Source: Prevotella sp. HUN102
GTDB taxonomy: Bacteria; Bacteroidota; Bacteroidia; Bacteroidales; Bacteroidaceae
Length of the DNA stretch: 64,000 bases
Direction of reading: 5' to 3'
Assembly (NCBI RefSeq): GCF_000688375.1
Contig: NZ_JIAF01000004.1
Location: 248,001 to 312,000 of the forward strand
Shown here: piece by piece, positions 1 to 64,000 of the stretch
Numbering within the stretch: position 1 is the stretch's first letter
How the letters are laid out: every line of letters begins with the position of its first letter
Notes under the pieces: generated by a model
Told to the model about the DNA's origin: nothing
The model's database searches: none
The model's input: only the letters and a program-made list of their open reading frames with translations
Made by a program: the position numbers and the translations under genes

Positions 1-237
1 AACGCCTTCTGCCTCACCCTGAAGTTTCATTACCTCCACTTCAGATTTCAAGATAGGCTCATCGCCAACCACCCAGAGCACTTCATCAACAATGCTTGAT
101 GGATTAATATCGGCTTTCTTTGCTGAATCGGCAGCAGCCAATGAAGACGTTCCTGAAATCATACCCATCGGCAAACCGGTCATCGTGATGGCTGTACCGG
201 CAAGCAGAAGAGCAACGCTATATTTCTTTATATTCAT
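1..237 (-). CDS. SurA-like periplasmic peptidylprolyl isomerase, N-terminal part (runs off the window)
   Basis: Only the first 79 codons are present; the gene continues beyond base 1. The N-terminus (MNIKKYSVALLLAGTAITM...) is a signal peptide. It is followed by VDEVLWVVGDEPILKSEV, the typical start of the SurA N-terminal chaperone domain in Bacteroidetes. Proteins of this type escort outer-membrane proteins through the periplasm. It starts 11 bases after the stop of the upstream PpiC-type gene on the same strand, so the two are almost certainly co-transcribed. The family assignment rests on the N-terminal motif alone because any parvulin domain lies outside the window. Confidence 0.8.
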   Translation of the reverse strand, partial: MNIKKYSVALLLAGTAITMTGLPMGMISGTSSLAAADSAKKADINPSSIVDEVLWVVGDEPILKSEVEVMKLQGEAEGV

Positions 238-248
238 AAAATATCGTT

Positions 249-1679
249 TTAGTGTTTGTTTACCGTTGCAAGCACTTCACGGTTCACAACTACATTGTAT
301 TTCTTGCGCAATTCGCCTACCCATTCCTTCTCAAGTGCTTCCTGATAGTCGGATGTAACCAATCCACGCACATCGTCCATTTCCTGCGGGGCCTTTAAAA
401 ACTTACCGAAAACGGCATCGATAGGATAATCCTTCAAAGTTTTCTGCTCAACGTTCTTCTTGAATACTTCCTTGTCTACAAGCGCATTGTCGCCTGCCTT
501 GAAGATGCCTTTCTCAACACGGATTCTGATAATGCTGTCGTTATTGAAAGTCTTGCGCAGCTTATCGCTCCATTCAGCAAACGGAATTCCTTTCACGCAG
601 TCTTTCACAGCCTTTACGTCTGCCTGATCTTTCACGTGATAGGCAATGCCCTTGAAACGAGGTTCAGCCCACGCATACTTCTTCTTGTTCTTCTTGAAAT
701 ATGCCTGAAGACCTGCTTCGTCCTTTGATGCCTTTTCCCAAACTGCACGATTGCTTATCTCAAAGAGCAGCAGTCCGTCGTGGTATTCGCGGACAAGGTT
801 CTTCAAGTCTGGATCCTTTGCTTCCAACTCTGCAAGTTTCTGTTCCAACAACTGCTCCGGTGTCAGTCCACCTTCAGAGGCGGCAGACAGTTCCTGCAAC
901 TTCTGATCGATAATCTGCTCGCGTATGCCGCGCACTTCTATAAACTGATGGATGTCAGCTTTCAGAGAATCGTATGGCTGCAAACTTTCCTTAGCCGTCA
1001 ATTTTATGATATGATAGCCGAAAGGAGAGAGTACGGGACGGCTGATTTCGCCTGCTTTCATTGCAAACAAGGTGTTTTCAAACTCGGGCACCGTCTGTCC
1101 CTTTGAAATCAAAGGCAGTTCGCCGCCATTTTTAGCTGAACCCGGGTCGCCGGAGAACTTTCTTGCAAGTTCAGCAAAGTCTCCACCTTTCTTTATTACA
1201 TTATAAAGCGAATCGGCACGGTTCTTTACAGCTTCCTGTTCTGCCGAACTTGCTTTCTGATTCAGAGCCAACAGAATGTGTGAGCAACGCATCAAACCGC
1301 CACTTCCATCGATACGCTGCTTTGTTTCCTTGTATATTTTCCGTGCCTCAGCCTCAACGTCGCTGTCGTCAATCATTGCCGGACGAATCTGCTGGTCGCG
1401 ATAAGTAAGAAATTCCTGCTTGAAAGATGTCAAGGTGTCAAGCCTTGCATCCATTGCAGCCTGAACTTTCAACTTATAGTTCACGAATAAATCAACATAC
1501 TCATCAACGCTTTTCTTGTCGATTACTCCCTCTGCATTATTCTTGTTGTAAGAATATTCAAATTCAGAACGGGTAACAGGTTTCCCATTGATGGTCATAA
1601 CCGTAGGGTCGTTTTGCGCAAAGGCCATAGTGCTGCTTAGCAAGATAGCTGTAAATATAGCTTTAGCTCTCATATTCAA
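249..1679 (-). CDS. PpiC-type (parvulin) peptidylprolyl isomerase, periplasmic
   Basis: A 476-residue protein with a signal peptide ending near AFAQ (residue about 22). A SurA-N-like segment follows (TVMTINGKPVTRSEFEYSYN). A parvulin domain lies at about residues 128-230, visible in MRCSHILLAL, FAELARKFSGDPGSAKNGGE and SPFGYHIIKL. The rest is a helical and parvulin-like C-terminal region. It probably assists folding of outer-membrane and secreted proteins in the periplasm. It lies between guaB (118 bases upstream) and a second SurA-like gene (11 bases downstream), giving a tandem pair of periplasmic isomerases. The methionine at residue 3 is an alternative start. Confidence 0.9.
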   Translation of the reverse strand: MNMRAKAIFTAILLSSTMAFAQNDPTVMTINGKPVTRSEFEYSYNKNNAEGVIDKKSVDEYVDLFVNYKLKVQAAMDARLDTLTSFKQEFLTYRDQQIRPAMIDDSDVEAEARKIYKETKQRIDGSGGLMRCSHILLALNQKASSAEQEAVKNRADSLYNVIKKGGDFAELARKFSGDPGSAKNGGELPLISKGQTVPEFENTLFAMKAGEISRPVLSPFGYHIIKLTAKESLQPYDSLKADIHQFIEVRGIREQIIDQKLQELSAASEGGLTPEQLLEQKLAELEAKDPDLKNLVREYHDGLLLFEISNRAVWEKASKDEAGLQAYFKKNKKKYAWAEPRFKGIAYHVKDQADVKAVKDCVKGIPFAEWSDKLRKTFNNDSIIRIRVEKGIFKAGDNALVDKEVFKKNVEQKTLKDYPIDAVFGKFLKAPQEMDDVRGLVTSDYQEALEKEWVGELRKKYNVVVNREVLATVNKH

Positions 1680-1797
1680 GTTTCTTCTTTGGTCTGCTTT
1701 CGTTTCAAAAACAGGCTTTTTGTATTTCTTTATTAATAGATAACCCCCAACTCTCCCCTGTATAGCGGGCAGAGCCGGAGACCTTTTGACTTATTTC

Positions 1798-3288
<1,491 letters not shown>

Positions 3289-3307
3289 TTAAGAAATTTA
3301 TTGCGTG

Positions 3308-3315
3308 CAAATTTA
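3308..3315 (-). promoter_or_regulatory. Putative -7 box (TAAATTTG) of guaB
   Basis: The minus strand reads TAAATTTG, matching the Bacteroidetes sigma-ABfr consensus TAnnTTTG, 26 bases before the guaB start. No clear TTTG -33 element stands at the expected distance. Confidence 0.5.
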
Positions 3316-3820
3316 GTAATAATAAATCACATACAGATTGATTTTCAAGAAATTCTATTGCGATATTAAAAGTATTTAACGGCAATGCTCTTTTTCCTTA
3401 CAATTCTCAACGGAAAATCTTCGATACATTATTATGCCTAATCCGGGAATATATGTCTGATTAAGTCTACAACCAAGAGTTTAGATTATTTGCGAAATCA
3501 GCTAAATCTGCGTGAGTCTCATTCTTCCGCAAATTCCACAAATTGTATGAATTTAGTTTCGGCATTCCATTGCAAGAGGGTTTGACTGTTTCCGACTGTG
3601 AATTTTCTTTACAAAACGGCTTTCATAATGCGCTTATTTTGAAGAAAATATTTTTCATTTTCAAATATGCGAGTTATGAGCGTGCAGCTACAACATCATA
3701 TATATCAGAAACTTATCCCTACGCAACAGATTTCTGTGCAATAAACCACCTCCAAAAAGTTCACATTCGGAACAATAAAACAGAATAAAAGACTATGTTT
3801 TTGCATTGATTCATCGCATA

Positions 3821-3910
3821 TCTGCCTGTCATTCTTGCGACAATCGGCTGACGTTCTTCGCAAGAACGGCAGACAATCATCGTATGTTTGGATGCCAACT
3901 CTCGCAAAAA
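3821..3910. repeat. GCGAAG-type intergenic hairpin element, copy 1 (degenerate)
   Basis: The arms TCTGCC...CATTCTTGCGA and TTCGCAAGAACGGCAGA face each other over about 50 bases. A further CTCGCAAAAATCG remnant follows. This is the most diverged copy of the family and shares its outer flank with copy 3. Confidence 0.6.
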
Positions 3911-4024
3911 TCGTTTTCAAGCGTCTGAATATGCTTCGGAAATCTCCAGATTGAAGAAACCAAAACAGGCTTTTTCGGGTAATAATCTCTTACATATCTT
4001 AACTCGAGTATTACCTATATGAAT

Positions 4025-4090
4025 AAAAAAACTGCGTTGTCTGCGAAATCCGTGAGCTTGCTTTCTCACGGATATTCGCAGACAACGCAG
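4025..4090 (-). terminator. Strong intrinsic terminator of recQ (clp operon)
   Basis: A long stem pairs CTGCGTTGTCTGCGA and CCGTGAG arms around a short loop. On the minus strand it is followed by a run of seven T. It sits 35 bases after the recQ stop codon. Confidence 0.85.
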
Positions 4091-4124
4091 GATATATCTT
4101 GCATTGCTGACAAGATGTCTTGCC

Positions 4125-6311
4125 TTAATTCGCCATTTCCGACAGGAATTTCACACGCACCAGTCGGATGTCTTCTTCGGAATAATCGCCGTCGAAGAAG
4201 TCTACTGCCGTATCAAGGTCGTCGGTTTCGCTGTCCATAAAGTAATCGTAGATTTCGTTTATCTTGTCTTCATCGTAGATGTCTTCGAGGAAGTAGTCGA
4301 TATTGAGCTTCGTTCCGCTGTTCACGATTTCCTCAATCTTTGAAAGCAGATCGTCAAATTCGAGTCCCTCTGCGATTGCCAAATCGTCCAGTGGCAATTT
4401 GCGGTCGATTCCCTGAATGATTTTTACTTTCTGCATAGACTTCTTGGCAACGGTGCGCACACGGAGTTCTTCGGGACGTTCAATTCCCTTTTCCTCACAA
4501 TACTGCTTTATCAGCTTGCAAAATTCAGCACCGTAGCGTTTTGCCTTGCCGGCACCCACGCCCTGAATGTTCTGCAATTCCTGTTCGTTGATGGGATACA
4601 TCACTGCCATCTGCTCCAGAGAGGGGTCTTGAAAGATTACATAAGGAGGGATTTCCTGCTTGTGAGCCATCTTCTTGCGCAAATCCTTCAACATAGCAAA
4701 GAGTTCCGGATCGAGTACGGACGTGCCGCCAGACATTTCCTCCTCTTCCTCATCGGCCTTGAAGTCGGTATCCATCACTATCATAAACGACGACGGATTC
4801 TTGATGAACCGTTTTCCGGCAGCCGTCAATTTAATCAGTCCGTAGTTCTCTACATCTTTCTTCAGCAGTCCCTCGAGCAGGGCCTGACGGATAACGGGAT
4901 TCCAAATCTTCGGATTCTCGTCTTCGCCCAAGCCAAATTCCTCCAGCAGGTCGTGCTTGTGGTCCTTAATGTCGTCGGTGCCCCGGCCTTTGATGAAGTT
5001 CACAACATACTCCTGACGGAAGTTTTCCTTCAGTGCCTTTACTGCCTTCAGCACGATAAGCAAGGCCTGTTCGCCTTCAATTTTCGTTTTCGGGTGCAGA
5101 CAGTTATCGCACATTTCGCAATTACACTTCTGATATTCCTCGCCGAAATAGTGCAGCAGCAGCTTACGGCGACAGACAGACGATTCGGCATAAGCCTCCG
5201 TTTCCTGCAGAAGCTGACGGCCGATGTCCTGTTCCGCCACCGGTTTGCCCTCCATAAACTTCTCCAGTTTCTTGAGGTCGTTGCGGGAATAGAACACGAT
5301 GCAGACACCTTCTTCGCCGTCTCTTCCTGCGCGTCCGGTTTCCTGATAGTAACCTTCGAGGCTCTTCGGTATGTCGTAGTGGATTACGAATCGCACATCG
5401 GGCTTGTCGATACCCATTCCGAAGGCGATGGTAGCCACAATCACGTCGATTTCTTCCATCAGGAAGTCGTCCTGTGTCTTTGAGCGTGTCTCCGAATCAA
5501 GCCCTGCGTGGTAAGGTGAGGCCTTTATATCATTCGCCATCAAAACAGCGGCAAGTTCTTCAACCTTCTTTCTTGACAGACAATAGATAATGCCGCTCTT
5601 GCCCGCATTCTGCTTGATGAATTTGATAATCTGCCTGTTGGTGTCGTCTTCGCTTTTCTTCGGGCGCACCTCGTAATAGAGGTTGGGGCGGTTGAATGAG
5701 CTTTTGAACTCGCTGCAACCATCTATTCCGAGGCTTTTCACAATATCCGTGCGCACCTTATCGGTGGCAGTTGCCGTCAAGGCAATAATCGGTGCCTTGC
5801 CAATCTGCTCGATAGCCTGACGCATCTTTCGGTATTCAGGACGGAAATCGTGCCCCCATTCCGAAATGCAATGGGCTTCGTCGATGGCGTAGAAACTGAT
5901 GTTTACCGACTGGAAAAACTCTATGCTCTCTTCCTTGTTCAACGACTCGGGTGCTACATACAGCAATTTGGTCTTGCCGGAAAGAATGTCTTTCTTGGTT
6001 TGGTCAATCTCCGACTTCTTCAGCGTAGAGTTAAGGTAATGCGCCACTCCGTCATCTTCGCTCATTCCGTTGATGACATCCACCTGATTCTTCATCAGTG
6101 CAATCAATGGCGACACCACAATGGCCGTTCCCTCCATCAGCAGCGAAGGGAGCTGATAGCAAAGGCTCTTGCCACCACCCGTAGGCATCAGCACAAATGC
6201 GTCGTTGCCTTCCAGCAAGTTCCGGATAATAGCTTCCTGTGCGCCCTTGAATTTGTCAAAGCCGAAATAGTGTTTTAGTTTTTCTGTAAGATTAACCTGC
6301 GTCATTGTCAA
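4125..6311 (-). CDS. recQ: ATP-dependent DNA helicase RecQ
   Basis: A 728-residue superfamily 2 helicase that unwinds DNA 3'-to-5' in recombination and fork repair. Walker A (MPTGGGKSLCYQLP) lies near residue 45, the DEAH box (YAIDEAHCISEWGHDFRPEY) near 140, and helicase motif VI (YYQETGRAGRDG) near 325. The zinc-binding cysteines of the RQC domain (CRRKLLLHYF...CNCEMCDNC) follow. An HRDC domain (IQGVGAGKAKRYG) and an extra acidic C-terminal segment complete it. It starts 96 bases after clpX, and a strong terminator follows it, so it probably closes the clp operon. MTMTQ offers two close start codons. Confidence 0.96.
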   Translation of the reverse strand: MTMTQVNLTEKLKHYFGFDKFKGAQEAIIRNLLEGNDAFVLMPTGGGKSLCYQLPSLLMEGTAIVVSPLIALMKNQVDVINGMSEDDGVAHYLNSTLKKSEIDQTKKDILSGKTKLLYVAPESLNKEESIEFFQSVNISFYAIDEAHCISEWGHDFRPEYRKMRQAIEQIGKAPIIALTATATDKVRTDIVKSLGIDGCSEFKSSFNRPNLYYEVRPKKSEDDTNRQIIKFIKQNAGKSGIIYCLSRKKVEELAAVLMANDIKASPYHAGLDSETRSKTQDDFLMEEIDVIVATIAFGMGIDKPDVRFVIHYDIPKSLEGYYQETGRAGRDGEEGVCIVFYSRNDLKKLEKFMEGKPVAEQDIGRQLLQETEAYAESSVCRRKLLLHYFGEEYQKCNCEMCDNCLHPKTKIEGEQALLIVLKAVKALKENFRQEYVVNFIKGRGTDDIKDHKHDLLEEFGLGEDENPKIWNPVIRQALLEGLLKKDVENYGLIKLTAAGKRFIKNPSSFMIVMDTDFKADEEEEEMSGGTSVLDPELFAMLKDLRKKMAHKQEIPPYVIFQDPSLEQMAVMYPINEQELQNIQGVGAGKAKRYGAEFCKLIKQYCEEKGIERPEELRVRTVAKKSMQKVKIIQGIDRKLPLDDLAIAEGLEFDDLLSKIEEIVNSGTKLNIDYFLEDIYDEDKINEIYDYFMDSETDDLDTAVDFFDGDYSEEDIRLVRVKFLSEMAN

Positions 6312-6358
6312 TAGCTTAGCGTATTCTTTTCATTTTATGGTATTGTCAGGATAGGACG

Positions 6359-6400
6359 GAGCATCTGCGAATCAGTATTCGCTGCCCTGCAAATGCTCCG
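6359..6400. other. Inverted repeat between clpX and recQ
   Basis: GGAGCATCTGC and GCAAATGCTCC pair across about 20 bases, with a smaller inner arm pair. There is no T-run on either strand, so it looks more like an mRNA processing or attenuation structure than a terminator. Confidence 0.45.
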
Positions 6401-6407
6401 ATATGCC

Positions 6408-7640
6408 TTAACCCTGCTCCAGTTGCTGGAGATGGGCTTTGTCGAGTTGCTGACGAGCATAGTCGGCAGTAACTTCAAAGTTCTTCACACTGCGTGATGG
6501 AATCTCAAACATTGTGTCCATCATCACGGCTTCCACGATTGATCGAAGCCCACGGGCACCCAGTTTATACTCCACTCCTTTATCAACGATATAGTCCAAT
6601 GCCTCTTCGGTAAATGTCAGTGCAATGCCGTCCATATCGAAGAGCTTCACATACTGCTTGATGATAGAGTTCTTCGGCTCTACCAATATCCTGCGCAATG
6701 CGTCGCGGTCCAACGGATTCAGATAAGTGAGCACCGGCAGACGACCTATGATTTCGGGAATGAGGCCGAAAGACTTCAGGTCTTGAGGGAGCACATACTT
6801 CATCAGATCCTTTTTGTCGATTTTCGCTACATTCTGAACGGAGTTGTATCCCACCACGTGTGTGTTCAACCGTTGCGCTATCTTGCGCTCGATACCGTCG
6901 AAAGCTCCACCACAGATAAAGAGGATGTTCTTTGTATCTAGGTGGATATAATCCTGATCGGGATGCTTGCGCCCACCTTTTGGCGGTACGTTTACCATCG
7001 TTCCTTCGAGCAATTTCAACAACCCCTGCTGAACGCCCTCGCCACTCACGTCTCGCGTGATGCTCGGATTGTCGCTCTTGCGTGCAATCTTGTCGATTTC
7101 GTCGATGAAAACAATGCCACGCTCGGCAGCGGCAACGTCGTATTCAGCCACTTGCAGCAAGCGGGAGAGAATGCTTTCCACGTCTTCGCCCACATAGCCG
7201 GCTTCGGTAAACACCGTTGCATCCACGATGGTAAACGGAACGTTGAGGAGTTTGGCAATGGTACGCGCCAAAAGCGTCTTACCGGTACCGGTAGAGCCCA
7301 CCATTATGATGTTGCTCTTTTCTATTTCCACGCCGTCATCAGTGGTTTCCTGCTGCAAACGCTTGTAGTGGTTGTACACCGACACGGAGAGATAGCGTTT
7401 TGCTTCGTCCTGTCCGATGATATATTGGTCGAGATATTCCTTGATTTCCTTTGGTTTCGGCACTTTCTTCATATCGAAATCGGCCGTCTCGCTCTTGGTA
7501 CTCTCGAGCACGCCCGATTCCATTACGATATTGTAGGCCTGCTTTGAGCATTCCTCGCAGATATACCCATTAAGACCTGTTATCAGGAGCTTTACGTCCT
7601 TTTCGCTTCTACCACAAAAACTGCATTTATTTTGGGGCAT
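6408..7640 (-). CDS. clpX: ATP-dependent Clp protease ATP-binding subunit ClpX
   Basis: A 410-residue AAA+ unfoldase that feeds substrates to ClpP. The N-terminal C4 zinc finger ([10 protein letters not shown]...CEECS) recruits adaptors and substrates. Walker A is GSTGTGKT, the pore loop GYVGEDVES, Walker [12 protein letters not shown], and the sensor 2 region [10 protein letters not shown]. Length and motif order are typical. It begins three bases after the clpP stop, an arrangement expected for tight co-expression. The trigger factor gene further upstream completes the conserved tig-clpP-clpX-recQ order of Bacteroidetes. Confidence 0.97.
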
Positions 7641-7643
7641 TCC

Positions 7644-8309
7644 TTACTTCTTTTTTGAATATACGTTGTCTATCATACCGTACTCCTTCGCCTCATCGGC
7701 AGTCATCCAGTAGTTACGGTCGCTGTCGTTCCACACCTTCTCGTAGCTTTGATGAGAGTGTTCGCTGATGATGGTGTAAAGTTCTTTCTTGAATTTCTGA
7801 ATTTCCTTTGCTTCAATCTCGATATCGGAAGCCTGACCCTGAACGCCACCGAGTGGCTGATGAATCATCACACGGCTGTGCTTCAATGCCGAACGCTTGC
7901 CTTCCGCACCGGCAACGAGCAGCACCGCACCCATCGAAGCTGCCATACCCGTACAGATAGTAGCAACGTCGGAAGATATAAACTGCATTGTATCATAGAT
8001 TCCGAGGCCTGCCGTCACGCTGCCACCGGGAGAATTGATGTAGATTGATATGTCCTTGCCCGGATCAACGGAGTCCAGATAGAGCAACTGTGCCTGAAGG
8101 GTGTTCGCCGTGTAATCATCAATCTGTGTGCCGAGAAAGATGATACGGTCCATCATCAGGCGCGAGAAAACGTCCATCTGAGTTACGTTTAGCTGGCGTT
8201 CTTCCAAAATGTATGGGTTCAGATATTGATTCTGTGCGCTCACAATGTCGTCGAGCACCATTCCGTTAATACCCAAATGCTTGGTAGCATATTTTCTAAA
8301 ATCGTTCAT
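7644..8309 (-). CDS. clpP: ATP-dependent Clp protease proteolytic subunit ClpP
   Basis: A 221-residue serine protease that forms the tetradecameric chamber of ClpXP. The nucleophile Ser125 lies in GMAASMGAVL, His150 in RVMIHQPLGG, and the acidic member of the triad in the SDRNYWMTADEAKEYGMID segment. An N-terminal extension of about 25 residues is usual in this phylum. A promoter of the Bacteroidetes type (GTTG-N21-TATCTTTG) lies about 120 bases upstream. clpP-clpX can therefore be transcribed separately from tig. Confidence 0.97.
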   Translation of the reverse strand: MNDFRKYATKHLGINGMVLDDIVSAQNQYLNPYILEERQLNVTQMDVFSRLMMDRIIFLGTQIDDYTANTLQAQLLYLDSVDPGKDISIYINSPGGSVTAGLGIYDTMQFISSDVATICTGMAASMGAVLLVAGAEGKRSALKHSRVMIHQPLGGVQGQASDIEIEAKEIQKFKKELYTIISEHSHQSYEKVWNDSDRNYWMTADEAKEYGMIDNVYSKKK

Positions 8310-8427
8310 TTATTTTCCTTTCTTATATAATTGATTAGACAAACAAGAGGCTTTTACCCCTTATATAATTTGCCTTTAATACAAAGATTATGCCATTAGA
8401 GACTATTATCCAAAGTATATGATAACA

Positions 8428-8460
8428 CAAAGATACTCAAAAAAACAGTAATCTTCCAAC
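8428..8460 (-). promoter_or_regulatory. Bacteroidetes-type promoter of clpPX
   Basis: On the minus strand a GTTG -33 element (8457-8460) is followed after 21 bases by TATCTTTG (8428-8435). The transcript would have a leader of about 110 bases before clpP. Confidence 0.6.
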
Positions 8461-8686
8461 AATTAAGCAACTTTTTTTGCAAAACTTTACGATACGGATG
8501 AGTGTTCGGGTGGCAAATGCAGAACATTAATACAAAAGAAGAATGTCAAAACCATCTGGGATTCATCTTATATCATACGCCATAAGCATTATACTATTAA
8601 GGTACAGGCATTGCTTTATCCTGACACACACGCTGCAAGACAAACCGAAAGAGCCTTAACACGCCAAGCCGTGAAGATACTGTAAC

Positions 8687-8723
8687 GAAAAAGCGACAAA
8701 GAAGTTGCCTTCCTTGCCGCTTT
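8687..8723 (-). terminator. Intrinsic terminator of tig
   Basis: On the minus strand AAAGCGGCAA pairs with TTTGTCGCTTT, followed by TTTTTCG. It lies about 30 bases after the trigger factor stop, which separates tig from clpPX transcription. Confidence 0.75.
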
Positions 8724-8751
8724 CCTTATATCATTTCTTAACCTGCGAATA

Positions 8752-10119
8752 TTACTCGCCGCTCAAGAGCTTGTTAAATTCGTCGATTGTAACAGTCTTG
8801 TTGTTCAACTTAACGATGCCCTTCAACGCAGCAGAGAGCTTGCGGTCGAGCGCAGCCTCAACGAATGAGTCGATATTCTCGCGCTTCTTGAGGATTTCCT
8901 CCGCATAGTTGTTCAGGTATTCATCGGGAACATTGTTCATACCGTACTGAGCAAACTGTGCACGAGCCATCAGGATTGCGCTCTCGCGAACGTCTGCATC
9001 CTCAACCTTGATGCCGTTAGCCACTGCCAACTGCTCCTTGATGAGGTGCCAAGTGAGTTCCTTAACGCTCTGCTCATAGTTCTTGTCTACAAATTCCTGC
9101 CCCTTATCCTGATTGTTAGCCAGCATAATGCGCTTCAGGATAGCGTCTGGGAACTGGAGTTCGCCCACCTTTTTCTCAGCGTAAGCACGAACATCCTGAA
9201 TGAATTTATAGTTGGAATCGCCCTCAAGCTGACCCTTCAGACCCTCTGCAATAGTATCACGGAACTGCTTTTCGTCCTTGATGTCTGCTTCGGCACCATA
9301 GATGCTGTCCCAAAGTTCCTTGTTGTTGTCTGCGTTTACGAAACGAGAGATTTCTGTAATCTGATAAGAGAAATCGCCTTCGTGCTGAGCCACTTCCTCG
9401 CGCTTGATTTTCAGCAATGAAGAAACCTCTGCATCGTTTTCAGGATATGCCTTGCGAGGATTGAATGTGATGATGTCGCCGAGCTTAGCACCGTCGAACA
9501 GCTTCTTCTGGTCTTCCACCTTGATGTACTGTGGCATCAAGACTGCTGCCTCTACCGTAATGCCACCTTCAAGTGTATTGCCGTTTGCATCGAGTTCACG
9601 GAGGTCTCCCTTGAGCATATCGCGCTTTTCAGGATCAAACTCTTCAGCCTTGTCGTAGTGTCCTGCACGGCTGGCGAACATATCCACCTGCTGATCGATG
9701 AGCTTATCATCAACTGCGATTTCATAATAGTCAATCTTGTCCTTATTGGTCAATTCAATCTTGAACTCCGGAGCAACGGCAATGTCGAACTTGAACACGT
9801 AAGGAGCAGGCTTTTCCAAATCAACAGCTTCCTGTGATTCGCTGCCCATTGGCTGACCCAGCATCTGAATCTTGTTGTCAGCAATATATTTCTGGAGATT
9901 CTCGCCCAAAATCTTATTGATAGCATCCATCTTTACCTGTGGACCTACCTGACGCTTGATCATACCCATTGGCACCTGACCTGGACGGAAGCCGGGAATG
10001 TTAGCACGCTTACGATAGTCCTTGAGAGCCTTCTCAACCTCTTCCTTAAAATCAGCTTCTTCTACCGTGATGGTCATAAGACCGTTGATTTTGTCGGGAT
10101 TTTCAAATGAAATGTTCAT
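8752..10119 (-). CDS. tig: Trigger factor, ribosome-associated chaperone
   Basis: A 455-residue protein that binds the ribosome exit tunnel and shields nascent chains. The N-terminal ribosome-binding domain is clear, with FRPGQVPMGMIKRQVG in the expected position near residue 43. The central PPIase-like domain is degenerate, as usual in Bacteroidetes, and the C-terminal part is helical. It has its own TACCTTTG promoter box about 90 bases upstream and its own terminator. The position before clpPX is the conserved order and fits a proteostasis role. Confidence 0.94.
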   Translation of the reverse strand: MNISFENPDKINGLMTITVEEADFKEEVEKALKDYRKRANIPGFRPGQVPMGMIKRQVGPQVKMDAINKILGENLQKYIADNKIQMLGQPMGSESQEAVDLEKPAPYVFKFDIAVAPEFKIELTNKDKIDYYEIAVDDKLIDQQVDMFASRAGHYDKAEEFDPEKRDMLKGDLRELDANGNTLEGGITVEAAVLMPQYIKVEDQKKLFDGAKLGDIITFNPRKAYPENDAEVSSLLKIKREEVAQHEGDFSYQITEISRFVNADNNKELWDSIYGAEADIKDEKQFRDTIAEGLKGQLEGDSNYKFIQDVRAYAEKKVGELQFPDAILKRIMLANNQDKGQEFVDKNYEQSVKELTWHLIKEQLAVANGIKVEDADVRESAILMARAQFAQYGMNNVPDEYLNNYAEEILKKRENIDSFVEAALDRKLSAALKGIVKLNNKTVTIDEFNKLLSGE

Positions 10120-10206
10120 CTTTATTTATTATATTGTTTATTGTTATTTATCAAAAAGTACGAGCGTTTTCGCTATAAATCGTATGTATATAGCGACTTC
10201 GAGGCG

Positions 10207-10214
10207 CAAAGGTA
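10207..10214 (-). promoter_or_regulatory. Putative -7 box (TACCTTTG) of tig
   Basis: The minus strand reads TACCTTTG, matching TAnnTTTG, about 88 bases before the tig start. The -33 region is weak. Confidence 0.5.
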
Positions 10215-10352
10215 CTCAAAATTCTGCATAACTGCATAATATATAAGGAGAAAAAAAATATTTTTAAGAATTATAGCAACCGAAAAACGGGTTTCTCCAA
10301 ATGCAGCAGCAGTATTTGCCCGTTTTCTGTTCGTCTCGGTTATCTCAACCAC

Positions 10353-10386
10353 AAAAACCCCAACAAGCATTCTGCTCATTGGGGTT
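10353..10386 (-). terminator. Intrinsic terminator of fhs
   Basis: AACCCCAA and TTGGGGTT form an 8-bp stem around a 15-base loop. On the minus strand TTTTTG follows. It lies 25 bases after the fhs stop. Confidence 0.85.
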
Positions 10387-10410
10387 CGATTACTTTTTAT
10401 ATCTAAAACA

Positions 10411-12078
10411 TCAAGAAAGACCTTCTATTACGCCATTCACTACATTGATTCGTTCGGCCTGCGGACTCTTCGGGAGTCCCGGCATACGCATAATGCTGCC
10501 TGCAACGGCTACAATCATTTCAGCACCGGCACTGATTACGAAGTCGCGGATGGTAATATCGAAGTCGGTTGGCATACCGTAAGCCTTCGGATCTTCCGAG
10601 AATGAATACTGCGTCTTTGCAATACAAACCGGGAAATGCTCCAGCCCCAACTCCTTGATGCTTGCCAACTTGGCCTTTGCGGCCGGCTTCAGAATGATTC
10701 CCTTAGCACCATAGATAATCTTTGCCACCTTCTCCACCTTTGTTTCGATAGGCTCGTTCTCCTCGTACATAAACTTCAGAGGCTTTGAAGGATTCTTCTC
10801 GATAGTATCAACTACAAGACGTGCCAAGTCTTCAGCACCCTTTCCACCTTCGCCGAACGCCGAATTCAGGGCAAAGCCTACGCCACGCTTCTCGCAATGC
10901 TCCTTAACGATAGCCAGTTCTTCTTCGGTATCGGTTGCAAAACGGTTCATACAAACGACAACCGTCTGGCCGAATGCCTCCATATTGTCAATGTGCTTAT
11001 CGAGATTAGCCAATCCCGCACGCACGCCTTCGGTGTTTGGCAGCTTGATTTCCTTCTCGTCCACACCTCCGTGCATCTTCAATGCCTGAGCCGTGGCAAC
11101 AAGAACCGTCAGCGCAGGCGACAATCCGGCCTTTCGGCACTTGATGTCCATAAACTTCTCAGCACCCAAATCGGCGCCGAAGCCCGCCTCCGTGATGCAG
11201 TAGTCGCTGAAGTTCATTGCCATCTTCGTGGCGAGAATACTGTTGCAGCCGTGTGCAATGTTTGCAAACGGACCTCCGTGGATGAACGCCGGCGTATTCT
11301 CAATAGTCTGAACAAGGTTCGGATTGATGGCATCGTGCAGAAGAGCAACGATAGAACCCGTTACGCCGAGTTGTTTCAAGTAGAGAGGCTTGCCCTCAAG
11401 CGTGATGCCGAGAATGATGTTGTCCAGACGGCGATGCAAATCTTCCTCGTCCTTTGACAGACAGAGGATAGCCATAATCTCGGAAGCCGGGGTAATATCG
11501 AAGCCACCTTCCGTGAGCAATCCGTCAGTACGTGCTCCCAAACCCGTGATGACGTTTCGGAGATTACGGTCGTTCACGTCGAGCACACGACGCCACAGGA
11601 TTTCCTTCATACCGAAGCCTTCGTTCTGATGCTGATAGATATAGTTGTCCAGCAGGGCTGCAATCATATTGTTGGCAGAAGTGATGGCGTGGAAATCGCC
11701 CGTGAAGTGGAGGTTGATTTTCTCCATCGGCAATACCTGCGCATATCCGCCACCGGCTGCTCCACCCTTCATTCCGAAGCAAGGACCGAGCGATGGCTCT
11801 CTCAATGCAGGGATAGCGTTCTTGCCGATGCGCTGCATACCGAGTGCCAGACCTACGCTTACGGTGGTCTTGCCGTTGCCTGCCTTCGTAGGAGTAATGG
11901 CTGTAACGAGAATCAGCTTCGATTTCTTCACTCTTTCCTCGTCAATCAGTGTGTAAGGTACCTTTGCTATGTGTTTACCATACGGCTCAAGAGCTTCTGT
12001 TGGTACGTTTGCTTTCTTTGCAATACTTTCAATTAATTCTAACTTCGCTTCGTGAGCGATTTCAAAATCTGTCTTCAT
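10411..12078 (-). CDS. fhs: Formate--tetrahydrofolate ligase
   Basis: A 555-residue enzyme that makes 10-formyl-THF from formate, THF and ATP, supplying one-carbon units for purine and formyl-Met synthesis. The P-loop region is visible in [16 protein letters not shown] near residue 65. It is followed by the conserved [19 protein letters not shown] block. The folate and formate segments ([25 protein letters not shown]) are present. The protein spans the whole family length. It is monocistronic by context, with a terminator just downstream and a long gene-free region upstream in which I could not identify a promoter. Confidence 0.97.
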
Positions 12079-12506
12079 TATGCTTGATTTGGATTAACAT
12101 TATTAGATTAATACGCCGTAAAATTAACCCATTTATTCTCAAAATACAAATTTTTTGAAAGAAAAAAATCAAAAATTGCACACTTTTATAACAATGTGAA
12201 TATGCTTTGACACATAGAGTTTACAATTTGAGTTGCTAAAAGATGCAATGAAAGAAAAATCCGTTGATACTTTCCTGTAGTGAAAGAAAACCTGAGTTCG
12301 AGATAAACCAACAAGTATCTTTCTCAAAAATCTCACGGAATCACAGATATTTTTAATCCGAATTCAGATAGAATCAGGATAATTGTGTTGTGTGTTTCTC
12401 TGTTGGAGGAGATAAATTTATGAAATTCAGAAAGCCTATATAACTTAACAAACAATCTCACTCATAAGTAACTGATAATCAAATAATAACACATTCATTA
12501 CCAAAC
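12079..12506. other. Gene-free region upstream of fhs
   Basis: An AT-rich stretch in which I see no gene. A seven-codon open frame at about 12420 has a good GGAGGAG ribosome site but no recognisable product. The block AAGTAACTGATAATCA near 12470 recurs in the flanks of other hairpin-element copies (31.9 and 61.3 kb). Confidence 0.45.
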
Positions 12507-12582
12507 GTGCGAAGATTGCGTTCCATTCTTCGCAAAAACGCATTTTATTCTTGCGAAGAATGGAACGCAATCTTCGGTTAAT
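12507..12582. repeat. GCGAAG-type intergenic hairpin element, copy 2 (perfect palindrome)
   Basis: A perfect 26-bp inverted repeat (12510-12535 and 12551-12576) is separated by a 15-base loop. Each arm contains both GCGAAGAATG and CAATCTTCG modules. There is no T-run, so it is not a normal terminator. It lies in the gap between the end of lptB and the fhs leader and is the best-preserved copy of the family. Confidence 0.9.
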
Positions 12583-12648
12583 TGGAAACTGTGTTTCCAT
12601 CAGCCTGAAACGGGTATTGCTCTGCTGAATGGAAACGACGCTAAACGC

Positions 12649-13479
12649 CTACATATCTTCGGCTGCTTCCTGTGCCCTCTTGCGCTCGTCGAGTAGCTGA
12701 AAGTCTTTCTTCTGGAGCACAAAGTCCGTACCGAGATATTTTTCCTTCACGGTCTTGTTGGCTGCCAGTTCCTCGGGCGTACCCTTGAACAGGATGCGTC
12801 CCTCGAAAAGCAGGTAGGCACGGTCGGTGATGTTCAGCGTCTCGTGTACGTTGTGGTCGGTAATGAGAATACCGATGTTGCGGAATTTCAGCCTCCATAC
12901 GATGTGCTGAATGTCCTCAACGGCAATAGGGTCCACGCCGGCAAACGGCTCATCGAGCATAATGAACTTAGGGTCGATGGCAAGGCAACGGGCTATCTCG
13001 CAGCGGCGGCGTTCTCCTCCGGAAAGACGGTCGCCGAGATTCTTGCGCACCTTCTCCAGACGGAACTCGCGGATAAGGCTTTCCATCTTCTCCACACGTT
13101 CCCGCGCATTGAGTTTCGTCATTTCGAGCACACTCATAATATTGTCCTCAACGCTCATCTTCCGGAAAACACTCGCTTCCTGAGGCAGATAACCTATGCC
13201 GGCTTTCGCACGCTTATAGACCGGATAGTTCGTGATTTCCTGATCATCGATGAACACGTGGCCGTCGTTCGGCACCACAAGTCCCGTGGTCATATAGAAA
13301 GAGGTGGTCTTGCCGGCACCATTGGGTCCCAGCAAACCTACGATTTCGCCCTGACGCACGTTGATGCTCACGCCATTCGCCACCGTGCGCTTTCCGTATC
13401 GCTTCACGAGGCCTTCAGTACGAAGAACACTGCTCTTCTCTTCTTCGGGAGCAACTGTTATGTTTTCTGTTTCAGACAT
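12649..13479 (-). CDS. lptB: LPS export ABC transporter ATP-binding protein
   Basis: A 276-residue ATPase of the LptB type, which powers LPS transport to the outer membrane with LptF and LptG. Walker A is GPNGAGKTT, the signature [13 protein letters not shown], Walker [14 protein letters not shown], followed by the LptB-like [11 protein letters not shown] short N-terminal acidic extension and a charged C-terminal tail exceed the roughly 240-residue core. I chose the start at [10 protein letters not shown] longer frame exists back to 13566, but its first 29 codons come from a pyrimidine-rich spacer and lack a plausible ribosome site. The gene is divergent from mlaE. Confidence 0.93.
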
Positions 13480-13572
13480 TGCTTGATGATTTTTAATGGA
13501 GGCTGACGCTGCGAGCGTTGGGTTGCAAGGCTGCTTGCCGGGAGTGGCAAACTGGGCAGTCCGCAATCGGTC

Positions 13573-13680
13573 TTCTCCCTCTTGTCCCTGTCCTCACGTA
13601 TCCTTGCCAACTTACCAACCCGCATCCCTGCCGAATTGTCGCCTTGTTTATCTCATCAACCCTCCAACTCTTTCCAATGC
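13573..13680. repeat. Pyrimidine-rich spacer in the lptB leader (ACAAG/GACGAG-like repeat)
   Basis: Runs of the form CTCTTGTCCCTGTCCTCACG and CTTGCCAACTTACCAACC are degenerate copies of the polypurine repeat class seen at 25, 28, 60 and 61 kb, read on the other strand. The spacer lies inside the roughly 200-base leader between the lptB promoter box and its start. Confidence 0.45.
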
Positions 13681-13682
13681 TG

Positions 13683-13690
13683 CAAAAGTA
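13683..13690 (-). promoter_or_regulatory. Putative -7 box (TACTTTTG) of lptB
   Basis: The minus strand reads TACTTTTG. With the plus-strand box at 13765-13772 it forms a compact divergent promoter region between lptB and mlaE. Confidence 0.5.
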
Positions 13691-13764
13691 GTAAAATAAA
13701 CGCTAATAACGTGGAGATATGCTAAAACTATTGAATATATTGCAGTTTTTTAGTGGATTTTGGT

Positions 13765-13772
13765 TACTTTTG
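13765..13772 (+). promoter_or_regulatory. Putative -7 box (TACTTTTG) of mlaEF
   Basis: TACTTTTG lies 26 bases before the chosen mlaE start, with a TTGC about 23 bases upstream of it as a weak -33 element. Confidence 0.55.
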
Positions 13773-13798
13773 CATCTACAATTAATAAAGATTTCAAA

Positions 13799-14545
13799 AT
13801 GCTTATACTCAATTGGCTGTCCACTTTCGGCAAGTATCTGCTCCTGATGGGACGCACTTTCAGCCGACCGGAGCGTTTTCGTATGTTCCTGAAGCGATAC
13901 GTTAAGGAAATGTCGCAGTTGGGTGTCGATTCCATCGGCATCGTTCTCCTCATCTCTTTCTTCATAGGAGCCGTCATCTGCATTCAGATCAAGCTGAATG
14001 TGCAGAGCCCTTGGATGCCGCACTGGGTGTCGGGCTACGTTACGCGAGAGATTATGCTGCTCGAATTTTCATCGAGCATTATGTGTCTGATTCTCTCCGG
14101 AAAGGTAGGCTCAAACATTGCATCCGAACTTGGCACTATGCGCGTAACGCAACAGATAGACGCTTTGGAGATTATGGGCATCAATTCCGCAAGCTACCTC
14201 ATCCTACCAAAGATTATCGGGCTTATCACGATTATGCCGTTCCTCGTTATCTTCTCGGCAGCCACGGGCGTTGTCGGTGCGTATGCCACGGCTTATCTGG
14301 GACATATCATCACGCCTGCCGACCTGACATCGGGCATTCAGCACTCCTTCAATCCGTGGTTTATGTATATGAGCATCATCAAGGGGCTGTTCTTCGCCTT
14401 CATCATCGCGAGCGTATCGTCCTATTTCGGCTATACCGTGAAGGGTGGTTCCGTAGAAGTGGGCAAATCATCGACCGATGCCGTGGTCAGCTCAAGCGTA
14501 TTGATATTGTTCAGCGACGTGTTCCTGACGCAGATGCTGAGTTGA
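13799..14545 (+). CDS. MlaE-type ABC transporter permease (phospholipid trafficking)
   Basis: A 248-residue integral membrane protein of the MlaE/YrbE family, which moves phospholipids between inner and outer membranes. Typical segments are SIGIVLLISFFIGAVICIQ, the cytoplasmic coupling region SELGTMRVTQQIDALEIMG, and five or so hydrophobic helices. I chose the start MLILNWLSTFGKYLLLMGR. A frame 13 codons longer would begin inside the promoter. The ATPase partner follows 123 bases downstream. No MlaD-like gene is visible next to the pair. Confidence 0.9.
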   Translation: MLILNWLSTFGKYLLLMGRTFSRPERFRMFLKRYVKEMSQLGVDSIGIVLLISFFIGAVICIQIKLNVQSPWMPHWVSGYVTREIMLLEFSSSIMCLILSGKVGSNIASELGTMRVTQQIDALEIMGINSASYLILPKIIGLITIMPFLVIFSAATGVVGAYATAYLGHIITPADLTSGIQHSFNPWFMYMSIIKGLFFAFIIASVSSYFGYTVKGGSVEVGKSSTDAVVSSSVLILFSDVFLTQMLS

Positions 14546-14600
14546 GCGCCCATATCCCAATAACCATTCCATCAGGAACTAACGGAATTACCGCACAAAT

Positions 14601-14666
14601 GTCCCAATCGTACATTTGTCTTAACTCCCCTTCACTCCTTTAACTCCCTTTCACTCCTAACAATAA
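14601..14666 (+). repeat. CTTAACTCC-type pyrimidine repeat before mlaF
   Basis: A small ACAAATG/CATTTGT hairpin is followed by CTTAACTCCCC TTCACTCC TTTAACTCCC TTTCACTCC. This is the reverse complement of the GGAGTTAAG repeat class. It occupies the gap up to the mlaF start and leaves no strong ribosome-binding sequence there. Confidence 0.6.
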
Positions 14667-14668
14667 AC

Positions 14669-15430
14669 ATGATCGAAGTAAAACATCTCTATAAATCTTT
14701 CGGAGAAAAAGAAGTTCTCCACGACATCAACACCGTTTTTGAAGACGGCAAAACCAATCTCATCATCGGACAAAGCGGTGCGGGAAAGACCGTGCTGATG
14801 CAGAATCTCGTAGGACTTCTCGACCCGACAAGTGGCGAAGTGCTCTACGATGAGCGTAATTTTGTGAATATGAGCAAGAAGGAAAAAATTCTGATGCGCC
14901 GTGAAATGGGAATGATTTTTCAGGGTTCAGCCCTCTTCGACTCGCTTACCGTACTTGAAAACGTTCGGTTCCCTCTTGATATGTTCTCGAATATGACGCT
15001 CAACGAGCGACAGAAACAGGCTATGAAATGTCTGGAAAGAGTGAACCTCAAGGGTGCTGAAGACAAATATCCGGGCGAAATATCCGGTGGTATGCAGAAG
15101 CGTGTGGCGATTGCGCGTGCCGTAGTGATGAATCCCAAGTATCTTTTCTGCGACGAGCCGAACTCCGGACTCGACCCCAAGACTTCGCTCGTCATCGACC
15201 AACTGCTCTCAGACATCACAAAGGAATTCAACATTACCACCATCATCAACACGCACGATATGAACTCGGTAATGGGAATCGGAGAAAACATCATCTTCAT
15301 CAGCGACGGACGAAAGGAATGGCAGGGCAACAAGGACTCCGTAATTTCGTCGAACAACAAGAAACTCAACGACCTCGTATTCGCTTCCGACCTGTTCAAG
15401 AAAGTGAAGGCTGCCGAAATGGAAGGCTAG
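14669..15430 (+). CDS. MlaF-type ABC transporter ATP-binding protein
   Basis: A 253-residue ATPase partner of the preceding MlaE-type permease. Walker A is GQSGAGKT. The signature ISGGMQKRVAIARAV is typical of MlaF, and Walker B is YLFCDEPNSGLDP. The H-loop lies in TIINTHDMNSV. It would energise phospholipid transport that maintains outer-membrane asymmetry. The start MIEVKHLYKSFG is the only sensible one. A stem-loop follows 50 bases after the stop. Confidence 0.92.
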   Translation: MIEVKHLYKSFGEKEVLHDINTVFEDGKTNLIIGQSGAGKTVLMQNLVGLLDPTSGEVLYDERNFVNMSKKEKILMRREMGMIFQGSALFDSLTVLENVRFPLDMFSNMTLNERQKQAMKCLERVNLKGAEDKYPGEISGGMQKRVAIARAVVMNPKYLFCDEPNSGLDPKTSLVIDQLLSDITKEFNITTIINTHDMNSVMGIGENIIFISDGRKEWQGNKDSVISSNNKKLNDLVFASDLFKKVKAAEMEG

Positions 15431-15479
15431 AGCCAAACGCTCATCGCCTACACACACCTATCTTGCCCCCTTAACAGCC

Positions 15480-15519
15480 AATTCACGCCAATGCCTCTCA
15501 GGAAACATTGGCGTGAATT
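15480..15519 (+). terminator. Stem-loop after mlaF
   Basis: A perfect 14-bp stem (AATTCACGCCAATG / CATTGGCGTGAATT) has a 12-base loop. Only a weak T-rich stretch follows, so termination strength is uncertain. Confidence 0.65.
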
Positions 15520-16150
15520 GTATATCTATACTTCGCTTTGGCATAGCTGAACGATTCCACTAACCAAGATACTTACAAGCAAATCTTATCTTCCCATCAT
15601 ATAATTGCAGCCTTAACTGCGTGCCATTTCTTCAATATAGAAAGTGGTTTTCTCGTGGTCTTGCTCTCTTAGCAACTTGTTTGCCCCTGTTCCTTTTGTA
15701 AATTCCCTTTACCAAAAATCGGCTTCTGAAAATTTTCAATATAGGAATTAGAAGGGAGTATTTTGAGACTTATGACCTTGATTTTTAATGATTGCTATTC
15801 GTTTCTCCGAAGACCATTTTGCAATCGTACGAAGAACGCAATGCAACTTTGCGAAGAATGCACGACAATCTTCGCAAGAATGGAACGAAAACTTACGAGA
15901 TTTAACGCTTTTAAAATGTTCATTTCATCATATTTATTGCTCATTATGAGAACTTTTCATCCTACAAGGCATTGGCTTTATTGGGAGTGAGAGAATAATA
16001 CACTATTAATCAGTAAGTTACAAAAACGCTCATAATTCGCGTATTTGAAAAAAATAAATTCTTGCTCCGAAATATTGAAGCTATGAAAGGGCTTTTGTAA
16101 AAATCATTCATAGTTTTCCCAGTTCAGATTATTCTCAAATCCATAACTCT
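15520..16150. other. Gene-free region with hairpin element copy 3
   Basis: About 630 bases without a credible gene. Open frames present here run through the repeat. Blocks at 15934-15957 and 16026-16051 also occur, inverted and in the same relative order, beside copy 1 at 3.7 kb. Confidence 0.55.
15821..15899. repeat. GCGAAG-type intergenic hairpin element, copy 3
   Basis: Three modules are visible: GCAATCGTACGAAGAACGC, TTTGCGAAGAATGCACG, and ACAATCTTCGCAAGAATGG. They can pair as GCGAAGAATG with CAATCTTCGC. Confidence 0.75.
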
Positions 16151-16198
16151 CTCAAAACAAAGCAAGCCACACACTCACAGATGAATGTGTGGCTTGCA
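16151..16198 (-). terminator. Intrinsic terminator after the lipoprotein downstream of der
   Basis: GCAAGCCACACA and TGTGTGGCTTGC form the stem. On the minus strand it is followed by TTTGTTTT. It closes the DUF177-rpmF-fabH-era-der run. Confidence 0.8.
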
Positions 16199-16228
16199 TT
16201 TATATTCGGTTCCTCATCGGAACATCGG

Positions 16229-16627
16229 TTATCGCATATACCATATTCCTTTTTTCTTCAGCATCGGCACAATTACCTGTTCGGAGGTGGAATCGGCGAA
16301 GTGGAGAACGAGGAACACGCTTGCAGTACTGTCTTTTTCGGAGAGCTGCGTGTTGCTGATAGTGATGGAATCAACGCCCTTGTGCGCTTCCTTCTGTTTG
16401 TCCATAAACTGCTTGTAGTTCGACAGCATTTGCTTCTTGTAGTCTTCGGGAATACGGTCGGGCATATTCACTCCTTCCAGAAAGTGTTCTGTCTTCCCGG
16501 ATATCAAATCCTGATAATAGAGTTTGGCTGCATTTGCTGCCAATGTGCCCTGATCGAGCTCAGCATCCTTTCCGTTACAGGACACAAGCATTGCGATTGA
16601 CAAGATTACGTATAATATATGCTTCAC
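16229..16627 (-). CDS. Small lipoprotein of unknown function (possibly NTF2-like, DUF4878-type)
   Basis: About 132 residues. I chose a GTG start at 16627, 16 bases after the der stop, because it follows a GGGAG ribosome site and gives a clean lipoprotein signal (KHILYVILSIAMLVSC). A longer ATG frame starting at 16681 overlaps der and would bury the lipobox. The mature part (AAKLYYQDLISGKTEHFLEG, then a beta-rich end with VFLVLHFADSTSEQVIVPML) resembles small NTF2-like proteins common in this phylum. That assignment is tentative and the function is unknown. It sits last in the era-der run. Confidence 0.75.
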   Translation of the reverse strand: MKHILYVILSIAMLVSCNGKDAELDQGTLAANAAKLYYQDLISGKTEHFLEGVNMPDRIPEDYKKQMLSNYKQFMDKQKEAHKGVDSITISNTQLSEKDSTASVFLVLHFADSTSEQVIVPMLKKKGIWYMR

Positions 16628-16643
16628 GACGATTGCTCCCAGG

Positions 16644-17957
16644 TTACTTCTGACGGATGAAAACATTGATGGGACAACCATTCAAATCCCAGTGTGCACG
16701 AATCTGATTCTCGAGGAAACGGCGATACTGCTCACGGATGTATTGCGGCAGGTTGGCATAAAACACGAAAGACGGAATCTGGGTGTTGGGCAACTGCGAG
16801 CAATACTTAATCTTTATGTACTTACCCTTTACAGATGGAGGGGGCGTTGCTTCGATAATAGGGAGCATCACTTCGTTCAGCTTGGTAGTGCCGATGTGCA
16901 TCTTACGGTTCGTATATACCTGTTTGGCTATCTCAAGTACCTTGAAGATGCGCTGCTTTGTGAGTGCTGAAGCGAAAATAATGGGGAAGTCTACAAACGG
17001 TGCCATACGCTTACGGATGGCTTCTTCGAAGGTCTTGATAACCTTCTGGTCTTTGTCTTCAACCAAATCCCACTTGTTTACCACCACAACGAGGCTCTTG
17101 TTGTTGCGCTGAATCAACTGGAAGATGTTCATATCCTGTGCCTCGATACCACGTGTGGCGTCAATCATCAGGATACATACGTCGGAGTTCTCGATGCTGC
17201 GGATGGAACGCATCACGGAATAGAACTCAAGGTCTTCCGTTACCTTGTTCTTGCGGCGGATACCTGCCGTATCGACAAGATAGAAGTCGAAACCGAACTT
17301 CGTATAACGTGTGTAGATACTATCGCGCGTTGTGCCTGCTATCTCGGTAACGATGTTTCGGTCCTCGCCGATAAAGGCGTTGATGAGACTCGACTTACCG
17401 GCATTAGGACGGCCCACAACGGCAAAACGCGGGATTTCTTCCTCCAGTTCTTCCTCGGGAAGGTCTTGCATACGCTCGAGAAGCAGGTCGAGCAGGTCGC
17501 CTGTTCCACCACCTGTCTGCGCACTGATACATACTGGGTCGCCCAAACCGAGACGATAAAATTCGGCTGCCTGATAATACTCGCCACTATTATCTACCTT
17601 GTTTGCCACAAGGATTACGGGGAGCTTTGAACGACGCAGAATCTGCGCCACGTCTTCATCCCAATCCGTGATGCCGGTATCATTATCGACAAGGAAAAGC
17701 ACGAAGTCGGCTTCTTCCGTTGCCACCAATACCTGACGGCGGATGGCGTCCTCGAAAATATCATCGGAATTAACAACCCATCCTCCGGTATCGACTACTG
17801 AAAATTCGCGGCCATTCCACTGGCACTTGCCATACTGTCGGTCGCGTGTCGTACCTGCCGTGTCGCTCACAATAGCGCGACGGCTTTGGGTCAGACGATT
17901 AAAAAGCGTAGATTTACCCACATTCGGGCGTCCTACAATAGCTACTAAATTTGCCAT
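16644..17957 (-). CDS. der: Ribosome-assembly GTPase Der (EngA)
   Basis: A 437-residue protein with two tandem GTPase domains and a C-terminal KH-like domain, needed for maturation of the 50S subunit. The G1 motifs are GRPNVGKST (residues 8-16) and GRPNAGKSS in the second domain. The G3 motifs are DTGG and DTAG, and the G4 motifs are NKVD and NKWD. Length and layout are typical. It belongs to a run with era, from which it is separated by the four-helix-bundle gene and two repeat tracts. A polypurine/polypyrimidine tract lies immediately upstream of its start. Confidence 0.97.
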
Positions 17958-17966
17958 ATCACTTTA

Positions 17967-18056
17967 TGAAGTTAAAGAAGTTAAGGAAGTTAAGGGAGTT
18001 AAAGGAAGAGAGGGGATCAAAGAAGTTAAGGAAGTTAAGAGGAGACAGAGGACAAT
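17967..18056 (+). repeat. GGAGTTAAG-type polypurine tandem repeat (left side of the four-helix-bundle gene)
   Basis: GAAGTTAAAGAAGTTAAGG and similar units are repeated seven or so times with drift. The tract ends in GAGGACAATA. It faces the inverted tract at 18535-18585 with the AGGACAAT ends inward, towards the enclosed gene. Confidence 0.8.
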
Positions 18057-18120
18057 ACCTGCTTCTCCATAAACATACCTTCACCTTCAACAAACCATCT
18101 TCCGTATATCCTAAAGACCT

Positions 18121-18492
18121 TTACTTCATCGCATGATTATTTATTATACCATTACAATAGGAGTTCAAGAACCTACTTGTCTCCTCTACGGATTCCTGTA
18201 AAAGTTCTGTCTCGCCATCATATAAATATTCCAAATCGCGGGAAAGGAGTATGTAATTTCTACATTCCTCCAAACTCCCTTGAGAGATGTTGAAGAACCG
18301 GAGTTTATCAGCCTTGCTCAGCTTCTTGTAGCCTTCAGCAATATTTGCAGATATGGACACGGCTGCCCTCTGAAATTGAGAGGACAAGCCATAACGCTCA
18401 AAGTCTGGGAAATATCTTGTAACTTTATAGACAAGGAGGACAAAAGCATGCGCCTTCTGCCACGCGATAATATTCTCAAAGCTATATGTCAT
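18121..18492 (-). CDS. Four-helix-bundle protein (23S rRNA intervening-sequence family)
   Basis: A 123-residue helical protein of the S23/four-helix-bundle family (TIGR02436-like). This family was first seen inside 23S rRNA intervening sequences and is related to the accessory protein of diversity-generating retroelements. Diagnostic stretches are FENIIAWQKAHAFVLLVYKV, LSSQFQRAAVSISANIAEGY, and FNISQGSLEECRNYILLSRD. Its cellular role is unknown; retroelement relatives bind RNA as pentamers. It interrupts the era-der order and is bracketed by facing polypurine repeats, which suggests later insertion as a cassette. I see no rRNA nearby. Confidence 0.9.
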   Translation of the reverse strand: MTYSFENIIAWQKAHAFVLLVYKVTRYFPDFERYGLSSQFQRAAVSISANIAEGYKKLSKADKLRFFNISQGSLEECRNYILLSRDLEYLYDGETELLQESVEETSRFLNSYCNGIINNHAMK

Positions 18493-18534
18493 ACGCTCTA
18501 AATTTTATAATCGTCTAATCTACATCAAAAAGAC

Positions 18535-18585
18535 TATTGTCCTTTAACTTCCTTAACTCCTCTCTTACTTCTCTTACTCCTTACC
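18535..18585 (-). repeat. GGAGTTAAG-type tandem repeat (right side of the four-helix-bundle gene)
   Basis: On the minus strand GGAGTAAGAGAAGTAAGAG is followed by GGAGTTAAGGAAGTTAAAGG and then ACAATAG. It is the inverted partner of 17967-18056 and lies between the era stop and the four-helix-bundle start. Confidence 0.8.
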
Positions 18586-18599
18586 ACCCAAAAAGAAAA

Positions 18600-19481
18600 T
18601 TACTCTGGATTATAACCGAAGTTGCTAAGTTCTTTCTGTGAGTTTCTCCAATCTTTATCAACTTTTACAAAGGTTTCAAGGAATATCTTTTTGCCGAAGA
18701 ATGTCTCCAGACTCTTTCGCGCTTCCGTGGAAACTTTCTTCAGAGCCTGCCCCTGATGGCCGATGATGATGCCTTTCTGACTGCTCCGTTCCACATAGAT
18801 TACAACACCGATATGTATCTGCCTGTCATCCTCCTTGAAACGTTCCACCACCACTTCCACCGAATAAGGCACTTCCTTGTCGTAATACCGGAGAATCTTT
18901 TCGCGGATTATCTCGGTAACGAAGAACTTTGCCGGCTTGTCCGTCAGTTGGTCTTTGTCGAAATAAGCCGGACTTTCGGGCAGAAGTTCCTGAATGCGTT
19001 TCATCAGTACTTCGGTTCCGAACTTGTTCTTGGCTGAAATCGGGAGAATTTCGGCCTTCGGCAGCAGTTCGTGCCACTTCTCCACCAACTGCACGAGTGC
19101 GTTCTGGTCGCTTTCGTCGATTTTGTTGATCAGCAGAATAACCGGAATCGACATCTTTGCCACCTTTTCCAGAAAATCAGCGTTTTTCTCCGGATTCTCA
19201 ATAACATCCGTTACGTAGAGCAGAATATCGGCGTCAGCCAAGGCAGACTCGGAAAAATGAAGCATCATTTCCTGCATCTTATAGTTCGGCTTCAGCACGC
19301 CGGGAGTGTCGGAGAACACTATCTGCATATCATCAGTATTCACGATACCCATAATACGATGACGAGTGGTCTGTGCCTTAAACGTAGCAATACTGATTTT
19401 CTCGCCAACGAGTTGATTCATCAGCGTACTCTTTCCAACATTTGGATTACCAACGATGTTTACAAATCCGGCTTTATGCAT
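18600..19481 (-). CDS. era: GTPase Era, 16S rRNA maturation factor
   Basis: A 293-residue protein with an N-terminal Ras-like GTPase domain and a C-terminal KH domain that binds the 3' end of 16S rRNA. G1 is GNPNVGKST (residues 11-19), the switch region FKAQTTRHRIMG, G3 DTPG, and G4 NKID. The KH domain appears as GIIIGHQGQALKKVSTEARK. It lies between fabH and, in the ancestral order, der. A terminator-like hairpin in the fabH-era gap suggests partial uncoupling from the upstream genes. Confidence 0.97.
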   Translation of the reverse strand: MHKAGFVNIVGNPNVGKSTLMNQLVGEKISIATFKAQTTRHRIMGIVNTDDMQIVFSDTPGVLKPNYKMQEMMLHFSESALADADILLYVTDVIENPEKNADFLEKVAKMSIPVILLINKIDESDQNALVQLVEKWHELLPKAEILPISAKNKFGTEVLMKRIQELLPESPAYFDKDQLTDKPAKFFVTEIIREKILRYYDKEVPYSVEVVVERFKEDDRQIHIGVVIYVERSSQKGIIIGHQGQALKKVSTEARKSLETFFGKKIFLETFVKVDKDWRNSQKELSNFGYNPE

Positions 19482-19522
19482 TCTTTTCTCTGGAAGTTAT
19501 ATGGAAGTAATGGTTTTTAAAG

Positions 19523-19564
19523 TAAAAAAACGCACCTATCTTTATTTTCAAAGAAAGATGCGTT
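19523..19564 (-). terminator. Terminator-like hairpin between fabH and era
   Basis: AACGCATCTTT pairs with its complement across AATA-rich sequence. On the minus strand it ends in a run of seven T. It would terminate or attenuate the fabH transcript before era. Confidence 0.75.
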
Positions 19565-19586
19565 ATGAGGATTAATACTTAGAGTT

Positions 19587-20606
19587 TTATTTCTTTGCCA
19601 CCGCAGAAGCTCCGTCGTATGCCCATTTACAGAATGAAGCACCGTGAACGAAACCTGCTCCAAATGCCGTGAAGATTACGTTGTCGCCCTTCTTCAGGTT
19701 GGCTTCGTAGTCCCACATAGCGAGAGGAATCGTGGCGGCACTTGTGTTGCCGTAATGCTCGATGTTGATAAGCACCTTCTCGAGTTGCAACTCAGCACGC
19801 TTTGCCACAGCCTCAATGATGCGAAGATTTGCCTCGTGAGGCACAACCCAGTTCACGTCGTCGTGCGTAAGGTTGTTCATCTTCATAATCTCAGCTACGT
19901 CGTTCGCCATACTCGTTACCGCATAGCGGAATACCGTGCGACCTTCCTGATAGAGATAATGCAGACCACGGTCTACGGTAAAGTGGGATGCGGGACAAAC
20001 AGATCCACCCGCCTTCATGTGAAGGAACGGCAGTCCGACACCGTCGGTACGGAGGAACGAGTTCTGAACGCCCACATTCTCTTCCGTAGTAGCCTCTATC
20101 AGCACAGCACCGGCACCGTCTCCGAAGAGAACGCAGGTCTGACGGTCTGTATAGTCTACGAGCGACGACATCTTGTCTGCTCCGATGACGATAATCTTCT
20201 TGTAGCGTCCACTCTGAATCATTGTGGCAGCAACGTCTACGGAATAGAGAAATCCACAGCAGGCTGCCTCAAAGTCGAAACCAAACGCATTCTTCAACCC
20301 CAGTTTACCGATAACGATAGAAGCAGTTGAAGGAAATTTATAATCTGGAGTAGTTGTAGTGACGATAAGCGCATCGATCGTATCAGGGTCAACGCCAGTC
20401 TTCTGTATCAACTGCTTTGCCGCCTTGCGAGCCATATAGCTGGTACCGAGGCCTTCTTCCGTAAGAATACGGCGTTCCTTGATACCCACACGCTCCATAA
20501 TCCACTCATCACTGGTATCAACCATACGCGACAACTCCTCGTTGTTGAGGATATAGTCGGGCACGTATCCGCCTATACCGGTAATGATTGCGTTTATCTT
20601 CTCCAT
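19587..20606 (-). CDS. fabH: 3-oxoacyl-ACP synthase III (KAS III)
   Basis: A 339-residue condensing enzyme that joins acyl-CoA and malonyl-ACP to start type II fatty-acid synthesis. The nucleophile is Cys116 in FEAACCGFLYS. The His and Asn of the triad lie in VVPHEANLRI and EHYGNTSAATIP. Length and motif spacing are standard. It follows rpmF by five bases, the widespread DUF177-rpmF-fabH arrangement. A stem-loop with a T-run follows it. Confidence 0.97.
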   Translation of the reverse strand: MEKINAIITGIGGYVPDYILNNEELSRMVDTSDEWIMERVGIKERRILTEEGLGTSYMARKAAKQLIQKTGVDPDTIDALIVTTTTPDYKFPSTASIVIGKLGLKNAFGFDFEAACCGFLYSVDVAATMIQSGRYKKIIVIGADKMSSLVDYTDRQTCVLFGDGAGAVLIEATTEENVGVQNSFLRTDGVGLPFLHMKAGGSVCPASHFTVDRGLHYLYQEGRTVFRYAVTSMANDVAEIMKMNNLTHDDVNWVVPHEANLRIIEAVAKRAELQLEKVLINIEHYGNTSAATIPLAMWDYEANLKKGDNVIFTAFGAGFVHGASFCKWAYDGASAVAKK

Positions 20607-20611
20607 TTGAT

Positions 20612-20797
20612 TTATTCTACGGTCTCCTTAACGATAGCAACCTTACCACGATACTGTCCGCAAGTTGGGCAAACAGTGTGATAAACGTAGTAAGATCCAC
20701 AGTTAGGGCAAAGTGCCAATGTAGGAGCTACTGCCTTATCGTGAGTTCTTCTCTTGAGTGTACGAGTCTTTGACTGTCTTCTTTTAGGATGTGCCAT
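20612..20797 (-). CDS. rpmF: 50S ribosomal protein L32
   Basis: 61 residues. The start MAHPKRRQSKTRTLKRRTHD is typical. Two CxxC knuckles (LCPNCG and VCPTCG) form the zinc-binding version of L32. It lies between the DUF177 gene and fabH, as in most bacteria. Confidence 0.97.
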   Translation of the reverse strand: MAHPKRRQSKTRTLKRRTHDKAVAPTLALCPNCGSYYVYHTVCPTCGQYRGKVAIVKETVE

Positions 20798-20820
20798 AAT
20801 TCTTTTAAACTTTTAATATT

Positions 20821-21342
20821 TTATTCTTTTAATTTTAATAGAGCTTCCCAGCGCGGATCCATAGCAGCCTCTTCTCCCTCACCGCTTCGGGCGGCAGAGT
20901 GCTCTTCGAGAGCTCGTATCATAGCAGAGTTGCATTTTCCAGGTGCATGCACATGCTTGATAGGGATTGCGAGCACTATAAATTCATAGATGAGCCACGT
21001 AACATCGAGTATTCCTTCGTTCTCGGCCACCGTTACGCATTCATCGTCTCCGTCTGAGTATTCAATTCCAAACTTAGCATCGAGACGCTGTTCGGTCTCA
21101 ATCTCCTGCTCCATCGCATCGAGACAAAGGTCGCACGGCACAACAACCGTCCCTTTTTCTCTGAAAGTGAGCGTGAAGAAGTCATTTCCCGTGCGAACAA
21201 TATCGAGCGATACGTGCACGTTTCCCTCACTCACCTCGGGAGCATTAACTTCCTTAAAGTAAGCATTATCAAGGTTGAACTCAAAGCTCGTCAAGCCTTC
21301 TTCCAACCCCTTCAAATCGATTTTAAGGGTTTCCAAGTCCAT
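20821..21342 (-). CDS. DUF177 (YceD-family) protein
   Basis: 173 residues. The family is linked to 23S rRNA accumulation and large-subunit biogenesis in other organisms and nearly always precedes rpmF. The conserved core VVPCDLCLDAMEQEIETEQ contains the paired cysteine motif. An acidic segment and DPRWEALLKLKE end the protein, the usual C-terminal signature. Its promoter (TAACTTTG box) lies just upstream of the start and probably drives rpmF and fabH too. Confidence 0.92.
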   Translation of the reverse strand: MDLETLKIDLKGLEEGLTSFEFNLDNAYFKEVNAPEVSEGNVHVSLDIVRTGNDFFTLTFREKGTVVVPCDLCLDAMEQEIETEQRLDAKFGIEYSDGDDECVTVAENEGILDVTWLIYEFIVLAIPIKHVHAPGKCNSAMIRALEEHSAARSGEGEEAAMDPRWEALLKLKE

Positions 21343-21352
21343 AATCGGGTTG

Positions 21353-21386
21353 CAAAGTTACGAATAATTTTCTGATAATTAGCAAA
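21353..21386 (-). promoter_or_regulatory. Bacteroidetes-type promoter of DUF177-rpmF-fabH
   Basis: On the minus strand TTTG (21383-21386) is followed after 22 bases by TAACTTTG (21353-21360). The leader would be very short, because the box ends 10 bases before the start codon. Confidence 0.65.
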
Positions 21387-21899
21387 TTAAAAGTAAAAAA
21401 GTTATATCTCCCTAATTGTTAAGATAACATAAAGGTTCTTTTGACGAACCGTATTCCTCTGCTTCCTCTGCTTTTTCACTCCTGACAGATATATAAATTA
21501 AGGTGTAAAAAAACAAACAAAACAACAGACCGACTGCAAACAGACGCTTTTCGTATGACATCAATTTCTATTACCCATCTGCTTATAATTATACAGTAAA
21601 ATGAACAAGAAATAATTGAAACGCAAACGTGCGAAGATTGTCCGCTAATCTTCGCACGTTTGAGCTGCGTTTTTGCGAAGAATGGAGCGCATTCTTCGCA
21701 AAAACAGCAGTTAAAACATAAATAACTATATATCAATCACTTATAAGTTGATATTAATCTCGTATAATTGTATAATTATACCAAGGTATTATGAATGTTA
21801 TATCAAGATTTTCAAGCAGCTTTCAGCATCGTTCCGGCTCTTGCTCATTTCCGACAACGGAATTGCAATAGGCGAAAAAGCACCACAAAAGAGATTCGG
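21387..21899. other. Gene-free region with hairpin element copy 4
   Basis: About 510 bases. It holds the double hairpin at 21625-21705. Frames that span it are repeat-derived and I do not regard them as genes. No other structure recognised. Confidence 0.5.
21625..21705. repeat. GCGAAG-type intergenic hairpin element, copy 4 (two tandem hairpins)
   Basis: Two perfect 15-bp stems stand side by side. AAACGTGCGAAGATT (21625-21639) pairs with 21647-21661 over a 7-base loop. GTTTTTGCGAAGAAT (21669-21683) pairs with 21691-21705 over a 7-base loop. Confidence 0.9.
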
Positions 21900-23072
21900 C
21901 TATTTCTTCAGTTCTATTCTGAACGTGGTGCCTTTTCCCACCTCCGTGCTCTTTACGAATATTCTCCCGTCGTGATATTCCTCCACAATGCGCTTTGCCA
22001 GACTCAATCCCAGTCCCCAACCACGGCTTTTCGTGGTGAATCCGGGACGGAACACATTTCCGATATCTTTCTTTCTGATGCCCTTGCCCGTGTCGCTTAC
22101 CTCCACGATAGCCTTCGTTTCTGTTTCCTCCACCCGTAAACGAATCTCGCCTGCCTCGCCTCCCATAGCATCAACGGCATTCTTGCACAGATTTTCTATT
22201 ACCCACTCAAACAGCGAGGCGTTCATCTTCACGATGATGTCATTCTCGGGAAACTCCTTCTTCATCAGAATCTTCTTTGAAGTTCTGCGGTCCATATAGT
22301 CTATAACGTGGTCGAGCACCTCATTCAGACTTGAGGGAACCGGCTCGGGAAGCGAACCAATCTTCGAGAATCGGTCGGCTATGAGCTGCAGTCGCCTTAC
22401 GTCCTTGTCCATCTCGGGCAGAAGGTCGTCATCGGGATAGGTTTCCTTCAGAATCGTCGTCCACGCCATCAGCGACGATATCGGAGTTCCTAATTGATGC
22501 GCCGTCTCCTTGCTCAAGCCCACCCATACTTTGTTTTGCTCCGCCCGCTTGGATGTGAGCAGCGCAAAGATGGCTACAACCACAAACAGCATCACGACGC
22601 CCAACTGCACGTAAGGATAGAGTGCCAGACGCTTCAGCATCAGCGAATCGTCATAGCACACCTCAATATAGTCTCTGCTGCCCGAAGCGAGCGTAATCCG
22701 TATGCTGCGCCCCGAAGACTGAAGCTGCTTTGCCATCTGCGATATATATTTCAGGCTGTCTTCATAGGTTTCTGCACCGATTTTTACATTTCGGAAATCC
22801 GTTACCTCCATTCCGTTGTCCAAAACGATAACCGGAATCGTATTGTTTTCGTTCAACACCTTCAGCACCAAAGACAAATCGGTATGCTCATCGGCTTGGC
22901 TCAACGACTTCATAGCCTCTGCCCAAACCTCCATTCTCGTCCTCTCCTCCCGTGCCAGATCCTTGGTAAGAATACTGGATACGACCAACGACGCCACGGC
23001 AATAATTATTGCCGCCACGACCAAGAGAATCTTTACCTGCCGTATTTTATCCGTCCACTGCATAACTTTCAT
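21900..23072 (-). CDS. Membrane-bound sensor histidine kinase
   Basis: 390 residues. Two transmembrane helices (about 14-36 and 155-173) bracket a periplasmic sensing loop of about 120 residues. The phospho-acceptor is His192 in KETAHQLGTPISSL. The ATPase domain shows ENLCKNAVDAM (N box), VSDTGKGI (G1) and GWGLGLSLAKRIV (G2). No response regulator is adjacent, so its partner must be encoded elsewhere. The signal is unknown. Confidence 0.93.
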   Translation of the reverse strand: MKVMQWTDKIRQVKILLVVAAIIIAVASLVVSSILTKDLAREERTRMEVWAEAMKSLSQADEHTDLSLVLKVLNENNTIPVIVLDNGMEVTDFRNVKIGAETYEDSLKYISQMAKQLQSSGRSIRITLASGSRDYIEVCYDDSLMLKRLALYPYVQLGVVMLFVVVAIFALLTSKRAEQNKVWVGLSKETAHQLGTPISSLMAWTTILKETYPDDDLLPEMDKDVRRLQLIADRFSKIGSLPEPVPSSLNEVLDHVIDYMDRRTSKKILMKKEFPENDIIVKMNASLFEWVIENLCKNAVDAMGGEAGEIRLRVEETETKAIVEVSDTGKGIRKKDIGNVFRPGFTTKSRGWGLGLSLAKRIVEEYHDGRIFVKSTEVGKGTTFRIELKK

Positions 23073-23408
23073 ACTAACGCCGCAAAAGCACGATTATTGT
23101 TTCAGCACTTTGTTTGCCCGTTGCCATTTGCAAGTTAATGTCTCTCTAAAATCAGGTAGGAAGAAAGCAATCGTTTTCTTCCTACTTTCATTTTCTGCCC
23201 ACAATATATGTCTTACGAGCTATTCGCCTTCGTTTAGGAATAACAGATCCACTTCTCAACAAGCTATCTTATACGCCGGCTTCTTTATACACTTTTTTAT
23301 TTATACAAGACTCTGGCTTATATGTTCTTATATGACGGTAATGCACAGGGCTTATTGCCTGACAGGAAAATATCTCATATATTCTTTGAAATATCTATAA
23401 TTATTCCC
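23073..23408. other. Gene-free region with an isolated hairpin
   Basis: A 336-base region divergent between the histidine kinase and the DUF5074 gene. It contains an 11-12 bp stem (23156-23166 with 23174-23185) followed on the plus strand by a T-rich stretch, with no gene to terminate. Nothing else recognised. Confidence 0.4.
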
Positions 23409-23416
23409 TATCTTTG
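23385..23416 (+). promoter_or_regulatory. Bacteroidetes-type promoter of the DUF5074 lipoprotein
   Basis: TTTG (23385-23388), 20 bases, then TATCTTTG (23409-23416): a textbook match. The leader is about 90 bases. Confidence 0.75.
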
Positions 23417-23513
23417 CATCAACGGCAATAATTACGGCTGCACTAACAGTTTAAAAACTCAGATTGCAAACATTAAAATCTTAATATATTCAAAAACAAC
23501 TATTGACAGACAA

Positions 23514-24857
23514 ATGAAAAAGATTCTATTTTTCAGCGCATTCGCGCTTTGTGTCGGTATGGCTTCTTGCTCCGACGACGACGATTTGGCACCATCAGCA
23601 GGCATTGCAACCAGCAATGGCGGCACAGAAGTAATGCAGTTCGACACACTCACACTTGCTGCCGACGTGAAAAACGTGGCTACCGAAGAAGCCAACAACT
23701 ATGTTTGGAAAGTGAACGGAACAGAGGTTGGACGTGGAAAAACCTATAAATTTGTGCAGGCAAAAACCGGTACATACGAATTGGAACTGACCGTTACGGA
23801 TGATGCCGCCGCTACTCCACTCACAACAAAGCAGAAACTCACGGTTACGGGCCGTTTCGGAGAGGGTGCTTTCCTGTTGAATGAAGGCAACTTCGGCAAT
23901 GAAACCGGTACACTGACCTATATTGACGGAAAGAAAGGAGTAGTGATAGACAGTGCCTATTACAGAGTAAACGGAACTTTGCTCGGAAATGTTTGCCAGA
24001 ATCTCTTCATTGCCAACGACAAGATGTATATCATCTCGCAGAACGGCGCAAAGAATGGTGGCGAAGGACTGCTTACCATTGCCAATGCAAAGACGCTGGA
24101 GAAAATCAGCGTGCTGTCTCCTAAGGAACTGGATGGCAAAATGCCTACACACGTTGCAGTTATCGGCAATAATATCTATGTTCGTGCCAATAACGGAATC
24201 CACCTCATTGACAAAAACAATGCTGTCAGCCTCATCGAAGGTACTGAACAGGCGAAAAACTCACCAATGGCTGTTATCGGAAACAAACTGTATGCACAGA
24301 CAAATGGCAATCAGATTCTCGTAATCGAGGGCAAAGCCGTAGCTTCAACCATCGAAGTTGCAGGTGCAGTCTCAGGAATCGTAAAGGCTCAGGACGGCAA
24401 CCTTTGGGTTTCAACATTGAACCCCAACACTATCGCAAAGATTAATGCAAGCGACAATAAGCTGATGGATTCCCACGCACTCAAGCAGAACATCACTGCT
24501 GGTTGGGGTGCTATTGCAGGCTTCTCCGCAAAGGGTACAAACATCTACTTCTGCGATGCTAGCGACTACGCTAATTCTACAAAAATCTTCAAGCACGACT
24601 TTGCTGCAAACACTACAACGGAAATTGGCGAAGTGGCTAAGATCATCACGGATTCAAAGATGTTCTACAACAGTCTGGCCATTGATCCGGAAACGGAAGA
24701 GATTTATTTCGCATCCCTGAAAGGTTGGGGACCAGACTATAAGGTAAACAACACTACCATCTTCACATTGAACGGAAATTCAATAGCGAAGAAATACAAC
24801 TTCGAGGGTGTGAACTCGTTCCCGGCAGGTATCTATTTCGTTGCAAATTTCAAGTAG
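23514..24857 (+). CDS. DUF5074-type surface lipoprotein with PKD-like and beta-propeller domains
   Basis: 447 residues. I start it at MKKILFFSAFALCVGMASC, which gives a proper lipobox Cys at position 19 followed by SDDDD, an acidic export-type sequence. Upstream in-frame codons lie in the promoter and leader. Residues about 35-110 form a PKD/Ig-like domain (NYVWKVNGTEVGRG). The rest is a YncE/DUF5074-like propeller starting at FLLNEGNFGNETGTLTYID. Relatives are often encoded near TonB-dependent uptake genes, but none is here. The ligand is unknown. Confidence 0.85.
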   Translation: MKKILFFSAFALCVGMASCSDDDDLAPSAGIATSNGGTEVMQFDTLTLAADVKNVATEEANNYVWKVNGTEVGRGKTYKFVQAKTGTYELELTVTDDAAATPLTTKQKLTVTGRFGEGAFLLNEGNFGNETGTLTYIDGKKGVVIDSAYYRVNGTLLGNVCQNLFIANDKMYIISQNGAKNGGEGLLTIANAKTLEKISVLSPKELDGKMPTHVAVIGNNIYVRANNGIHLIDKNNAVSLIEGTEQAKNSPMAVIGNKLYAQTNGNQILVIEGKAVASTIEVAGAVSGIVKAQDGNLWVSTLNPNTIAKINASDNKLMDSHALKQNITAGWGAIAGFSAKGTNIYFCDASDYANSTKIFKHDFAANTTTEIGEVAKIITDSKMFYNSLAIDPETEEIYFASLKGWGPDYKVNNTTIFTLNGNSIAKKYNFEGVNSFPAGIYFVANFK

Positions 24858-24882
24858 CCGAAATTCTGAACAACAAAAACAG

Positions 24883-24917
24883 ACGGAGCTATCAGACTTT
24901 CTGATTGCTCCGTTTTT
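24883..24917 (+). terminator. Intrinsic terminator after the DUF5074 gene
   Basis: ACGGAGCTATCAGA pairs with TCTGATTGCTCCGT over a short loop, with TTTTT following. Confidence 0.9.
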
Positions 24918-24963
24918 CGTATTAAAAAAACATAAACTGCGAACGTCGTATTATACTTTTTGC

Positions 24964-24971
24964 TACCTTTG
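24964..24971 (+). promoter_or_regulatory. Putative -7 box (TACCTTTG) of the FMN-binding protein gene
   Basis: TACCTTTG lies 37 bases before the start codon, just after the upstream terminator. The -33 element is weak. Confidence 0.55.
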
Positions 24972-25008
24972 CAGCCTAATCAGTAACAATATAACAAACA
25001 GAAGGATA

Positions 25009-25407
25009 ATGATAAAGAAACAGTTAGCTGTATGTGCAGCAGTTGCCTTGTTGGCAACAGGACTTGCTTTCGCTTCCGTGGAGCAAGACAAGGTGATGTA
25101 TAAGCAGGCAGACGGTACCTATGTTGTAAACACTACCAGCTTGGCTTCCAACGTTCGTGGGTTCAAGGGCACTACTCCTTTGGAAGTCTACATCAAGAAC
25201 AATAAAGTGGTAAAGGTGGTTGCGCTGAAGAATAGGGAAACACCCAAATACTTCTCTATGATAACCTCAAAGATGCTTCCTAAGTATGCAGGTCTGAAGG
25301 TTGGAAAGACTGCATCCGTAGACGGAGTTACTGGTGCCACTTTCTCGTCAAAGGCAGTAAAGACCAACGTAGAGGCAGCAGTCAACTACTACAAGAAGCA
25401 TAAGTAG
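25009..25407 (+). CDS. Exported FMN-binding domain protein
   Basis: 132 residues. The signal peptide (KKQLAVCAAVALLATGLAFA) is followed by a single FMN_bind domain. DGVTGATFSSKAV near the C-terminus matches the motif whose Thr carries covalent FMN in RnfG/NqrC-like proteins. It may take part in extracytoplasmic electron transfer, possibly after flavinylation by an ApbE-type enzyme encoded elsewhere. The start is MIKKQ; an in-frame upstream extension would cover the promoter. Confidence 0.88.
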   Translation: MIKKQLAVCAAVALLATGLAFASVEQDKVMYKQADGTYVVNTTSLASNVRGFKGTTPLEVYIKNNKVVKVVALKNRETPKYFSMITSKMLPKYAGLKVGKTASVDGVTGATFSSKAVKTNVEAAVNYYKKHK

Positions 25408-25408
25408 T

Positions 25409-25500
25409 ATTTAAAGGGATGAGTAGACAAGGGGACAAGTTTACGAGGAGACAAGTTTGTCGGCTAACAAAGAGACGAACTGACGAGGGAATAAGGAATT
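25409..25500 (+). repeat. ACAAG/GACGAG-type polypurine repeat
   Basis: Units such as GAGTAGACAAGGGGACAAG, TTTACGAGGAGACAAG and AGAGACGAACTGACGAGGG recur every 8-9 bases. The inverted partner lies at 25757-25805. Confidence 0.7.
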
Positions 25501-25618
25501 TTGTTCAGAAATATCCTTGTTGCAGTATTTTTTAACTCCTAAATTCAAATCCCTCTATACAAGATTCAGGGGCTGGAGCAATGAAATAATAGAGTGATAA
25601 GAATATTGCCAAATCGAA

Positions 25619-25670
25619 GAGTTGTCCTTTAATTCCCTTAACCTCCTTAAACTTCCTTAACTCCCAATAT
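25619..25670 (-). repeat. GGAGTTAAG-type repeat downstream of the M13 peptidase gene
   Basis: On the minus strand GGGAGTTAAGGAAGTTTAAGG continues to AATTAAAGGACAAC. The AGGACAA end points away from the peptidase gene. The counterpart on the other side of that gene is at 27946-28031. Confidence 0.7.
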
Positions 25671-25675
25671 GCCCA

Positions 25676-25714
25676 AACGACGATTGCCGTTCTTATACTT
25701 CGGCAATCGTCGTT
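25676..25714 (-). terminator. Stem-loop downstream of the M13 peptidase gene
   Basis: A perfect 14-bp stem (AACGACGATTGCCG / CGGCAATCGTCGTT) has an 11-base loop. There is no long T-run, so I rate termination as probable rather than certain. Confidence 0.6.
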
Positions 25715-25756
25715 CTTATACTTTGGTTATCCGCCATTCTTAAAGAACAGCCGATA

Positions 25757-25805
25757 ATCTTGTAAACTCGTCTCCTTGTTTACTCGCCTCTTTGTCAACA
25801 GACAA
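25757..25805 (-). repeat. ACAAG/GACGAG-type repeat (inverted partner of 25409-25500)
   Basis: The minus strand reads GACAAAGAGGCGAGTAAACA then AGGAGACGAGTTTACAAG, the same units as the facing tract. Confidence 0.7.
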
Positions 25806-25811
25806 CTCTTC

Positions 25812-27836
25812 CTACCAAATCTGCGCGCGCTGCTTCTTAGGAATAAAGAGCTTTGCACCCTTCTTTATCTTGAACGCATCGTACCAAGAGTCGATATGAG
25901 GAAGAGCTGCATTCACACGAGCCTCGCTTGGAGAGTGAGGGTCTACGGTCATAACATACTCAAGATACTCCGGACGGACATTGCACGCCCATACACGAGC
26001 CCAAGAAAGGAAGAAACGCTGTTCGGGTGTGAAACCGTCCATAACCTTCAGCGGGTTCTTCTTCATACTGTTCTGCAAAGCACGGAATGCGATGTTCAGA
26101 CCGCCGTTGTCGCCGATGTTCTCGCCCAATGTGAGCTTTCCGTTCACGAACTTGCCCGGGAGAATCTCCAGCTTGCCGAAGTAGTTTTCCAATACCTTCG
26201 TGCGAAGTTCATAGTTCTTCTTGTCGGCAGCCGTCCACCAGTCGCGCTGATTACCAGTCTTGTCGAACTGTGAACCCTGATCGTCGAATCCGTGGCTCAT
26301 CTCGTGTCCGATTACCGCACCGATACCACCGTAGTTCACGGCATCATCGGCATTCGGATCGAAGAATGGAGGCTGAAGGATGGCGGCAGGGAAGCAGATT
26401 TCGTTCGTTGTAGGATTATAGTAAGCATTGATAGTCTGAGGAGTCATACCCCATTCTGTCTTGTCTACGGGCTTGTTTACCTTTCGGCCGATATAGTCCA
26501 TTGTCATAAACTCGCTCACGCGCTGCATATTCTCGTACAATGAGAGCTTCTCGTCAATCTGAAGTCCGCTGTAATCCTTCCACTTGTCGGGATAGCCAAT
26601 CTTCACGATGAAGTTGTTGAGCTTGTCGAGTGCCTGCGCCTTGGTCTCCGCGCTCATCCAAGCGTTTTCGGTAATGCTCTGTCCGAGTGCTTCCTGAAGG
26701 TTCTTTACCAACTGAACCATACGCTGCTTGCTGCTCTCTGGGAAATACTTCTCTACGTAGAGCTTGCCGACTGCTTCGCCGAACACGCCACTTACCGTGC
26801 CAACGGCGCGCTTCCATCGTGGACGGTCCTGCTGAACACCGTTCATCACGCTGCTCAACTTGAAGGCTGCGGCACGGAAATCGTCGCTCAGCTGACCTGT
26901 TGCACCAGAGATTACCTTCACTTCTGCATAGGCTTTCAGGTCGTCGAGAGATGTTTCTGCGAGAATCTTCTCTACTTCGTGGATAGGCTCAGGCTGTCCG
27001 AGGTCCACTTCCTTGAACATTGGGAATCCGTTCTGAAGGAACACGTTGCCCCAGTCGATGCCCGGGAACTCGCTAACGAGCTGATTGTAGCTCATTTTGT
27101 GATAGTTGGCATTGATGTCTCTCAGCTTCACCTGATCGTAGCTTGCCTTTGCAATACGTGTTTCGATTGCCATCACTGCCTGCATCTTCTTTTCAGCCGT
27201 TGCCTGATCGTTGCCCACCATTGAGAAGAGCTGCTTCATAAAGTTTTTGTAGGCCTCGCGAATCTTCACGGTCTGCTCGTCGTTATTCAGATAGTAGTCG
27301 CGCGTGCCAAGGCCGAGACCGCCCTGTCCGACAGAAACAATGTTCATATCGGCATTGCGCATATCTGCTCCGACGCCGATGCCGAACATCATCGTGCTTT
27401 CGCCCATACGGTCGAGCTGCGAGGTTACGATCTGGTATTCGCGAACGTTTCTGATGGCTGCAATCTTGTCGAGCGTAGGCTTGATGGGTGCCCATCCCTC
27501 CTTGTTCAGACGGACGCTGTCCATCATCATATTGTAGAGACTGCCGAGCTTCTGGCCGAGCGTTCCCTTTTCCTGTGGATTATTTGCGTATTCGAGAATC
27601 AGGTTCTGAATACGGAGCTGATTCTGTTCGTGCAGGTCGGTGAATGCACCGTTCTCCGTGTGTTCTGCATCAAGAGGATGCGTTTTCATCCATCCACCTG
27701 CCGCATAGCGGTAGAAATCCTTTCCCGGATCAATGCTGGTGTCCATATTCGCCTTGTCGATACCGGAAGAGAGGGTTTGTGCTCCAACAGAAAGTGAAGC
27801 AAGCAGCATTGCTGCCAATAGTGTTCTCTTTTTCAT
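25812..27836 (-). CDS. pepO: M13-family (neprilysin/PepO-like) zinc metallopeptidase
   Basis: 674 residues with a signal peptide ending near SVGAQ. It is probably a periplasmic or outer-membrane oligopeptidase, as in related oral Bacteroidetes. The zinc ligands are His511 and His515 in VIGHEMSHGFDDQGS and Glu572 in GENIGDNGGL. The substrate-binding motif NAYYNPTTNEICFPAAILQP is intact. Length and motif spacing are typical of active M13 peptidases. It stands alone and is bracketed at distance by two polypurine repeat tracts of the same class. Confidence 0.95.
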   Translation of the reverse strand: MKKRTLLAAMLLASLSVGAQTLSSGIDKANMDTSIDPGKDFYRYAAGGWMKTHPLDAEHTENGAFTDLHEQNQLRIQNLILEYANNPQEKGTLGQKLGSLYNMMMDSVRLNKEGWAPIKPTLDKIAAIRNVREYQIVTSQLDRMGESTMMFGIGVGADMRNADMNIVSVGQGGLGLGTRDYYLNNDEQTVKIREAYKNFMKQLFSMVGNDQATAEKKMQAVMAIETRIAKASYDQVKLRDINANYHKMSYNQLVSEFPGIDWGNVFLQNGFPMFKEVDLGQPEPIHEVEKILAETSLDDLKAYAEVKVISGATGQLSDDFRAAAFKLSSVMNGVQQDRPRWKRAVGTVSGVFGEAVGKLYVEKYFPESSKQRMVQLVKNLQEALGQSITENAWMSAETKAQALDKLNNFIVKIGYPDKWKDYSGLQIDEKLSLYENMQRVSEFMTMDYIGRKVNKPVDKTEWGMTPQTINAYYNPTTNEICFPAAILQPPFFDPNADDAVNYGGIGAVIGHEMSHGFDDQGSQFDKTGNQRDWWTAADKKNYELRTKVLENYFGKLEILPGKFVNGKLTLGENIGDNGGLNIAFRALQNSMKKNPLKVMDGFTPEQRFFLSWARVWACNVRPEYLEYVMTVDPHSPSEARVNAALPHIDSWYDAFKIKKGAKLFIPKKQRAQIW

Positions 27837-27945
27837 TTTTCTGTGTTTAAAATTATTGTGTTTTGAATGTTATTTCATAATCGAGTGCAATGTTATAAAT
27901 AAAAATCTATAATTGCAAGAAAATTGAGGAGAAAGTGGATTATTG

Positions 27946-28031
27946 GGGGGAGTTAAGGAAGAGAATGGGGAGTTAAAGGAGTTAAAGGAGTTAAAGGAGT
28001 TAAAGGAGTTAAAGGGAGTTAAAGGACAATA
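27946..28031 (+). repeat. GGAGTTAAAG tandem repeat upstream of pepO
   Basis: GGAGTTAAA is repeated with a 9-base period: GGAGTTAAGG, then six or so nearly identical units, then AGGACAATAG. It is the cleanest tract of this class in the window and looks like a live microsatellite. Confidence 0.85.
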
Positions 28032-28056
28032 GCTCGAATGACAAACTTATATTTCA

Positions 28057-28131
28057 CATTTCCCTTTTCCCATTCCATTTTTCCCTTTTTCCATTTCCCT
28101 TTTCCCATTCCACATTTCCCATTCCACGCGC
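28057..28131 (+). repeat. TTTCCCATTCC-type pyrimidine tandem repeat
   Basis: Units TTTCCCTTTTCCCATTCCA alternate with shorter TTTCCCATTCCAC units. It directly follows the GGAGTTAAAG tract, but its composition is different. Confidence 0.75.
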
Positions 28132-28198
28132 CTCTTTTTCTATCGTTTCAGAACTCGGAAATGAAGGATTCGCAGAAAGGAATAATAGGCGGGAGGAA

Positions 28199-28285
28199 AA
28201 AGGTACGTACTTTCCGATGAAAAAGTACGTACTTTCTCAGTGAAAAGTACGTACTTTTTGAGCAAAAGGTACGTACTTTTTTGAG
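28199..28285. repeat. Four-copy 22-bp array of AAAGTACGTACTTT palindromes
   Basis: GTACGTAC occurs at 28203, 28225, 28247 and 28269, exactly 22 bases apart. Each is embedded in an AAAGTACGTACTTT-like palindrome, with 8-10 varying bases between. The 22-base phase is two helical turns, so all palindromes lie on one face of the DNA. It lies about 200 bases past the end of the GntR gene and 370 bases before pepO. An operator array is the simplest reading. Confidence 0.85.
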
Positions 28286-28343
28286 GATAGATAGGGCTTC
28301 TTTTAGAAAAACTTTGTAAGTCATTACTTATCAAAAAGTTAGC

Positions 28344-28503
28344 AAAGAAAGAAACGAGGGACGAGAGAACGAGTTTACAAGCAAGTTCCCTCGTCTTAAA
28401 ATGATTGCAGCGTCGCTTTACCATTATACTCTTGGACAGACGAAAGTAACTTACTTGTCTACTCGTCTCCTCGTTCACTTGTCCACTCGTCACTCCGTCT
28501 CCT
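28344..28503. repeat. Facing pair of ACAAG/GACGAG-type repeats at the end of the GntR gene
   Basis: The left arm (about 28344-28385) reads GAAACGAGGGACGAGAGAAC then GAGTTTACAAG. The right arm (about 28436-28503) is its pyrimidine complement, ACTTGTCTACTCGTCTCC and TTCACTTGTCCACTCG. The right arm runs into the last codons of the GntR gene. Confidence 0.65.
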
Positions 28504-28855
28504 TCCCCCGCTCGTATTCCTTCACTACTTCCTCTATCTCTATATCCAGCAGACGCATCTGTCGGAACAGCTCGGGAAGCATATCGTGCATAAACTCCTT
28601 CTTCCGCTGCGAAAGGATGTTCTTTTTGGCATCGGGAGAAACGAAATAGCCCAGTCCCCGCTTGTTGTAGATGATTTCCTCGCGCGCCAGAAGCTCGTAG
28701 GCTTTCACTGCCGTGTTCGTGTTTACCTCCAGCATCACGGCGTATTCGCGCACCGAGGGTATCCGGTCGTCGGCCTTATATGTTCCCGCAATAATCTCGT
28801 CGCAGAGGCGGTCGGCCATCTGTTCGTATATTGCCTTGTTGTTGTTGAAATTCAT
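28490..28855 (-). CDS. GntR-family regulator, YtrA-type
   Basis: 121 residues: a winged helix-turn-helix (IPSVREYAVMLEVNTNTAVK, residues about 32-51, and RGLGYFVSPDA) followed by a short dimerising tail. This matches the YtrA subfamily, whose members usually repress a linked ABC transporter operon. It is the last gene of the ABC/DUF2807/permease run and starts 12 bases after the permease stop; in many relatives the regulator comes first. The acidic tail (EEVVKEYERGKETE) overlaps a repeat tract, so the C-terminus may have been altered by it. Confidence 0.92.
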   Translation of the reverse strand: MNFNNNKAIYEQMADRLCDEIIAGTYKADDRIPSVREYAVMLEVNTNTAVKAYELLAREEIIYNKRGLGYFVSPDAKKNILSQRKKEFMHDMLPELFRQMRLLDIEIEEVVKEYERGKETE

Positions 28856-28867
28856 AAGCGCAAAAGT

Positions 28868-29671
28868 CTAAATGTTCCACCACTTGTTGTTCACAGTCTG
28901 CAGTCTCGTGTAGATGCGATAGGCGAAATAATAGGACAGCAGTATTATCGCCAGATTGATTCCCACGAGCAACGCCGTAGAGAAATGTCCTTCGGGCATA
29001 TAGAACTCATAGCTCGTCTGGGTGTAGATGAAGTAGGCGAAGAGCATCATAGCCACAGCAAAGAGCGTAAAGGACAGGATGAGGAATATAGAGGTCTTCA
29101 GCCACGCCGCCTTGTTGAAGAATGCGCCGCCCAGTACATAGAGCGCATTAACGGTCCAAGATATCAGCAGAAACCTGAACAGGACAGGCGCGGGGAAAGA
29201 CAGGGAGCCGGTATTGCAGATAACTTTGAGCATCGACACGTGTGCTCCCTTGTGGATGAGCATACAGAAGGCCTGCTGCAAGAGGTCGCCTAGAGCGAAG
29301 GCTCCCAACAGAACGAGCACGAAAGCAAGCGTTGAGCCCAACAGGCGAGCCGTGAACTTCTCGAGATTCGTTCCCGGAAGCGTCAGTTCGGCTATCCTTT
29401 CCTGCTTGTTTTTCAAGTCGCTGATGAAGAATGAGCCACAGAGCAGGAGGAACAATTTGGCGAAATTGTCGAGCAATCCTGCCATCGACACGAACTGTGC
29501 CGCGAGCAATTCCTCGCCTATCTCGCCCCAATGGAACGGAGCGCAGCTGAATATCGTCAGTAAAAGGAAGAACGCCAATGCTGCGAAAAAGATCTTCAGA
29601 TAGTCTTTTCTGCGAACTATATACAGTCTTCGGCACACTTGGCCAAATCTTTTTAAATCGAAACTTTCCAT
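28868..29671 (-). CDS. Polytopic membrane protein, probable ABC permease of the GntR-linked operon
   Basis: 267 residues with about six hydrophobic helices. I do not recognise a diagnostic motif. The position between an ABC ATPase/DUF2807 pair and a YtrA-type regulator suggests it is the membrane part of that transporter. An amphipathic N-terminus (LKRFGQVCRRLYIVRRKDYL) precedes the first helix, a usual feature of ABC-2-like permeases. Substrate unknown. Confidence 0.75.
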   Translation of the reverse strand: MESFDLKRFGQVCRRLYIVRRKDYLKIFFAALAFFLLLTIFSCAPFHWGEIGEELLAAQFVSMAGLLDNFAKLFLLLCGSFFISDLKNKQERIAELTLPGTNLEKFTARLLGSTLAFVLVLLGAFALGDLLQQAFCMLIHKGAHVSMLKVICNTGSLSFPAPVLFRFLLISWTVNALYVLGGAFFNKAAWLKTSIFLILSFTLFAVAMMLFAYFIYTQTSYEFYMPEGHFSTALLVGINLAIILLSYYFAYRIYTRLQTVNNKWWNI

Positions 29672-29749
29672 AAGATGTCTGTTTTTAATGTATGGATGTA
29701 ATTGTTATTTTTCTGAATGTTGCCGTTGTAAGTTCCTTTAGGAGGAGTC

Positions 29750-30469
29750 TTACTTCGTTCTTACCGTATTATCCTCGATAGAAGAGTTCCCATTGTTCGA
29801 TGTGCGTGGGGCAAGGCGTGTCGTGCCCGTGAGTTCCACGCTGGAATTGCCCTTCAGGCTCACTTCCACCTCGCCTGCATCCTTGAAGTTTGCATCAAGG
29901 TCGGCATTGCCCGTAATGTCGAAAACACCTTTCTCCACGGTCAGCCCCTCAAAGTCGCTCGAAGCGTTGCCTGTGATAGCGAAGCCCAGATACTTCGCTT
30001 TCAGGTTCTCCACGTCTATATCGGCGTTGCCCATAATGCTCATCATCAGACTGTCGCTCTGCATATTGCTCATTTCAATGTCCGAATTGCCATACTGCTT
30101 CAGTCCGGAAATCGAAGGCATATATACATCTATCTTCGTACCGACTCCATCGTTCGTGAAAATGAGCTTCACGTCTTCCAGTCCCCTGTACTCATCTTCG
30201 CTCACATAGAGCGTATTGTCCTTCACGGCCACCTTGACTCTGCTCAGCAGCTTCTCCAATCCGGTAATCTTTACGGCGAAGGTGTCGCTCTGGTGTATGA
30301 TTATGCTGACATTGCCCTGCACGTCAATGTTTTCAAACGACGATACTTTCACTTCCTTGGTCATCGTCTTTCCGTAATCTGCCCTCTTTCTGAGGCAAGA
30401 CGTGAATACCAATCCACTAATGAGAACCGACAGGCATACCTTGAATGCCATAGATAAAATATGTTTCAT
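29750..30469 (-). CDS. DUF2807 (head-GIN domain) lipoprotein
   Basis: 239 residues. I start it at MKHILSMAFKVCLSVLISGL, which gives a lipobox (VFTSC). An upstream in-frame extension lies in a pyrimidine-rich leader and is unlikely to be translated. The mature part is a right-handed beta-helix of the DUF2807 type, with recurrent ITGNA and MGNAD turns. Such proteins are exported in Bacteroidetes and are of unknown function. It lies inside an ABC transporter operon between the ATPase and the permease. Confidence 0.88.
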   Translation of the reverse strand: MKHILSMAFKVCLSVLISGLVFTSCLRKRADYGKTMTKEVKVSSFENIDVQGNVSIIIHQSDTFAVKITGLEKLLSRVKVAVKDNTLYVSEDEYRGLEDVKLIFTNDGVGTKIDVYMPSISGLKQYGNSDIEMSNMQSDSLMMSIMGNADIDVENLKAKYLGFAITGNASSDFEGLTVEKGVFDITGNADLDANFKDAGEVEVSLKGNSSVELTGTTRLAPRTSNNGNSSIEDNTVRTK

Positions 30470-30690
30470 TGCTTTATTCTTTTTTTGTTCTCCCTCTGTC
30501 TGCCGCTTTTTCCCTGTCCGATGGAACCCGGTCTGCCGACCGTTGGTTCCAAGGGAGGGATGCGCGTCCTTGTTATATGGCTTCAGCAAGGTGCGGCTTT
30601 AAAAGAGAGCATTCTTTGTTTTTAAATCTGTTTCCTTATTGCTCCTGTTCAATCCTCGGGCGCGTTTCCTTCCGCCGGAGCTGGCCGGAT

Positions 30691-31509
30691 TTAGAGTCTG
30701 CCCATCGTTGCGGCATTGAAGAGCAGTTCGAGATTGACGGTGGTCGCAGCACTGTCTGCCTTTCGGCGCGCCACGACGGCATTTCCCTGCAAGGAGGGTT
30801 CGGCGTAGAGCACCGACTCGTCCATTTCGTCTGCATTGCGGTAGCCGAACTCATATTTCTCCGTGAGCTCTTCTATGGAGGAATCCACCAGCACTTCCGA
30901 CCCGTTGAGAATGAGCACGTGGTCCAGAAGCTGCTCCACATCGTGAACCTGATGCGTGGAGATAATCAAAGATGAGTCGTCTGCAAGGTTTCCGGCAACC
31001 ACCTTTCTGAAAAGTGCCTTTGAGGGAATGTCGAGTCCGTTCGTCGGTTCGTCCATCAGGAGGAGCTGGCAGCACGAAGCCATTGCGAAACTCATATACA
31101 CCTTCTTCTTCTGTCCCATAGAGAGTTCCTTGAAGTTGATGTCTGTGGGCATTTCAAACTCGTTGAGGCACTTGTCCAGAATCTCTTCGCTGAACTGTGG
31201 ATAGAAATCCTTGTGAATCCTGACGTACTGTCTCAGCGTGAGATTGGGCAGATTATATTCCTCGGGCACGATGTACAGTTCGCGAAGCATTTCAGGACGG
31301 CGCATCTTGCTCTCCACTCCGTTTACCGTTACCGTTCCTCTCTTCGGGCGGAGGAGTCCTGAAATGAGGTAGAGCATCGTACTCTTGCCTGTTCCGTTCT
31401 TTCCCAACAAGCCGTAGATACGGTTGTCGCTGAACTTGAGGTTGAAGCCTTCGAAGACTTTCTTCTTGCTTCCGGGATAATTGAAATCCAAATTCTTAAT
31501 CTCTATCAT
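30691..31509 (-). CDS. ABC transporter ATP-binding protein (first gene of the GntR-linked operon)
   Basis: 272 residues. Walker A is GKNGTGKST, the signature LSMGQKKKVYMSFA, Walker B LLLMDEPTNGLD, and the switch His is in STHQVHDVEQL. The C-terminal 60 residues extend beyond the core. It belongs to the YtrB/CcmA-like group that pairs with ABC-2 permeases. A strong promoter lies about 180 bases upstream. The DUF2807 lipoprotein follows after a 221-base gap, then the permease and the GntR gene. Confidence 0.93.
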   Translation of the reverse strand: MIEIKNLDFNYPGSKKKVFEGFNLKFSDNRIYGLLGKNGTGKSTMLYLISGLLRPKRGTVTVNGVESKMRRPEMLRELYIVPEEYNLPNLTLRQYVRIHKDFYPQFSEEILDKCLNEFEMPTDINFKELSMGQKKKVYMSFAMASCCQLLLMDEPTNGLDIPSKALFRKVVAGNLADDSSLIISTHQVHDVEQLLDHVLILNGSEVLVDSSIEELTEKYEFGYRNADEMDESVLYAEPSLQGNAVVARRKADSAATTVNLELLFNAATMGRL

Positions 31510-31687
31510 AACCTTTTATATATTCTTGTTATTGATGTTTGTTTAAAATAACTTGTTGTTTTTCGCAACGATCAATTGCTTTTTGCTGCCGAAATCGTTG
31601 TTGCTGTGATGATTATATTCATAATATGAAAGTTTAAAAGGTTTTATTTTTAATAATGTTATAGTGCAATGCTTTAATAGTACACTG

Positions 31688-31719
31688 CAAAGATATATAG
31701 TTATTACGTTGTTTGCAAA
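31688..31719 (-). promoter_or_regulatory. Bacteroidetes-type promoter of the ABC/DUF2807/GntR operon
   Basis: On the minus strand TTTG (31716-31719), 20 bases, then TATCTTTG (31688-31695). The -33 element sits in a GTTTGCAAAC palindrome, a possible operator. The leader is about 175 bases. Confidence 0.75.
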
Positions 31720-31729
31720 CTTTTGAGCA

Positions 31730-32056
31730 ACTTTTTTTCAAAAAAAGACAATTTTCTCCGTTTTTCCCCTCGTTTTATTCATTTCCACCTTAATATATAG
31801 GCAGGCGGGGGATAAACGGACAGATGCACGCAACAAAAGTATGGTATTACAAGTAACCGAAGAATGGAAAACAATCTTCGCAAAAACGCAACGCATTCTT
31901 CGCAAGATTGCGCTGCATTCTTCGCAAGAATGGAAAGCGAATTTCTGTCTACTGATTTTCAGCTACTTACAGATTGCTAAACAAGCAACATAGAAAGGCA
32001 ATACTTCAATGGCTGAAAAGGTTGCCATCCACTCTGTAAACGACACAGAAGGACAT
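31730..32056. other. Gene-free region with hairpin element copy 5
   Basis: About 330 bases between the ABC operon promoter and the dedA terminator. Apart from the element at 31857-31942 I see nothing. Confidence 0.45.
31857..31942. repeat. GCGAAG-type intergenic hairpin element, copy 5
   Basis: Modules CCGAAGAATGG, CAATCTTCGCAAAAACGC, GCATTCTTCGCAAGATTGCG and CATTCTTCGCAAGAATGG alternate. The left flank AAGTAACCGAAGA is shared with copy 7. The right flank, inverted, matches the AAGTAACTGATAATCA block beside copy 2. Confidence 0.8.
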
Positions 32057-32103
32057 AAAAAGTCTGCGCTGCAAAAGCATTGAATGCTTTCGGCAACGCA
32101 GAC
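32057..32103 (-). terminator. Intrinsic terminator of the DedA-family gene
   Basis: On the minus strand GTCTGCG, TTGC and AAAGCATT arms pair, followed by TTTTTAT. It lies 40 bases after the stop. Confidence 0.85.
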
Positions 32104-32139
32104 ACCGGTATCTGGAAAAAGGAGTTGCTATTTTGTTTC

Positions 32140-32763
32140 CTATTTGTTCTTCTGAATGAAATGCTTGATTATAAAATAGAGAACCACCAAAGCTACGATG
32201 CCCAGAATGGCATATTTAATGTAATCGTTGTATTCTTCTATCTTCACGCCCAACTGTTCCTTCGGCACAACTGAATGGAGATACCATCCGAGACCTGCCA
32301 AAACACAGTTCCACAAACCGGAGCCAATGGTGGTGTAGAGCAGAAACTTTCCGAAATTCATCTTTGCCAAACCTGCCGGAATGGAGATTATCTGTCGGAT
32401 ACCGGGTATCAAACGTCCCGTGAGGGTGGCTATAACGCCGTGGTCGTAGAAGTATTTTTCGGCCTTTTCCACCTTCTCCTGATTGAGCAGACACATACGG
32501 CCGAACTTGCTGTTGGCAAACTTATACATCACGGGACGTCCCAAGTAATAGGCTGCGACGTAGTTCGTGGACGAACCTGCTACTGCGCCGAGTGTGGCTA
32601 TGGCGATAACGTAAAACACGTTCAGGTCGCCTGCCGCCGCATTGTAGGCTGCCGGTGCAACAATCAGCTCAGAAGGGAAAGGGATAACCGTTCCCTCAAT
32701 ATACATTCCGAGGAAGATGGTCCAGTAATTAAGCGTATCCAGCAAGGATGAAAACAAATTCAT
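32140..32763 (-). CDS. DedA-family membrane protein
   Basis: 207 residues with four or five hydrophobic helices. The DedA/VTT signature is complete: FPSELIVAPAA near residue 30, GSSTNYVAAYYLGR near 65, and the helical hairpin TGRLIPGIRQIISIPAGLAK near 115. Family members act as flippases for undecaprenyl phosphate or phosphatidylethanolamine in other bacteria; which applies here cannot be told. It starts 34 bases after the MATE gene stop, so the two may be co-transcribed. Confidence 0.92.
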   Translation of the reverse strand: MNLFSSLLDTLNYWTIFLGMYIEGTVIPFPSELIVAPAAYNAAAGDLNVFYVIAIATLGAVAGSSTNYVAAYYLGRPVMYKFANSKFGRMCLLNQEKVEKAEKYFYDHGVIATLTGRLIPGIRQIISIPAGLAKMNFGKFLLYTTIGSGLWNCVLAGLGWYLHSVVPKEQLGVKIEEYNDYIKYAILGIVALVVLYFIIKHFIQKNK

Positions 32764-32797
32764 AGTCTATTCTTAATTTATAATTTGATACTAAAAT

Positions 32798-34249
32798 CTA
32801 TACCTCCACCGGCTCGGGCTGGTGCTCTCCGATGTTCTTCATCCAACTGCCGCGATAGATTCTGATGAGGAACATTATGCCGCGGAAGGTCAGTTCCACC
32901 GCCATTGCAAACCATACGCCGGGCAAGCCGTACTGTGTTGAGAGCAACCAAGCGAGGGTAAGGCGCACGCACCACATAGAACCCAGATTGATGAGCGATG
33001 GCTTGAATGTGTCTCCGGCACCCACGCAAACGCTGTAAGCCACGATGGACGCGGCAAAGAACGGTTCGGCAAAGGCTTCGATGCGCAGCACCTGAATGCC
33101 CAACGCACGGATTTCCTCTACCGGCGAGAGCATTCCGATCATTTCGGGCGCAAAGATATACATCACAACGCCCATCAGTGCCATAACTGCCATACCGAGG
33201 ATGATGGTTATATGCGCAAAGCTGCGGCAGAGTTCCTTTCGCTTAGCTCCCACGCTCTGTCCTACCAGCGTGGTGGCAGCTTCGCCGATTCCATAGCCGG
33301 GCATATAGCAGAGACTTTCAGCCGTAACGGCGAACGAATTGGCGGCGATGGCAAAGTTTCCGAGTGGTGCGACAATCATTGTAGAGATTACCTGCGCACC
33401 ATTCATCAGCAGATACTGTAAAGCCATCGGTGCACCGATTTTCACGGCGTGGACAATGTAGTCCCACACCCACACGAATTTCTTCGTATCGAGCTTCCAA
33501 GCAAGGATGGGACTCCTGAAAATGGCATAATAAACCAACGGTATGGCTGCTGCGGCATACGCCAAGAGCGTTCCCATAGCTGCTCCTTTTACACCCAGTC
33601 CGAATCCGAACATTTCAAATTCCAACCCAAACACGCTTATCATACGCGTCGGGAATATCAGAATGAAGTTGAAAATGACGTCGAAGACACACATCATCAC
33701 GGCTATGAAACTCGGATGACGCATATCGCCGGACACTTTCAGCATTGCCGACGAAAGGTATTCCATCAGATGAATAGGGACTGCAAAGGAAAAAATAAGG
33801 AAATAGATGGAGGCGTCCTGCTGAATGTCTGCACCGCCACCCAGCCAACGCGGGAGTGGACTGGCAATCAATCCGGCAACGGCCATCAGAACAAGGCTGA
33901 AGCCCAAGCCGAAAATATAGCCGTGCCGCATCACGGAGCGTGCCTTTTCAAAGTCGTTGGCACCGATAAAATGCGCCACCTGTACCGAAAATCCCATACC
34001 TCCGGCAGCCACCAATGAGGCAAAGAGCCATGTTGCCGGCTCAACGAGTCCGATGGATGCCGATGCCTCGGCTCCCAACGAGCCTACCATCGACGCATCA
34101 ATATAGAACATCAGCACAGATGTTACCTGTGCGAGGATAGACGGAATACTCAATTGCACGATGAGATTCAACTTCTCACCTGTCGTCATCGGCTCATTGC
34201 CTCTGATCTTCGCTAAAAGTGCGTCGGTTACAGTCTTGCTGAATAACAT
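32798..34249 (-). CDS. MATE-family multidrug/organic-cation efflux transporter
   Basis: 483 residues with about twelve transmembrane helices in two homologous halves (MatE domains from about residues 30 and 260). The N-terminal VQLSIPSILAQVTSVLMFYI and the GLVEPATWLFASLVAAGGMG helix are typical. Transporters of this family exchange drugs or metabolites for Na+ or H+. The substrate is not predictable. The DedA gene follows on the same strand. Confidence 0.92.
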   Translation of the reverse strand: MLFSKTVTDALLAKIRGNEPMTTGEKLNLIVQLSIPSILAQVTSVLMFYIDASMVGSLGAEASASIGLVEPATWLFASLVAAGGMGFSVQVAHFIGANDFEKARSVMRHGYIFGLGFSLVLMAVAGLIASPLPRWLGGGADIQQDASIYFLIFSFAVPIHLMEYLSSAMLKVSGDMRHPSFIAVMMCVFDVIFNFILIFPTRMISVFGLEFEMFGFGLGVKGAAMGTLLAYAAAAIPLVYYAIFRSPILAWKLDTKKFVWVWDYIVHAVKIGAPMALQYLLMNGAQVISTMIVAPLGNFAIAANSFAVTAESLCYMPGYGIGEAATTLVGQSVGAKRKELCRSFAHITIILGMAVMALMGVVMYIFAPEMIGMLSPVEEIRALGIQVLRIEAFAEPFFAASIVAYSVCVGAGDTFKPSLINLGSMWCVRLTLAWLLSTQYGLPGVWFAMAVELTFRGIMFLIRIYRGSWMKNIGEHQPEPVEV

Positions 34250-34441
34250 AGGGTGTCTCCATCCCGTCCCCTTTCAAAGCAAAAGGGTGCGTAAGTGTTT
34301 AGTTTTTAAAAGTCTCTCCTCCTTATCACTGCGCTAAATAAAGGAAGAATATGCAATGGAACAATGTTTTCTGATTCATCAACCTGCATCCACGCTGCAC
34401 ATTGCAATCCCCATTCTGACAGGGAGGAGGGACAAATGTCT

Positions 34442-35137
34442 TTAATTCGGCATTTTCTTGCCTGCCCGGCGATAAGAATGCAGACGCACATCAAATATCA
34501 GATTGGAATAAGCGGGAATCTTATCTAATGCCGATGCGCCATAACCCAACTGATAAGGGATGTAAACCGTCCAGTGATCGCCGATGTGCATCTTCTGTAT
34601 CGCAGTAGAAAAGCCGTCGCCCGATACGGGATTGCTTTCCGAAGCTACGCCGCCAAGAGTTATTTTTCTCGGTCGTGAAGTCTGGGGATTGTAGGTTTCG
34701 CTTCCCCAGCTTGCGTCGAACACAAGTCCGGAGGTGTAGGTTACCGATGGAATCAAGCGTCCCTGATAATGCACGAATGCAGTATCGGTGTATAAGGGCG
34801 TGCCGGAGCCTGTGCCGTTCTCCAATTTATGTACGATGACATACTGGTCGGGGGAATAGACTGGTGCCTTTCCGTCGCTGCCTTGCTGGTTCTGATAGGA
34901 ATAATTCAGGATGATTTCCCACGAATTATCGCCTGCTGCGATTTTCCGTTGCGTCTCATTGTAGAGGTTTTTCCAATATGTGTCGTTCTTAGACTGCCAG
35001 CCTGAGAACTCTTCCGTTGCTGCATCGTCTTCCGAACAGGAAGCGAACAGGCCTGCACTGAGTATCATTCCAAGCATCAATGTGCCTGAAAGGAACAACC
35101 GTTGCAGGTTGGTTGTGATTTTATTGATTGTGTACAT
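34442..35137 (-). CDS. FKBP-type peptidylprolyl isomerase, lipoprotein
   Basis: 231 residues. The signal sequence ends with GLFASC (lipobox), followed by SEDDAATEE, an acidic export-type sequence. The C-terminal half is an FKBP domain: VHYQGRLI, GLVFDASWG, MHIGDHWTVYIPYQLGYG, and IPAYSNLIFDVRL. It probably assists protein folding at the periplasmic or outer surface of the outer membrane. It follows glyS by 190 bases, an arrangement I recall from other Bacteroidetes. Confidence 0.9.
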   Translation of the reverse strand: MYTINKITTNLQRLFLSGTLMLGMILSAGLFASCSEDDAATEEFSGWQSKNDTYWKNLYNETQRKIAAGDNSWEIILNYSYQNQQGSDGKAPVYSPDQYVIVHKLENGTGSGTPLYTDTAFVHYQGRLIPSVTYTSGLVFDASWGSETYNPQTSRPRKITLGGVASESNPVSGDGFSTAIQKMHIGDHWTVYIPYQLGYGASALDKIPAYSNLIFDVRLHSYRRAGKKMPN

Positions 35138-35327
35138 AACTGATAGTTTTCAGAAGTGATGAGGAAGTCGATGGTCAGTTTTACTGAAGTAGACTTGTTT
35201 CGTTCGTTGAACTTACAGAAAAACTGTCTCGGCATCACGGAAGGAATATTCCCAACAACATCAAGTTGCACGGCTGTTTCCGAATCTCGAGACTTCAAAC
35301 TCCCCTCAACTTCCTTTTACTTCTAAA

Positions 35328-36872
35328 TTATTTATCCAGCTTCTTCAGGAGAGAAGTAATGGAAACACGGTCTTCTATGATTTCACGGAGCTTTGAAACC
35401 GGCACACGTTCCTGAACCATTGTGTCGCGGTAACGCAGGGTTACGGTGTTGTCGGTCAGTGTATCGCCATCTACTGTTACACAGAAAGGAGTACCGATTG
35501 CATCCTGACGGCGGTAACGCTTGCCGATGGAATCCTTTGCCTCGATGGTTGTGTTGAAATGGAACTTCAGATCGTTCACTATTTCCTGTGCCTTTTCGGG
35601 GAGACCGTCCTTGTTTACCAATGGAAGAACGGCACACTTGACCGGTGCCAATGGTTCGGGGAGCTTCAATACAACACGGCTTGAACCGTTTTCCAACTCT
35701 TCTTCCATATAACTGTGGCACATCACGGTAAGGAACATACGGTCCACACCGATGGAGGTCTCGACAACGAACGGAGTATAGCTCTCATTGCGCTCCGGAT
35801 CGAAGTATTTCACCTGACGGCCGGAGTATTTCTCGTGCTGCGAAAGGTCGAAGTCGGTGCGCGAGTGAATGCCTTCCACTTCCTTGAAACCAAACGGCAT
35901 GTGGAACTCAATATCGGTAGCGGCGTTCGCATAGTGCGCCAATTTCTCGTGGTCGTGGTAGCGGTAGTTATCATTGCCCATACCGAGAGCCTGATGCCAA
36001 GCCAAACGGTACTTCTTCCAATAGTTGAACCACTCCATTTCCGTGCCCGGCTGGCAGAAGAACTGCATTTCCATCTGCTCAAATTCGCGCATACGGAACA
36101 CGAACTGGCGCGCAACAATCTCGTTACGGAAAGCCTTTCCAATCTGCGCGATACCGAAAGGCAGCTTCATACGACCGGTCTTCTGCACGTTGAGGAAGTT
36201 TACGAAGATGCCCTGTGCCGTTTCAGGACGGAGGTAAATCTTGCTTGCAGACTCGGCAGATGCGCCCATTTCGGTGGAGAACATCAGGTTGAACTGACGC
36301 ACGTCGGTCCAGTTCTTCGTGCCGCTGATAGGGTCTACGATGCCTTCATCGAGAATAATCTGCTTCAATCCTTCGAGGTCTGATGCCTCCATAGCTGCCG
36401 CAAAGCGAGCGTGGAGTTCGTCGTATTTCTTCTTGTTCTCGAGAACGCGCGGATTTGTTTCACGGAACTTAGCCTCATCAAAAGCATCGCCGAATTTCTT
36501 CGCAGCCTTAGCCACTTCCTTATCCATCTTTTCCTCGTACTTGCCGAGTTGGTCTTCAATCAGCACGTCGGCACGGTAACGCTTCTTTGAATCGCGGTTG
36601 TCAATCAAAGGATCGTTGAAAGCATCAACGTGGCCGCTGGCTTTCCAGATTGTAGGATGCATAAATATTGATGAATCGATGCCAACTATATTGTTGTGCA
36701 ACAATACCATTGACTGCCACCAATACTGTTTGATGTTATTCTTGAGTTCCACACCGTTCTGACCATAGTCATAAACGGCTGCGAGTCCGTCATAAATATC
36801 ACTACTTGGGAAGACGAAGCCATATTCCTTACAATGACTTACAATCTTTTTGAATACATCCTCTTGTGCCAT
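35328..36872 (-). CDS. glyS: Glycyl-tRNA synthetase (dimeric class II type)
   Basis: 514 residues of the single-chain, archaeal/eukaryotic-like type used by Bacteroidetes. Motif 2 appears in IGKAFRNEIVARQFVFRMRE and motif 3 in TSIGVDRMFLTVMCHSYMEE. The C-terminal anticodon-binding domain (PVKCAVLPLVNKDGLPEKAQ) is complete. It charges tRNA-Gly in the cytoplasm. A TAACTTTG box lies about 40 bases upstream of the start. Confidence 0.97.
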   Translation of the reverse strand: MAQEDVFKKIVSHCKEYGFVFPSSDIYDGLAAVYDYGQNGVELKNNIKQYWWQSMVLLHNNIVGIDSSIFMHPTIWKASGHVDAFNDPLIDNRDSKKRYRADVLIEDQLGKYEEKMDKEVAKAAKKFGDAFDEAKFRETNPRVLENKKKYDELHARFAAAMEASDLEGLKQIILDEGIVDPISGTKNWTDVRQFNLMFSTEMGASAESASKIYLRPETAQGIFVNFLNVQKTGRMKLPFGIAQIGKAFRNEIVARQFVFRMREFEQMEMQFFCQPGTEMEWFNYWKKYRLAWHQALGMGNDNYRYHDHEKLAHYANAATDIEFHMPFGFKEVEGIHSRTDFDLSQHEKYSGRQVKYFDPERNESYTPFVVETSIGVDRMFLTVMCHSYMEEELENGSSRVVLKLPEPLAPVKCAVLPLVNKDGLPEKAQEIVNDLKFHFNTTIEAKDSIGKRYRRQDAIGTPFCVTVDGDTLTDNTVTLRYRDTMVQERVPVSKLREIIEDRVSITSLLKKLDK

Positions 36873-36911
36873 AATATGTTTTATTAATCCTTATTATTCG
36901 AAAATTTGGCA

Positions 36912-36919
36912 CAAAGTTA
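36912..36919 (-). promoter_or_regulatory. Putative -7 box (TAACTTTG) of glyS
   Basis: The minus strand reads TAACTTTG 40 bases before the glyS start. No good -33 element is seen. Confidence 0.5.
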
Positions 36920-37487
36920 CTGTTTTTTAGTGGAATATGGATAGTAAAAATAGTGAAAGTTTACGAAATGAACACTATGCAAAACTTTATCCGTCGCCCC
37001 GCAGCCTCACTCTTCTGAAATACGAAAGAGCTATCCGTTGCTTGAGAATGGGCTGTCTGCGCACGCACATACCGAATAAAATGAAAAAGACGCCGGGTAA
37101 TTTCGAGACGGCTCGGCATCTTTTCGGCAAAAAATCGGACATATTGGTCTTATAAGTATAAAATAATACCTGTACATTAATCTACCTATCTTCGTTTTTA
37201 TAAATTGCTGGAAATCAAAGGATAATACAGCCATTCCCAATTTTACGAAGAATGAATTGCATTCTTCGCACAAACGCGTTGCAATCTTGCGAAGAATGAA
37301 TTGCGTTTATGCGAAGATTGCAACGCAATTCTGCGATGGAGATATTTTGACGATATTTCGTTTTGAAAACATTTTACACTTTTCAGCCTTTCGCCTGACT
37401 TGCTTTGGCGATACTTAGATGTAGGTATTTTGCTGTTTCGGACATTCTATTTTCTTTGTTTTGAAGTATGGTTAGAAGTTTATTCTA
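36920..37487. other. Gene-free region with a hairpin and hairpin element copy 6
   Basis: About 570 bases. A GC-rich inverted repeat at about 37085-37120 (AAAGACGCCG...CGGCATCTTTT) has T-runs on both strands and could end a small RNA. The repeat element follows at 37243-37340. A 72-codon frame at 36937 has no ribosome site or family resemblance and I do not call it. Confidence 0.45.
37243..37340. repeat. GCGAAG-type intergenic hairpin element, copy 6
   Basis: Modules TACGAAGAATGAATTGC, GCATTCTTCGCACAAACGCG, GCAATCTTGCGAAGAATGAA and GCGAAGATTGCAACGC alternate. Several nested pairings are possible. Confidence 0.85.
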
Positions 37488-37495
37488 TATCTTTG
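37488..37495 (+). promoter_or_regulatory. Putative -7 box (TATCTTTG) of the secreted protein gene at 37.5 kb
   Basis: TATCTTTG lies 42 bases before the chosen start. A TTTG lies 24 bases upstream, slightly too far for an ideal -33. Confidence 0.55.
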
Positions 37496-37537
37496 CAGGG
37501 AGTTAATCACAATGAACAATTTATATTTATTCTAAAA

Positions 37538-39103
37538 ATGAAAGTTATGAAAAAGACTTTACTGCTCTTCCTTGCCACCATTGGCTTGGGTTTGGGAACG
37601 AATGCCGCATCCGTTCGCGTATCAACAGAAAACCTGTCGGGCAATCCGATGAGGGAAAAATCCGATACTCCCGAAGGATTGATACTGACGGCTCCCGATG
37701 GCGAGACTAAAACCTATTATATGGATCTGCTCACTCACGATGAGGCTGTGGGATTTATCGGCGATTATCATAATAAAGTGAAAATTACTTTCTGCGAAAA
37801 CGGAGAGGTTTATGTGCCCAATGCCGTCTATCGCAACACCATCAAGGGGCTGATGCGTGGACAGCTCAACGCCGAGAAAGACACGATTACTTTCAGCAAT
37901 AATATGATTGTGGGATGGGGACCCAACCAGAAGAAATATTATTACGTGAAACTTACCGACAACGGTGGTCATATCATTGCACGGGATAATTTCAAGATGG
38001 CCATTGACAAGGCTACGGGAAAAATAACCTGTGCTGACGGGAACCTCTATCTCTCACTCTTCTTTGGCGACGACGTGGCACAAACCTATGGCATCGGAGC
38101 CAATTTTGCCTATACTCCTGTGGAATATGTGGACAACCGTTTGGATTCCTACAACTTCTTCTATGCTGATTCAGAAGATGACAAAGCCACTCACGAAGTG
38201 AAGGTAAAAGGCTATTTTGAAGGCGAAGACTTCTATATTAAAGGAATGAATCCGAAATATCCTAATGCGTGGATGAAAGGTGTGCTGAAAGAAAACAAGA
38301 CCGTTCAGTTTCTATCACGACAGATGGCAAATCTCTTGAAGACGGATGATCCGATAGTGATGCTTGCCACATCGCCGAAGGACAACGACGGCTTCAATAT
38401 CCACGCAGGTTTTGAGTTGGAAATCAGTGCCGACAAGACCACGCTGACAGGACTGAACGACGGAAATATATTTATGTCGAACGTAGCCATTGATGAAGAT
38501 TTGAACAAGACCTTGCTTAGAAGCTACAAGATTTTCACGCTCAAGCTCAGTCCGTTATCGCCGGCTACGCCGAAAGCTCCCGAATTTCAGAAATATTCTT
38601 CAGACGAACAGGAGTTTACCTTCATTCTGCCGTCTGAAGGAACGGACGGAACGAAGCTTGATGCCGACTTTATGACTTACCGGATATTCGTGAACGGCGA
38701 ACCTTACACCTTTAAGAAGAGCCTTTATCCGCGATTGAGAAACGATGAAGACTTATCGGTTATTCCGTTCATATTCGATGATTACAACACCATCAGCAAG
38801 AGTGGCTACAAGCGTTATGTATATTTCAAGGGCTTGGATGCCAATACTGAAACGCTTGCCGTGGAAGCAACTTATAGTGTAAAGGGTGAGAGCCATACAT
38901 CGGATAGGCTTGTCTACAACCTGAAGACTGGAGAACACGGAGTGGTTACTGGTATCAGCACGCCCGAAAGTTCGGAAAAACCGAAATCAATAACCTATTA
39001 CGATCTGTCGGGAAGGAAGCTCTCAGGGCAGGAAAAGGGCATTTGCATCAAAGTAATAACTTATGAGAACGGAAGATCTAAGGTTTCTAAGGTAATGCTG
39101 TAA
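37538..39103 (+). CDS. Secreted protein of unknown function with C-terminal sorting-type tail
   Basis: 521 residues starting MKVMKKTLLLFLATIGLGLG; MKKT, three codons later, is an equally good start. A signal peptide ends near NAASV. The middle is beta-rich and I do not recognise it. The C-terminus (ITYYDLSGRKLSGQEKGICI, then VITYENGRSKVSKVML) resembles the terminal sorting domain of type IX secretion substrates in Prevotella. It is likely exported and surface-attached. A longer frame upstream runs through the promoter and is rejected. Confidence 0.78.
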   Translation: MKVMKKTLLLFLATIGLGLGTNAASVRVSTENLSGNPMREKSDTPEGLILTAPDGETKTYYMDLLTHDEAVGFIGDYHNKVKITFCENGEVYVPNAVYRNTIKGLMRGQLNAEKDTITFSNNMIVGWGPNQKKYYYVKLTDNGGHIIARDNFKMAIDKATGKITCADGNLYLSLFFGDDVAQTYGIGANFAYTPVEYVDNRLDSYNFFYADSEDDKATHEVKVKGYFEGEDFYIKGMNPKYPNAWMKGVLKENKTVQFLSRQMANLLKTDDPIVMLATSPKDNDGFNIHAGFELEISADKTTLTGLNDGNIFMSNVAIDEDLNKTLLRSYKIFTLKLSPLSPATPKAPEFQKYSSDEQEFTFILPSEGTDGTKLDADFMTYRIFVNGEPYTFKKSLYPRLRNDEDLSVIPFIFDDYNTISKSGYKRYVYFKGLDANTETLAVEATYSVKGESHTSDRLVYNLKTGEHGVVTGISTPESSEKPKSITYYDLSGRKLSGQEKGICIKVITYENGRSKVSKVML

Positions 39104-39180
39104 TTGAGTGCCTTTACATTCTTTCTTTTATTATTTCCAGCAAATGAGGAAGAATGGAAAGATAAGTGTATAAACAAAGT

Positions 39181-39214
39181 GGGGAATATCACTCTTGATA
39201 TTCCCCGTTTTCTT
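39181..39214. terminator. Bidirectional terminator between convergent genes
   Basis: GGGGAATATC (39181-39190) pairs with GATATTCCCC (39197-39206). A T-rich tail follows on both strands. It serves the 37.5-kb gene and, from the other side, the DUF4840-like gene. Confidence 0.85.
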
Positions 39215-39217
39215 ATG

Positions 39218-39826
39218 TTATGATTTCGTTTCCTCTTTCAGGAGTATTGGAATAGGTTGGTTGAGGACGTGTCTCAGCGTTCCATCAACATAGATTCCTC
39301 CTTCGGCAATCTGCATTTGCAGTTTCTTTTCTTTTGCGAAGTTGCCGTAAGAGTTGAGGCTGTTCACATAGAATACAACCAAGACTTCGTGTGTCTTGTC
39401 ATCATAATTGAGCGTGTACTTCTGCGTTTTAGGATTGATGAGGAATACTAACGGGTTTACGGTGTAGAAACCGAATCTGCAATCAAGGTCTTGTGCAGGA
39501 GCTTTCTCCAACGCTTCCTTCAAGTTGGGTTCGGTGATGTTGCTTGCAAGCACCTTTGTTGGGAAGTTCTTGATTACGAGCACGCTGTCGTTGCTGATTT
39601 TCCACGAAGTATCGAGCGTGTCAAGCGCAGACTTGAAAGACGACAGCGTCTTGGGATAAACCAGTTTTCCGGTGTAGTTGCCTTTGATGCTGTTGTAAGC
39701 AACTTTCACTTCTTCGGCAGTTGGAGGCTGAATGGTGGGAGCCAGGTCGTCCTTGCTGTTGCAGGAAACTAAGCTGACTGCTGCTATGCAGCATAGAATC
39801 AGTGTGAGTAGTTTGGTTTTCTTCAT
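39218..39826 (-). CDS. DUF4840-like lipoprotein
   Basis: 202 residues. The signal sequence ends with VSLVSC (lipobox), followed by NSKDDLAP. The mature part begins AEEVKVAYNSIKGNYTGKLV, a pattern I associate with the DUF4840 family of Bacteroidetes. The exact DUF number is recalled, not checked. The function is unknown. It is convergent with the upstream secreted-protein gene and shares a terminator with it. Confidence 0.8.
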   Translation of the reverse strand: MKKTKLLTLILCCIAAVSLVSCNSKDDLAPTIQPPTAEEVKVAYNSIKGNYTGKLVYPKTLSSFKSALDTLDTSWKISNDSVLVIKNFPTKVLASNITEPNLKEALEKAPAQDLDCRFGFYTVNPLVFLINPKTQKYTLNYDDKTHEVLVVFYVNSLNSYGNFAKEKKLQMQIAEGGIYVDGTLRHVLNQPIPILLKEETKS

Positions 39827-39943
39827 TGTCTTCTGTTTAAAGTTTCTACTTATTAAAACGCAATGAAGTTGAAAATCTTGCTCAATTTGAGTAAAAAAGT
39901 TAATAGAGAGTCGCTTTTTCCTCTTGAAAACAAATTATTCCCT

Positions 39944-39951
39944 ATATTTGC
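39944..39951 (+). promoter_or_regulatory. Putative -7 box (TATATTTG) of the 40.0-kb lipoprotein
   Basis: TATATTTG matches TAnnTTTG 40 bases before the start codon. The -33 element is unclear. Confidence 0.55.
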
Positions 39952-39991
39952 AAGTGCAAAAACTGGAACAGATACATTATTATATTAAGGT

Positions 39992-40438
39992 ATGGGAAAG
40001 TCAAGAATGAAAACTTATTTCGTGGCGATTGCCGTTGTGTTTCTCGTCATTGCCTGTACGGGGAACAGGGAAGCACAGGTTAAGTATAGCGTGGCGCACA
40101 ATTATTTCTTCAACAATGATGCTGAAATCCCCACGGCATTGAAGATTACTTCACGATCGGATTTTGAGCGTTATTTCGGAGAATCGGCAGTAATGGGAAA
40201 GGATGGAGAGCCTACGAAGATTGATTTCTCGCGCCAGTTTGTCATCGCAAAGATGCTGCCGGAGACTGATCGGGCAACGGAACTTGTGCCAACAGGAATT
40301 GCTAAACGCGGCAAAACGCTCCGACTGCGCTACACTTTGAAGCAGGGAGAAAAGCAAACTTGGAGCAGCATTCCACTCTTTATTCTCATTCTCGACAAAA
40401 AATACGAGCAGTTTGAAGTGGTGGAATCTGCAAAATAA
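39992..40438 (+). CDS. Small lipoprotein of unknown function
   Basis: 148 residues. The signal sequence MKTYFVAIAVVFLVIAC has a lipobox Cys; MGKSRM may add five residues in front. The mature part contains FSRQFVIAKMLPETDRATEL and ends with a strand-rich region (SIPLFILILDKKYEQFEVVE). I do not recognise a family. It has its own promoter and terminator, so it is a single-gene unit. Confidence 0.78.
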   Translation: MGKSRMKTYFVAIAVVFLVIACTGNREAQVKYSVAHNYFFNNDAEIPTALKITSRSDFERYFGESAVMGKDGEPTKIDFSRQFVIAKMLPETDRATELVPTGIAKRGKTLRLRYTLKQGEKQTWSSIPLFILILDKKYEQFEVVESAK

Positions 40439-40444
40439 CTTCCC

Positions 40445-40504
40445 GAAACGGACAAAAGGACGGCAAAAACGATGTAAAAAGCCTCCATTTTGTCCGTTTC
40501 TTTC
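40445..40504 (+). terminator. Intrinsic terminator of the 40.0-kb lipoprotein gene
   Basis: GAAACGGACAAAA (40445-40457) pairs with TTTTGTCCGTTTC (40488-40500); TTTC follows. The loop is long (30 bases). Confidence 0.7.
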
Positions 40505-40541
40505 ATATTGCAACCATTCTTTCGTTAAAATTCCGATTTCA

Positions 40542-40574
40542 TTTGGAAGTTATTCAAAATTTTATATATCTTTG
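40542..40574 (+). promoter_or_regulatory. Bacteroidetes-type promoter of the GNAT-like gene
   Basis: TTTG (40542-40545), 21 bases, then TATCTTTG (40567-40574). The leader is only about 22-25 bases. Confidence 0.75.
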
Positions 40575-40602
40575 CAGCGTAAACCTAACAATATGAAAGC
40601 AT

Positions 40603-40896
40603 ATGAAAACAACACTCAAATTAACAGACCAAAAAGGAATGGTACAGGCATTTGAAGACAATGAGCAAGTTGGCGAATTGACTTTTTTGCTTAAAGAGAG
40701 AGTAATCGTTATCGACCATACACACACTTTCAAGGGGCACGAAGGCAAGGGAGTTGCCGAAGCACTCACACTTTCGGCAGTTGAATATGCCAAAGGAAAC
40801 AGAAGAAAGATTGTGCCAGAATGCTCATACGCGTACACCTATCTGATGCGCCACCACGAATTGGCAGGCGTGCTTGATGAGCAGGTTTTCGAATAA
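40603..40896 (+). CDS. Small GNAT-type acetyltransferase (YjdJ-like)
   Basis: 97 residues. The short GNAT fold typical of the Gcn5-like YidJ/YjdJ group is visible: FLLKERVIVIDHTHT, then FKGHEGKGVAEALTLSAVEYA (acetyl-CoA-binding turn) and RKIVPECSYAYTYLMRH. The substrate is unknown. Another ATG ten bases upstream is in a different frame and does not give a protein. It has its own strong promoter. Confidence 0.9.
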   Translation: MKTTLKLTDQKGMVQAFEDNEQVGELTFLLKERVIVIDHTHTFKGHEGKGVAEALTLSAVEYAKGNRRKIVPECSYAYTYLMRHHELAGVLDEQVFE

Positions 40897-41137
40897 TCGA
40901 AGATTGAGTTGTTTCCCACGGTGGAGCAATCGGTTTTTGGAACACGGAATTTTGCAAGCTGAGCAGAGAGAGGATTGCCGAATCGCCCTTTTGGGGAAGA
41001 TTTTTTGAATACGTATCGGGCAGATTTAAGAAAAACGGTCTGATAATTTCCAAATCAAGCTAACCGGAATAGCCTGCAAGAAGCTGGGCTTGGGGCTTGC
41101 TGAAAAGAAAAACTTAAATATAATATAGAATAAATTT

Positions 41138-42541
41138 ATGAATAAAAGAACTTGGATGGCCTGTGGACTGTTGAGTCTTGCACTTGCTGCGCAGGCACAA
41201 ACAAAAGGCGGTGGCATTGATGCACAGATGATGCAGAAGATAACAGCCGGACATTCATCTTCAAGCAATCGCGCCATCTCTAATGCTATTGCAACAAACT
41301 CTATCGATGACCTCGCAAAGAATTTCAAGAATGCAGGTGCCATTGATACGCGTTTCAGTGTTGAAACTCCAAAACAGAACATTCAGAATCAGAAAAGTTC
41401 GGGTCGCTGCTGGCTCTTCTCTGGCTTGAACGTGCTGCGTTCAAACTTTGCCCGTCAGCACAAAGACCGTATGCCTGTTGAGTTTTCTCACGTATATCTC
41501 AGCTTCCACGACCAGTTGGAGAAGTCGAACCTGATGCTTCAGGGCGTTATCGACAATGCCAACAAGCCTATGGAAGCCCCTATCGTGTCGTTCTTCTTCA
41601 AGAATCCGATTGGCGACGGTGGTACTTTCTGTGGTGTTTCTGACCTTGTGGACAAGTATGGACTGGTGCCAATGGAGGTAATGCCTGAGACCTATTCGGC
41701 AGAAAATACCTCCCGTATGGCTCGTATTATCTCATCTAAGCTGCGCGAATACGGCCTGGAACTCCGCAAGATGGTGGCAGGCAAGAAGTCGGCATCGGCT
41801 ATCAAGGCACGCAAGACCGAAATGTTGGGCGACATCTACAACATTCTCGTACTCTCTCTGGGCGAGCCTGTAAAGACATTCGAATATGCTTTCAAGGACA
41901 AGGATGGCAAGCAGATAGGCAAGCCTAAGACTTATACCCCGCAGTCTTTCCGTGACGAAGTGGTAGGTCGCAAGCTGACAGGCAGCTTTATTATGGCAAT
42001 GAACGACCCACGCCGCGAATACTACAAGACTTACGAAGTGGAATACGACCGTCATACCTACGACGGACAGAACTGGAAGTACATCAACCTGCCGATGGAA
42101 GACATCGCAAAGATGGCTATCGCCTCGCTGAAGGATTCCACAAAGATGTATTCCAGCTACGATGTGGGCAAGCAGTTGGACCGCAAACGTGGCTATCTCG
42201 ACTTGAACAACTACGATTACGGCACGCTCTTCGGCACATCGTTCCCAATGAACAAGGCTGAACGCATCTCCACATTCGACAGTGGTTCCACCCACGCTAT
42301 GACGCTGACAGCAGTTGATCTCGATGAAAACGGTCAGCCGAAGAAGTGGAAGGTGGAGAACAGCTGGGGACCGGACAACGGCCATCACGGCTGTCTGATT
42401 ATGTCAAACGACTGGTTCAACGAATATTCCTTCCGTCTCGTGGTAGACAAGAAATACGTTCCTGAAAACATTCTGAAGGCAGAACAGCAGAAGCCTATTA
42501 TGCTTATGCCGGACGATCCATTGTTTCAGGAAGACAGATAA
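41138..42541 (+). CDS. C1-family aminopeptidase (bleomycin-hydrolase/PepC-like), exported
   Basis: 467 residues with a signal peptide ending near LAAQAQ. This papain-like peptidase has its catalytic Cys91 in NQKSSGRCWLFSG, His in STHAMTLTAVD, and Asn in WKVENSWG. PepC and bleomycin hydrolases are cytoplasmic in most bacteria; exported forms like this one are common in Bacteroidetes and suit a peptide-fermenting life. Length and layout fit the family. A terminator follows. Confidence 0.95.
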   Translation: MNKRTWMACGLLSLALAAQAQTKGGGIDAQMMQKITAGHSSSSNRAISNAIATNSIDDLAKNFKNAGAIDTRFSVETPKQNIQNQKSSGRCWLFSGLNVLRSNFARQHKDRMPVEFSHVYLSFHDQLEKSNLMLQGVIDNANKPMEAPIVSFFFKNPIGDGGTFCGVSDLVDKYGLVPMEVMPETYSAENTSRMARIISSKLREYGLELRKMVAGKKSASAIKARKTEMLGDIYNILVLSLGEPVKTFEYAFKDKDGKQIGKPKTYTPQSFRDEVVGRKLTGSFIMAMNDPRREYYKTYEVEYDRHTYDGQNWKYINLPMEDIAKMAIASLKDSTKMYSSYDVGKQLDRKRGYLDLNNYDYGTLFGTSFPMNKAERISTFDSGSTHAMTLTAVDLDENGQPKKWKVENSWGPDNGHHGCLIMSNDWFNEYSFRLVVDKKYVPENILKAEQQKPIMLMPDDPLFQEDR

Positions 42542-42577
42542 TAGAAATAATTGATAGATTTTTGAATAAATTGAAAG

Positions 42578-42617
42578 AGACCATCCTCCATTCTGTATAG
42601 AAGGAGGTAGTCTTTTT
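42578..42617 (+). terminator. Intrinsic terminator of the C1 peptidase gene
   Basis: AGACCATCCTCC pairs with GGAGGTAGTCT with one bulge, followed by TTTTT. Confidence 0.85.
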
Positions 42618-42933
42618 CTTGTTTAGGGATATGGTTTGTAATGCAAAAATTGCCTATATGCAAAATCAGTAAATGAATGTAAGCAATCGTATTCATAAGG
42701 AAATTGCTTTATTTCCTTGCCACTTCAACTCTACCTTTCTGTTGTTTTCTTTGCAATTTACAAGACAATATACTTGCAAATTTGTTAGTTTCTATCCCTG
42801 TTTTGATGCGTTCAAATTTAATACAAATTAAAGCGATTTGTAAGTAACCGAAGATTGCATTCCATTCTTCGCAAGATTTGCATGCAATGGTGTGTATTTC
42901 GCTTTCTTGAATAAATATGCAGGGAGATAGAAT
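42618..42933. other. Gene-free region with hairpin element copy 7
   Basis: About 315 AT-rich bases between two terminators of convergent genes. The element at 42845-42920 is the only structure seen. Confidence 0.5.
42845..42920. repeat. GCGAAG-type intergenic hairpin element, copy 7
   Basis: A short core (CCGAAGATTGCATTCC ATTCTTCGCAAGATT) is followed by GCAATGGTG and CTTTCTTGAATAA. This tail recurs at 50706-50740 beside copy 8. Confidence 0.75.
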
Positions 42934-42968
42934 AAAAAAAGGTGCAACATATTGGAATGTTGCACCTT
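42934..42968 (-). terminator. Intrinsic terminator of the C10 protease gene
   Basis: AAGGTGCAACAT pairs perfectly with ATGTTGCACCTT over six bases. On the minus strand a run of seven T follows. Confidence 0.9.
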
Positions 42969-43019
42969 GAATATATAGGCATCACTTGTGAACTGTTTTC
43001 CTCGTTCCTTTTTTATCCA

Positions 43020-45608
43020 TTACTTGATGATGACCTTCTTACCCTTGTGGATGTAGACTCCACCCTTCGTGGGCTTCATAATGCGGATACCACCGAGTGT
43101 GTAGTATGGTTCGTTGTCTTGAGCTTCCGTTGCCTTCACGTCTGCGATGCCGGTTGCACTCTTATTTACCGTTACGGTTCCGGCTGCATAGCTGAAGGAG
43201 TAGTTCTTGGCTACGGCGTTGCTTGCATAGACGGTATAGAGACCCGGTGTGGCGAACGATGTTACTACGTTGCCGTCCTTGTCCTTAATAGTGAAGGTGG
43301 GCTCTTGTGTAAGCGTGCAGGTGGTTTCGCCATTCTTGAGTCCGCTCAACTGATAGGTTGGCGTGTAGGCGTCGCCAAGATTGATCTGCTTACTGTCTAC
43401 GGTAAGTGTAACTTCGGCTTTTGTTATGACGAGTGTACCCTTGAAGAGCTGCAACATATCGGACTGGATAGTGCCGCGGGCGATGTTGATGTCGTATTCG
43501 CCTACTTCTGCCGTTGCATCAGCAGCGCAGGAGAGGAGAGGGTCGCCCACGAAGTCGTCGCCCTCGAAGCGATAGCCGAACTCAGGATTCTCTTCGCCAT
43601 AGACGCGTGTGGCAGTGCTCACGTAGATATCGGTTCCGAATGGGATGATGTTGTCGTAGTCCACGAAGAACTCCTTCCATTGTTCGGCAGCCTTGTAGGT
43701 GTCTTCCGTGTGGAAAGGCACGTAGAGTTTGGTAATGGACTTGTTGATGTCGGCAAACACCTGTTCGCCCAATGCACAAGGATTCTTGCCATAGACACGG
43801 ATGCTGTTGAAAGCATAGCTGCCTTCGAATGCGTTATGTCCGATGGATTCAACGGTTGCAGGGATGGTAACGTCGGTAATGCGCTGGCAGCCGGAGATGG
43901 CATAAGGATGAATCTTCTTGACTTTGGCGTCTACCGTGAACTTTTTAGCCACGAGTGGCAGCACTTCGATGAGTTCCGTTCCGTCCTTGGAATAGATGAT
44001 GTTGTCCTTCAGGGTGTATTCCTTGTCGGTTCCTTCAGGAATAATGATTTCCTGCAAGCTGTTGAGTCTGCCGAAAGCACCGTCGCCAATCTTGGTAACG
44101 GATGTAGGAAGAACCAGTTTTTTGAGGCTCTGGCATCCGAAGAAGGCACGTTCGGGAATCTCGTTGTTGGCAGTTGTGAGGCTGTTTGCACCATCAACGA
44201 GGTATGGGTCGCCACCTGCAACGATGCCGGCATCCTTCAAGTCGAGGGTTTCAAGTGCGCCGTTGGTGGATTCGCCTTGCTCATTGCGGCCGGTAAGGCT
44301 GCGCAAATACTTGATGTCTGATGAGTTGAGCGCACCCTTTACGGTAAGATTCTGGAGCGTTTCGATGTTCACGCTTGCCATCTGTGCCTGAAGATTGCCC
44401 GGAGCGGTAACGGTAATGGTTTCGTTCTTGTCTCTTGCCGGACGGTTGGGGGCAATGCCGATAATCATACTCTGGCTTTCAGAGAACTGATAGCTGCCCG
44501 GATTCAGGAGATTGAAGTCGTAGTAACCGTTGTCTTCGCCGTTCCACCCCCAGTTTATATATACTTTTCCTTCCTCGTTGTAGCCGCAGAGTACGAAGGC
44601 GTGGCCGCCGTTGGTGGGTTTCTTGTCGCTTGCCCCCACGAAGATGGCACGACGGGAGTTGATTTCGTTGAAAATCATATCCATCCATTCGGCGTCTTTG
44701 CCGATGTAGTCCATACGATAGAGGAGCTTCATCGTTTCCGGATAACCGAAGTGTTCCTTCAATCCTGTGTATGCAGAACCGATTACGGCACCGGAAACGT
44801 CGGCGGCATAGCTCATATTGGCAGCAAAACCACAGTCGCGCATCAGTGTTGCTACTGCCGTTGCCTCTTCGTCGCTGTATGCACCTCTCTTATATACGGT
44901 GCGCATATCGTTCCATTTGTAGTGGCTCTGTGTGAAGTCTACGGAGAAATCCTTGTTGGAACCGTCGGGTTGCTTCACGGTCAGCGTCTTGGAGCCGCGT
45001 CCTGTATCGGGGAATTTGTTGTAATAGAGAATCTGTGCCATTGCTGTGGCAACGCAGCCGGTTACGGCCCTGTTGTCGTCTGCGCCATAGTTCTGTCCCG
45101 GTGTGCTGCCACTCTTTGCGGCAGTAGGGCAGAGATTGTTGTAAGGAGCCTGCTGTCCCCATCGTGTGGTAACGAATCCTTCCACTTTCTGCTGATATTT
45201 GTTGGGATTCGGCTTGATGACTTTCAGTTCCTGATTTCTTGAAACGATGGTTCTCACCGCGCTTTCAGCAGCCTGAAGATACCACTTGAAGTTTTCGTTG
45301 GTGCTGTTTTCTGTGAACGGAGTTTCCGAATAGCCTATGATTTCGGGTACGAGGTCGTCGTTGCTGACAATGGCGTAGCCTGCATTGGGAACACCCACAA
45401 TGGTCAAGGCCTCGGTTTCTTTCAGAACCTCGAGTTTTTTGCCCACCAATGCGCGTGCCTTGTGTGTTGTGAAATTTGCCTTCAGGGTGCGTTGTGCCGC
45501 CAACATAATGGCAGACTTGCTTCTTGGAGCTGCATATCCCGGAGCTGACAGGGCAAGAACCATTGCCAGACAAGCAGCTTTTCGTATTGTATTATACATA
45601 GTATTCAT
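43020..45608 (-). CDS. C10-family cysteine protease, interpain A-like, with LRR_5, MBG and sorting domains
   Basis: 862 residues from the chosen start MNTMYNTIRKAACLAM; ATGs at 45644 and 45599 are alternatives. Order: signal peptide, Spi-like propeptide, peptidase C10 domain with nucleophile Cys185 in RAVTGCVATAMAQ and His336 in GGHAFVLCGYN, BspA-like leucine-rich repeats (FFGCQSLKKLVLPTSVTKIG), an MBG-like domain (ITKAEVTLTVDS), and the tail GGVYIHKGKKVIIK. As I recall the published numbering, the Cys-His spacing of 151 residues equals that of interpain A of P. intermedia, which degrades complement and haemoglobin. It is likely a secreted virulence-type protease. Confidence 0.93.
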   Translation of the reverse strand: MNTMYNTIRKAACLAMVLALSAPGYAAPRSKSAIMLAAQRTLKANFTTHKARALVGKKLEVLKETEALTIVGVPNAGYAIVSNDDLVPEIIGYSETPFTENSTNENFKWYLQAAESAVRTIVSRNQELKVIKPNPNKYQQKVEGFVTTRWGQQAPYNNLCPTAAKSGSTPGQNYGADDNRAVTGCVATAMAQILYYNKFPDTGRGSKTLTVKQPDGSNKDFSVDFTQSHYKWNDMRTVYKRGAYSDEEATAVATLMRDCGFAANMSYAADVSGAVIGSAYTGLKEHFGYPETMKLLYRMDYIGKDAEWMDMIFNEINSRRAIFVGASDKKPTNGGHAFVLCGYNEEGKVYINWGWNGEDNGYYDFNLLNPGSYQFSESQSMIIGIAPNRPARDKNETITVTAPGNLQAQMASVNIETLQNLTVKGALNSSDIKYLRSLTGRNEQGESTNGALETLDLKDAGIVAGGDPYLVDGANSLTTANNEIPERAFFGCQSLKKLVLPTSVTKIGDGAFGRLNSLQEIIIPEGTDKEYTLKDNIIYSKDGTELIEVLPLVAKKFTVDAKVKKIHPYAISGCQRITDVTIPATVESIGHNAFEGSYAFNSIRVYGKNPCALGEQVFADINKSITKLYVPFHTEDTYKAAEQWKEFFVDYDNIIPFGTDIYVSTATRVYGEENPEFGYRFEGDDFVGDPLLSCAADATAEVGEYDINIARGTIQSDMLQLFKGTLVITKAEVTLTVDSKQINLGDAYTPTYQLSGLKNGETTCTLTQEPTFTIKDKDGNVVTSFATPGLYTVYASNAVAKNYSFSYAAGTVTVNKSATGIADVKATEAQDNEPYYTLGGIRIMKPTKGGVYIHKGKKVIIK

Positions 45609-45668
45609 CTGTTTGATGTTGTGATAGCTGGGCAAAGTGAGCATTTCAGCCCACCTTGCCGCTGCTGT

Positions 45669-46508
45669 TTATTTATTGATTATAACCTTCTTGCCGTTGA
45701 TGATGTAGACGCCGCGCTTCAAACTGTTGAGGTTTGCAGCATTCTTCAATACCTGAACGCCGTCAAGCGTGTAGACATTGTAAGAAACTGCATCGGATGT
45801 TTCGATACCACGGACGTCTGTAACCACGTTCACGTCTACCGGTTCAGACTCCATTCCACCGGCATATACCGCCGTAACGCTGTACTTGTGCGAGCCGTCT
45901 GCCTTAGGCTGGTCGCTGAATTTCACGTCTTCCGTATTGCCGATGAGGATTCCGTCGCGGTAAATGTTGTATGAAATCGGTGTATTACCCTTTATGAAAG
46001 TAATGTCGTCGATCATAAACATTGTGGTGGTTTTGTTCGGACTGTTCTGACGGATGGCGAAGAAACGGGCACCTTCTGGCAGGTCTACCGTTACTTCCGT
46101 CCACTGTCCGGTATTGACTATATGAGTATCGCCAATCTTTGCGAATTTCTTGATGTCCGTAGGATCAACGTCCTTAGAGTAACGAACCTCGAATGTTTCG
46201 GCATAAGAACCTGTGTTCTTTACCCAGAAACTGATAGTTTGCGCCTTACCCGGCAATGCTGGGCTTATCATCCAGTTGTCGGCGTTCATTGGAACCGGCT
46301 TTGAAAGATCGGCAACCTGCATAAACGACATTGCAAACTTTTCTCCGGAGTGTGCCGGTACGTGGTTCTTGAACTTGAAGTAAGGATAGTCGTTAGGCTT
46401 AGCCACGATGAAGGCGAACTGCTCTCTGTTGTGTGGGAATGCAAAGTTTGTTCCGTCGAGAGACACGTTGTAGCCCTTGTCGGCATCGATGAAGGTCCAT
46501 TCTCCCAT
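45669..46508 (-). CDS. C-terminal part of the frameshifted giant adhesin-like protein
   Basis: 279 residues from the first ATG in this frame, which stays open back to the frameshift near 46600. It carries the third cleaved-adhesin-like (choice-of-anchor J) domain (MGEWTFIDADKGYNVSLDGT, ending FMIDDITFIKGN), a fibronectin III-like domain and the sorting tail GVYIINGKKVIINK. Read together with the preceding gene it restores one protein. It is unlikely to be a separate gene: it has no signal peptide, and its first residues continue the motif PTVNLAWEEPQIATPTVTED encoded upstream of its ATG. Confidence 0.8.
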   Translation of the reverse strand: MGEWTFIDADKGYNVSLDGTNFAFPHNREQFAFIVAKPNDYPYFKFKNHVPAHSGEKFAMSFMQVADLSKPVPMNADNWMISPALPGKAQTISFWVKNTGSYAETFEVRYSKDVDPTDIKKFAKIGDTHIVNTGQWTEVTVDLPEGARFFAIRQNSPNKTTTMFMIDDITFIKGNTPISYNIYRDGILIGNTEDVKFSDQPKADGSHKYSVTAVYAGGMESEPVDVNVVTDVRGIETSDAVSYNVYTLDGVQVLKNAANLNSLKRGVYIINGKKVIINK

Positions 46509-46546
46509 AGTTGTCGCCCACGGGTCATAGCTTTCAAAGTCTTCCG

Positions 46547-49500
46547 TTACGGTAGGAGTGGCAATCTGTGGCTCTTCCCAAGCGAGATTAACGGTTGGTT
46601 GTTGCCCGTAGAGGTAACGTTGGTAGGTTTAGGCATATTTGCCTCGGCAAACTTGACGGCTGCCTCACTGACGTTGTTCTTCTTTTCTATATCGCCTGCT
46701 GCAACGACTTCTGCTTTTACGTCGAGTTGCGTACCTGCGTCGTTCAGAGAGGTCTGATAGGAAACCGGAAGCAGCTCATAGTTCATCGTGTTGAGCGACT
46801 TTGTAAGTGCAATCTGCTCGATTTCGTTGCCATTTACAGAAATCCTGACGATGGTGTTTGCATCGAGTGTGTTCTTGCCTAAGTTGGTTACTTTCGCCTT
46901 GAAACTCATCTTGTGTCCCTTGTTTACGGTCTTCGGAGCCATCAGTTCAACGGATGCGTCTACCGGAAGTGGATCAACGAAGTGAATATTGTCTACATAG
47001 ATAGGATTTTCAGGCTGAGCAGCCGTTGCTTCACCGAGGATTGTGAAACTGATGTAGTTCACTTTCGTCAGTTCTTTCGGAATATCGATAGTGGCTCTTG
47101 TCCAATTTTCAGCATTTGTGATAGTGCTGAAGTCCTTGATATCCAATCGCTGTGCACTGCCGTTCATTGGTTGTGCCACGATTACCATCTTGCGCTTTGC
47201 ATTTGGTGCACACTTATAGTCGAAGATAAGCTGTGGCTTGACTGCACCACGGAGGCTTACTTTGCCCAACATAATCATTGAACTGCCGGCCTGTGCAGGA
47301 TTGAAGTACAGGCAACCGTTGTCGCCGTCAGATGCTTCGCCCTTCAGCATTGTCCAAGATTCATTGTTTTCTGTTGGAACAGCTGCCATAAACAGGCCTT
47401 CGTCCGAACCATCAACGAAACTTCTGTGATGAGGCATCTGATAAGGCTTGCCAACGAGCATCGACTTGATTCTCATATCGCCGCTTCCGGAAGCATTTTT
47501 GGATGTTACTGCCCAGTAGGCGATATATTGTTTACCCTCGTAGGTCTTGAAATCCTCTATCGTAAATTCTGTAACGCCCTTTTCGGTCTGACCGATTTCT
47601 TCGATTTCTGAAGCGGATTTAACCTCATATACCGTGTACCAAATGCCGGCAGGATTGAGCACTCCACCTTCTGCTGCCTTCGGAGCATCCCAAGACAACT
47701 TGATGGAATTTAATTGGTCGGTAGATGCAATGTTAGCAATCGGCCCCGGCTTGTCCTGTCCCACCTTGATGGTAATGACGCTCTTCTGTCCAACGCCGTT
47801 TTCATTGTAAGCATAGATGGCATAAGTGTTTTCTCCGTGTTCAGCTTCTGTATCCTGAACGGTGCATACCTGTCCCGGAGCAACTGGAGAAACGGTGGCA
47901 ACGGTACGTTCGCCACACATTACGACAACCTTTTCGAGTGTCGTGATGGTCTCCCCCTTGCGGTTCTTTGTAGGAGCCGTGAAAGTGATGGAAGCCTGAT
48001 CCAAACCACTCGGTTCAGTTTCTCCCGTCAGGTTGGTAACGGAATCCGGTGCGGTTGGCAATGGACCGTATTCTACTCTGAAGTTATCGACAGCTACAAA
48101 GAAAGAACCTGCTTCTGACACAGAGTGGAAACCGAAGTTATAATTGCCGTCAGCGTCGGCAACGATTTCTTTCTCGTAGCTTGTTACGGTGTTCGTCTTA
48201 CCTGTGTAAGTGGTTACGGGCATCAGTTCCTTCGTGAGGAGATTTTCGTTGTCATTTGCTTCCATTCCCCATTTCACTTCCAGTTTCTCCTCGAAACCGG
48301 CAGGAGTGGTAACGTCGTATTTCACGAAGTATGTATAACCTTCCTTCAAATGGATAGGAGGAGATATCAGCCAACTGTCGCTTTTACCCTTAAGGCTGCT
48401 GCTGCACTTCATATAATGTTTGTCAGCATCCCATTCCCAAGGATTGTAGCTGCCAGAAACTCTGTTGATTTTGATGTAAGGATTAGAGCTTGCCTCGGTA
48501 TCGAACGTTTCATTATAATTAGGTTCGTAAGCCTTGCCGAAATAGAACTCTTCAGTATTGTCGTTTTTACCTTCAACATTACCGTTCACGGTCTGCACGA
48601 TGTAGTAATAATTGCTAAATTCGCCTGCCGGAATATCTTCTTCAAAGGTCAGGGCAGTCTGCTTTGGACTGACTTTAGTGAGTTGCCCGTTCTGCATTCT
48701 GTACACATTGTAGGTAACGCTGCCTACGTAACCATTGTGCAGAGCCTCTGTTGAGGCCGTCCAAGTGAGCTTTATGTGCGAATTTCCATTGCCGCTTCTT
48801 GTCATTGTAAGATTTCCCGGAGCTGCCATTTCATCGTGTCCAATCCACTGATTCTCTAAGTACTTCGCACCTTCGCCTTCAGCATTGGCTGCAACAATCT
48901 TGAAGTTGTACATTCCGTCTTTGGGAACGGTAACGTTGGCTTCGGCATTTGCTCCCGGCATTACCGTGCCTTCAGCCACTTTTTGATCGTTTGCATAAAC
49001 GGTATAAGTCAGAGCTGTCGCCGACAATGGATTGCCGCCATAGGTCAAGGTAGGAGCAGTGAACTTAACCTTGCCACTCAATGAGCCGTTCGCAAAGTCA
49101 TAAACGACGTTTGTTACCTTCGCAGGCGCACCCTCGGCAGCTTCAGCAGCAGGGATAGCCATACCTACAATAGCGTTTGGAAGCGCACCGACTTCTGTTG
49201 CAGCACCAGTTGAAAGGTTTACGATGTAAAGCCTTGAAACCATATTGGCGTCTGTTGCCGCCCAATAAAATTCTCCTGATGCGGGATCTATCTCTCCAGT
49301 CTGCTCATAATATTGATTATTGGCTGTCATAACGGTAACACCGGTTGCACCAACAAGTGCTTCACTACCATTATTGGTGTCAATCTTATATAAGTTTCCG
49401 TCCGTAGCTACACCGTATGCAAAGCCGTCCTTGCCATAGCCCAGTGCCACATAACGGTTTGTACTGGCCTTGATAGCGGTACGAGTCTGTGCTGCATAGT

Positions 49501-50119
49501 CGATGAATCCCCACTCCAGAGCTTTCATATCCTCGGTGAAGAACTGTCCGAACACCTTTGCCGATGCGGGATCCTTTGCTGTTTCCGTAGCCAAGAGATA
49601 CTTATCGAATATCATTTTCGGTTCGTCCGTAGCAAGTTCCCAGGTATCGGTGTTGTATTCATAGAGGTCCATCATCTTGAAACCTGCCAATTCTGACACT
49701 TTCATACCATAGTATTTGTTGCCTATGAGCGCACTGCCGCCATTGAACTTCGTGTCAAAGCCCAATTCATCTTTAAGAGTTGTGAAACTTATGGTGGCAG
49801 ACGGTGTGAAAGAAACCATCTTGCCGTAATCCTCATCCACGTAGCTGCCCCAAAGCTCGGCCTTTACTGCTGTTAGGATAGGAGATTTCTGTACTGACGG
49901 TATCAGTACAGGAAGCGAAGCTGGCATTGTGGCGTTTTTCTTCGTTATCATCTGGTTGAATAACGAATAATCCACTGTACGGTCTGCCTGATGTTTTGAA
50001 ATCCTTTTCTGAATCTCGTGCTTGTGAGCCAGTTGTTTCTCCAGTTTTGTCTGCGCCAAAGCAGGCATTGCAGAGCAAACGGCAATCAAGCAAGCACAAA
50101 AATAGGTAATTCTTTTCAT
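46547..50119 (-). CDS. Giant secreted adhesin-like protein, N-terminal 1190 residues (frameshifted)
   Basis: The signal peptide ends near PALAQ. A beta-propeller-like region follows, then several fibronectin type III domains (for example GNLTMTRSGNGNSHIKLTW). They alternate with two cleaved-adhesin/choice-of-anchor J domains (YNETFDTEASSNPYIKINR; MPHHRSFVDGSDEGLFMAA). Such domains occur in gingipain and hemagglutinin regions of Porphyromonas and in type IX-secreted adhesins. The frame ends prematurely at 46547; a one-base shift near 46594-46601 would join it to the next frame for a full protein of about 1480 residues. The C10 protease follows and may share its transcript. Confidence 0.88.
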   Translation of the reverse strand: MKRITYFCACLIAVCSAMPALAQTKLEKQLAHKHEIQKRISKHQADRTVDYSLFNQMITKKNATMPASLPVLIPSVQKSPILTAVKAELWGSYVDEDYGKMVSFTPSATISFTTLKDELGFDTKFNGGSALIGNKYYGMKVSELAGFKMMDLYEYNTDTWELATDEPKMIFDKYLLATETAKDPASAKVFGQFFTEDMKALEWGFIDYAAQTRTAIKASTNRYVALGYGKDGFAYGVATDGNLYKIDTNNGSEALVGATGVTVMTANNQYYEQTGEIDPASGEFYWAATDANMVSRLYIVNLSTGAATEVGALPNAIVGMAIPAAEAAEGAPAKVTNVVYDFANGSLSGKVKFTAPTLTYGGNPLSATALTYTVYANDQKVAEGTVMPGANAEANVTVPKDGMYNFKIVAANAEGEGAKYLENQWIGHDEMAAPGNLTMTRSGNGNSHIKLTWTASTEALHNGYVGSVTYNVYRMQNGQLTKVSPKQTALTFEEDIPAGEFSNYYYIVQTVNGNVEGKNDNTEEFYFGKAYEPNYNETFDTEASSNPYIKINRVSGSYNPWEWDADKHYMKCSSSLKGKSDSWLISPPIHLKEGYTYFVKYDVTTPAGFEEKLEVKWGMEANDNENLLTKELMPVTTYTGKTNTVTSYEKEIVADADGNYNFGFHSVSEAGSFFVAVDNFRVEYGPLPTAPDSVTNLTGETEPSGLDQASITFTAPTKNRKGETITTLEKVVVMCGERTVATVSPVAPGQVCTVQDTEAEHGENTYAIYAYNENGVGQKSVITIKVGQDKPGPIANIASTDQLNSIKLSWDAPKAAEGGVLNPAGIWYTVYEVKSASEIEEIGQTEKGVTEFTIEDFKTYEGKQYIAYWAVTSKNASGSGDMRIKSMLVGKPYQMPHHRSFVDGSDEGLFMAAVPTENNESWTMLKGEASDGDNGCLYFNPAQAGSSMIMLGKVSLRGAVKPQLIFDYKCAPNAKRKMVIVAQPMNGSAQRLDIKDFSTITNAENWTRATIDIPKELTKVNYISFTILGEATAAQPENPIYVDNIHFVDPLPVDASVELMAPKTVNKGHKMSFKAKVTNLGKNTLDANTIVRISVNGNEIEQIALTKSLNTMNYELLPVSYQTSLNDAGTQLDVKAEVVAAGDIEKKNNVSEAAVKFAEANMPKPTNVTSTGNNQPLISLGKSHRLPLLP

Positions 50120-50250
50120 GACATTTTGATTTAGTTAACTATTAATCTCTATATTATTTAGGTTTTCTCTTTCCGAGAGATTTGTATGCAGAGTTTATAG
50201 CTTTGGTATGCTTTGCTTTGCTGAAAATAGATATTAAATTCAGATGGATG

Positions 50251-50283
50251 CAAATTTAATAATAAATTTTATATTCTTGCAAA
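50251..50283 (-). promoter_or_regulatory. Bacteroidetes-type promoter of the giant adhesin (and C10 protease) genes
   Basis: On the minus strand TTTG (50280-50283), 21 bases, then TAAATTTG (50251-50258). The leader is about 125 bases. Confidence 0.7.
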
Positions 50284-50795
50284 TTATATGCAGAAATATT
50301 TTGGGATAAGTGAAAAGTTTAATCAAAAATGCGGTTATTTTAAATAAATAGATTGTTTTTGCGTTATATAGTTACGAATAATACTATTTTGAGGATAATG
50401 GATTTTAGATGATTTCAAATTGAAAATGTTTGTATTCTATAAAATAATATTTTTGCTTTTATTAAATGATGTCTCTGTCTTTTTTGTTGTGTGGTATTCT
50501 ATTATTACTCTTGTCTGTAATAGGGCAGGTCGCTTTTCCATCCGTATAAACATACGTATATGCAATTTATTTTCTTATTTTGTAAATAATTGATATTCAG
50601 TATTTTATAAATTAACTTTGTTTGTGCGAAGATTACACGGCAATCTTCGCACAAATGGATTGCATTTATCGCACAAACGGAAGCCGTTTTTCGCACGATT
50701 GAAAAGCAATGGTGCATATACCGTTTTCTTGAATAAGAATACATAGGATTATGGGTAAGCCGAAAAGGGAACAAGAGGACAGAGGACAAAGATAT
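50284..50795. other. AT-rich gene-free region with hairpin element copy 8
   Basis: About 510 bases, very AT-rich up to 50510. The extended repeat occupies 50541-50745 and a short polypurine run (AGGGAACAAGAGGACAGAGG) follows at 50763-50790. No gene recognised; the 94-codon frame here is repeat-derived. Confidence 0.5.
50541..50745. repeat. GCGAAG-type intergenic hairpin element, copy 8 (extended)
   Basis: The core hairpin pairs TTTGTGCGAAGATT (50621-50634) with 50642-50655 over a 7-base loop. The 80 bases before it match copy 9 without gaps in inverted orientation. The tail from 50706 matches copy 7. It is therefore the longest copy in the window. Confidence 0.9.
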
Positions 50796-51821
50796 TTATT
50801 GGTTTATCAACGTGCGTGCAAACTCTATAATAGTGTCTTTGCCACGTAGGAAATCTGTATCGGTAAGGTCGATTTTATGGTCTGGTTCGATGCCGAACTC
50901 CGTCAGCACCTTGTTTCTGTCGTACATAGGGCACGCCGAGAAACGGATGCTCCAACCATTGGGAAGCTCGCTTGAGAAGGGCAGGCCGGAACCACCACCG
51001 GTACGGTCGCCGACTGTCTTGACATTGGGGCAGCACTTCATATATTTCACAAATTCATTGGCTGCCGAATAGACGCTCCTGTTCGTGAGAACCACGACCG
51101 GTTTCTGCCAACGCACACCCTTTCCCGGCTTCAATATCTGTTCTTTCATAGCCGAAAAGTCGTTGTGCCCTTTGCCGTTCTTGTGCTGCATATAGCCAAC
51201 GAGCAGATTTTCGTTCGTGAACCGGGCGGCAAGCTCCTCGGCATTGTTCAGCGAGCCACCGCCATTGTTCCTTATATCTATGATGATAGCCTTGCAGGGT
51301 TGGAAATAGAGGAGAATGTCGTCGAGGTTTCCCGCGCCTATTCCGTTCTGGAAACTGGCGCAGCGCAGATAACCGATGTTGTCGTCGAAGATGGTATAGC
51401 CCATACCGCTCGCAATGAGATAATCCGTTTTCAGGTATTTGCGTTCCAAAGAGTCGGAAAAGTTCTGCTTGTAGTTGTCCTTCCACGCCCAATAGCGCGC
51501 CGTATTAAAAGAGGTATAGAGATTCACGTGCCCGTCTTTCAGTTCAGAAAGCATCTTTGCCATTACTTCAAACTGCTGACTTTCGGTCATCGAGCCGTTG
51601 AACTGCTTGGCATAGCGTTCGCGTACCTCATTCCAGTCCACATCTTTCTGCTCGAAAAAGCAATAGTGTTCGTCGAGAATCTCCCAGAGAGCCTCGAAAT
51701 TGCCCTGTGGATTGTCGGCGTATTCGTCGTTGGTTACGCAGGAACCGAGGTTGAATACGGCCAATAGTGCTGCTACTGCCGTCAGAATATGATTTATTCC
51801 GTGCTTGATTTTACTGCCCAT
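50796..51821 (-). CDS. S41-family (C-terminal processing-type) peptidase, lipoprotein
   Basis: 341 residues. The lipobox is FNLGSC. The S41 core shows LRCASFQNGIG, IIDIRNNGGGSLNNAEELA and the nucleophile region LTNRSVYSAANEFV, then DRTGGGSGLP. There is no PDZ domain, as in the short tricorn-like S41 peptidases of Bacteroidetes. It is probably anchored at the outer membrane. Its ATG overlaps the TAA of the DUF3316 gene by one base (TAATG), so the two are translationally coupled. Confidence 0.92.
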   Translation of the reverse strand: MGSKIKHGINHILTAVAALLAVFNLGSCVTNDEYADNPQGNFEALWEILDEHYCFFEQKDVDWNEVRERYAKQFNGSMTESQQFEVMAKMLSELKDGHVNLYTSFNTARYWAWKDNYKQNFSDSLERKYLKTDYLIASGMGYTIFDDNIGYLRCASFQNGIGAGNLDDILLYFQPCKAIIIDIRNNGGGSLNNAEELAARFTNENLLVGYMQHKNGKGHNDFSAMKEQILKPGKGVRWQKPVVVLTNRSVYSAANEFVKYMKCCPNVKTVGDRTGGGSGLPFSSELPNGWSIRFSACPMYDRNKVLTEFGIEPDHKIDLTDTDFLRGKDTIIEFARTLINQ

Positions 51822-52729
51822 TATGGAAGAATCTTAGTGATAGAAAACTTTCTTACGATGCCCACAACGAAGAGATTGCTCCAAGTATGGTATTTCAGAC
51901 CGTTCACTTTTGCCTGTTGGAAGTCGCCGAGATAGCCCAAGCGCACGGTTGTGTGCCTGATCCTGAAGTCGAAGGTAAGCATCTGGCGGAGTGATGGCGC
52001 AGAGCCGATGGTTGTCGGTACTATGTTGTGGTCGTAGTCTCCTTTTGAGAAAATCTCGTAATAGCTTTGTCCGAAGTTTGGCGCATACATTAACCCCACG
52101 AGAGGGAGCTGCATTTCGTATCTGATTTGGAAAGGACGGTTCCACAGTCTGAACCGATAGGCAGCCGTTGCATTGGGTGCGAGGTTCAGGTTCACGTAAG
52201 CCTGCGCCGGATTGTTGCCGTTTCGGGTGTTGTAAAGGAAGCCGATGTTTGCATCCGCGCCACCACCGGCTTTCAGCATCAGTCTTCCGTTGCCCAGTTG
52301 CCATTCTCCCAGTTCGTACTGCACGTTGTACTGGAAGTTGTAAAGTCCCCCGATCTCTCTGTTGTTCTCTGCACGGTTGCGCGTGAGCGAGAGATGCGCC
52401 TGATGTATCAGTTCGCGGGAAATCTTAGAGCCGTTCTCGCGCACCGAGTGCGAGACGTATCGAAGTTCGCTGCCCCTGTATTCGCCGGGGGAAAGGTAGG
52501 TGTCGAGCTGATTGATGCTTCCGATGCCCACCATCTGCGCATTCGTTATCACTTTTCCGGTTCGCAGAGTGTCCTGTGCATAGGCTTGCTGGACAAGGAC
52601 TGACAGAAAAGCACAAGAGAACAGGCAGGCAAAGATTTTCGTCCGCTTGTTCTCTTTTCTTCTTTCCGGCGTATCAACTCTTTTCTTTGTCCACTCGCCG
52701 GCCGTTGAATTTGTCCACCGTCTATTCAT
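51821..52729 (-). CDS. DUF3316 outer-membrane-type protein
   Basis: 302 residues. After an unusually long charged N-terminus a hydrophobic segment (FACLFSCAFLSVLVQQAYA, ending near residue 51) acts as signal peptide. The rest is strand-rich with alternating aromatic residues, consistent with a small outer-membrane barrel. I recall this family as DUF3316. It overlaps the stop of the topoisomerase gene by eight bases. The first 30 codons contain GTGGACAAA-type units resembling the polypurine repeats of this genome, so they may derive from a repeat. Confidence 0.8.
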   Translation of the reverse strand: MNRRWTNSTAGEWTKKRVDTPERRKENKRTKIFACLFSCAFLSVLVQQAYAQDTLRTGKVITNAQMVGIGSINQLDTYLSPGEYRGSELRYVSHSVRENGSKISRELIHQAHLSLTRNRAENNREIGGLYNFQYNVQYELGEWQLGNGRLMLKAGGGADANIGFLYNTRNGNNPAQAYVNLNLAPNATAAYRFRLWNRPFQIRYEMQLPLVGLMYAPNFGQSYYEIFSKGDYDHNIVPTTIGSAPSLRQMLTFDFRIRHTTVRLGYLGDFQQAKVNGLKYHTWSNLFVVGIVRKFSITKILP

Positions 52730-55478
52730 CAGGGAAGAGATTTAGTTGTCCGGTCATTTCGTCTATTACCTGCTGTTGACTCTTTCCCGCATCCGGGTCG
52801 AGGTTTTCCCCTCCCGTTTCAGGATTGTCGGCAGTTCCCTCCTCGTCGTCGTCCTCTGCATTTTCAGGTTCAGGGAAACGGATTGGTTCGAGTTCTTCAA
52901 TCCTGTCCACCTTCCAAGTGGTGAGACGTTTGCCTTTAGCCTTGAATCCTTTCACGCCGACAAACTGCTCAGCGTCTATTTCTTCCGAGCCACGTGCAGC
53001 GTCGTCGCCTCCATAGGTTACTTCTATTCGTGGATAAACTTGATCGGTAAGTATCACGAGCTTTGAGTTGGCATTGTCGCCCATCACGTTCTGATGCCGC
53101 TTCGAGTTCTCCATCTGGAAACGTTTCAGGTATGGATAGCCCTGATTGTCGGCATCGTAGACCACGGCTGTCCAAACCTTGTCGGCATCGTACTTCTCAA
53201 TTCGCCATATATTGTCCTCGTAGTGGTTGGAGGGGTCGAAGTTTGAGGTGTAGTATTCGCCGTTGTCGAGGATGATGAGGATGCTGTCCTTGTCGTTGAA
53301 CTCGCCCAACAGACGGCCTTGTTCCTCATAATTGATGCGATTCACGTCCGGATCAAACCAAACCTTGCGGCCACCGAGCGTAGAACGGCCGTGGCTCTTC
53401 AGGGATATGCGATGAATAGGCTCCTTCGTGAGGATATTGCCTTTGGAACTTCGTCCCTTGATGAGCACTTGCGAGAAGTTGCGCTCCATAAATATGTTCT
53501 GCCGCTTCTTCTCCGGGGCTACTTCGAGCGTAATCTTGATGATTTCGGCCTCTCCGTTAGGATTGGCTGTGAAGTAAACGATGCGCGAACCCGGCTTACC
53601 CTGCGTAACGTCGTAGTCCCTGTCGCGTGTCAGGGTGGTGATGTTGAATCGCTTGATGAAGTAATGCCCGTCCTTTCCGTCGCGGTAGACGGTGTTGTAG
53701 ATGGTGCGCTTGTCGTTTTTCTTGAACACTTGCAAGTGAAGGATGTTCTTGCCCACGAACACCTTGTCGGCAATCTTCGTAACCTTGTATTTTCCGTCCT
53801 TGTAGAAGATAATCACATCGTCGAGATCCGAACAGTTCTGCACGAACTCAGCCTTCTTGAGTCCCGTTCCGATGAAGCCGCCCTGACGGTCGATGTAGAG
53901 TTTTTCATTGGCATCCACCACCTTTGCAGCGATGATGGTGTCGAAACTCTTTATCTCCGTTCTGCGTGGGAAGTCCTTTCCGTATTTCTCCTTCAGGTGC
54001 GTGAACCATTCTATCGTTACGCGAACCATCTGGCTGAGGTCTTTTTCTATCTCGGCAATCTCTGCCTTGATTTTCTGAATCAGTTCGTCGGCCTTGTCCT
54101 TATTAAACTTCAGGATACGCTGCATCTTTATTTCCAGCAGACGGATAATGTCCTGACGCGTAACTTCGCGGATAAACGTGGGCTTGTGAGGCTCAAGTTT
54201 GGAATCAACGAACTCAACAACCTCGTCCATATTCTTTGAAGTCTCGAATTTCTTTTCCTTATAGATGCGTTCCTCTATGAAGATTCGTTCAAGGGAATTG
54301 TAGAAAAGCTGTTCCTCCAGCTCTCCCTTGCGAATCTCCAACTCTTTCCGGAGCAGTGCTTTCGTGTGTTCTGCCGAATGGCGGAGCACATCGGAAACAG
54401 TGAGGAACTGCGGCTTCTGGTCGGCAATCACACAACAGTTTGGCGAAATGTTGATTTCGCAGTCCGTGAACGCATAGAGTGCGTCCATCGTCTTGTCGCT
54501 CGATGTTCCCGGAGTGAGATGCAGGAGGATTTCAACCTCCGATGCCGTCATATCCTCCACTTTTCTGATTTTCAGTTTCCCTTTCTCAACGGCTCTCGTT
54601 ATAGATTCCTGTAAGGTGCTTGCAGTTTTTGAGAATGGGATTTCGCGAATGACGAGCGTCTTGCTGTCTACTTTCTCCACCTTGGCACGCACCTTCACCG
54701 TGCCGCCGCGCTGCCCGTCGTTGTATTTTGAAATATCTATGCTGCCGCCCGTAGGAAAATCGGGATACAACTGGAACTCCTCGCCCTTGAGATATTTGAT
54801 GGCTGCCTCGCAAATCTCGTTCATATTGTGGGGCAGAATCTTCGACGACAATCCTACGGCAATGCCTTCGCCTCCCTGAGCAAGCAGCAGCGGGAACTTT
54901 ACGGGCAGCGTAACCGGTTCCTTGTTTCTGCCATCGTATGACAACTGCCATTCGGTGGTCTTGGGGTTGAAGACCGTTTCAAGTGCAAACTTCGACAGTC
55001 GCGACTCAATATAGCGCGGTGCGGCGGCACGGTCGCCTGTGAGGATATTGCCCCAGTTTCCCTGCGTGTCTATCAGCAGGTCCTTCTGCCCCATCTGCAC
55101 GAGCGCGTCGGCTATGGAAGCATCGCCGTGAGGATGGAACTGCATCGTATGCCCCACGATGTTCGCCACTTTGTTGTAGCGTCCGTCGTCCATTCTTTTC
55201 ATAGAATGGAGAATGCGCCGCTGCACGGGCTTCAGTCCGTCCTCGATATGCGGCACGGCACGTTCGAGAATCACGTAGCTGGCATAGTCTAAAAACCAGT
55301 TCTTATACATTCCCGAAAGATGTCGCACTGCCGAGGCGTCGAATCTGTCGGCAGGTTTGTAGTCGGAATGTGCTTCTGAATCCGTTTCTTCCTCGTCGGC
55401 TATCACGTTTTCAGCATATTCGTTGATGTCGTCCAACTTTTCTTCTTCGTTAGGGTCTTTTATTTTGTCGTCGTCCAT
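52722..55478 (-). CDS. parC: Type IIA topoisomerase subunit A (topoisomerase IV ParC-type)
   Basis: 918 residues. The catalytic Tyr156 lies in AAAPRYIESRLS, after the helix HPHGDASIADALV (residues 115-127). A coiled-coil gate follows, then a C-terminal domain with pinwheel-like repeats and an acidic tail (AEDDDEEGTADN). The acidic N-terminal 40 residues and the HPHGDAS variant are, as I recall, usual for ParC-type proteins of Bacteroidetes. I prefer parC over gyrA on that basis. It decatenates chromosomes with ParE, which is not in the window. The promoter is TTTG-N20-TAACTTTG. Confidence 0.9.
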   Translation of the reverse strand: MDDDKIKDPNEEEKLDDINEYAENVIADEEETDSEAHSDYKPADRFDASAVRHLSGMYKNWFLDYASYVILERAVPHIEDGLKPVQRRILHSMKRMDDGRYNKVANIVGHTMQFHPHGDASIADALVQMGQKDLLIDTQGNWGNILTGDRAAAPRYIESRLSKFALETVFNPKTTEWQLSYDGRNKEPVTLPVKFPLLLAQGGEGIAVGLSSKILPHNMNEICEAAIKYLKGEEFQLYPDFPTGGSIDISKYNDGQRGGTVKVRAKVEKVDSKTLVIREIPFSKTASTLQESITRAVEKGKLKIRKVEDMTASEVEILLHLTPGTSSDKTMDALYAFTDCEINISPNCCVIADQKPQFLTVSDVLRHSAEHTKALLRKELEIRKGELEEQLFYNSLERIFIEERIYKEKKFETSKNMDEVVEFVDSKLEPHKPTFIREVTRQDIIRLLEIKMQRILKFNKDKADELIQKIKAEIAEIEKDLSQMVRVTIEWFTHLKEKYGKDFPRRTEIKSFDTIIAAKVVDANEKLYIDRQGGFIGTGLKKAEFVQNCSDLDDVIIFYKDGKYKVTKIADKVFVGKNILHLQVFKKNDKRTIYNTVYRDGKDGHYFIKRFNITTLTRDRDYDVTQGKPGSRIVYFTANPNGEAEIIKITLEVAPEKKRQNIFMERNFSQVLIKGRSSKGNILTKEPIHRISLKSHGRSTLGGRKVWFDPDVNRINYEEQGRLLGEFNDKDSILIILDNGEYYTSNFDPSNHYEDNIWRIEKYDADKVWTAVVYDADNQGYPYLKRFQMENSKRHQNVMGDNANSKLVILTDQVYPRIEVTYGGDDAARGSEEIDAEQFVGVKGFKAKGKRLTTWKVDRIEELEPIRFPEPENAEDDDEEGTADNPETGGENLDPDAGKSQQQVIDEMTGQLNLFPDE

Positions 55479-55507
55479 AGGTTGATCGGAGTCTTTATTT
55501 TAAGCGT

Positions 55508-55539
55508 CAAAGTTACGAAAAAAACTGCGAATTGCCAAA
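55508..55539 (-). promoter_or_regulatory. Bacteroidetes-type promoter of parC-DUF3316-S41
   Basis: On the minus strand TTTG (55536-55539), 20 bases, then TAACTTTG (55508-55515), 30 bases before the start. Overlapping stops and starts suggest it drives all three genes. Confidence 0.8.
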
Positions 55540-56120
55540 AAATAGCCTGTGTTCGTCGCAATTATTCCTTGTTTCGTCCGTTGTCTGCCTATTCCCCGTG
55601 AAGGTTTTGCCCTTGTTCTGTACTCGTATCCACAGAGTTTGAGTGTTGAGAAAAATATTTACATGTGGCTTGTTTCCGAATAAAAACTCTATGTTTGGTA
55701 AACGGTTGATTTACAAGTGTTTGCAATATATCGTCATTTGCATTGCAATCTTCGCACAAACGCAGCACGTTTATAAAATACTGAATTTCAATTATTTACA
55801 AAACAAACAAAGAACTCGCATATACGCATATTTATACGAACCTATACCTGAAGTTTTTCGTCTGTCAATCTACAATCTGTTTCCGTATCAACCCAATTTC
55901 AAACTCCTTCTCACTCCACCACTCTTCACTTTTCGTATTATATTACTAAAAGTGGTATAAAATTCTGCATCCACAAAATTACATTCAAAAAAATAAGTTG
56001 CAATTCTCCTTTTTTTGTTTTCTTTGCAAGACAGAATTGATGAAGATTGTCTTTAAGCAGACAACTCCTTTCGCAAACAACAGAACATAACCAATGTTTC
56101 AAAAAAATATGATAAAATAT
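55540..56120. other. Gene-free region with hairpin element copy 9
   Basis: About 580 bases of AT-rich sequence. It carries the half-element at 55737-55840. A frame of 105 codons passes through it and is not a credible gene. Confidence 0.5.
55737..55840 (-). repeat. GCGAAG-type intergenic hairpin element, copy 9 (half-hairpin)
   Basis: Only one arm (CATTGCAATCTTCGCACAAACGC) is present, so the hairpin is lost. The flank 55741-55840 aligns without gaps to the inverse of 50541-50640, with about 81 of 100 positions identical by my count. Confidence 0.85.
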
Positions 56121-56151
56121 TTTGATATGTGCCCAATATATCTTAATTTTG
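56121..56151 (+). promoter_or_regulatory. Bacteroidetes-type promoter of the DUF6140-like gene
   Basis: TTTG (56121-56124), 19 bases, then TAATTTTG (56144-56151). The leader would be about 280 bases, unusually long, and contains a CAGG/CCTG-bounded inverted repeat near 56270-56310. Confidence 0.65.
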
Positions 56152-56436
56152 CAAATATGAGCAGATGGATATTCTTCCGTCTGTTCCGTATGAGCAAAAC
56201 TTGCAAACGAGGTTATCGACCTGGTTAAATCTGGAAAATTTCAACAGGGGTGTCCATAATCGAGTTTAGGCAGGTTCTGTGCTCCCATTCTTATATGAGA
56301 GTATGGCCTGTTTTTACTTCATTCAGACCCTATGATTATTTCCAAAACCTTACCGGATGAATAGAGCTAAAGTGGGCTATGTTCCCTTTTCCTTTTATTC
56401 GTACCTCAGAATCTTATAAACTTTAAATCCATTATT

Positions 56437-56655
56437 ATGGCATTATTGAAAATCACCGTGAAAATGACAAAGCACTCTGCCGGAATGGTAATAGAACCCG
56501 GTATGAGTGTTCAGCTTGCAACAATGCTGCCCAATCCTATTACCAATCAGCAGGAAAGCGAAAAGGTAAACACCCTTTTCAAAAACAACTATGGTGTTGA
56601 TTTGAAGAAGATGGGAGCATTGAATCCTGCATATTTGAAAGTGGAAAAAATATAA
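56437..56655 (+). CDS. Small protein, probably DUF6140 family
   Basis: 72 residues: MALLKITVKMTKHSAGMVIE, then PGMSVQLATMLPNPIT, ending GVDLKKMGALNPAYLKVEKI. The pattern matches, from memory, the DUF6140 family of short Bacteroidetes proteins of unknown function. There is no signal peptide. It is the first gene of an AT-rich islet. A second reading frame starts 11 bases after its stop and is cut by the insertion element. Confidence 0.75.
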   Translation: MALLKITVKMTKHSAGMVIEPGMSVQLATMLPNPITNQQESEKVNTLFKNNYGVDLKKMGALNPAYLKVEKI

Positions 56656-56666
56656 AATAAAATACT

Positions 56667-56716
56667 ATGTCTACGTCTATCAGTTTATACGAGTTGCTTA
56701 ATAATGTTATTCACTA
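56667..56716 (+). pseudogene. 5' fragment of the gene split by the IS element
   Basis: Sixteen codons (MSTSISLYELLNNVIH) begin 11 bases after the DUF6140-like gene and run into a stop at the left edge of the insertion element. The open frame on the other side starts DKLKDDWDNYTTYTEY. I infer that both belong to one interrupted gene; the exact joining bases are not recoverable because no clear target duplication is visible. Confidence 0.55.
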
Positions 56717-56718
56717 GT

Positions 56719-58019
56719 GTCCACTAAAAATGGACGAGTTTAAAAATTAAATAAATTAGGTTTACCTGAACCACTTCGGTCTTTGTCATTTTTGAATATA
56801 GTTTTGTCGAAGAGATCTCTGAGATTTGTTGTGTCTGTAAGTGACATGCTGAGGATTTGCAGCACCTCATAAGTGCTTCTATCCAATCGCATATCATATT
56901 GCACAATGGCAACGAGGCAGTAGGCACAGATGGCGGAGTAAATCTGTATTCTGACAGCATTCTCAGTTGTTCCCCAAAATTTCTTGATTTTGAGGTGCTG
57001 CTTGAGCCACTTGAAGAAAAGCTCTATCTGCCAACGATTCTTGTAGAGGTCCGGAAACCTGCAGTGCGGTCAGTTCCATTGCGTTAGTCAGGAACATGAA
57101 CTCACGGCCTTGCTCCTCATCGAAGAATCGTACAAGCCTAAGATGTTCTGGATAGCCTTTCTGACTGCCATAGATGGTCAGCTCTATCTCAGCATCTGTC
57201 ATTATTCCCCGGGCAGCCTGCGTCTCCACTTGATGCACTTGTACTGCAAATTGGTCTTGGCCCTGACAACGAAGAACGACTCTGCACGATGTATGCGATA
57301 GAGCTCATTGAAGTTGTTGTAGCCAGGGTCAAAGATGTGGTAAGCACCAGTCTCAATGGGGATTTCCCCCATCGCCTTGGAGCCATGCACTGATGCTGTG
57401 GTGATATGAAAGAAGGCGGGAATCTGAGTCTCCAGGTCATATAGGGTATGTATCTTGATACCGCCCTTATGCTTGCGGAACTTGGCACACCAAAACACAT
57501 TCAGGCATAGCGAGATGGTCGTGGAATCGAAAGCATAGACATTACCGTCAAGTTTGAAGATATTCGCAGCCCGTTTGCGCCTGGCCTTACTCACAAGGTA
57601 GTAGGCATACTGCTCGAAGATGCGACAGGCACGATTTGTATTGGCTTTAGCCAGATTACTTCTGGTCACGTGCTTGCCAAGTCCGAGATGATAGCACTTC
57701 TGGTAATGTGCCTCTATGGCGACAATCAAGTCTCGCATGCTCTCACGATTGCTCAACTGGCCAAACATGAGTGTAAGGAGCTGGTTCCAACATGTGAAGT
57801 GCTTCACATAGCGGTTACCGCCATACTTATCAACGATGTGACGAAACTTGTCTGAATCCATAAAAGCGACCAATTGGGAGAAAACGTATTGGGGCTTATT
57901 CATATGCAGTCATCTGTTTGGACTGCAAAGATACAAAATCAAATCGTCGCACCTTGAAAATCTCTGTAACTAACTATATTTCAAATATTTCAAAGAACGC
58001 TTAGCGATTTTTAGTGGAC
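56719..58019. mobile_element. IS4-type insertion sequence, about 1.3 kb
   Basis: Terminal inverted repeats GTCCACTAAAAAT (56719-56731) and ATTTTTAGTGGAC (58007-58019) bound a single transposase gene on the minus strand. No obvious direct target repeat flanks the ends, which suggests a deletion or rearrangement after insertion. The element lies within the DUF6140-linked gene. Confidence 0.88.
56740..57903 (-). pseudogene. IS4-family transposase with two compensating frameshifts
   Basis: The intact protein would have about 387 residues. The N-terminal DUF4372-like domain (MNKPQYVFSQLVAFMDSDKF) and first catalytic Asp (VYAFDSTTISL) are read in frame to 57202, where a stop follows a one-base loss in the CCCC/GGG run at 57207-57213. 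The middle (MTDAEIELTIYGSQKGYPEH) is in another frame until an extra G at 57051-57052. After that the original frame resumes with the IS4 YREK signature (YKNRWQIELFFKWLK) and ends at 56740. As written the transposase is inactive. Confidence 0.88.
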
Positions 58020-58027
58020 GGCAATGA

Positions 58028-59182
58028 GATAAATTAAAAGATGATTGGGATAATTATACTACATACACAGAATATAAAGATAGAAAGTATATCCTGATAG
58101 TTCCTGACAGGAAGATAGGTGGCTGCTTTGATACTGATATCAAAGTGTTTAGAAATTCCAATATACCTTCCTGCATCAAGTTCTATGATGGCTTGCCTTT
58201 AACAAACGAATTGTATATGGGACACCCTTTCAATCCGGAGGTTTACGTTCCATTTGAACAGGCGGAAGAATTTCTTTTCCTTGATAAAGTGCAGGAGTTC
58301 TGTTATATACTGCAATGTTTAGGTGCAGAAGAAATAACCATAACCTCTGTGAAGGGTAAAAAGGTGGAAGAAATGAATTCTTCTCAGGACTCTCTTAATA
58401 TAGAGGGGAAAGCTTGGTTTGTTAAGGGAGAATTTGAGAAAAAAGACTCTTCTGTAAAAAACTTTAATTCAACCTCTGCCGATCAGTACGAAGTAAGGTA
58501 TATGTATGACCCTATGGATTTGCCTTTTGTCCCCAATGATATCGTATGGTATCAGAATCAACCCAAATGGCAACGTTTAGCACAGAGCCGTATACAGGGA
58601 AACACTTTAGAGTATAGTGAAAGTTTATCTACTAAAGACAGCCGTTTTACGTCAAGTTCTGAGAAAAATGAAATCAGAGGAAAACTCAAAGTATTGAAGA
58701 TGAAAATATCGGGTTCTAAAGAATCTGATATTGAGAAGCAATTAAAAGAAGAAACAGAAACAGAATGGCGAATTAGCGTAAAATTCCGATCAAAGAAATA
58801 TTTGGTTTCAGATTCAAATATTTCTTTACCCACGACAGCACTGAAAGCCGTTTCTTCATTGACAGACAATGAGCAGAAATTATTGAATGAGATAAAATCT
58901 TGCTTGGAGGATGATGGCATTATTGATTCTAATGAAGAAAAGTATTTAGAGAAGTTCCGTGAACGTTTAGGTATTTCTTCTGAGCGTGCTAAAGAATTGA
59001 GAAACTCAGTGGAAAAGTCTGTTTTGTCGTCCGACGAAGAGGAGTATGCGCTTGCTTATATAGAGTTATTGGAAAATGGGCGTTTGCCTCAATCATCTGA
59101 AAAAATAGTTATGCGTTATAGGAAATTGTATAATATTAGCGACGAGCGAGCAAAGTTTATAGAAAGATTTGCTCTGGAATAA
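58028..59182 (+). CDS. Uncharacterised protein with TerB-like C-terminal helical repeats, 5' end removed by the IS
   Basis: The frame is open from 58028, just after the insertion element; the first usable start inside it is a GTG at 58145 (345 residues from there). The N-terminal part is of unknown fold. The C-terminal 100 residues hold two related helical units (LNEIKSCLEDDGIIDSNEEK... and VLSSDEEEYALAYIELLENG...) with the ERLGISSERAKELR pattern often seen as a terminal domain in Bacteroidetes proteins. The sequence is more AT-rich than neighbouring core genes, suggesting transfer. With the DUF6140-like gene it forms an accessory pair of unknown role. Confidence 0.7.
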   Translation, partial: DKLKDDWDNYTTYTEYKDRKYILIVPDRKIGGCFDTDIKVFRNSNIPSCIKFYDGLPLTNELYMGHPFNPEVYVPFEQAEEFLFLDKVQEFCYILQCLGAEEITITSVKGKKVEEMNSSQDSLNIEGKAWFVKGEFEKKDSSVKNFNSTSADQYEVRYMYDPMDLPFVPNDIVWYQNQPKWQRLAQSRIQGNTLEYSESLSTKDSRFTSSSEKNEIRGKLKVLKMKISGSKESDIEKQLKEETETEWRISVKFRSKKYLVSDSNISLPTTALKAVSSLTDNEQKLLNEIKSCLEDDGIIDSNEEKYLEKFRERLGISSERAKELRNSVEKSVLSSDEEEYALAYIELLENGRLPQSSEKIVMRYRKLYNISDERAKFIERFALE

Positions 59183-59200
59183 GTCCCGAAATTTATAATT

Positions 59201-59275
59201 GTGTAAGCTCCATTTTTGTTCTTTATTTTTAGCAAATACGGAGATAATAAAAATATGGAGCTTGCACATTTTTTA
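59201..59275 (+). terminator. Intrinsic terminator of the split gene
   Basis: GTGTAAGCTCCAT (59201-59213) pairs with ATGGAGCTTGCAC (59255-59267), followed by TTTTTTATAT. The loop is long. Confidence 0.75.
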
Positions 59276-59306
59276 TATAGACCTTTACCTGATGTCTTAT
59301 ACCTTT

Positions 59307-59331
59307 GAGTTCGGGATAACCCCGAACTCAT
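59307..59331. terminator. Second stem-loop before the HU-like gene
   Basis: TGAGTTCGGG pairs with CCCGAACTCA over a 4-5 base loop, with an AT-rich flank. It may reinforce the preceding terminator. Confidence 0.5.
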
Positions 59332-59446
59332 ATATTTATATATTATTTTCTCCAAACCTTTAAAAAGGAAAAGAATATGTATGATTTAAATTAAATCGCA
59401 AAAGTAAATAATCTATATAATGCTTTTTATATTTCATATAAATACG

Positions 59447-59454
59447 TATATTTG
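59447..59454 (+). promoter_or_regulatory. Putative -7 box (TATATTTG) of the HU-like gene
   Basis: TATATTTG lies 27 bases before the chosen start codon. The region upstream is very AT-rich and has no clear TTTG at the right distance. Confidence 0.55.
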
Positions 59455-59481
59455 CAGAAGAAATATAAAAACTTCAATTAT

Positions 59482-59904
59482 ATGGCAATCAGTATCAGAC
59501 TGCAACAGAGTAAATTCAAGGAAGAGAATCGTGGTGGGAAGTGGCACGCACGAGTAGTGAGCAGTGGGGTTACGACAACGGAAGACCTCGCGGCATCCAT
59601 TCAGGAGAATACCACCTTCACACGTGGCGAGGTTACGGGCATCATTATGGCACTTGTAGACGAAATCAGTTACAGCCTGAGCCTCGGCAACACGGTGGTG
59701 CTCGATGGGTTGGGGCGTTTCCACCTCACGGTTGAGAGCGACCCGGTGGAAAATCGCAAGGATTTCGACATCAAGAAAAACGTGAAAGGCGTGAAGTGCA
59801 AGTTTCTGCCAGCCAGCCGTCGCGACCCTCACACCCGTAAAAGCACACAGGACTTTGCTTCGGGTGTACAGATTGTATGGGCTGATCCGGAAGACGAGGA
59901 ATAA
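59482..59904 (+). CDS. HU-related DNA-binding protein
   Basis: 140 residues starting MAISIRLQQSKFKEENRGGK; an in-frame ATG ten codons earlier lies in the promoter and is rejected. The HU/IHF fold is seen in LAASIQENTTFTRGEVTGII and GNTVVLDGLGRFHLTV. The C-terminus is longer than in classical HU and ends acidic (WADPEDEE), as in the HU-like variants abundant in Bacteroidetes. It probably shapes the nucleoid. It is convergent with asd, with polypurine repeats between. Confidence 0.9.
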   Translation: MAISIRLQQSKFKEENRGGKWHARVVSSGVTTTEDLAASIQENTTFTRGEVTGIIMALVDEISYSLSLGNTVVLDGLGRFHLTVESDPVENRKDFDIKKNVKGVKCKFLPASRRDPHTRKSTQDFASGVQIVWADPEDEE

Positions 59905-60135
59905 TCTGTCAAGGAGAAAAGGGACGAGAAGACAGGAGAACAAGGAATTTGAATGATAAGGGAAAGAGAGGATAAAAAGACGAGAAAGCAAGGAGATTTC
60001 TTAACTTGCTCGCCATTCGGCAATTTTTCAGAACAAAGAAATTTATAGATTAACTATTCTCTTTGTTCACTCCTTCACCATTAAAACTTCTTTCCTTGTT
60101 CATTCATCTACTTGTAAACTCGTCCTCTCGCTCAC
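59905..60135. repeat. Facing ACAAG/GACGAG-type repeats between HU-like gene and asd
   Basis: The left arm (59905-59997) contains AAGGAGAAAAGGGACGAG, AGACAGGAGAACAAGG and AAAGACGAGAAAGCAAGGAG. The right arm (60060-60135) is pyrimidine-rich: CCTTGTTCATTCATCTACTT then GTAAACTCGTCCTCTCGC. Together they can fold into one large stem between two convergent genes and may serve as a shared terminator. Confidence 0.7.
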
Positions 60136-60139
60136 TTCC

Positions 60140-61153
60140 TTACTTTACATTCCCCACCTTAATGAGATATTCCGCAATCTGAACAGCGTTCAGCGCAGCA
60201 CCCTTGCGAATCTGGTCGCCGGTGAGCCAAAGTGTGTTGCCGTTATCGTCGGCCAAGTCTTTTCTTACACGGCCAACATAAATGTTGTCGTGTCCGGAAC
60301 TCTCGAGCGGCATAGGATAAACATAGTTATGCGGATCGTCTACAAGCGTTACGCCCGGAGCTGCTTCGAGTGCCTTGCGGATATCTCCTACAGCCAAAGG
60401 CCTCTCTGTTTCAAACCACACGGATTCGGAATGACTGCGGAGCGATGAAACACGCACACAGGTGGCACTTGTACGCACGTCGGAGTGCATAATCTTCTGC
60501 GTTTCGTAGAACATCTTCATTTCCTCTTTCGTATAGTCGGTTTCGGTCATCTTGTCGATTTGAGGAATCACGTTGTAAGCCAACTGATGAGGGAACTTTT
60601 CGATAGTCTTTACCTCCCCCTCTTCTATCAACTCCTTATACTGCTGCTGCAACTCCTCCATCGCCACAGCACCTGCACCGGACGCACTCTGATAGCTGCT
60701 CACGCGAATTTTACGGATATGGCTCAGCTTCTCGATAGGATTGAGCACCACCACCATCATAATAGTCGTGCAGTTTGGATTTGCAATGATGCCGCGCGGA
60801 CGGTTCAACGCATCCTCCGCATTGATTTCCGGCACCACCAACGGCACATCCTTGTCCATTCGGAACTGGCTGGAATTGTCGATCATCACACAGCCGTACT
60901 TAGTTATGGTTTCAGCAAACTCTGCCGAAGTGCCGCCTCCCGCGCTTGTAAATGCTATATCAATGTCTTTGAAATCATCGTTATGCTGAAGTAGTTTAAC
61001 TTCTAATTCCTTACCCCTGAATACATATTTACTGCCAGCCGAACGGCTTGAACCGAACAGAACAAGTTCGTCCATCGGGAAATTTCTCTCTTCCAGAATG
61101 CGGAGGAACTCCTGTCCTACTGCTCCGCTGGCTCCAACTATTGCTACTTTCAT
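60140..61153 (-). CDS. asd: Aspartate-semialdehyde dehydrogenase
   Basis: 337 residues. It reduces aspartyl phosphate with NADPH, leading to diaminopimelate, lysine, threonine and methionine. The N-terminal NADP-binding motif is [15 protein letters not shown], and the catalytic Cys128 lies in [10 protein letters not shown]. The substrate-binding region ([19 protein letters not shown]) is complete. Length is typical. A TAATTTTG box lies about 35 bases upstream. Confidence 0.97.
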
Positions 61154-61187
61154 AAGTTGTCTTTGCTTTATTAAAAGATTTATGCTG

Positions 61188-61195
61188 CAAAATTA
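61188..61195 (-). promoter_or_regulatory. Putative -7 box (TAATTTTG) of asd
   Basis: The minus strand reads TAATTTTG 35 bases before the start. No good -33 element is visible. Confidence 0.45.
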
Positions 61196-61355
61196 CAAAA
61201 AAAAACGATTGGATGAATTAATTTTCCAAAATACTGATAATGGGAATTTGCACCTGCCTCTGTTTTTCATTGGGCTGCAACCCAAAGACGTATAACACGC
61301 AAGCTTCACTTGCGATGTAAACACTTGATAATCAATGGACAATTTATCTCTTTCC

Positions 61356-61430
61356 AATCGTGCGAAGAATGCGGTGCAATCTTCGCAAAAACGCATTGCA
61401 ATCGTGCGAAGAATGGAATCCAATCTTCGG
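61356..61430. repeat. GCGAAG-type intergenic hairpin element, copy 10
   Basis: AATCGTGCGAAGAATGCGG, GCAATCTTCGCAAAAACGC, GCAATCGTGCGAAGAATGG and CCAATCTTCGG alternate and can pair in nested fashion. The flank ACTTGATAATCAATGG before it resembles the block beside copy 2. Confidence 0.85.
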
Positions 61431-61442
61431 TCATTTGAAAAT

Positions 61443-61532
61443 GAACGAGGGGAAAGAGAGAACAAGGAGACAAAGAGACGAGGAAACAAGGGACAAGGAA
61501 ACGGGGGATGAAAGGGACAAGAATGCAAGGAA
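61443..61532 (+). repeat. ACAAG/GACGAG-type polypurine repeat beside copy 10
   Basis: AGAGAACAAGGAGACAAAG, AGACGAGGAAACAAGGG and similar units follow each other with an 8-9 base period. Only purines with periodic C interruptions occur on this strand. Confidence 0.75.
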
Positions 61533-61657
61533 ATTACTTGGCATATTCAGGAAAATAAAAGCGCGGCAATCCTGCATTCTTATGATTCTGAATAAAATTA
61601 ATTCGGCTGATAGATAAAAAACTGTCGGCTCTCAGCCCACAAGCCACAACTTTTTGC

Positions 61658-61665
61658 TATCTTTG
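61658..61665 (+). promoter_or_regulatory. Putative -7 box (TATCTTTG) of the antiporter gene
   Basis: TATCTTTG lies 32 bases before the start codon. The -33 element is weak. Confidence 0.55.
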
Positions 61666-61697
61666 CATAATCAAAATACGTTCTTTAAGAGATATCA

Positions 61698-63818
61698 ATG
61701 TTCAATTTAGCACAATATTTCCCAATTACTGATCCAACGTTGATATTCTTCGTTGTGCTCCTGATGATTCTGCTGTCGCCGATTATTATGGGACGTCTGC
61801 GCATTCCACACATCATCGGAATGGTGCTGGCAGGCGTGCTCGTGGGCGAATACGGGCTGAACATCCTGAAGCGCGATGCCTCCTTCGAGCTTTTCGGCAG
61901 CGTGGGTCTCTATTACATTATGTTTCTTGCCGGACTGGAAATGGATATGGAGGGACTGAAGAAGAACAAGGTAAGAATATCTATGTTTGGCGTGCTTACG
62001 TTTGCCGTGCCGTTCGTGCTTACCTATTTTATGGCTGTCTGTCTGTTGGGGCATTCCTCTATGTCGGCATTGCTGCTGAGCTGCATAATGTCGTCGAACA
62101 CGCTGATAGCCTATCCTATCGTGGGGCGATACGGGCTGACGCAGCATCCCAGTTCCACGCTCAGCGTTGGGGCAACGATGATTTCGCTGCTGCTCTCCCT
62201 GATAGGGATGGCAATGATAGTAAATTCCTTCGGAGGTGGCAGCGGCGGTGCTTTCTGGGTGTGGTTTCTGCTGAAGTTCGCCCTTTACATCTCGGGGCTC
62301 ATCTGGATGCTGCCCAGAATCACGCGATGGTTTCTCAGACGGTATTCAGACGCCGTGATGCAGTTCATCTTTGTGCTGGCAATGCTGTTCCTTTCGGCTG
62401 CCCTCTCCGATGCAATAGGCCTTGAAGGCATTTTCGGGGCATTCTTCTCGGGCTTGATTCTGAACCGTTTCATTCCGAGATTCTCCCCTCTGATGAGTCG
62501 GATAGAATTTACGGGCAACGCATTGTTCATCCCGTATTTCCTTATCGGTGTGGGAATGCTCATCAATGTGCGCCTGCTTTTTGAAGGCACGCACATCCTC
62601 TGGGTGGTGCTCTGCATTGTCTTTTTCGGTACGTTCGGCAAGGGGATCGCGGCTTACTTGATGGGCTTTCTGCTGCGGCTGCCAAGAGTTATGTCGGATA
62701 TGATTTTCGGACTCACGAGTGCGCACGCTGCCGGTGCCATTGCAATGGTAATGGTGGGACTGAAACTGGAGGTTGCGCCGGGGCAATACCTCTTCGACGA
62801 TGTTGTGCTCAACGGTATCGTGATGATGATTCTCTTCACGTGCATCATCTCAACGCTCGTAACCGAAAACGCAGCACAGCGCATACGACTGATGAAGAAG
62901 GAAGAGCCGGAAATGGTAAAGACCGACAGCGACGAGAAGATTCTCATACCGGTGAAATATCCCGAATATGCCGACAGCCTTCTCTCATTGGCAATGCTGA
63001 TGCGCAACAGGAAACTGAAGCGCGAAATAGTAGCACTGAACGTTGTCTACGACGATGTGAACATAGCAGCCAATCAGGAGGAAGGCAGAAGACTGCTGGA
63101 CCATCTTCAGCAACACGCCAGTGCTGCCGACGTGCCTTTGGAGACTCAAGTGCGAATTGCTGCCAATATTGCCAATGGAATCAAGCACGCCTTCAAGGAG
63201 TTTCAGGCATCGGAAATCATTATGGGACTGCACGGCCGTCAGGAACTGACCAAGGGATTCTGGGGAGAATTTACGCAGAGCCTTTACAACGGACTGAGCC
63301 GGCAAATCATCATCACGCGCATCACGCAGCCTTTGAACACCATCCGAAGGATTCAGGTGGCAGTTCCTTCGCGCGCAGAATTTGAACCGGGTTTCTACCG
63401 TTGGCTGGAACGCCTCTCACGACTGGCAGCCAATCTTGAATGCCGCATTGTTTTCCACGGCAGACAGGACACGCTGCAACTGCTCAACGGCTATGTGCGC
63501 AACCGGCATCCCAAAGTAAGGGCGGAATATAAGGAAATGGAGCATTGGAATGAAGTGCCGAAACTTGCCGCGCAGGTAAACGAGGACCATCTTTTCGTAT
63601 TGATTACTGCACGCAAAGGCACCATTTCGTATAAATCGGCAATGGAACGTCTGCCACAGGAGGTAAACCGATTCTTCAAGGGCAAGACCATTATGATGAT
63701 ATTCCCCGACCAGTACGGCGACCGTATGGACGGAATGACATTCGCACAGTCGCAGCACACCGAGGAACGGAGTGCCTACGAGGTGTTCCTCAGTTGGTTT
63801 CACAGTAAATTCAGATAA
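61698..63818 (+). CDS. CPA2-family cation:proton antiporter with C-terminal cytoplasmic domains
   Basis: 706 residues. Residues 1 to about 400 form an eleven- to twelve-helix Na+/H+ exchanger domain (IPHIIGMVLAGVLVGEYGLN; SSNTLIAYPIVGRYG; ALSDAIGLEGIFGAFFSGLI). The remainder is cytoplasmic and looks like two USP-like nucleotide-binding units (ILIPVKYPEYADSLLSLAML; RIQVAVPSRAEFEPGFYRWL). Such proteins regulate internal pH or cation levels. The next gene starts three bases after its stop, so it is co-transcribed with the LolD-like ATPase. Confidence 0.93.
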   Translation: MFNLAQYFPITDPTLIFFVVLLMILLSPIIMGRLRIPHIIGMVLAGVLVGEYGLNILKRDASFELFGSVGLYYIMFLAGLEMDMEGLKKNKVRISMFGVLTFAVPFVLTYFMAVCLLGHSSMSALLLSCIMSSNTLIAYPIVGRYGLTQHPSSTLSVGATMISLLLSLIGMAMIVNSFGGGSGGAFWVWFLLKFALYISGLIWMLPRITRWFLRRYSDAVMQFIFVLAMLFLSAALSDAIGLEGIFGAFFSGLILNRFIPRFSPLMSRIEFTGNALFIPYFLIGVGMLINVRLLFEGTHILWVVLCIVFFGTFGKGIAAYLMGFLLRLPRVMSDMIFGLTSAHAAGAIAMVMVGLKLEVAPGQYLFDDVVLNGIVMMILFTCIISTLVTENAAQRIRLMKKEEPEMVKTDSDEKILIPVKYPEYADSLLSLAMLMRNRKLKREIVALNVVYDDVNIAANQEEGRRLLDHLQQHASAADVPLETQVRIAANIANGIKHAFKEFQASEIIMGLHGRQELTKGFWGEFTQSLYNGLSRQIIITRITQPLNTIRRIQVAVPSRAEFEPGFYRWLERLSRLAANLECRIVFHGRQDTLQLLNGYVRNRHPKVRAEYKEMEHWNEVPKLAAQVNEDHLFVLITARKGTISYKSAMERLPQEVNRFFKGKTIMMIFPDQYGDRMDGMTFAQSQHTEERSAYEVFLSWFHSKFR

Positions 63819-63821
63819 ATT

Positions 63822-64000
63822 ATGATAGATATCAAAGGTATAACAAAGAGCTTCGGATCGCTTCAGGTGCTCAAGGGTATCGACCTGCATATCAATAAAG
63901 GCGAAGTTGTCAGCATCGTCGGGCCGTCAGGTGCAGGCAAAACCACATTGCTCCAGATTCTCGGAACATTGGATAAGGCAGACAGCGGTTCGGTAATCGT
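63822..64000 (+). CDS. ABC transporter ATP-binding protein, LolD-like (partial, runs off the window)
   Basis: The first 59 codons: [20 protein letters not shown], then Walker [12 protein letters not shown]. The N-terminal layout fits the LolD/MacB group, which releases outer-membrane lipoproteins from the inner membrane or powers tripartite efflux. The signature and Walker B motifs lie beyond the window, so the subgroup is tentative. Confidence 0.85.

Follow-up and report, generated by a model that had tools for sequence, protein, structure and literature searches.

Iterons of plasmid replication origins are sets of a few binding sites with a pitch of about 22 bp that lie on one face of the helix. 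Tandem units are found in the BrickBuilt MITE of Porphyromonas gingivalis, an intergenic element in which a leader and a tail flank an internal tandem array of 23-nt units; its unit consensus, AGAYCATARTATCCTCTCRTRTG, is not evidently palindromic, its ends match P. gingivalis insertion sequences, and 19 elements are reported in strain ATCC 33277, one of them with up to 18 full repeats (PMC4596501). The element analyzed here, in Prevotella sp. HUN102, is a directional sequence of about 130 bp in which four near-palindromic units are followed by a conserved tail at a fixed distance. No paper on such arrays could be retrieved from the open-access PMC literature by title or abstract opening, and literal sequence strings returned unrelated papers only.

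In the window, that is, the whole 64-kb stretch of DNA that was analyzed, the motif GCGAAGAWTG (up to one mismatch) occurs 44 times, compared to a mean of 12.1 in shuffled sequence (sd 3.5, largest 19), and none of 100 shuffles reached this count. A profile derived from copies across the HUN102 genome sample, those of the window included, recovers ten sites (Table 1), which are the same ten that a previous sequence-only reading had listed as strictly intergenic loci in graded states of decay. Both observations hold: all ten sites fall between called genes (gene calls in window and sample come from our own script), intact and decayed copies coexist, and the pitch is kept even in the decayed copy at 3.8 kb. 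The same reading described the loci as two-arm hairpin modules, of which the repeat family is real but the arms turn out to be parts of 17-bp units repeated every 22 bp. Across the whole genome, CAWTCTTCGCANNAWNG has 739 matches (up to one mismatch) and the reversed control 2.

Table 1. Copies of the element in the window (positions in the window; bits refer to the profile match).
Positions	Strand	Feature	Evidence
3830..3913	+	Decayed copy; its four units (3830, 3852, 3874, 3896) are degenerate but keep the 22-bp pitch	Profile match 3823-3897, 27.6 bits; units by reading
12461..12594	-	Full element, four units 12502-12584, tail on lower-coordinate side	132.4 bits; alignment
15822..15904	+	Four-unit array, part decayed, no clear tail	60.6 bits; units by reading
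21614..21747	+	Full element, units 21624-21706 and weak tail; orientation not firm (7 vs 7)	95.9 bits; alignment
31840..31973	+	Full element, units 31850-31932, tail end near 31973	122.4 bits; alignment
37197..37330	-	Full element, units 37238-37320, tail on lower-coordinate side	113.7 bits; alignment
42841..42901	+	Partial copy, two clear units and decayed third	40.3 bits
50578..50711	-	Four-unit element, unit starts 50619, 50641, 50663, 50685; tail on lower-coordinate side	91.7 bits; alignment
55746..55809	+	Remnant: one clear unit (55746-55762), linker, tail	33.9 bits; tail match
61314..61447	-	Full element, units 61355-61437, upstream of aspartate-semialdehyde-dehydrogenase-like gene (Pfam)	131.4 bits; alignment

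The unit is a 17-bp near-palindrome, CAWTCTT-CGC-AAGAWTG, that may lie in either orientation. Its 22-bp pitch is exact, since the 144 pairs of neighboring exact seeds in a 774,839-base HUN102 sample are separated by either 22 bp (127 pairs) or 44 bp (17 pairs), and no cluster in that sample exceeds four seeds. The tail, TTGATTWTCANNNACTTACAAA, begins 19 bp past the array. An array lies upstream of 46 of the 58 tail matches (3 mismatches at most); its start is at exactly 102 bp in 41 cases and at 101 bp in 4, the remaining one being a second match in an element already counted. The 12 tail matches lacking an array include four near the 5' end of a transposase-like gene copy. In HUN102 and in genomes G299, G408, G257 and G135, tail-like stretches with no array lie upstream or downstream of transposase-like genes; we considered a link between tail and transposase and rejected it, regarding the resemblance as fortuitous or as due to a common signal.

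Sampling 1.17 of the 3.32 Mb of the genome yields 121 copies, of which 116 are flanked by genes on both sides, 4 sit at the end of a stretch and a single one is inside a called gene. Between same-strand genes, 49 of 65 copies are closer to the stop codon, and in these gaps 18 copies lie within 100 bp of a stop and 2 within 100 bp of a start. There is no bias in gene orientation in HUN102, where convergent (23/116; background 79/417) and divergent gaps (28/116; background 105/417) are occupied as expected. An apparent strand polarity along one contig (C1) proved to be a listing artefact once both strands were counted in the sampled stretches. The copy at 31835-31985 has no match in plasmid and phage collections, and the hairpin pattern is absent from viral contigs.

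We assign a probability of roughly 45% to the reading that all ten loci hold copies of a single directional intergenic element, which was likely dispersed as a mobile element of the non-autonomous kind and the array of which is predicted to be a platform where a DNA-binding protein docks as dimers. Copies would have arrived by transposition, or a similar insertion, via an enzyme reading the conserved ends; each palindrome would bind one protein dimer, and the pitch of 22 bp, close to two turns of B-DNA, would set four dimers on one helix face. The heterogeneity of neighboring units would be kept because identical or perfectly inverted neighbors would be lost through slippage or hairpin processing.

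Evidence for mobility comes from 110 neighboring gene pairs conserved between HUN102 and genome G473, at which an element is found only in HUN102 (4 pairs), only in G473 (2), in both (1) or in neither (103), in agreement with the dispersed repeat family suggested earlier; at one aligned junction, an 86-bp gap in G473 faces an element in HUN102. Gaps are longer where an element is present, by 361-958 bp in the HUN102-only pairs and by 393 and 533 bp in the G473-only pairs, while the 103 element-free pairs have a median difference of 1 bp, yet reach up to 487 bp. These excesses surpass the length of the element, so the insertions were not clean. The copies are old by their divergence: among 70 full copies the best pair is 85% identical and the median is 63%, which argues against recent movement and, together with the lack of target-site duplications, against the proposal that the family is still spreading or recently active. 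In 70 elements no coherent offset for such a duplication was found, the largest z (about 4) arising among more than 1000 offset pairs per length. This result counts against mobility, as does the lack of a transposase tied to the ends in the 1.17 Mb sampled (35% of the genome).

The same presence and absence at conserved gene pairs, together with the intergenic pattern of tolerance, would be expected of a selfish MITE in which the array is a subterminal binding site for its own transposase and serves no host function. The element-like anatomy fits as well, with candidate inverted ends that are short and imperfect, a variable left end, TTTGCAAGT (also written TTTGYAAGT in the consensus), being set against the right end ACTTACAAA (reverse complement TTTGTAAGT). 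We regard this explanation as unlikely, even if it is the strongest of the alternatives, on account of the missing target-site duplication and near-identical copies, and because no autonomous partner, nor a parent transposon sharing the ends, is seen in those 1.17 Mb. Furthermore, unit positions are near-invariant whereas spacers of the same copies are almost random, a comparison biased by the choice of copies on exact unit seeds.

The palindromes might instead act as hairpins in the 3' ends of transcripts, as terminators, stabilizers or processing sites. The closeness to stop codons favors such a role, as do the strong predicted RNA folds of two of the four window copies (z -10.3 and -9.6, with -3.0 and -2.2 for the remaining two) and the distribution of arrays in G473, in which convergent gaps are enriched (35/90; background 60/258) and divergent gaps depleted (10/90; background 62/258), but HUN102 lacks this orientation bias. 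Hairpins as the conserved feature, on which the sequence-only reading had centered, are not supported by 70 copies, in which facing half-units avoid complementarity: positions 37-47, 35-49, 15-25, 34-50 and 59-69 pair below expectation (z -5.8, -5.3, -3.3, -3.0 and -2.7), which favors a role of the duplex over that of a hairpin. One outer pair, 48-80, covaries positively (z +3.9) and, like the two strong folds, weighs against the docking reading. Spacers 1 and 3 show no covariation (z -1.9 to +0.2). The couplings that stand out most in G473 (z about +6.7 and -6.9) do not follow a hairpin register; they stem from the choice between two 7-bp centers in units 2 and 3. The remark that the loci lack T-runs is broadly right, and intrinsic terminators (GC stem plus T-run) are not what the copies generally resemble: of the 26 terminator-like sites in 12401-32400, 2 overlap copies, at 21.6 kb and, weakly, at 15.8 kb (one is a weak 5-bp stem). 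No Rfam family reaches its gathering score in the window, and we consider an RNA element rather improbable.

Comparison with relatives indicates that the unit sequence is nearly private to the HUN102 lineage and that the architecture is not. Hairpin centers number 276 in HUN102 and 0 in 32 same-genus genomes, and the sequence of the element occurs in one other contig of the named species collection. On the other hand, palindromic arrays with a 22-bp pitch and unrelated sequence recur in further genomes of this genus as well as in a second genus of the family, part of them with the same tail. Tandem arrays at lags 14-40 show a sharp peak at lag 22 in HUN102 (38 arrays, against 11 at the next-best lag), G473 (79 against 6) and G056 (8 against 2), and palindromy scores of at least 0.85 are attained by 79%, 87% and 100% of these, compared to 11%, 14% and 38% when unit columns are permuted; no lag-22 array occurs in 100 kb of G573. 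Raw 8-mer lag counts, less clean than the tandem-array count, rank lag 22 first in G056 and G473, third in two HUN102 sets and fifth in G521 and in the window, with none in G573. Array and tail can be found separately, because no strong array accompanies the majority of tail-like matches in relatives (21/30 in the genus set, 25/30 in the family set) and 20 of the 24 minor 22-bp arrays examined lack a tail.

This recurrence of one architecture with different units, the strong uniformity of units within a genome and the 21.6-kb gap of the window, occupied in HUN102 and in G473 alike by an array of the type proper to the respective species, could alternatively reflect old arrays that stayed in place without transposing and the sequence of which kept step with a rapidly evolving nucleoid or regulatory protein. 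We judge this improbable, since gaps are longer where the element is present and the sharing of positions is not significant, albeit with low power (conserved gaps of at least 100 bp: 1 shared, 2 HUN102-only, 2 G473-only and 22 empty among 27; Fisher p = 0.31). With somewhat less than even probability, we postulate a family-wide class of intergenic elements that retains 22-bp pitch, palindromy and tail while the unit sequence is swapped lineage by lineage. Shared spacing and tail with unrelated palindromes would point to a partner protein of rapidly changing specificity; a process that writes 22-bp palindromic arrays, one type spreading in each lineage, would be the other option.

Repeats that are short, palindromic and intergenic and that number in the hundreds also recall a REPIN/REP family moved by a RAYT, the partner suggested by the sequence-only reading, but this membership is not supported and is highly improbable: the HUN102 genome has no PF01797 (RAYT-type Y1 transposase) protein at E 0.001, whereas 5 of 14 control genomes do, and neither a GTAG nor a CGTC tag appears in the unit and tail consensus sequences, read by eye from 35 and from 63 elements. 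PF12784 (PDDEXK_2) matched neither HUN102 nor any control genome and is thus uninformative. A mere mutational habit of producing 22-bp tandem duplications, one such minisatellite having been copied about, would account for the many unrelated 22-bp arrays of HUN102 and G473, several of them single-copy and some with more than four units, but is equally remote, as it leaves palindromy, the four-unit maximum of the main family and the fixed tail distance unexplained.

Dispersed repeats of bacteria are normally recognized by their sequence. Here the conserved part is spacing plus tail, and hence a search by sequence detects nothing but private families with no relation to one another. Were the arrays phased docking sites for a protein, they would represent a DNA-binding system that has gone unrecognized in a major group of gut and oral bacteria and has hundreds of sites in each genome; mobile arrays, in turn, would imply a mobilizing enzyme yet to be recognized. 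The preferred reading, a mobile docking platform, resembles iterons in pitch, but the HUN102 arrays are palindromic and dispersed in chromosomes in hundreds of copies. With BrickBuilt, the element shares the bacterial order, intergenic placement and a tandem array plus tail, and differs in its 22-bp palindromic unit of other sequence, the maximum of four units in the main family, and the hundreds of copies, and in that no matching insertion sequence was found. REP, REPIN and BIME repeats with their RAYT (PMC3733652) are likewise numerous, short, palindromic and extragenic, in lineage-specific families; the HUN102 element lacks their GTAG/CGTC tag and RAYT, and has a fixed 22-bp pitch and a tail common to genomes with unrelated units. 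Finally, it is short, intergenic, non-coding and probably non-autonomous like prokaryotic MITEs in general (PMC10969869), from which it departs in having weak inverted ends only, no target-site duplication, no known parent transposon and a conserved architecture rather than a conserved sequence.

The GCGAAGAWTG arms are in excess in the window (44 matches with at most one mismatch, a count that none of 100 shuffles reached, against 12.1 expected), and a profile trained on sample elements of the HUN102 genome, the window copies among them, recovers the same ten loci that had been assigned to one family by the sequence-only reading. Over the whole genome (3,318,148 bases in four contigs, C1 to C4, with the window at C4:248001-312000), the pattern CAWTCTTCGCANNAWNG, longer than the arm motif, gives 739 matches (reversed control, 2), and hairpin centres of the form GCGAAGAWTG-N5-CAWTCTTCGC number 276. 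A 774,839-base sample contains 253 exact seeds, grouped in 109 clusters of four seeds at most, within which all 144 successive distances are 22 or 44 bp. The unit is CAWTCTT-CGC-AAGAWTG, with CGC or GCG as its centre; spacers are 5 bp and the array 83 bp long, and, oriented by its tail, the element runs roughly from CGATTTG through four units and 19 bp to TTGATTWTCANNNACTTACAAA. The tail is part of the element, though its motif is loose, because arrays lie upstream of most tail matches at a near-fixed offset. With up to three mismatches in 1.17 Mb, 46 of 58 matches have an array and 12 have none, the former representing 45 elements (one matched twice) at offsets of 102 (41 matches), 101 (four) and 113 (the double match); with up to two, 28 of the 32 matches are preceded by units no more than 130 bp away (reversed control, 0). 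Longer 22-bp arrays without this tail occur at C4:833339, where nine units are visible, and at C4:613132, so that the four-unit cap is not valid for all array types.

We found 121 elements in 1,174,839 bases (35% of the genome), which would scale to about 340 genome-wide, the sample being of non-random stretches, some picked because matches were listed there. According to gene calls from our own script, 116 lie between two genes, four at stretch ends and one within a called gene. The 116 occupy 65 tandem, 28 divergent and 23 convergent gaps, the corresponding background for gaps of at least 150 bp (n=417) being 233, 105 and 79. Orientation in tandem gaps is balanced (35 against the genes, 30 with them), and 49 of these 65 elements are closer to the stop codon, 18 lying within 100 bp of a stop and two within 100 bp of a start. 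Most 20-kb stretches of C1:280001-460000, possibly acquired DNA, contain no copy.

Hairpins are not what the family conserves. In the 70 copies nearest full length (a self-chosen cut-off that excludes 51 of the 121), positions facing each other across a spacer pair less than composition predicts (z of -5.8 for 37-47, -5.3 for 35-49, -3.3 for 15-25, -3.0 for 34-50 and -2.7 for 59-69). One outer pair deviates the other way (48-80, z +3.9), and negative values at 30-32, 52-54 and 74-76 merely represent the CGC centre flipping as a block. Since RNA folding of four window arrays gives z values of -10.3, -9.6, -3.0 and -2.2, strong hairpins are present in some copies. In G473, the genome of a relative, adjacent centres likewise differ: of 55 copies, almost every one has one 7-bp centre in unit 2 and another in unit 3.

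The copies are old: over 134 bp, the best pair of the 70 is 85% identical (median 63%), which does not support the suggestion of a family still spreading or recently active. No target-site duplication was found at any offset examined. The hairpin pattern occurs in two of 399 family genomes (HUN102 and a single-site match in another genus) and in none of 32 same-genus genomes; a named species collection, from which records very near HUN102 may be missing, yielded one contig, 'MAG: Prevotella sp. isolate SUG981', with three units at 22-bp pitch. Comparison with G473, scored for its main array family alone, is based on 212 reciprocal best hits, whose identity has a median of 74.5%, and on the 110 conserved neighbour pairs that they yield. 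Neither genome has an element in 103 of these (gap difference median 1 bp, extremes -92 and +487); four have one only in HUN102, with gaps 361 to 958 bp longer, two of which measure 18 bp in G473; two have one only in G473 (393 and 533 bp longer), and one, the window's 21.6-kb gap, in both. An element at one junction, presumably murD-ftsW, faces an 86-bp gap in G473, and neither G473 nor a further relative, G413, has the window's 61.3-kb element in its aligned gap. Across 27 gaps, HUN102 and G473 share positions no more than chance would predict (Fisher p 0.31).

The 22-bp architecture extends beyond this sequence. In 100 kb each of four relatives, arrays of very different sequence appear in three: GCAAAA-N7-TTTTGC units in G473 and three types in G056 and G521. 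Lag-22 tandem arrays number 38 in HUN102, 79 in G473 (900 kb), 8 in G056, 1 in G521 and 0 in a fourth relative, G573, the highest count at any other lag being 11 (lag 15, HUN102); E. coli has none in the 50 kb read. By score, 79% (HUN102), 87% (G473) and 100% (G056) are palindromic, a level reached by 11%, 14% and 38% of column-permuted arrays, respectively. A looser cut gives 47 arrays in nine sequence clusters for HUN102 and 95 in ten for G473. In the 900 kb of G473, 90 elements belong to its main type, and no called gene contains any of them. One array type of G056 and G521 (stretches L123-L132) is embedded in larger repeats, some 400-590 bp in length and 73-82% identical; some elements may therefore exceed array plus tail.

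The tail sequence YTGATNWTCAGNNRNTTACAAA (at most one mismatch) is found in 15 of 16 relatives, partly picked for high counts (reversed control, 0). Of 249 genomes of the family, 141 contain it (reversed control, 9 genomes). A lag-22 array (score at least 25) lies within 170 bp upstream at 9 of 30 tail loci of the 16 relatives, in eight genomes, and at 5 of 30 family-wide, all in another genus of the family with a unit resembling CTCAGTCGTATACTGAG, against 68 of 2400 random places in the same loci. In genomes chosen for earlier tail-array matches, a tail (at most three mismatches) lies no more than 110 bp from 5 of 13 arrays, the rate for random windows being 22 of 1000; 3 of 11 is fairer, because two of the five loci were already counted among the tail loci. 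Against the link count the tail-like matches without a strong array (21 of 30 and 25 of 30, respectively) and the 20 of 24 minor arrays of HUN102 and G473 without a tail, for which a relaxed pattern was allowed three mismatches at most (64 of 1500 random windows match).

Other repeats and transposase-like regions in the window and on contig C1
Location	Feature	Remark
Window 50578-50711 and 55746-55809	Element copies	Near-identical linker and tail, opposite orientations, flanking a three-gene block
Between these copies	Three-gene block	S41 peptidase, DUF3316, topoisomerase IV/gyrase A-like (Pfam)
Window 57202-57903	Transposase fragment	DUF4372 and DDE_Tnp_1 (Pfam); no adjoining units of the main family
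Window 17968-18039 and 27969-28026	Tandem arrays of nine-base repeats between genes	GAAGTTAAG, GGAGTTAAA; an independent repeat type
Window 28193-28279	Another 22-bp array of four units, unrelated to the main family	AAAGTACGTACTTT palindromes; similar array at C4:1054795, related-looking type in G473
C1:248379, 301288, 357023 and 571504	Near-identical transposase-like gene regions	Start MITEDKV..; tail-like stretch in 5' region; we take the gene to be IS982-like

The data fit an element that would have been inserted as a unit, long ago and separately in each lineage, its units having since been kept up or having survived. The palindromes, which recur every two helical turns and are separated by spacers that vary, have the look of a row of putative dimer sites, and the anti-complementary halves would fit duplex recognition together with loss of unstable repeats. 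A search of the HUN102 genome for a Y1 transposase, the RAYT type named earlier as a possible partner, found none, and the portion of the genome that was read contains no enzyme gene carrying element ends. Our literature searches found no description of such arrays; the nearest named element is BrickBuilt (PMC4596501), which resembles them in build, not in sequence.
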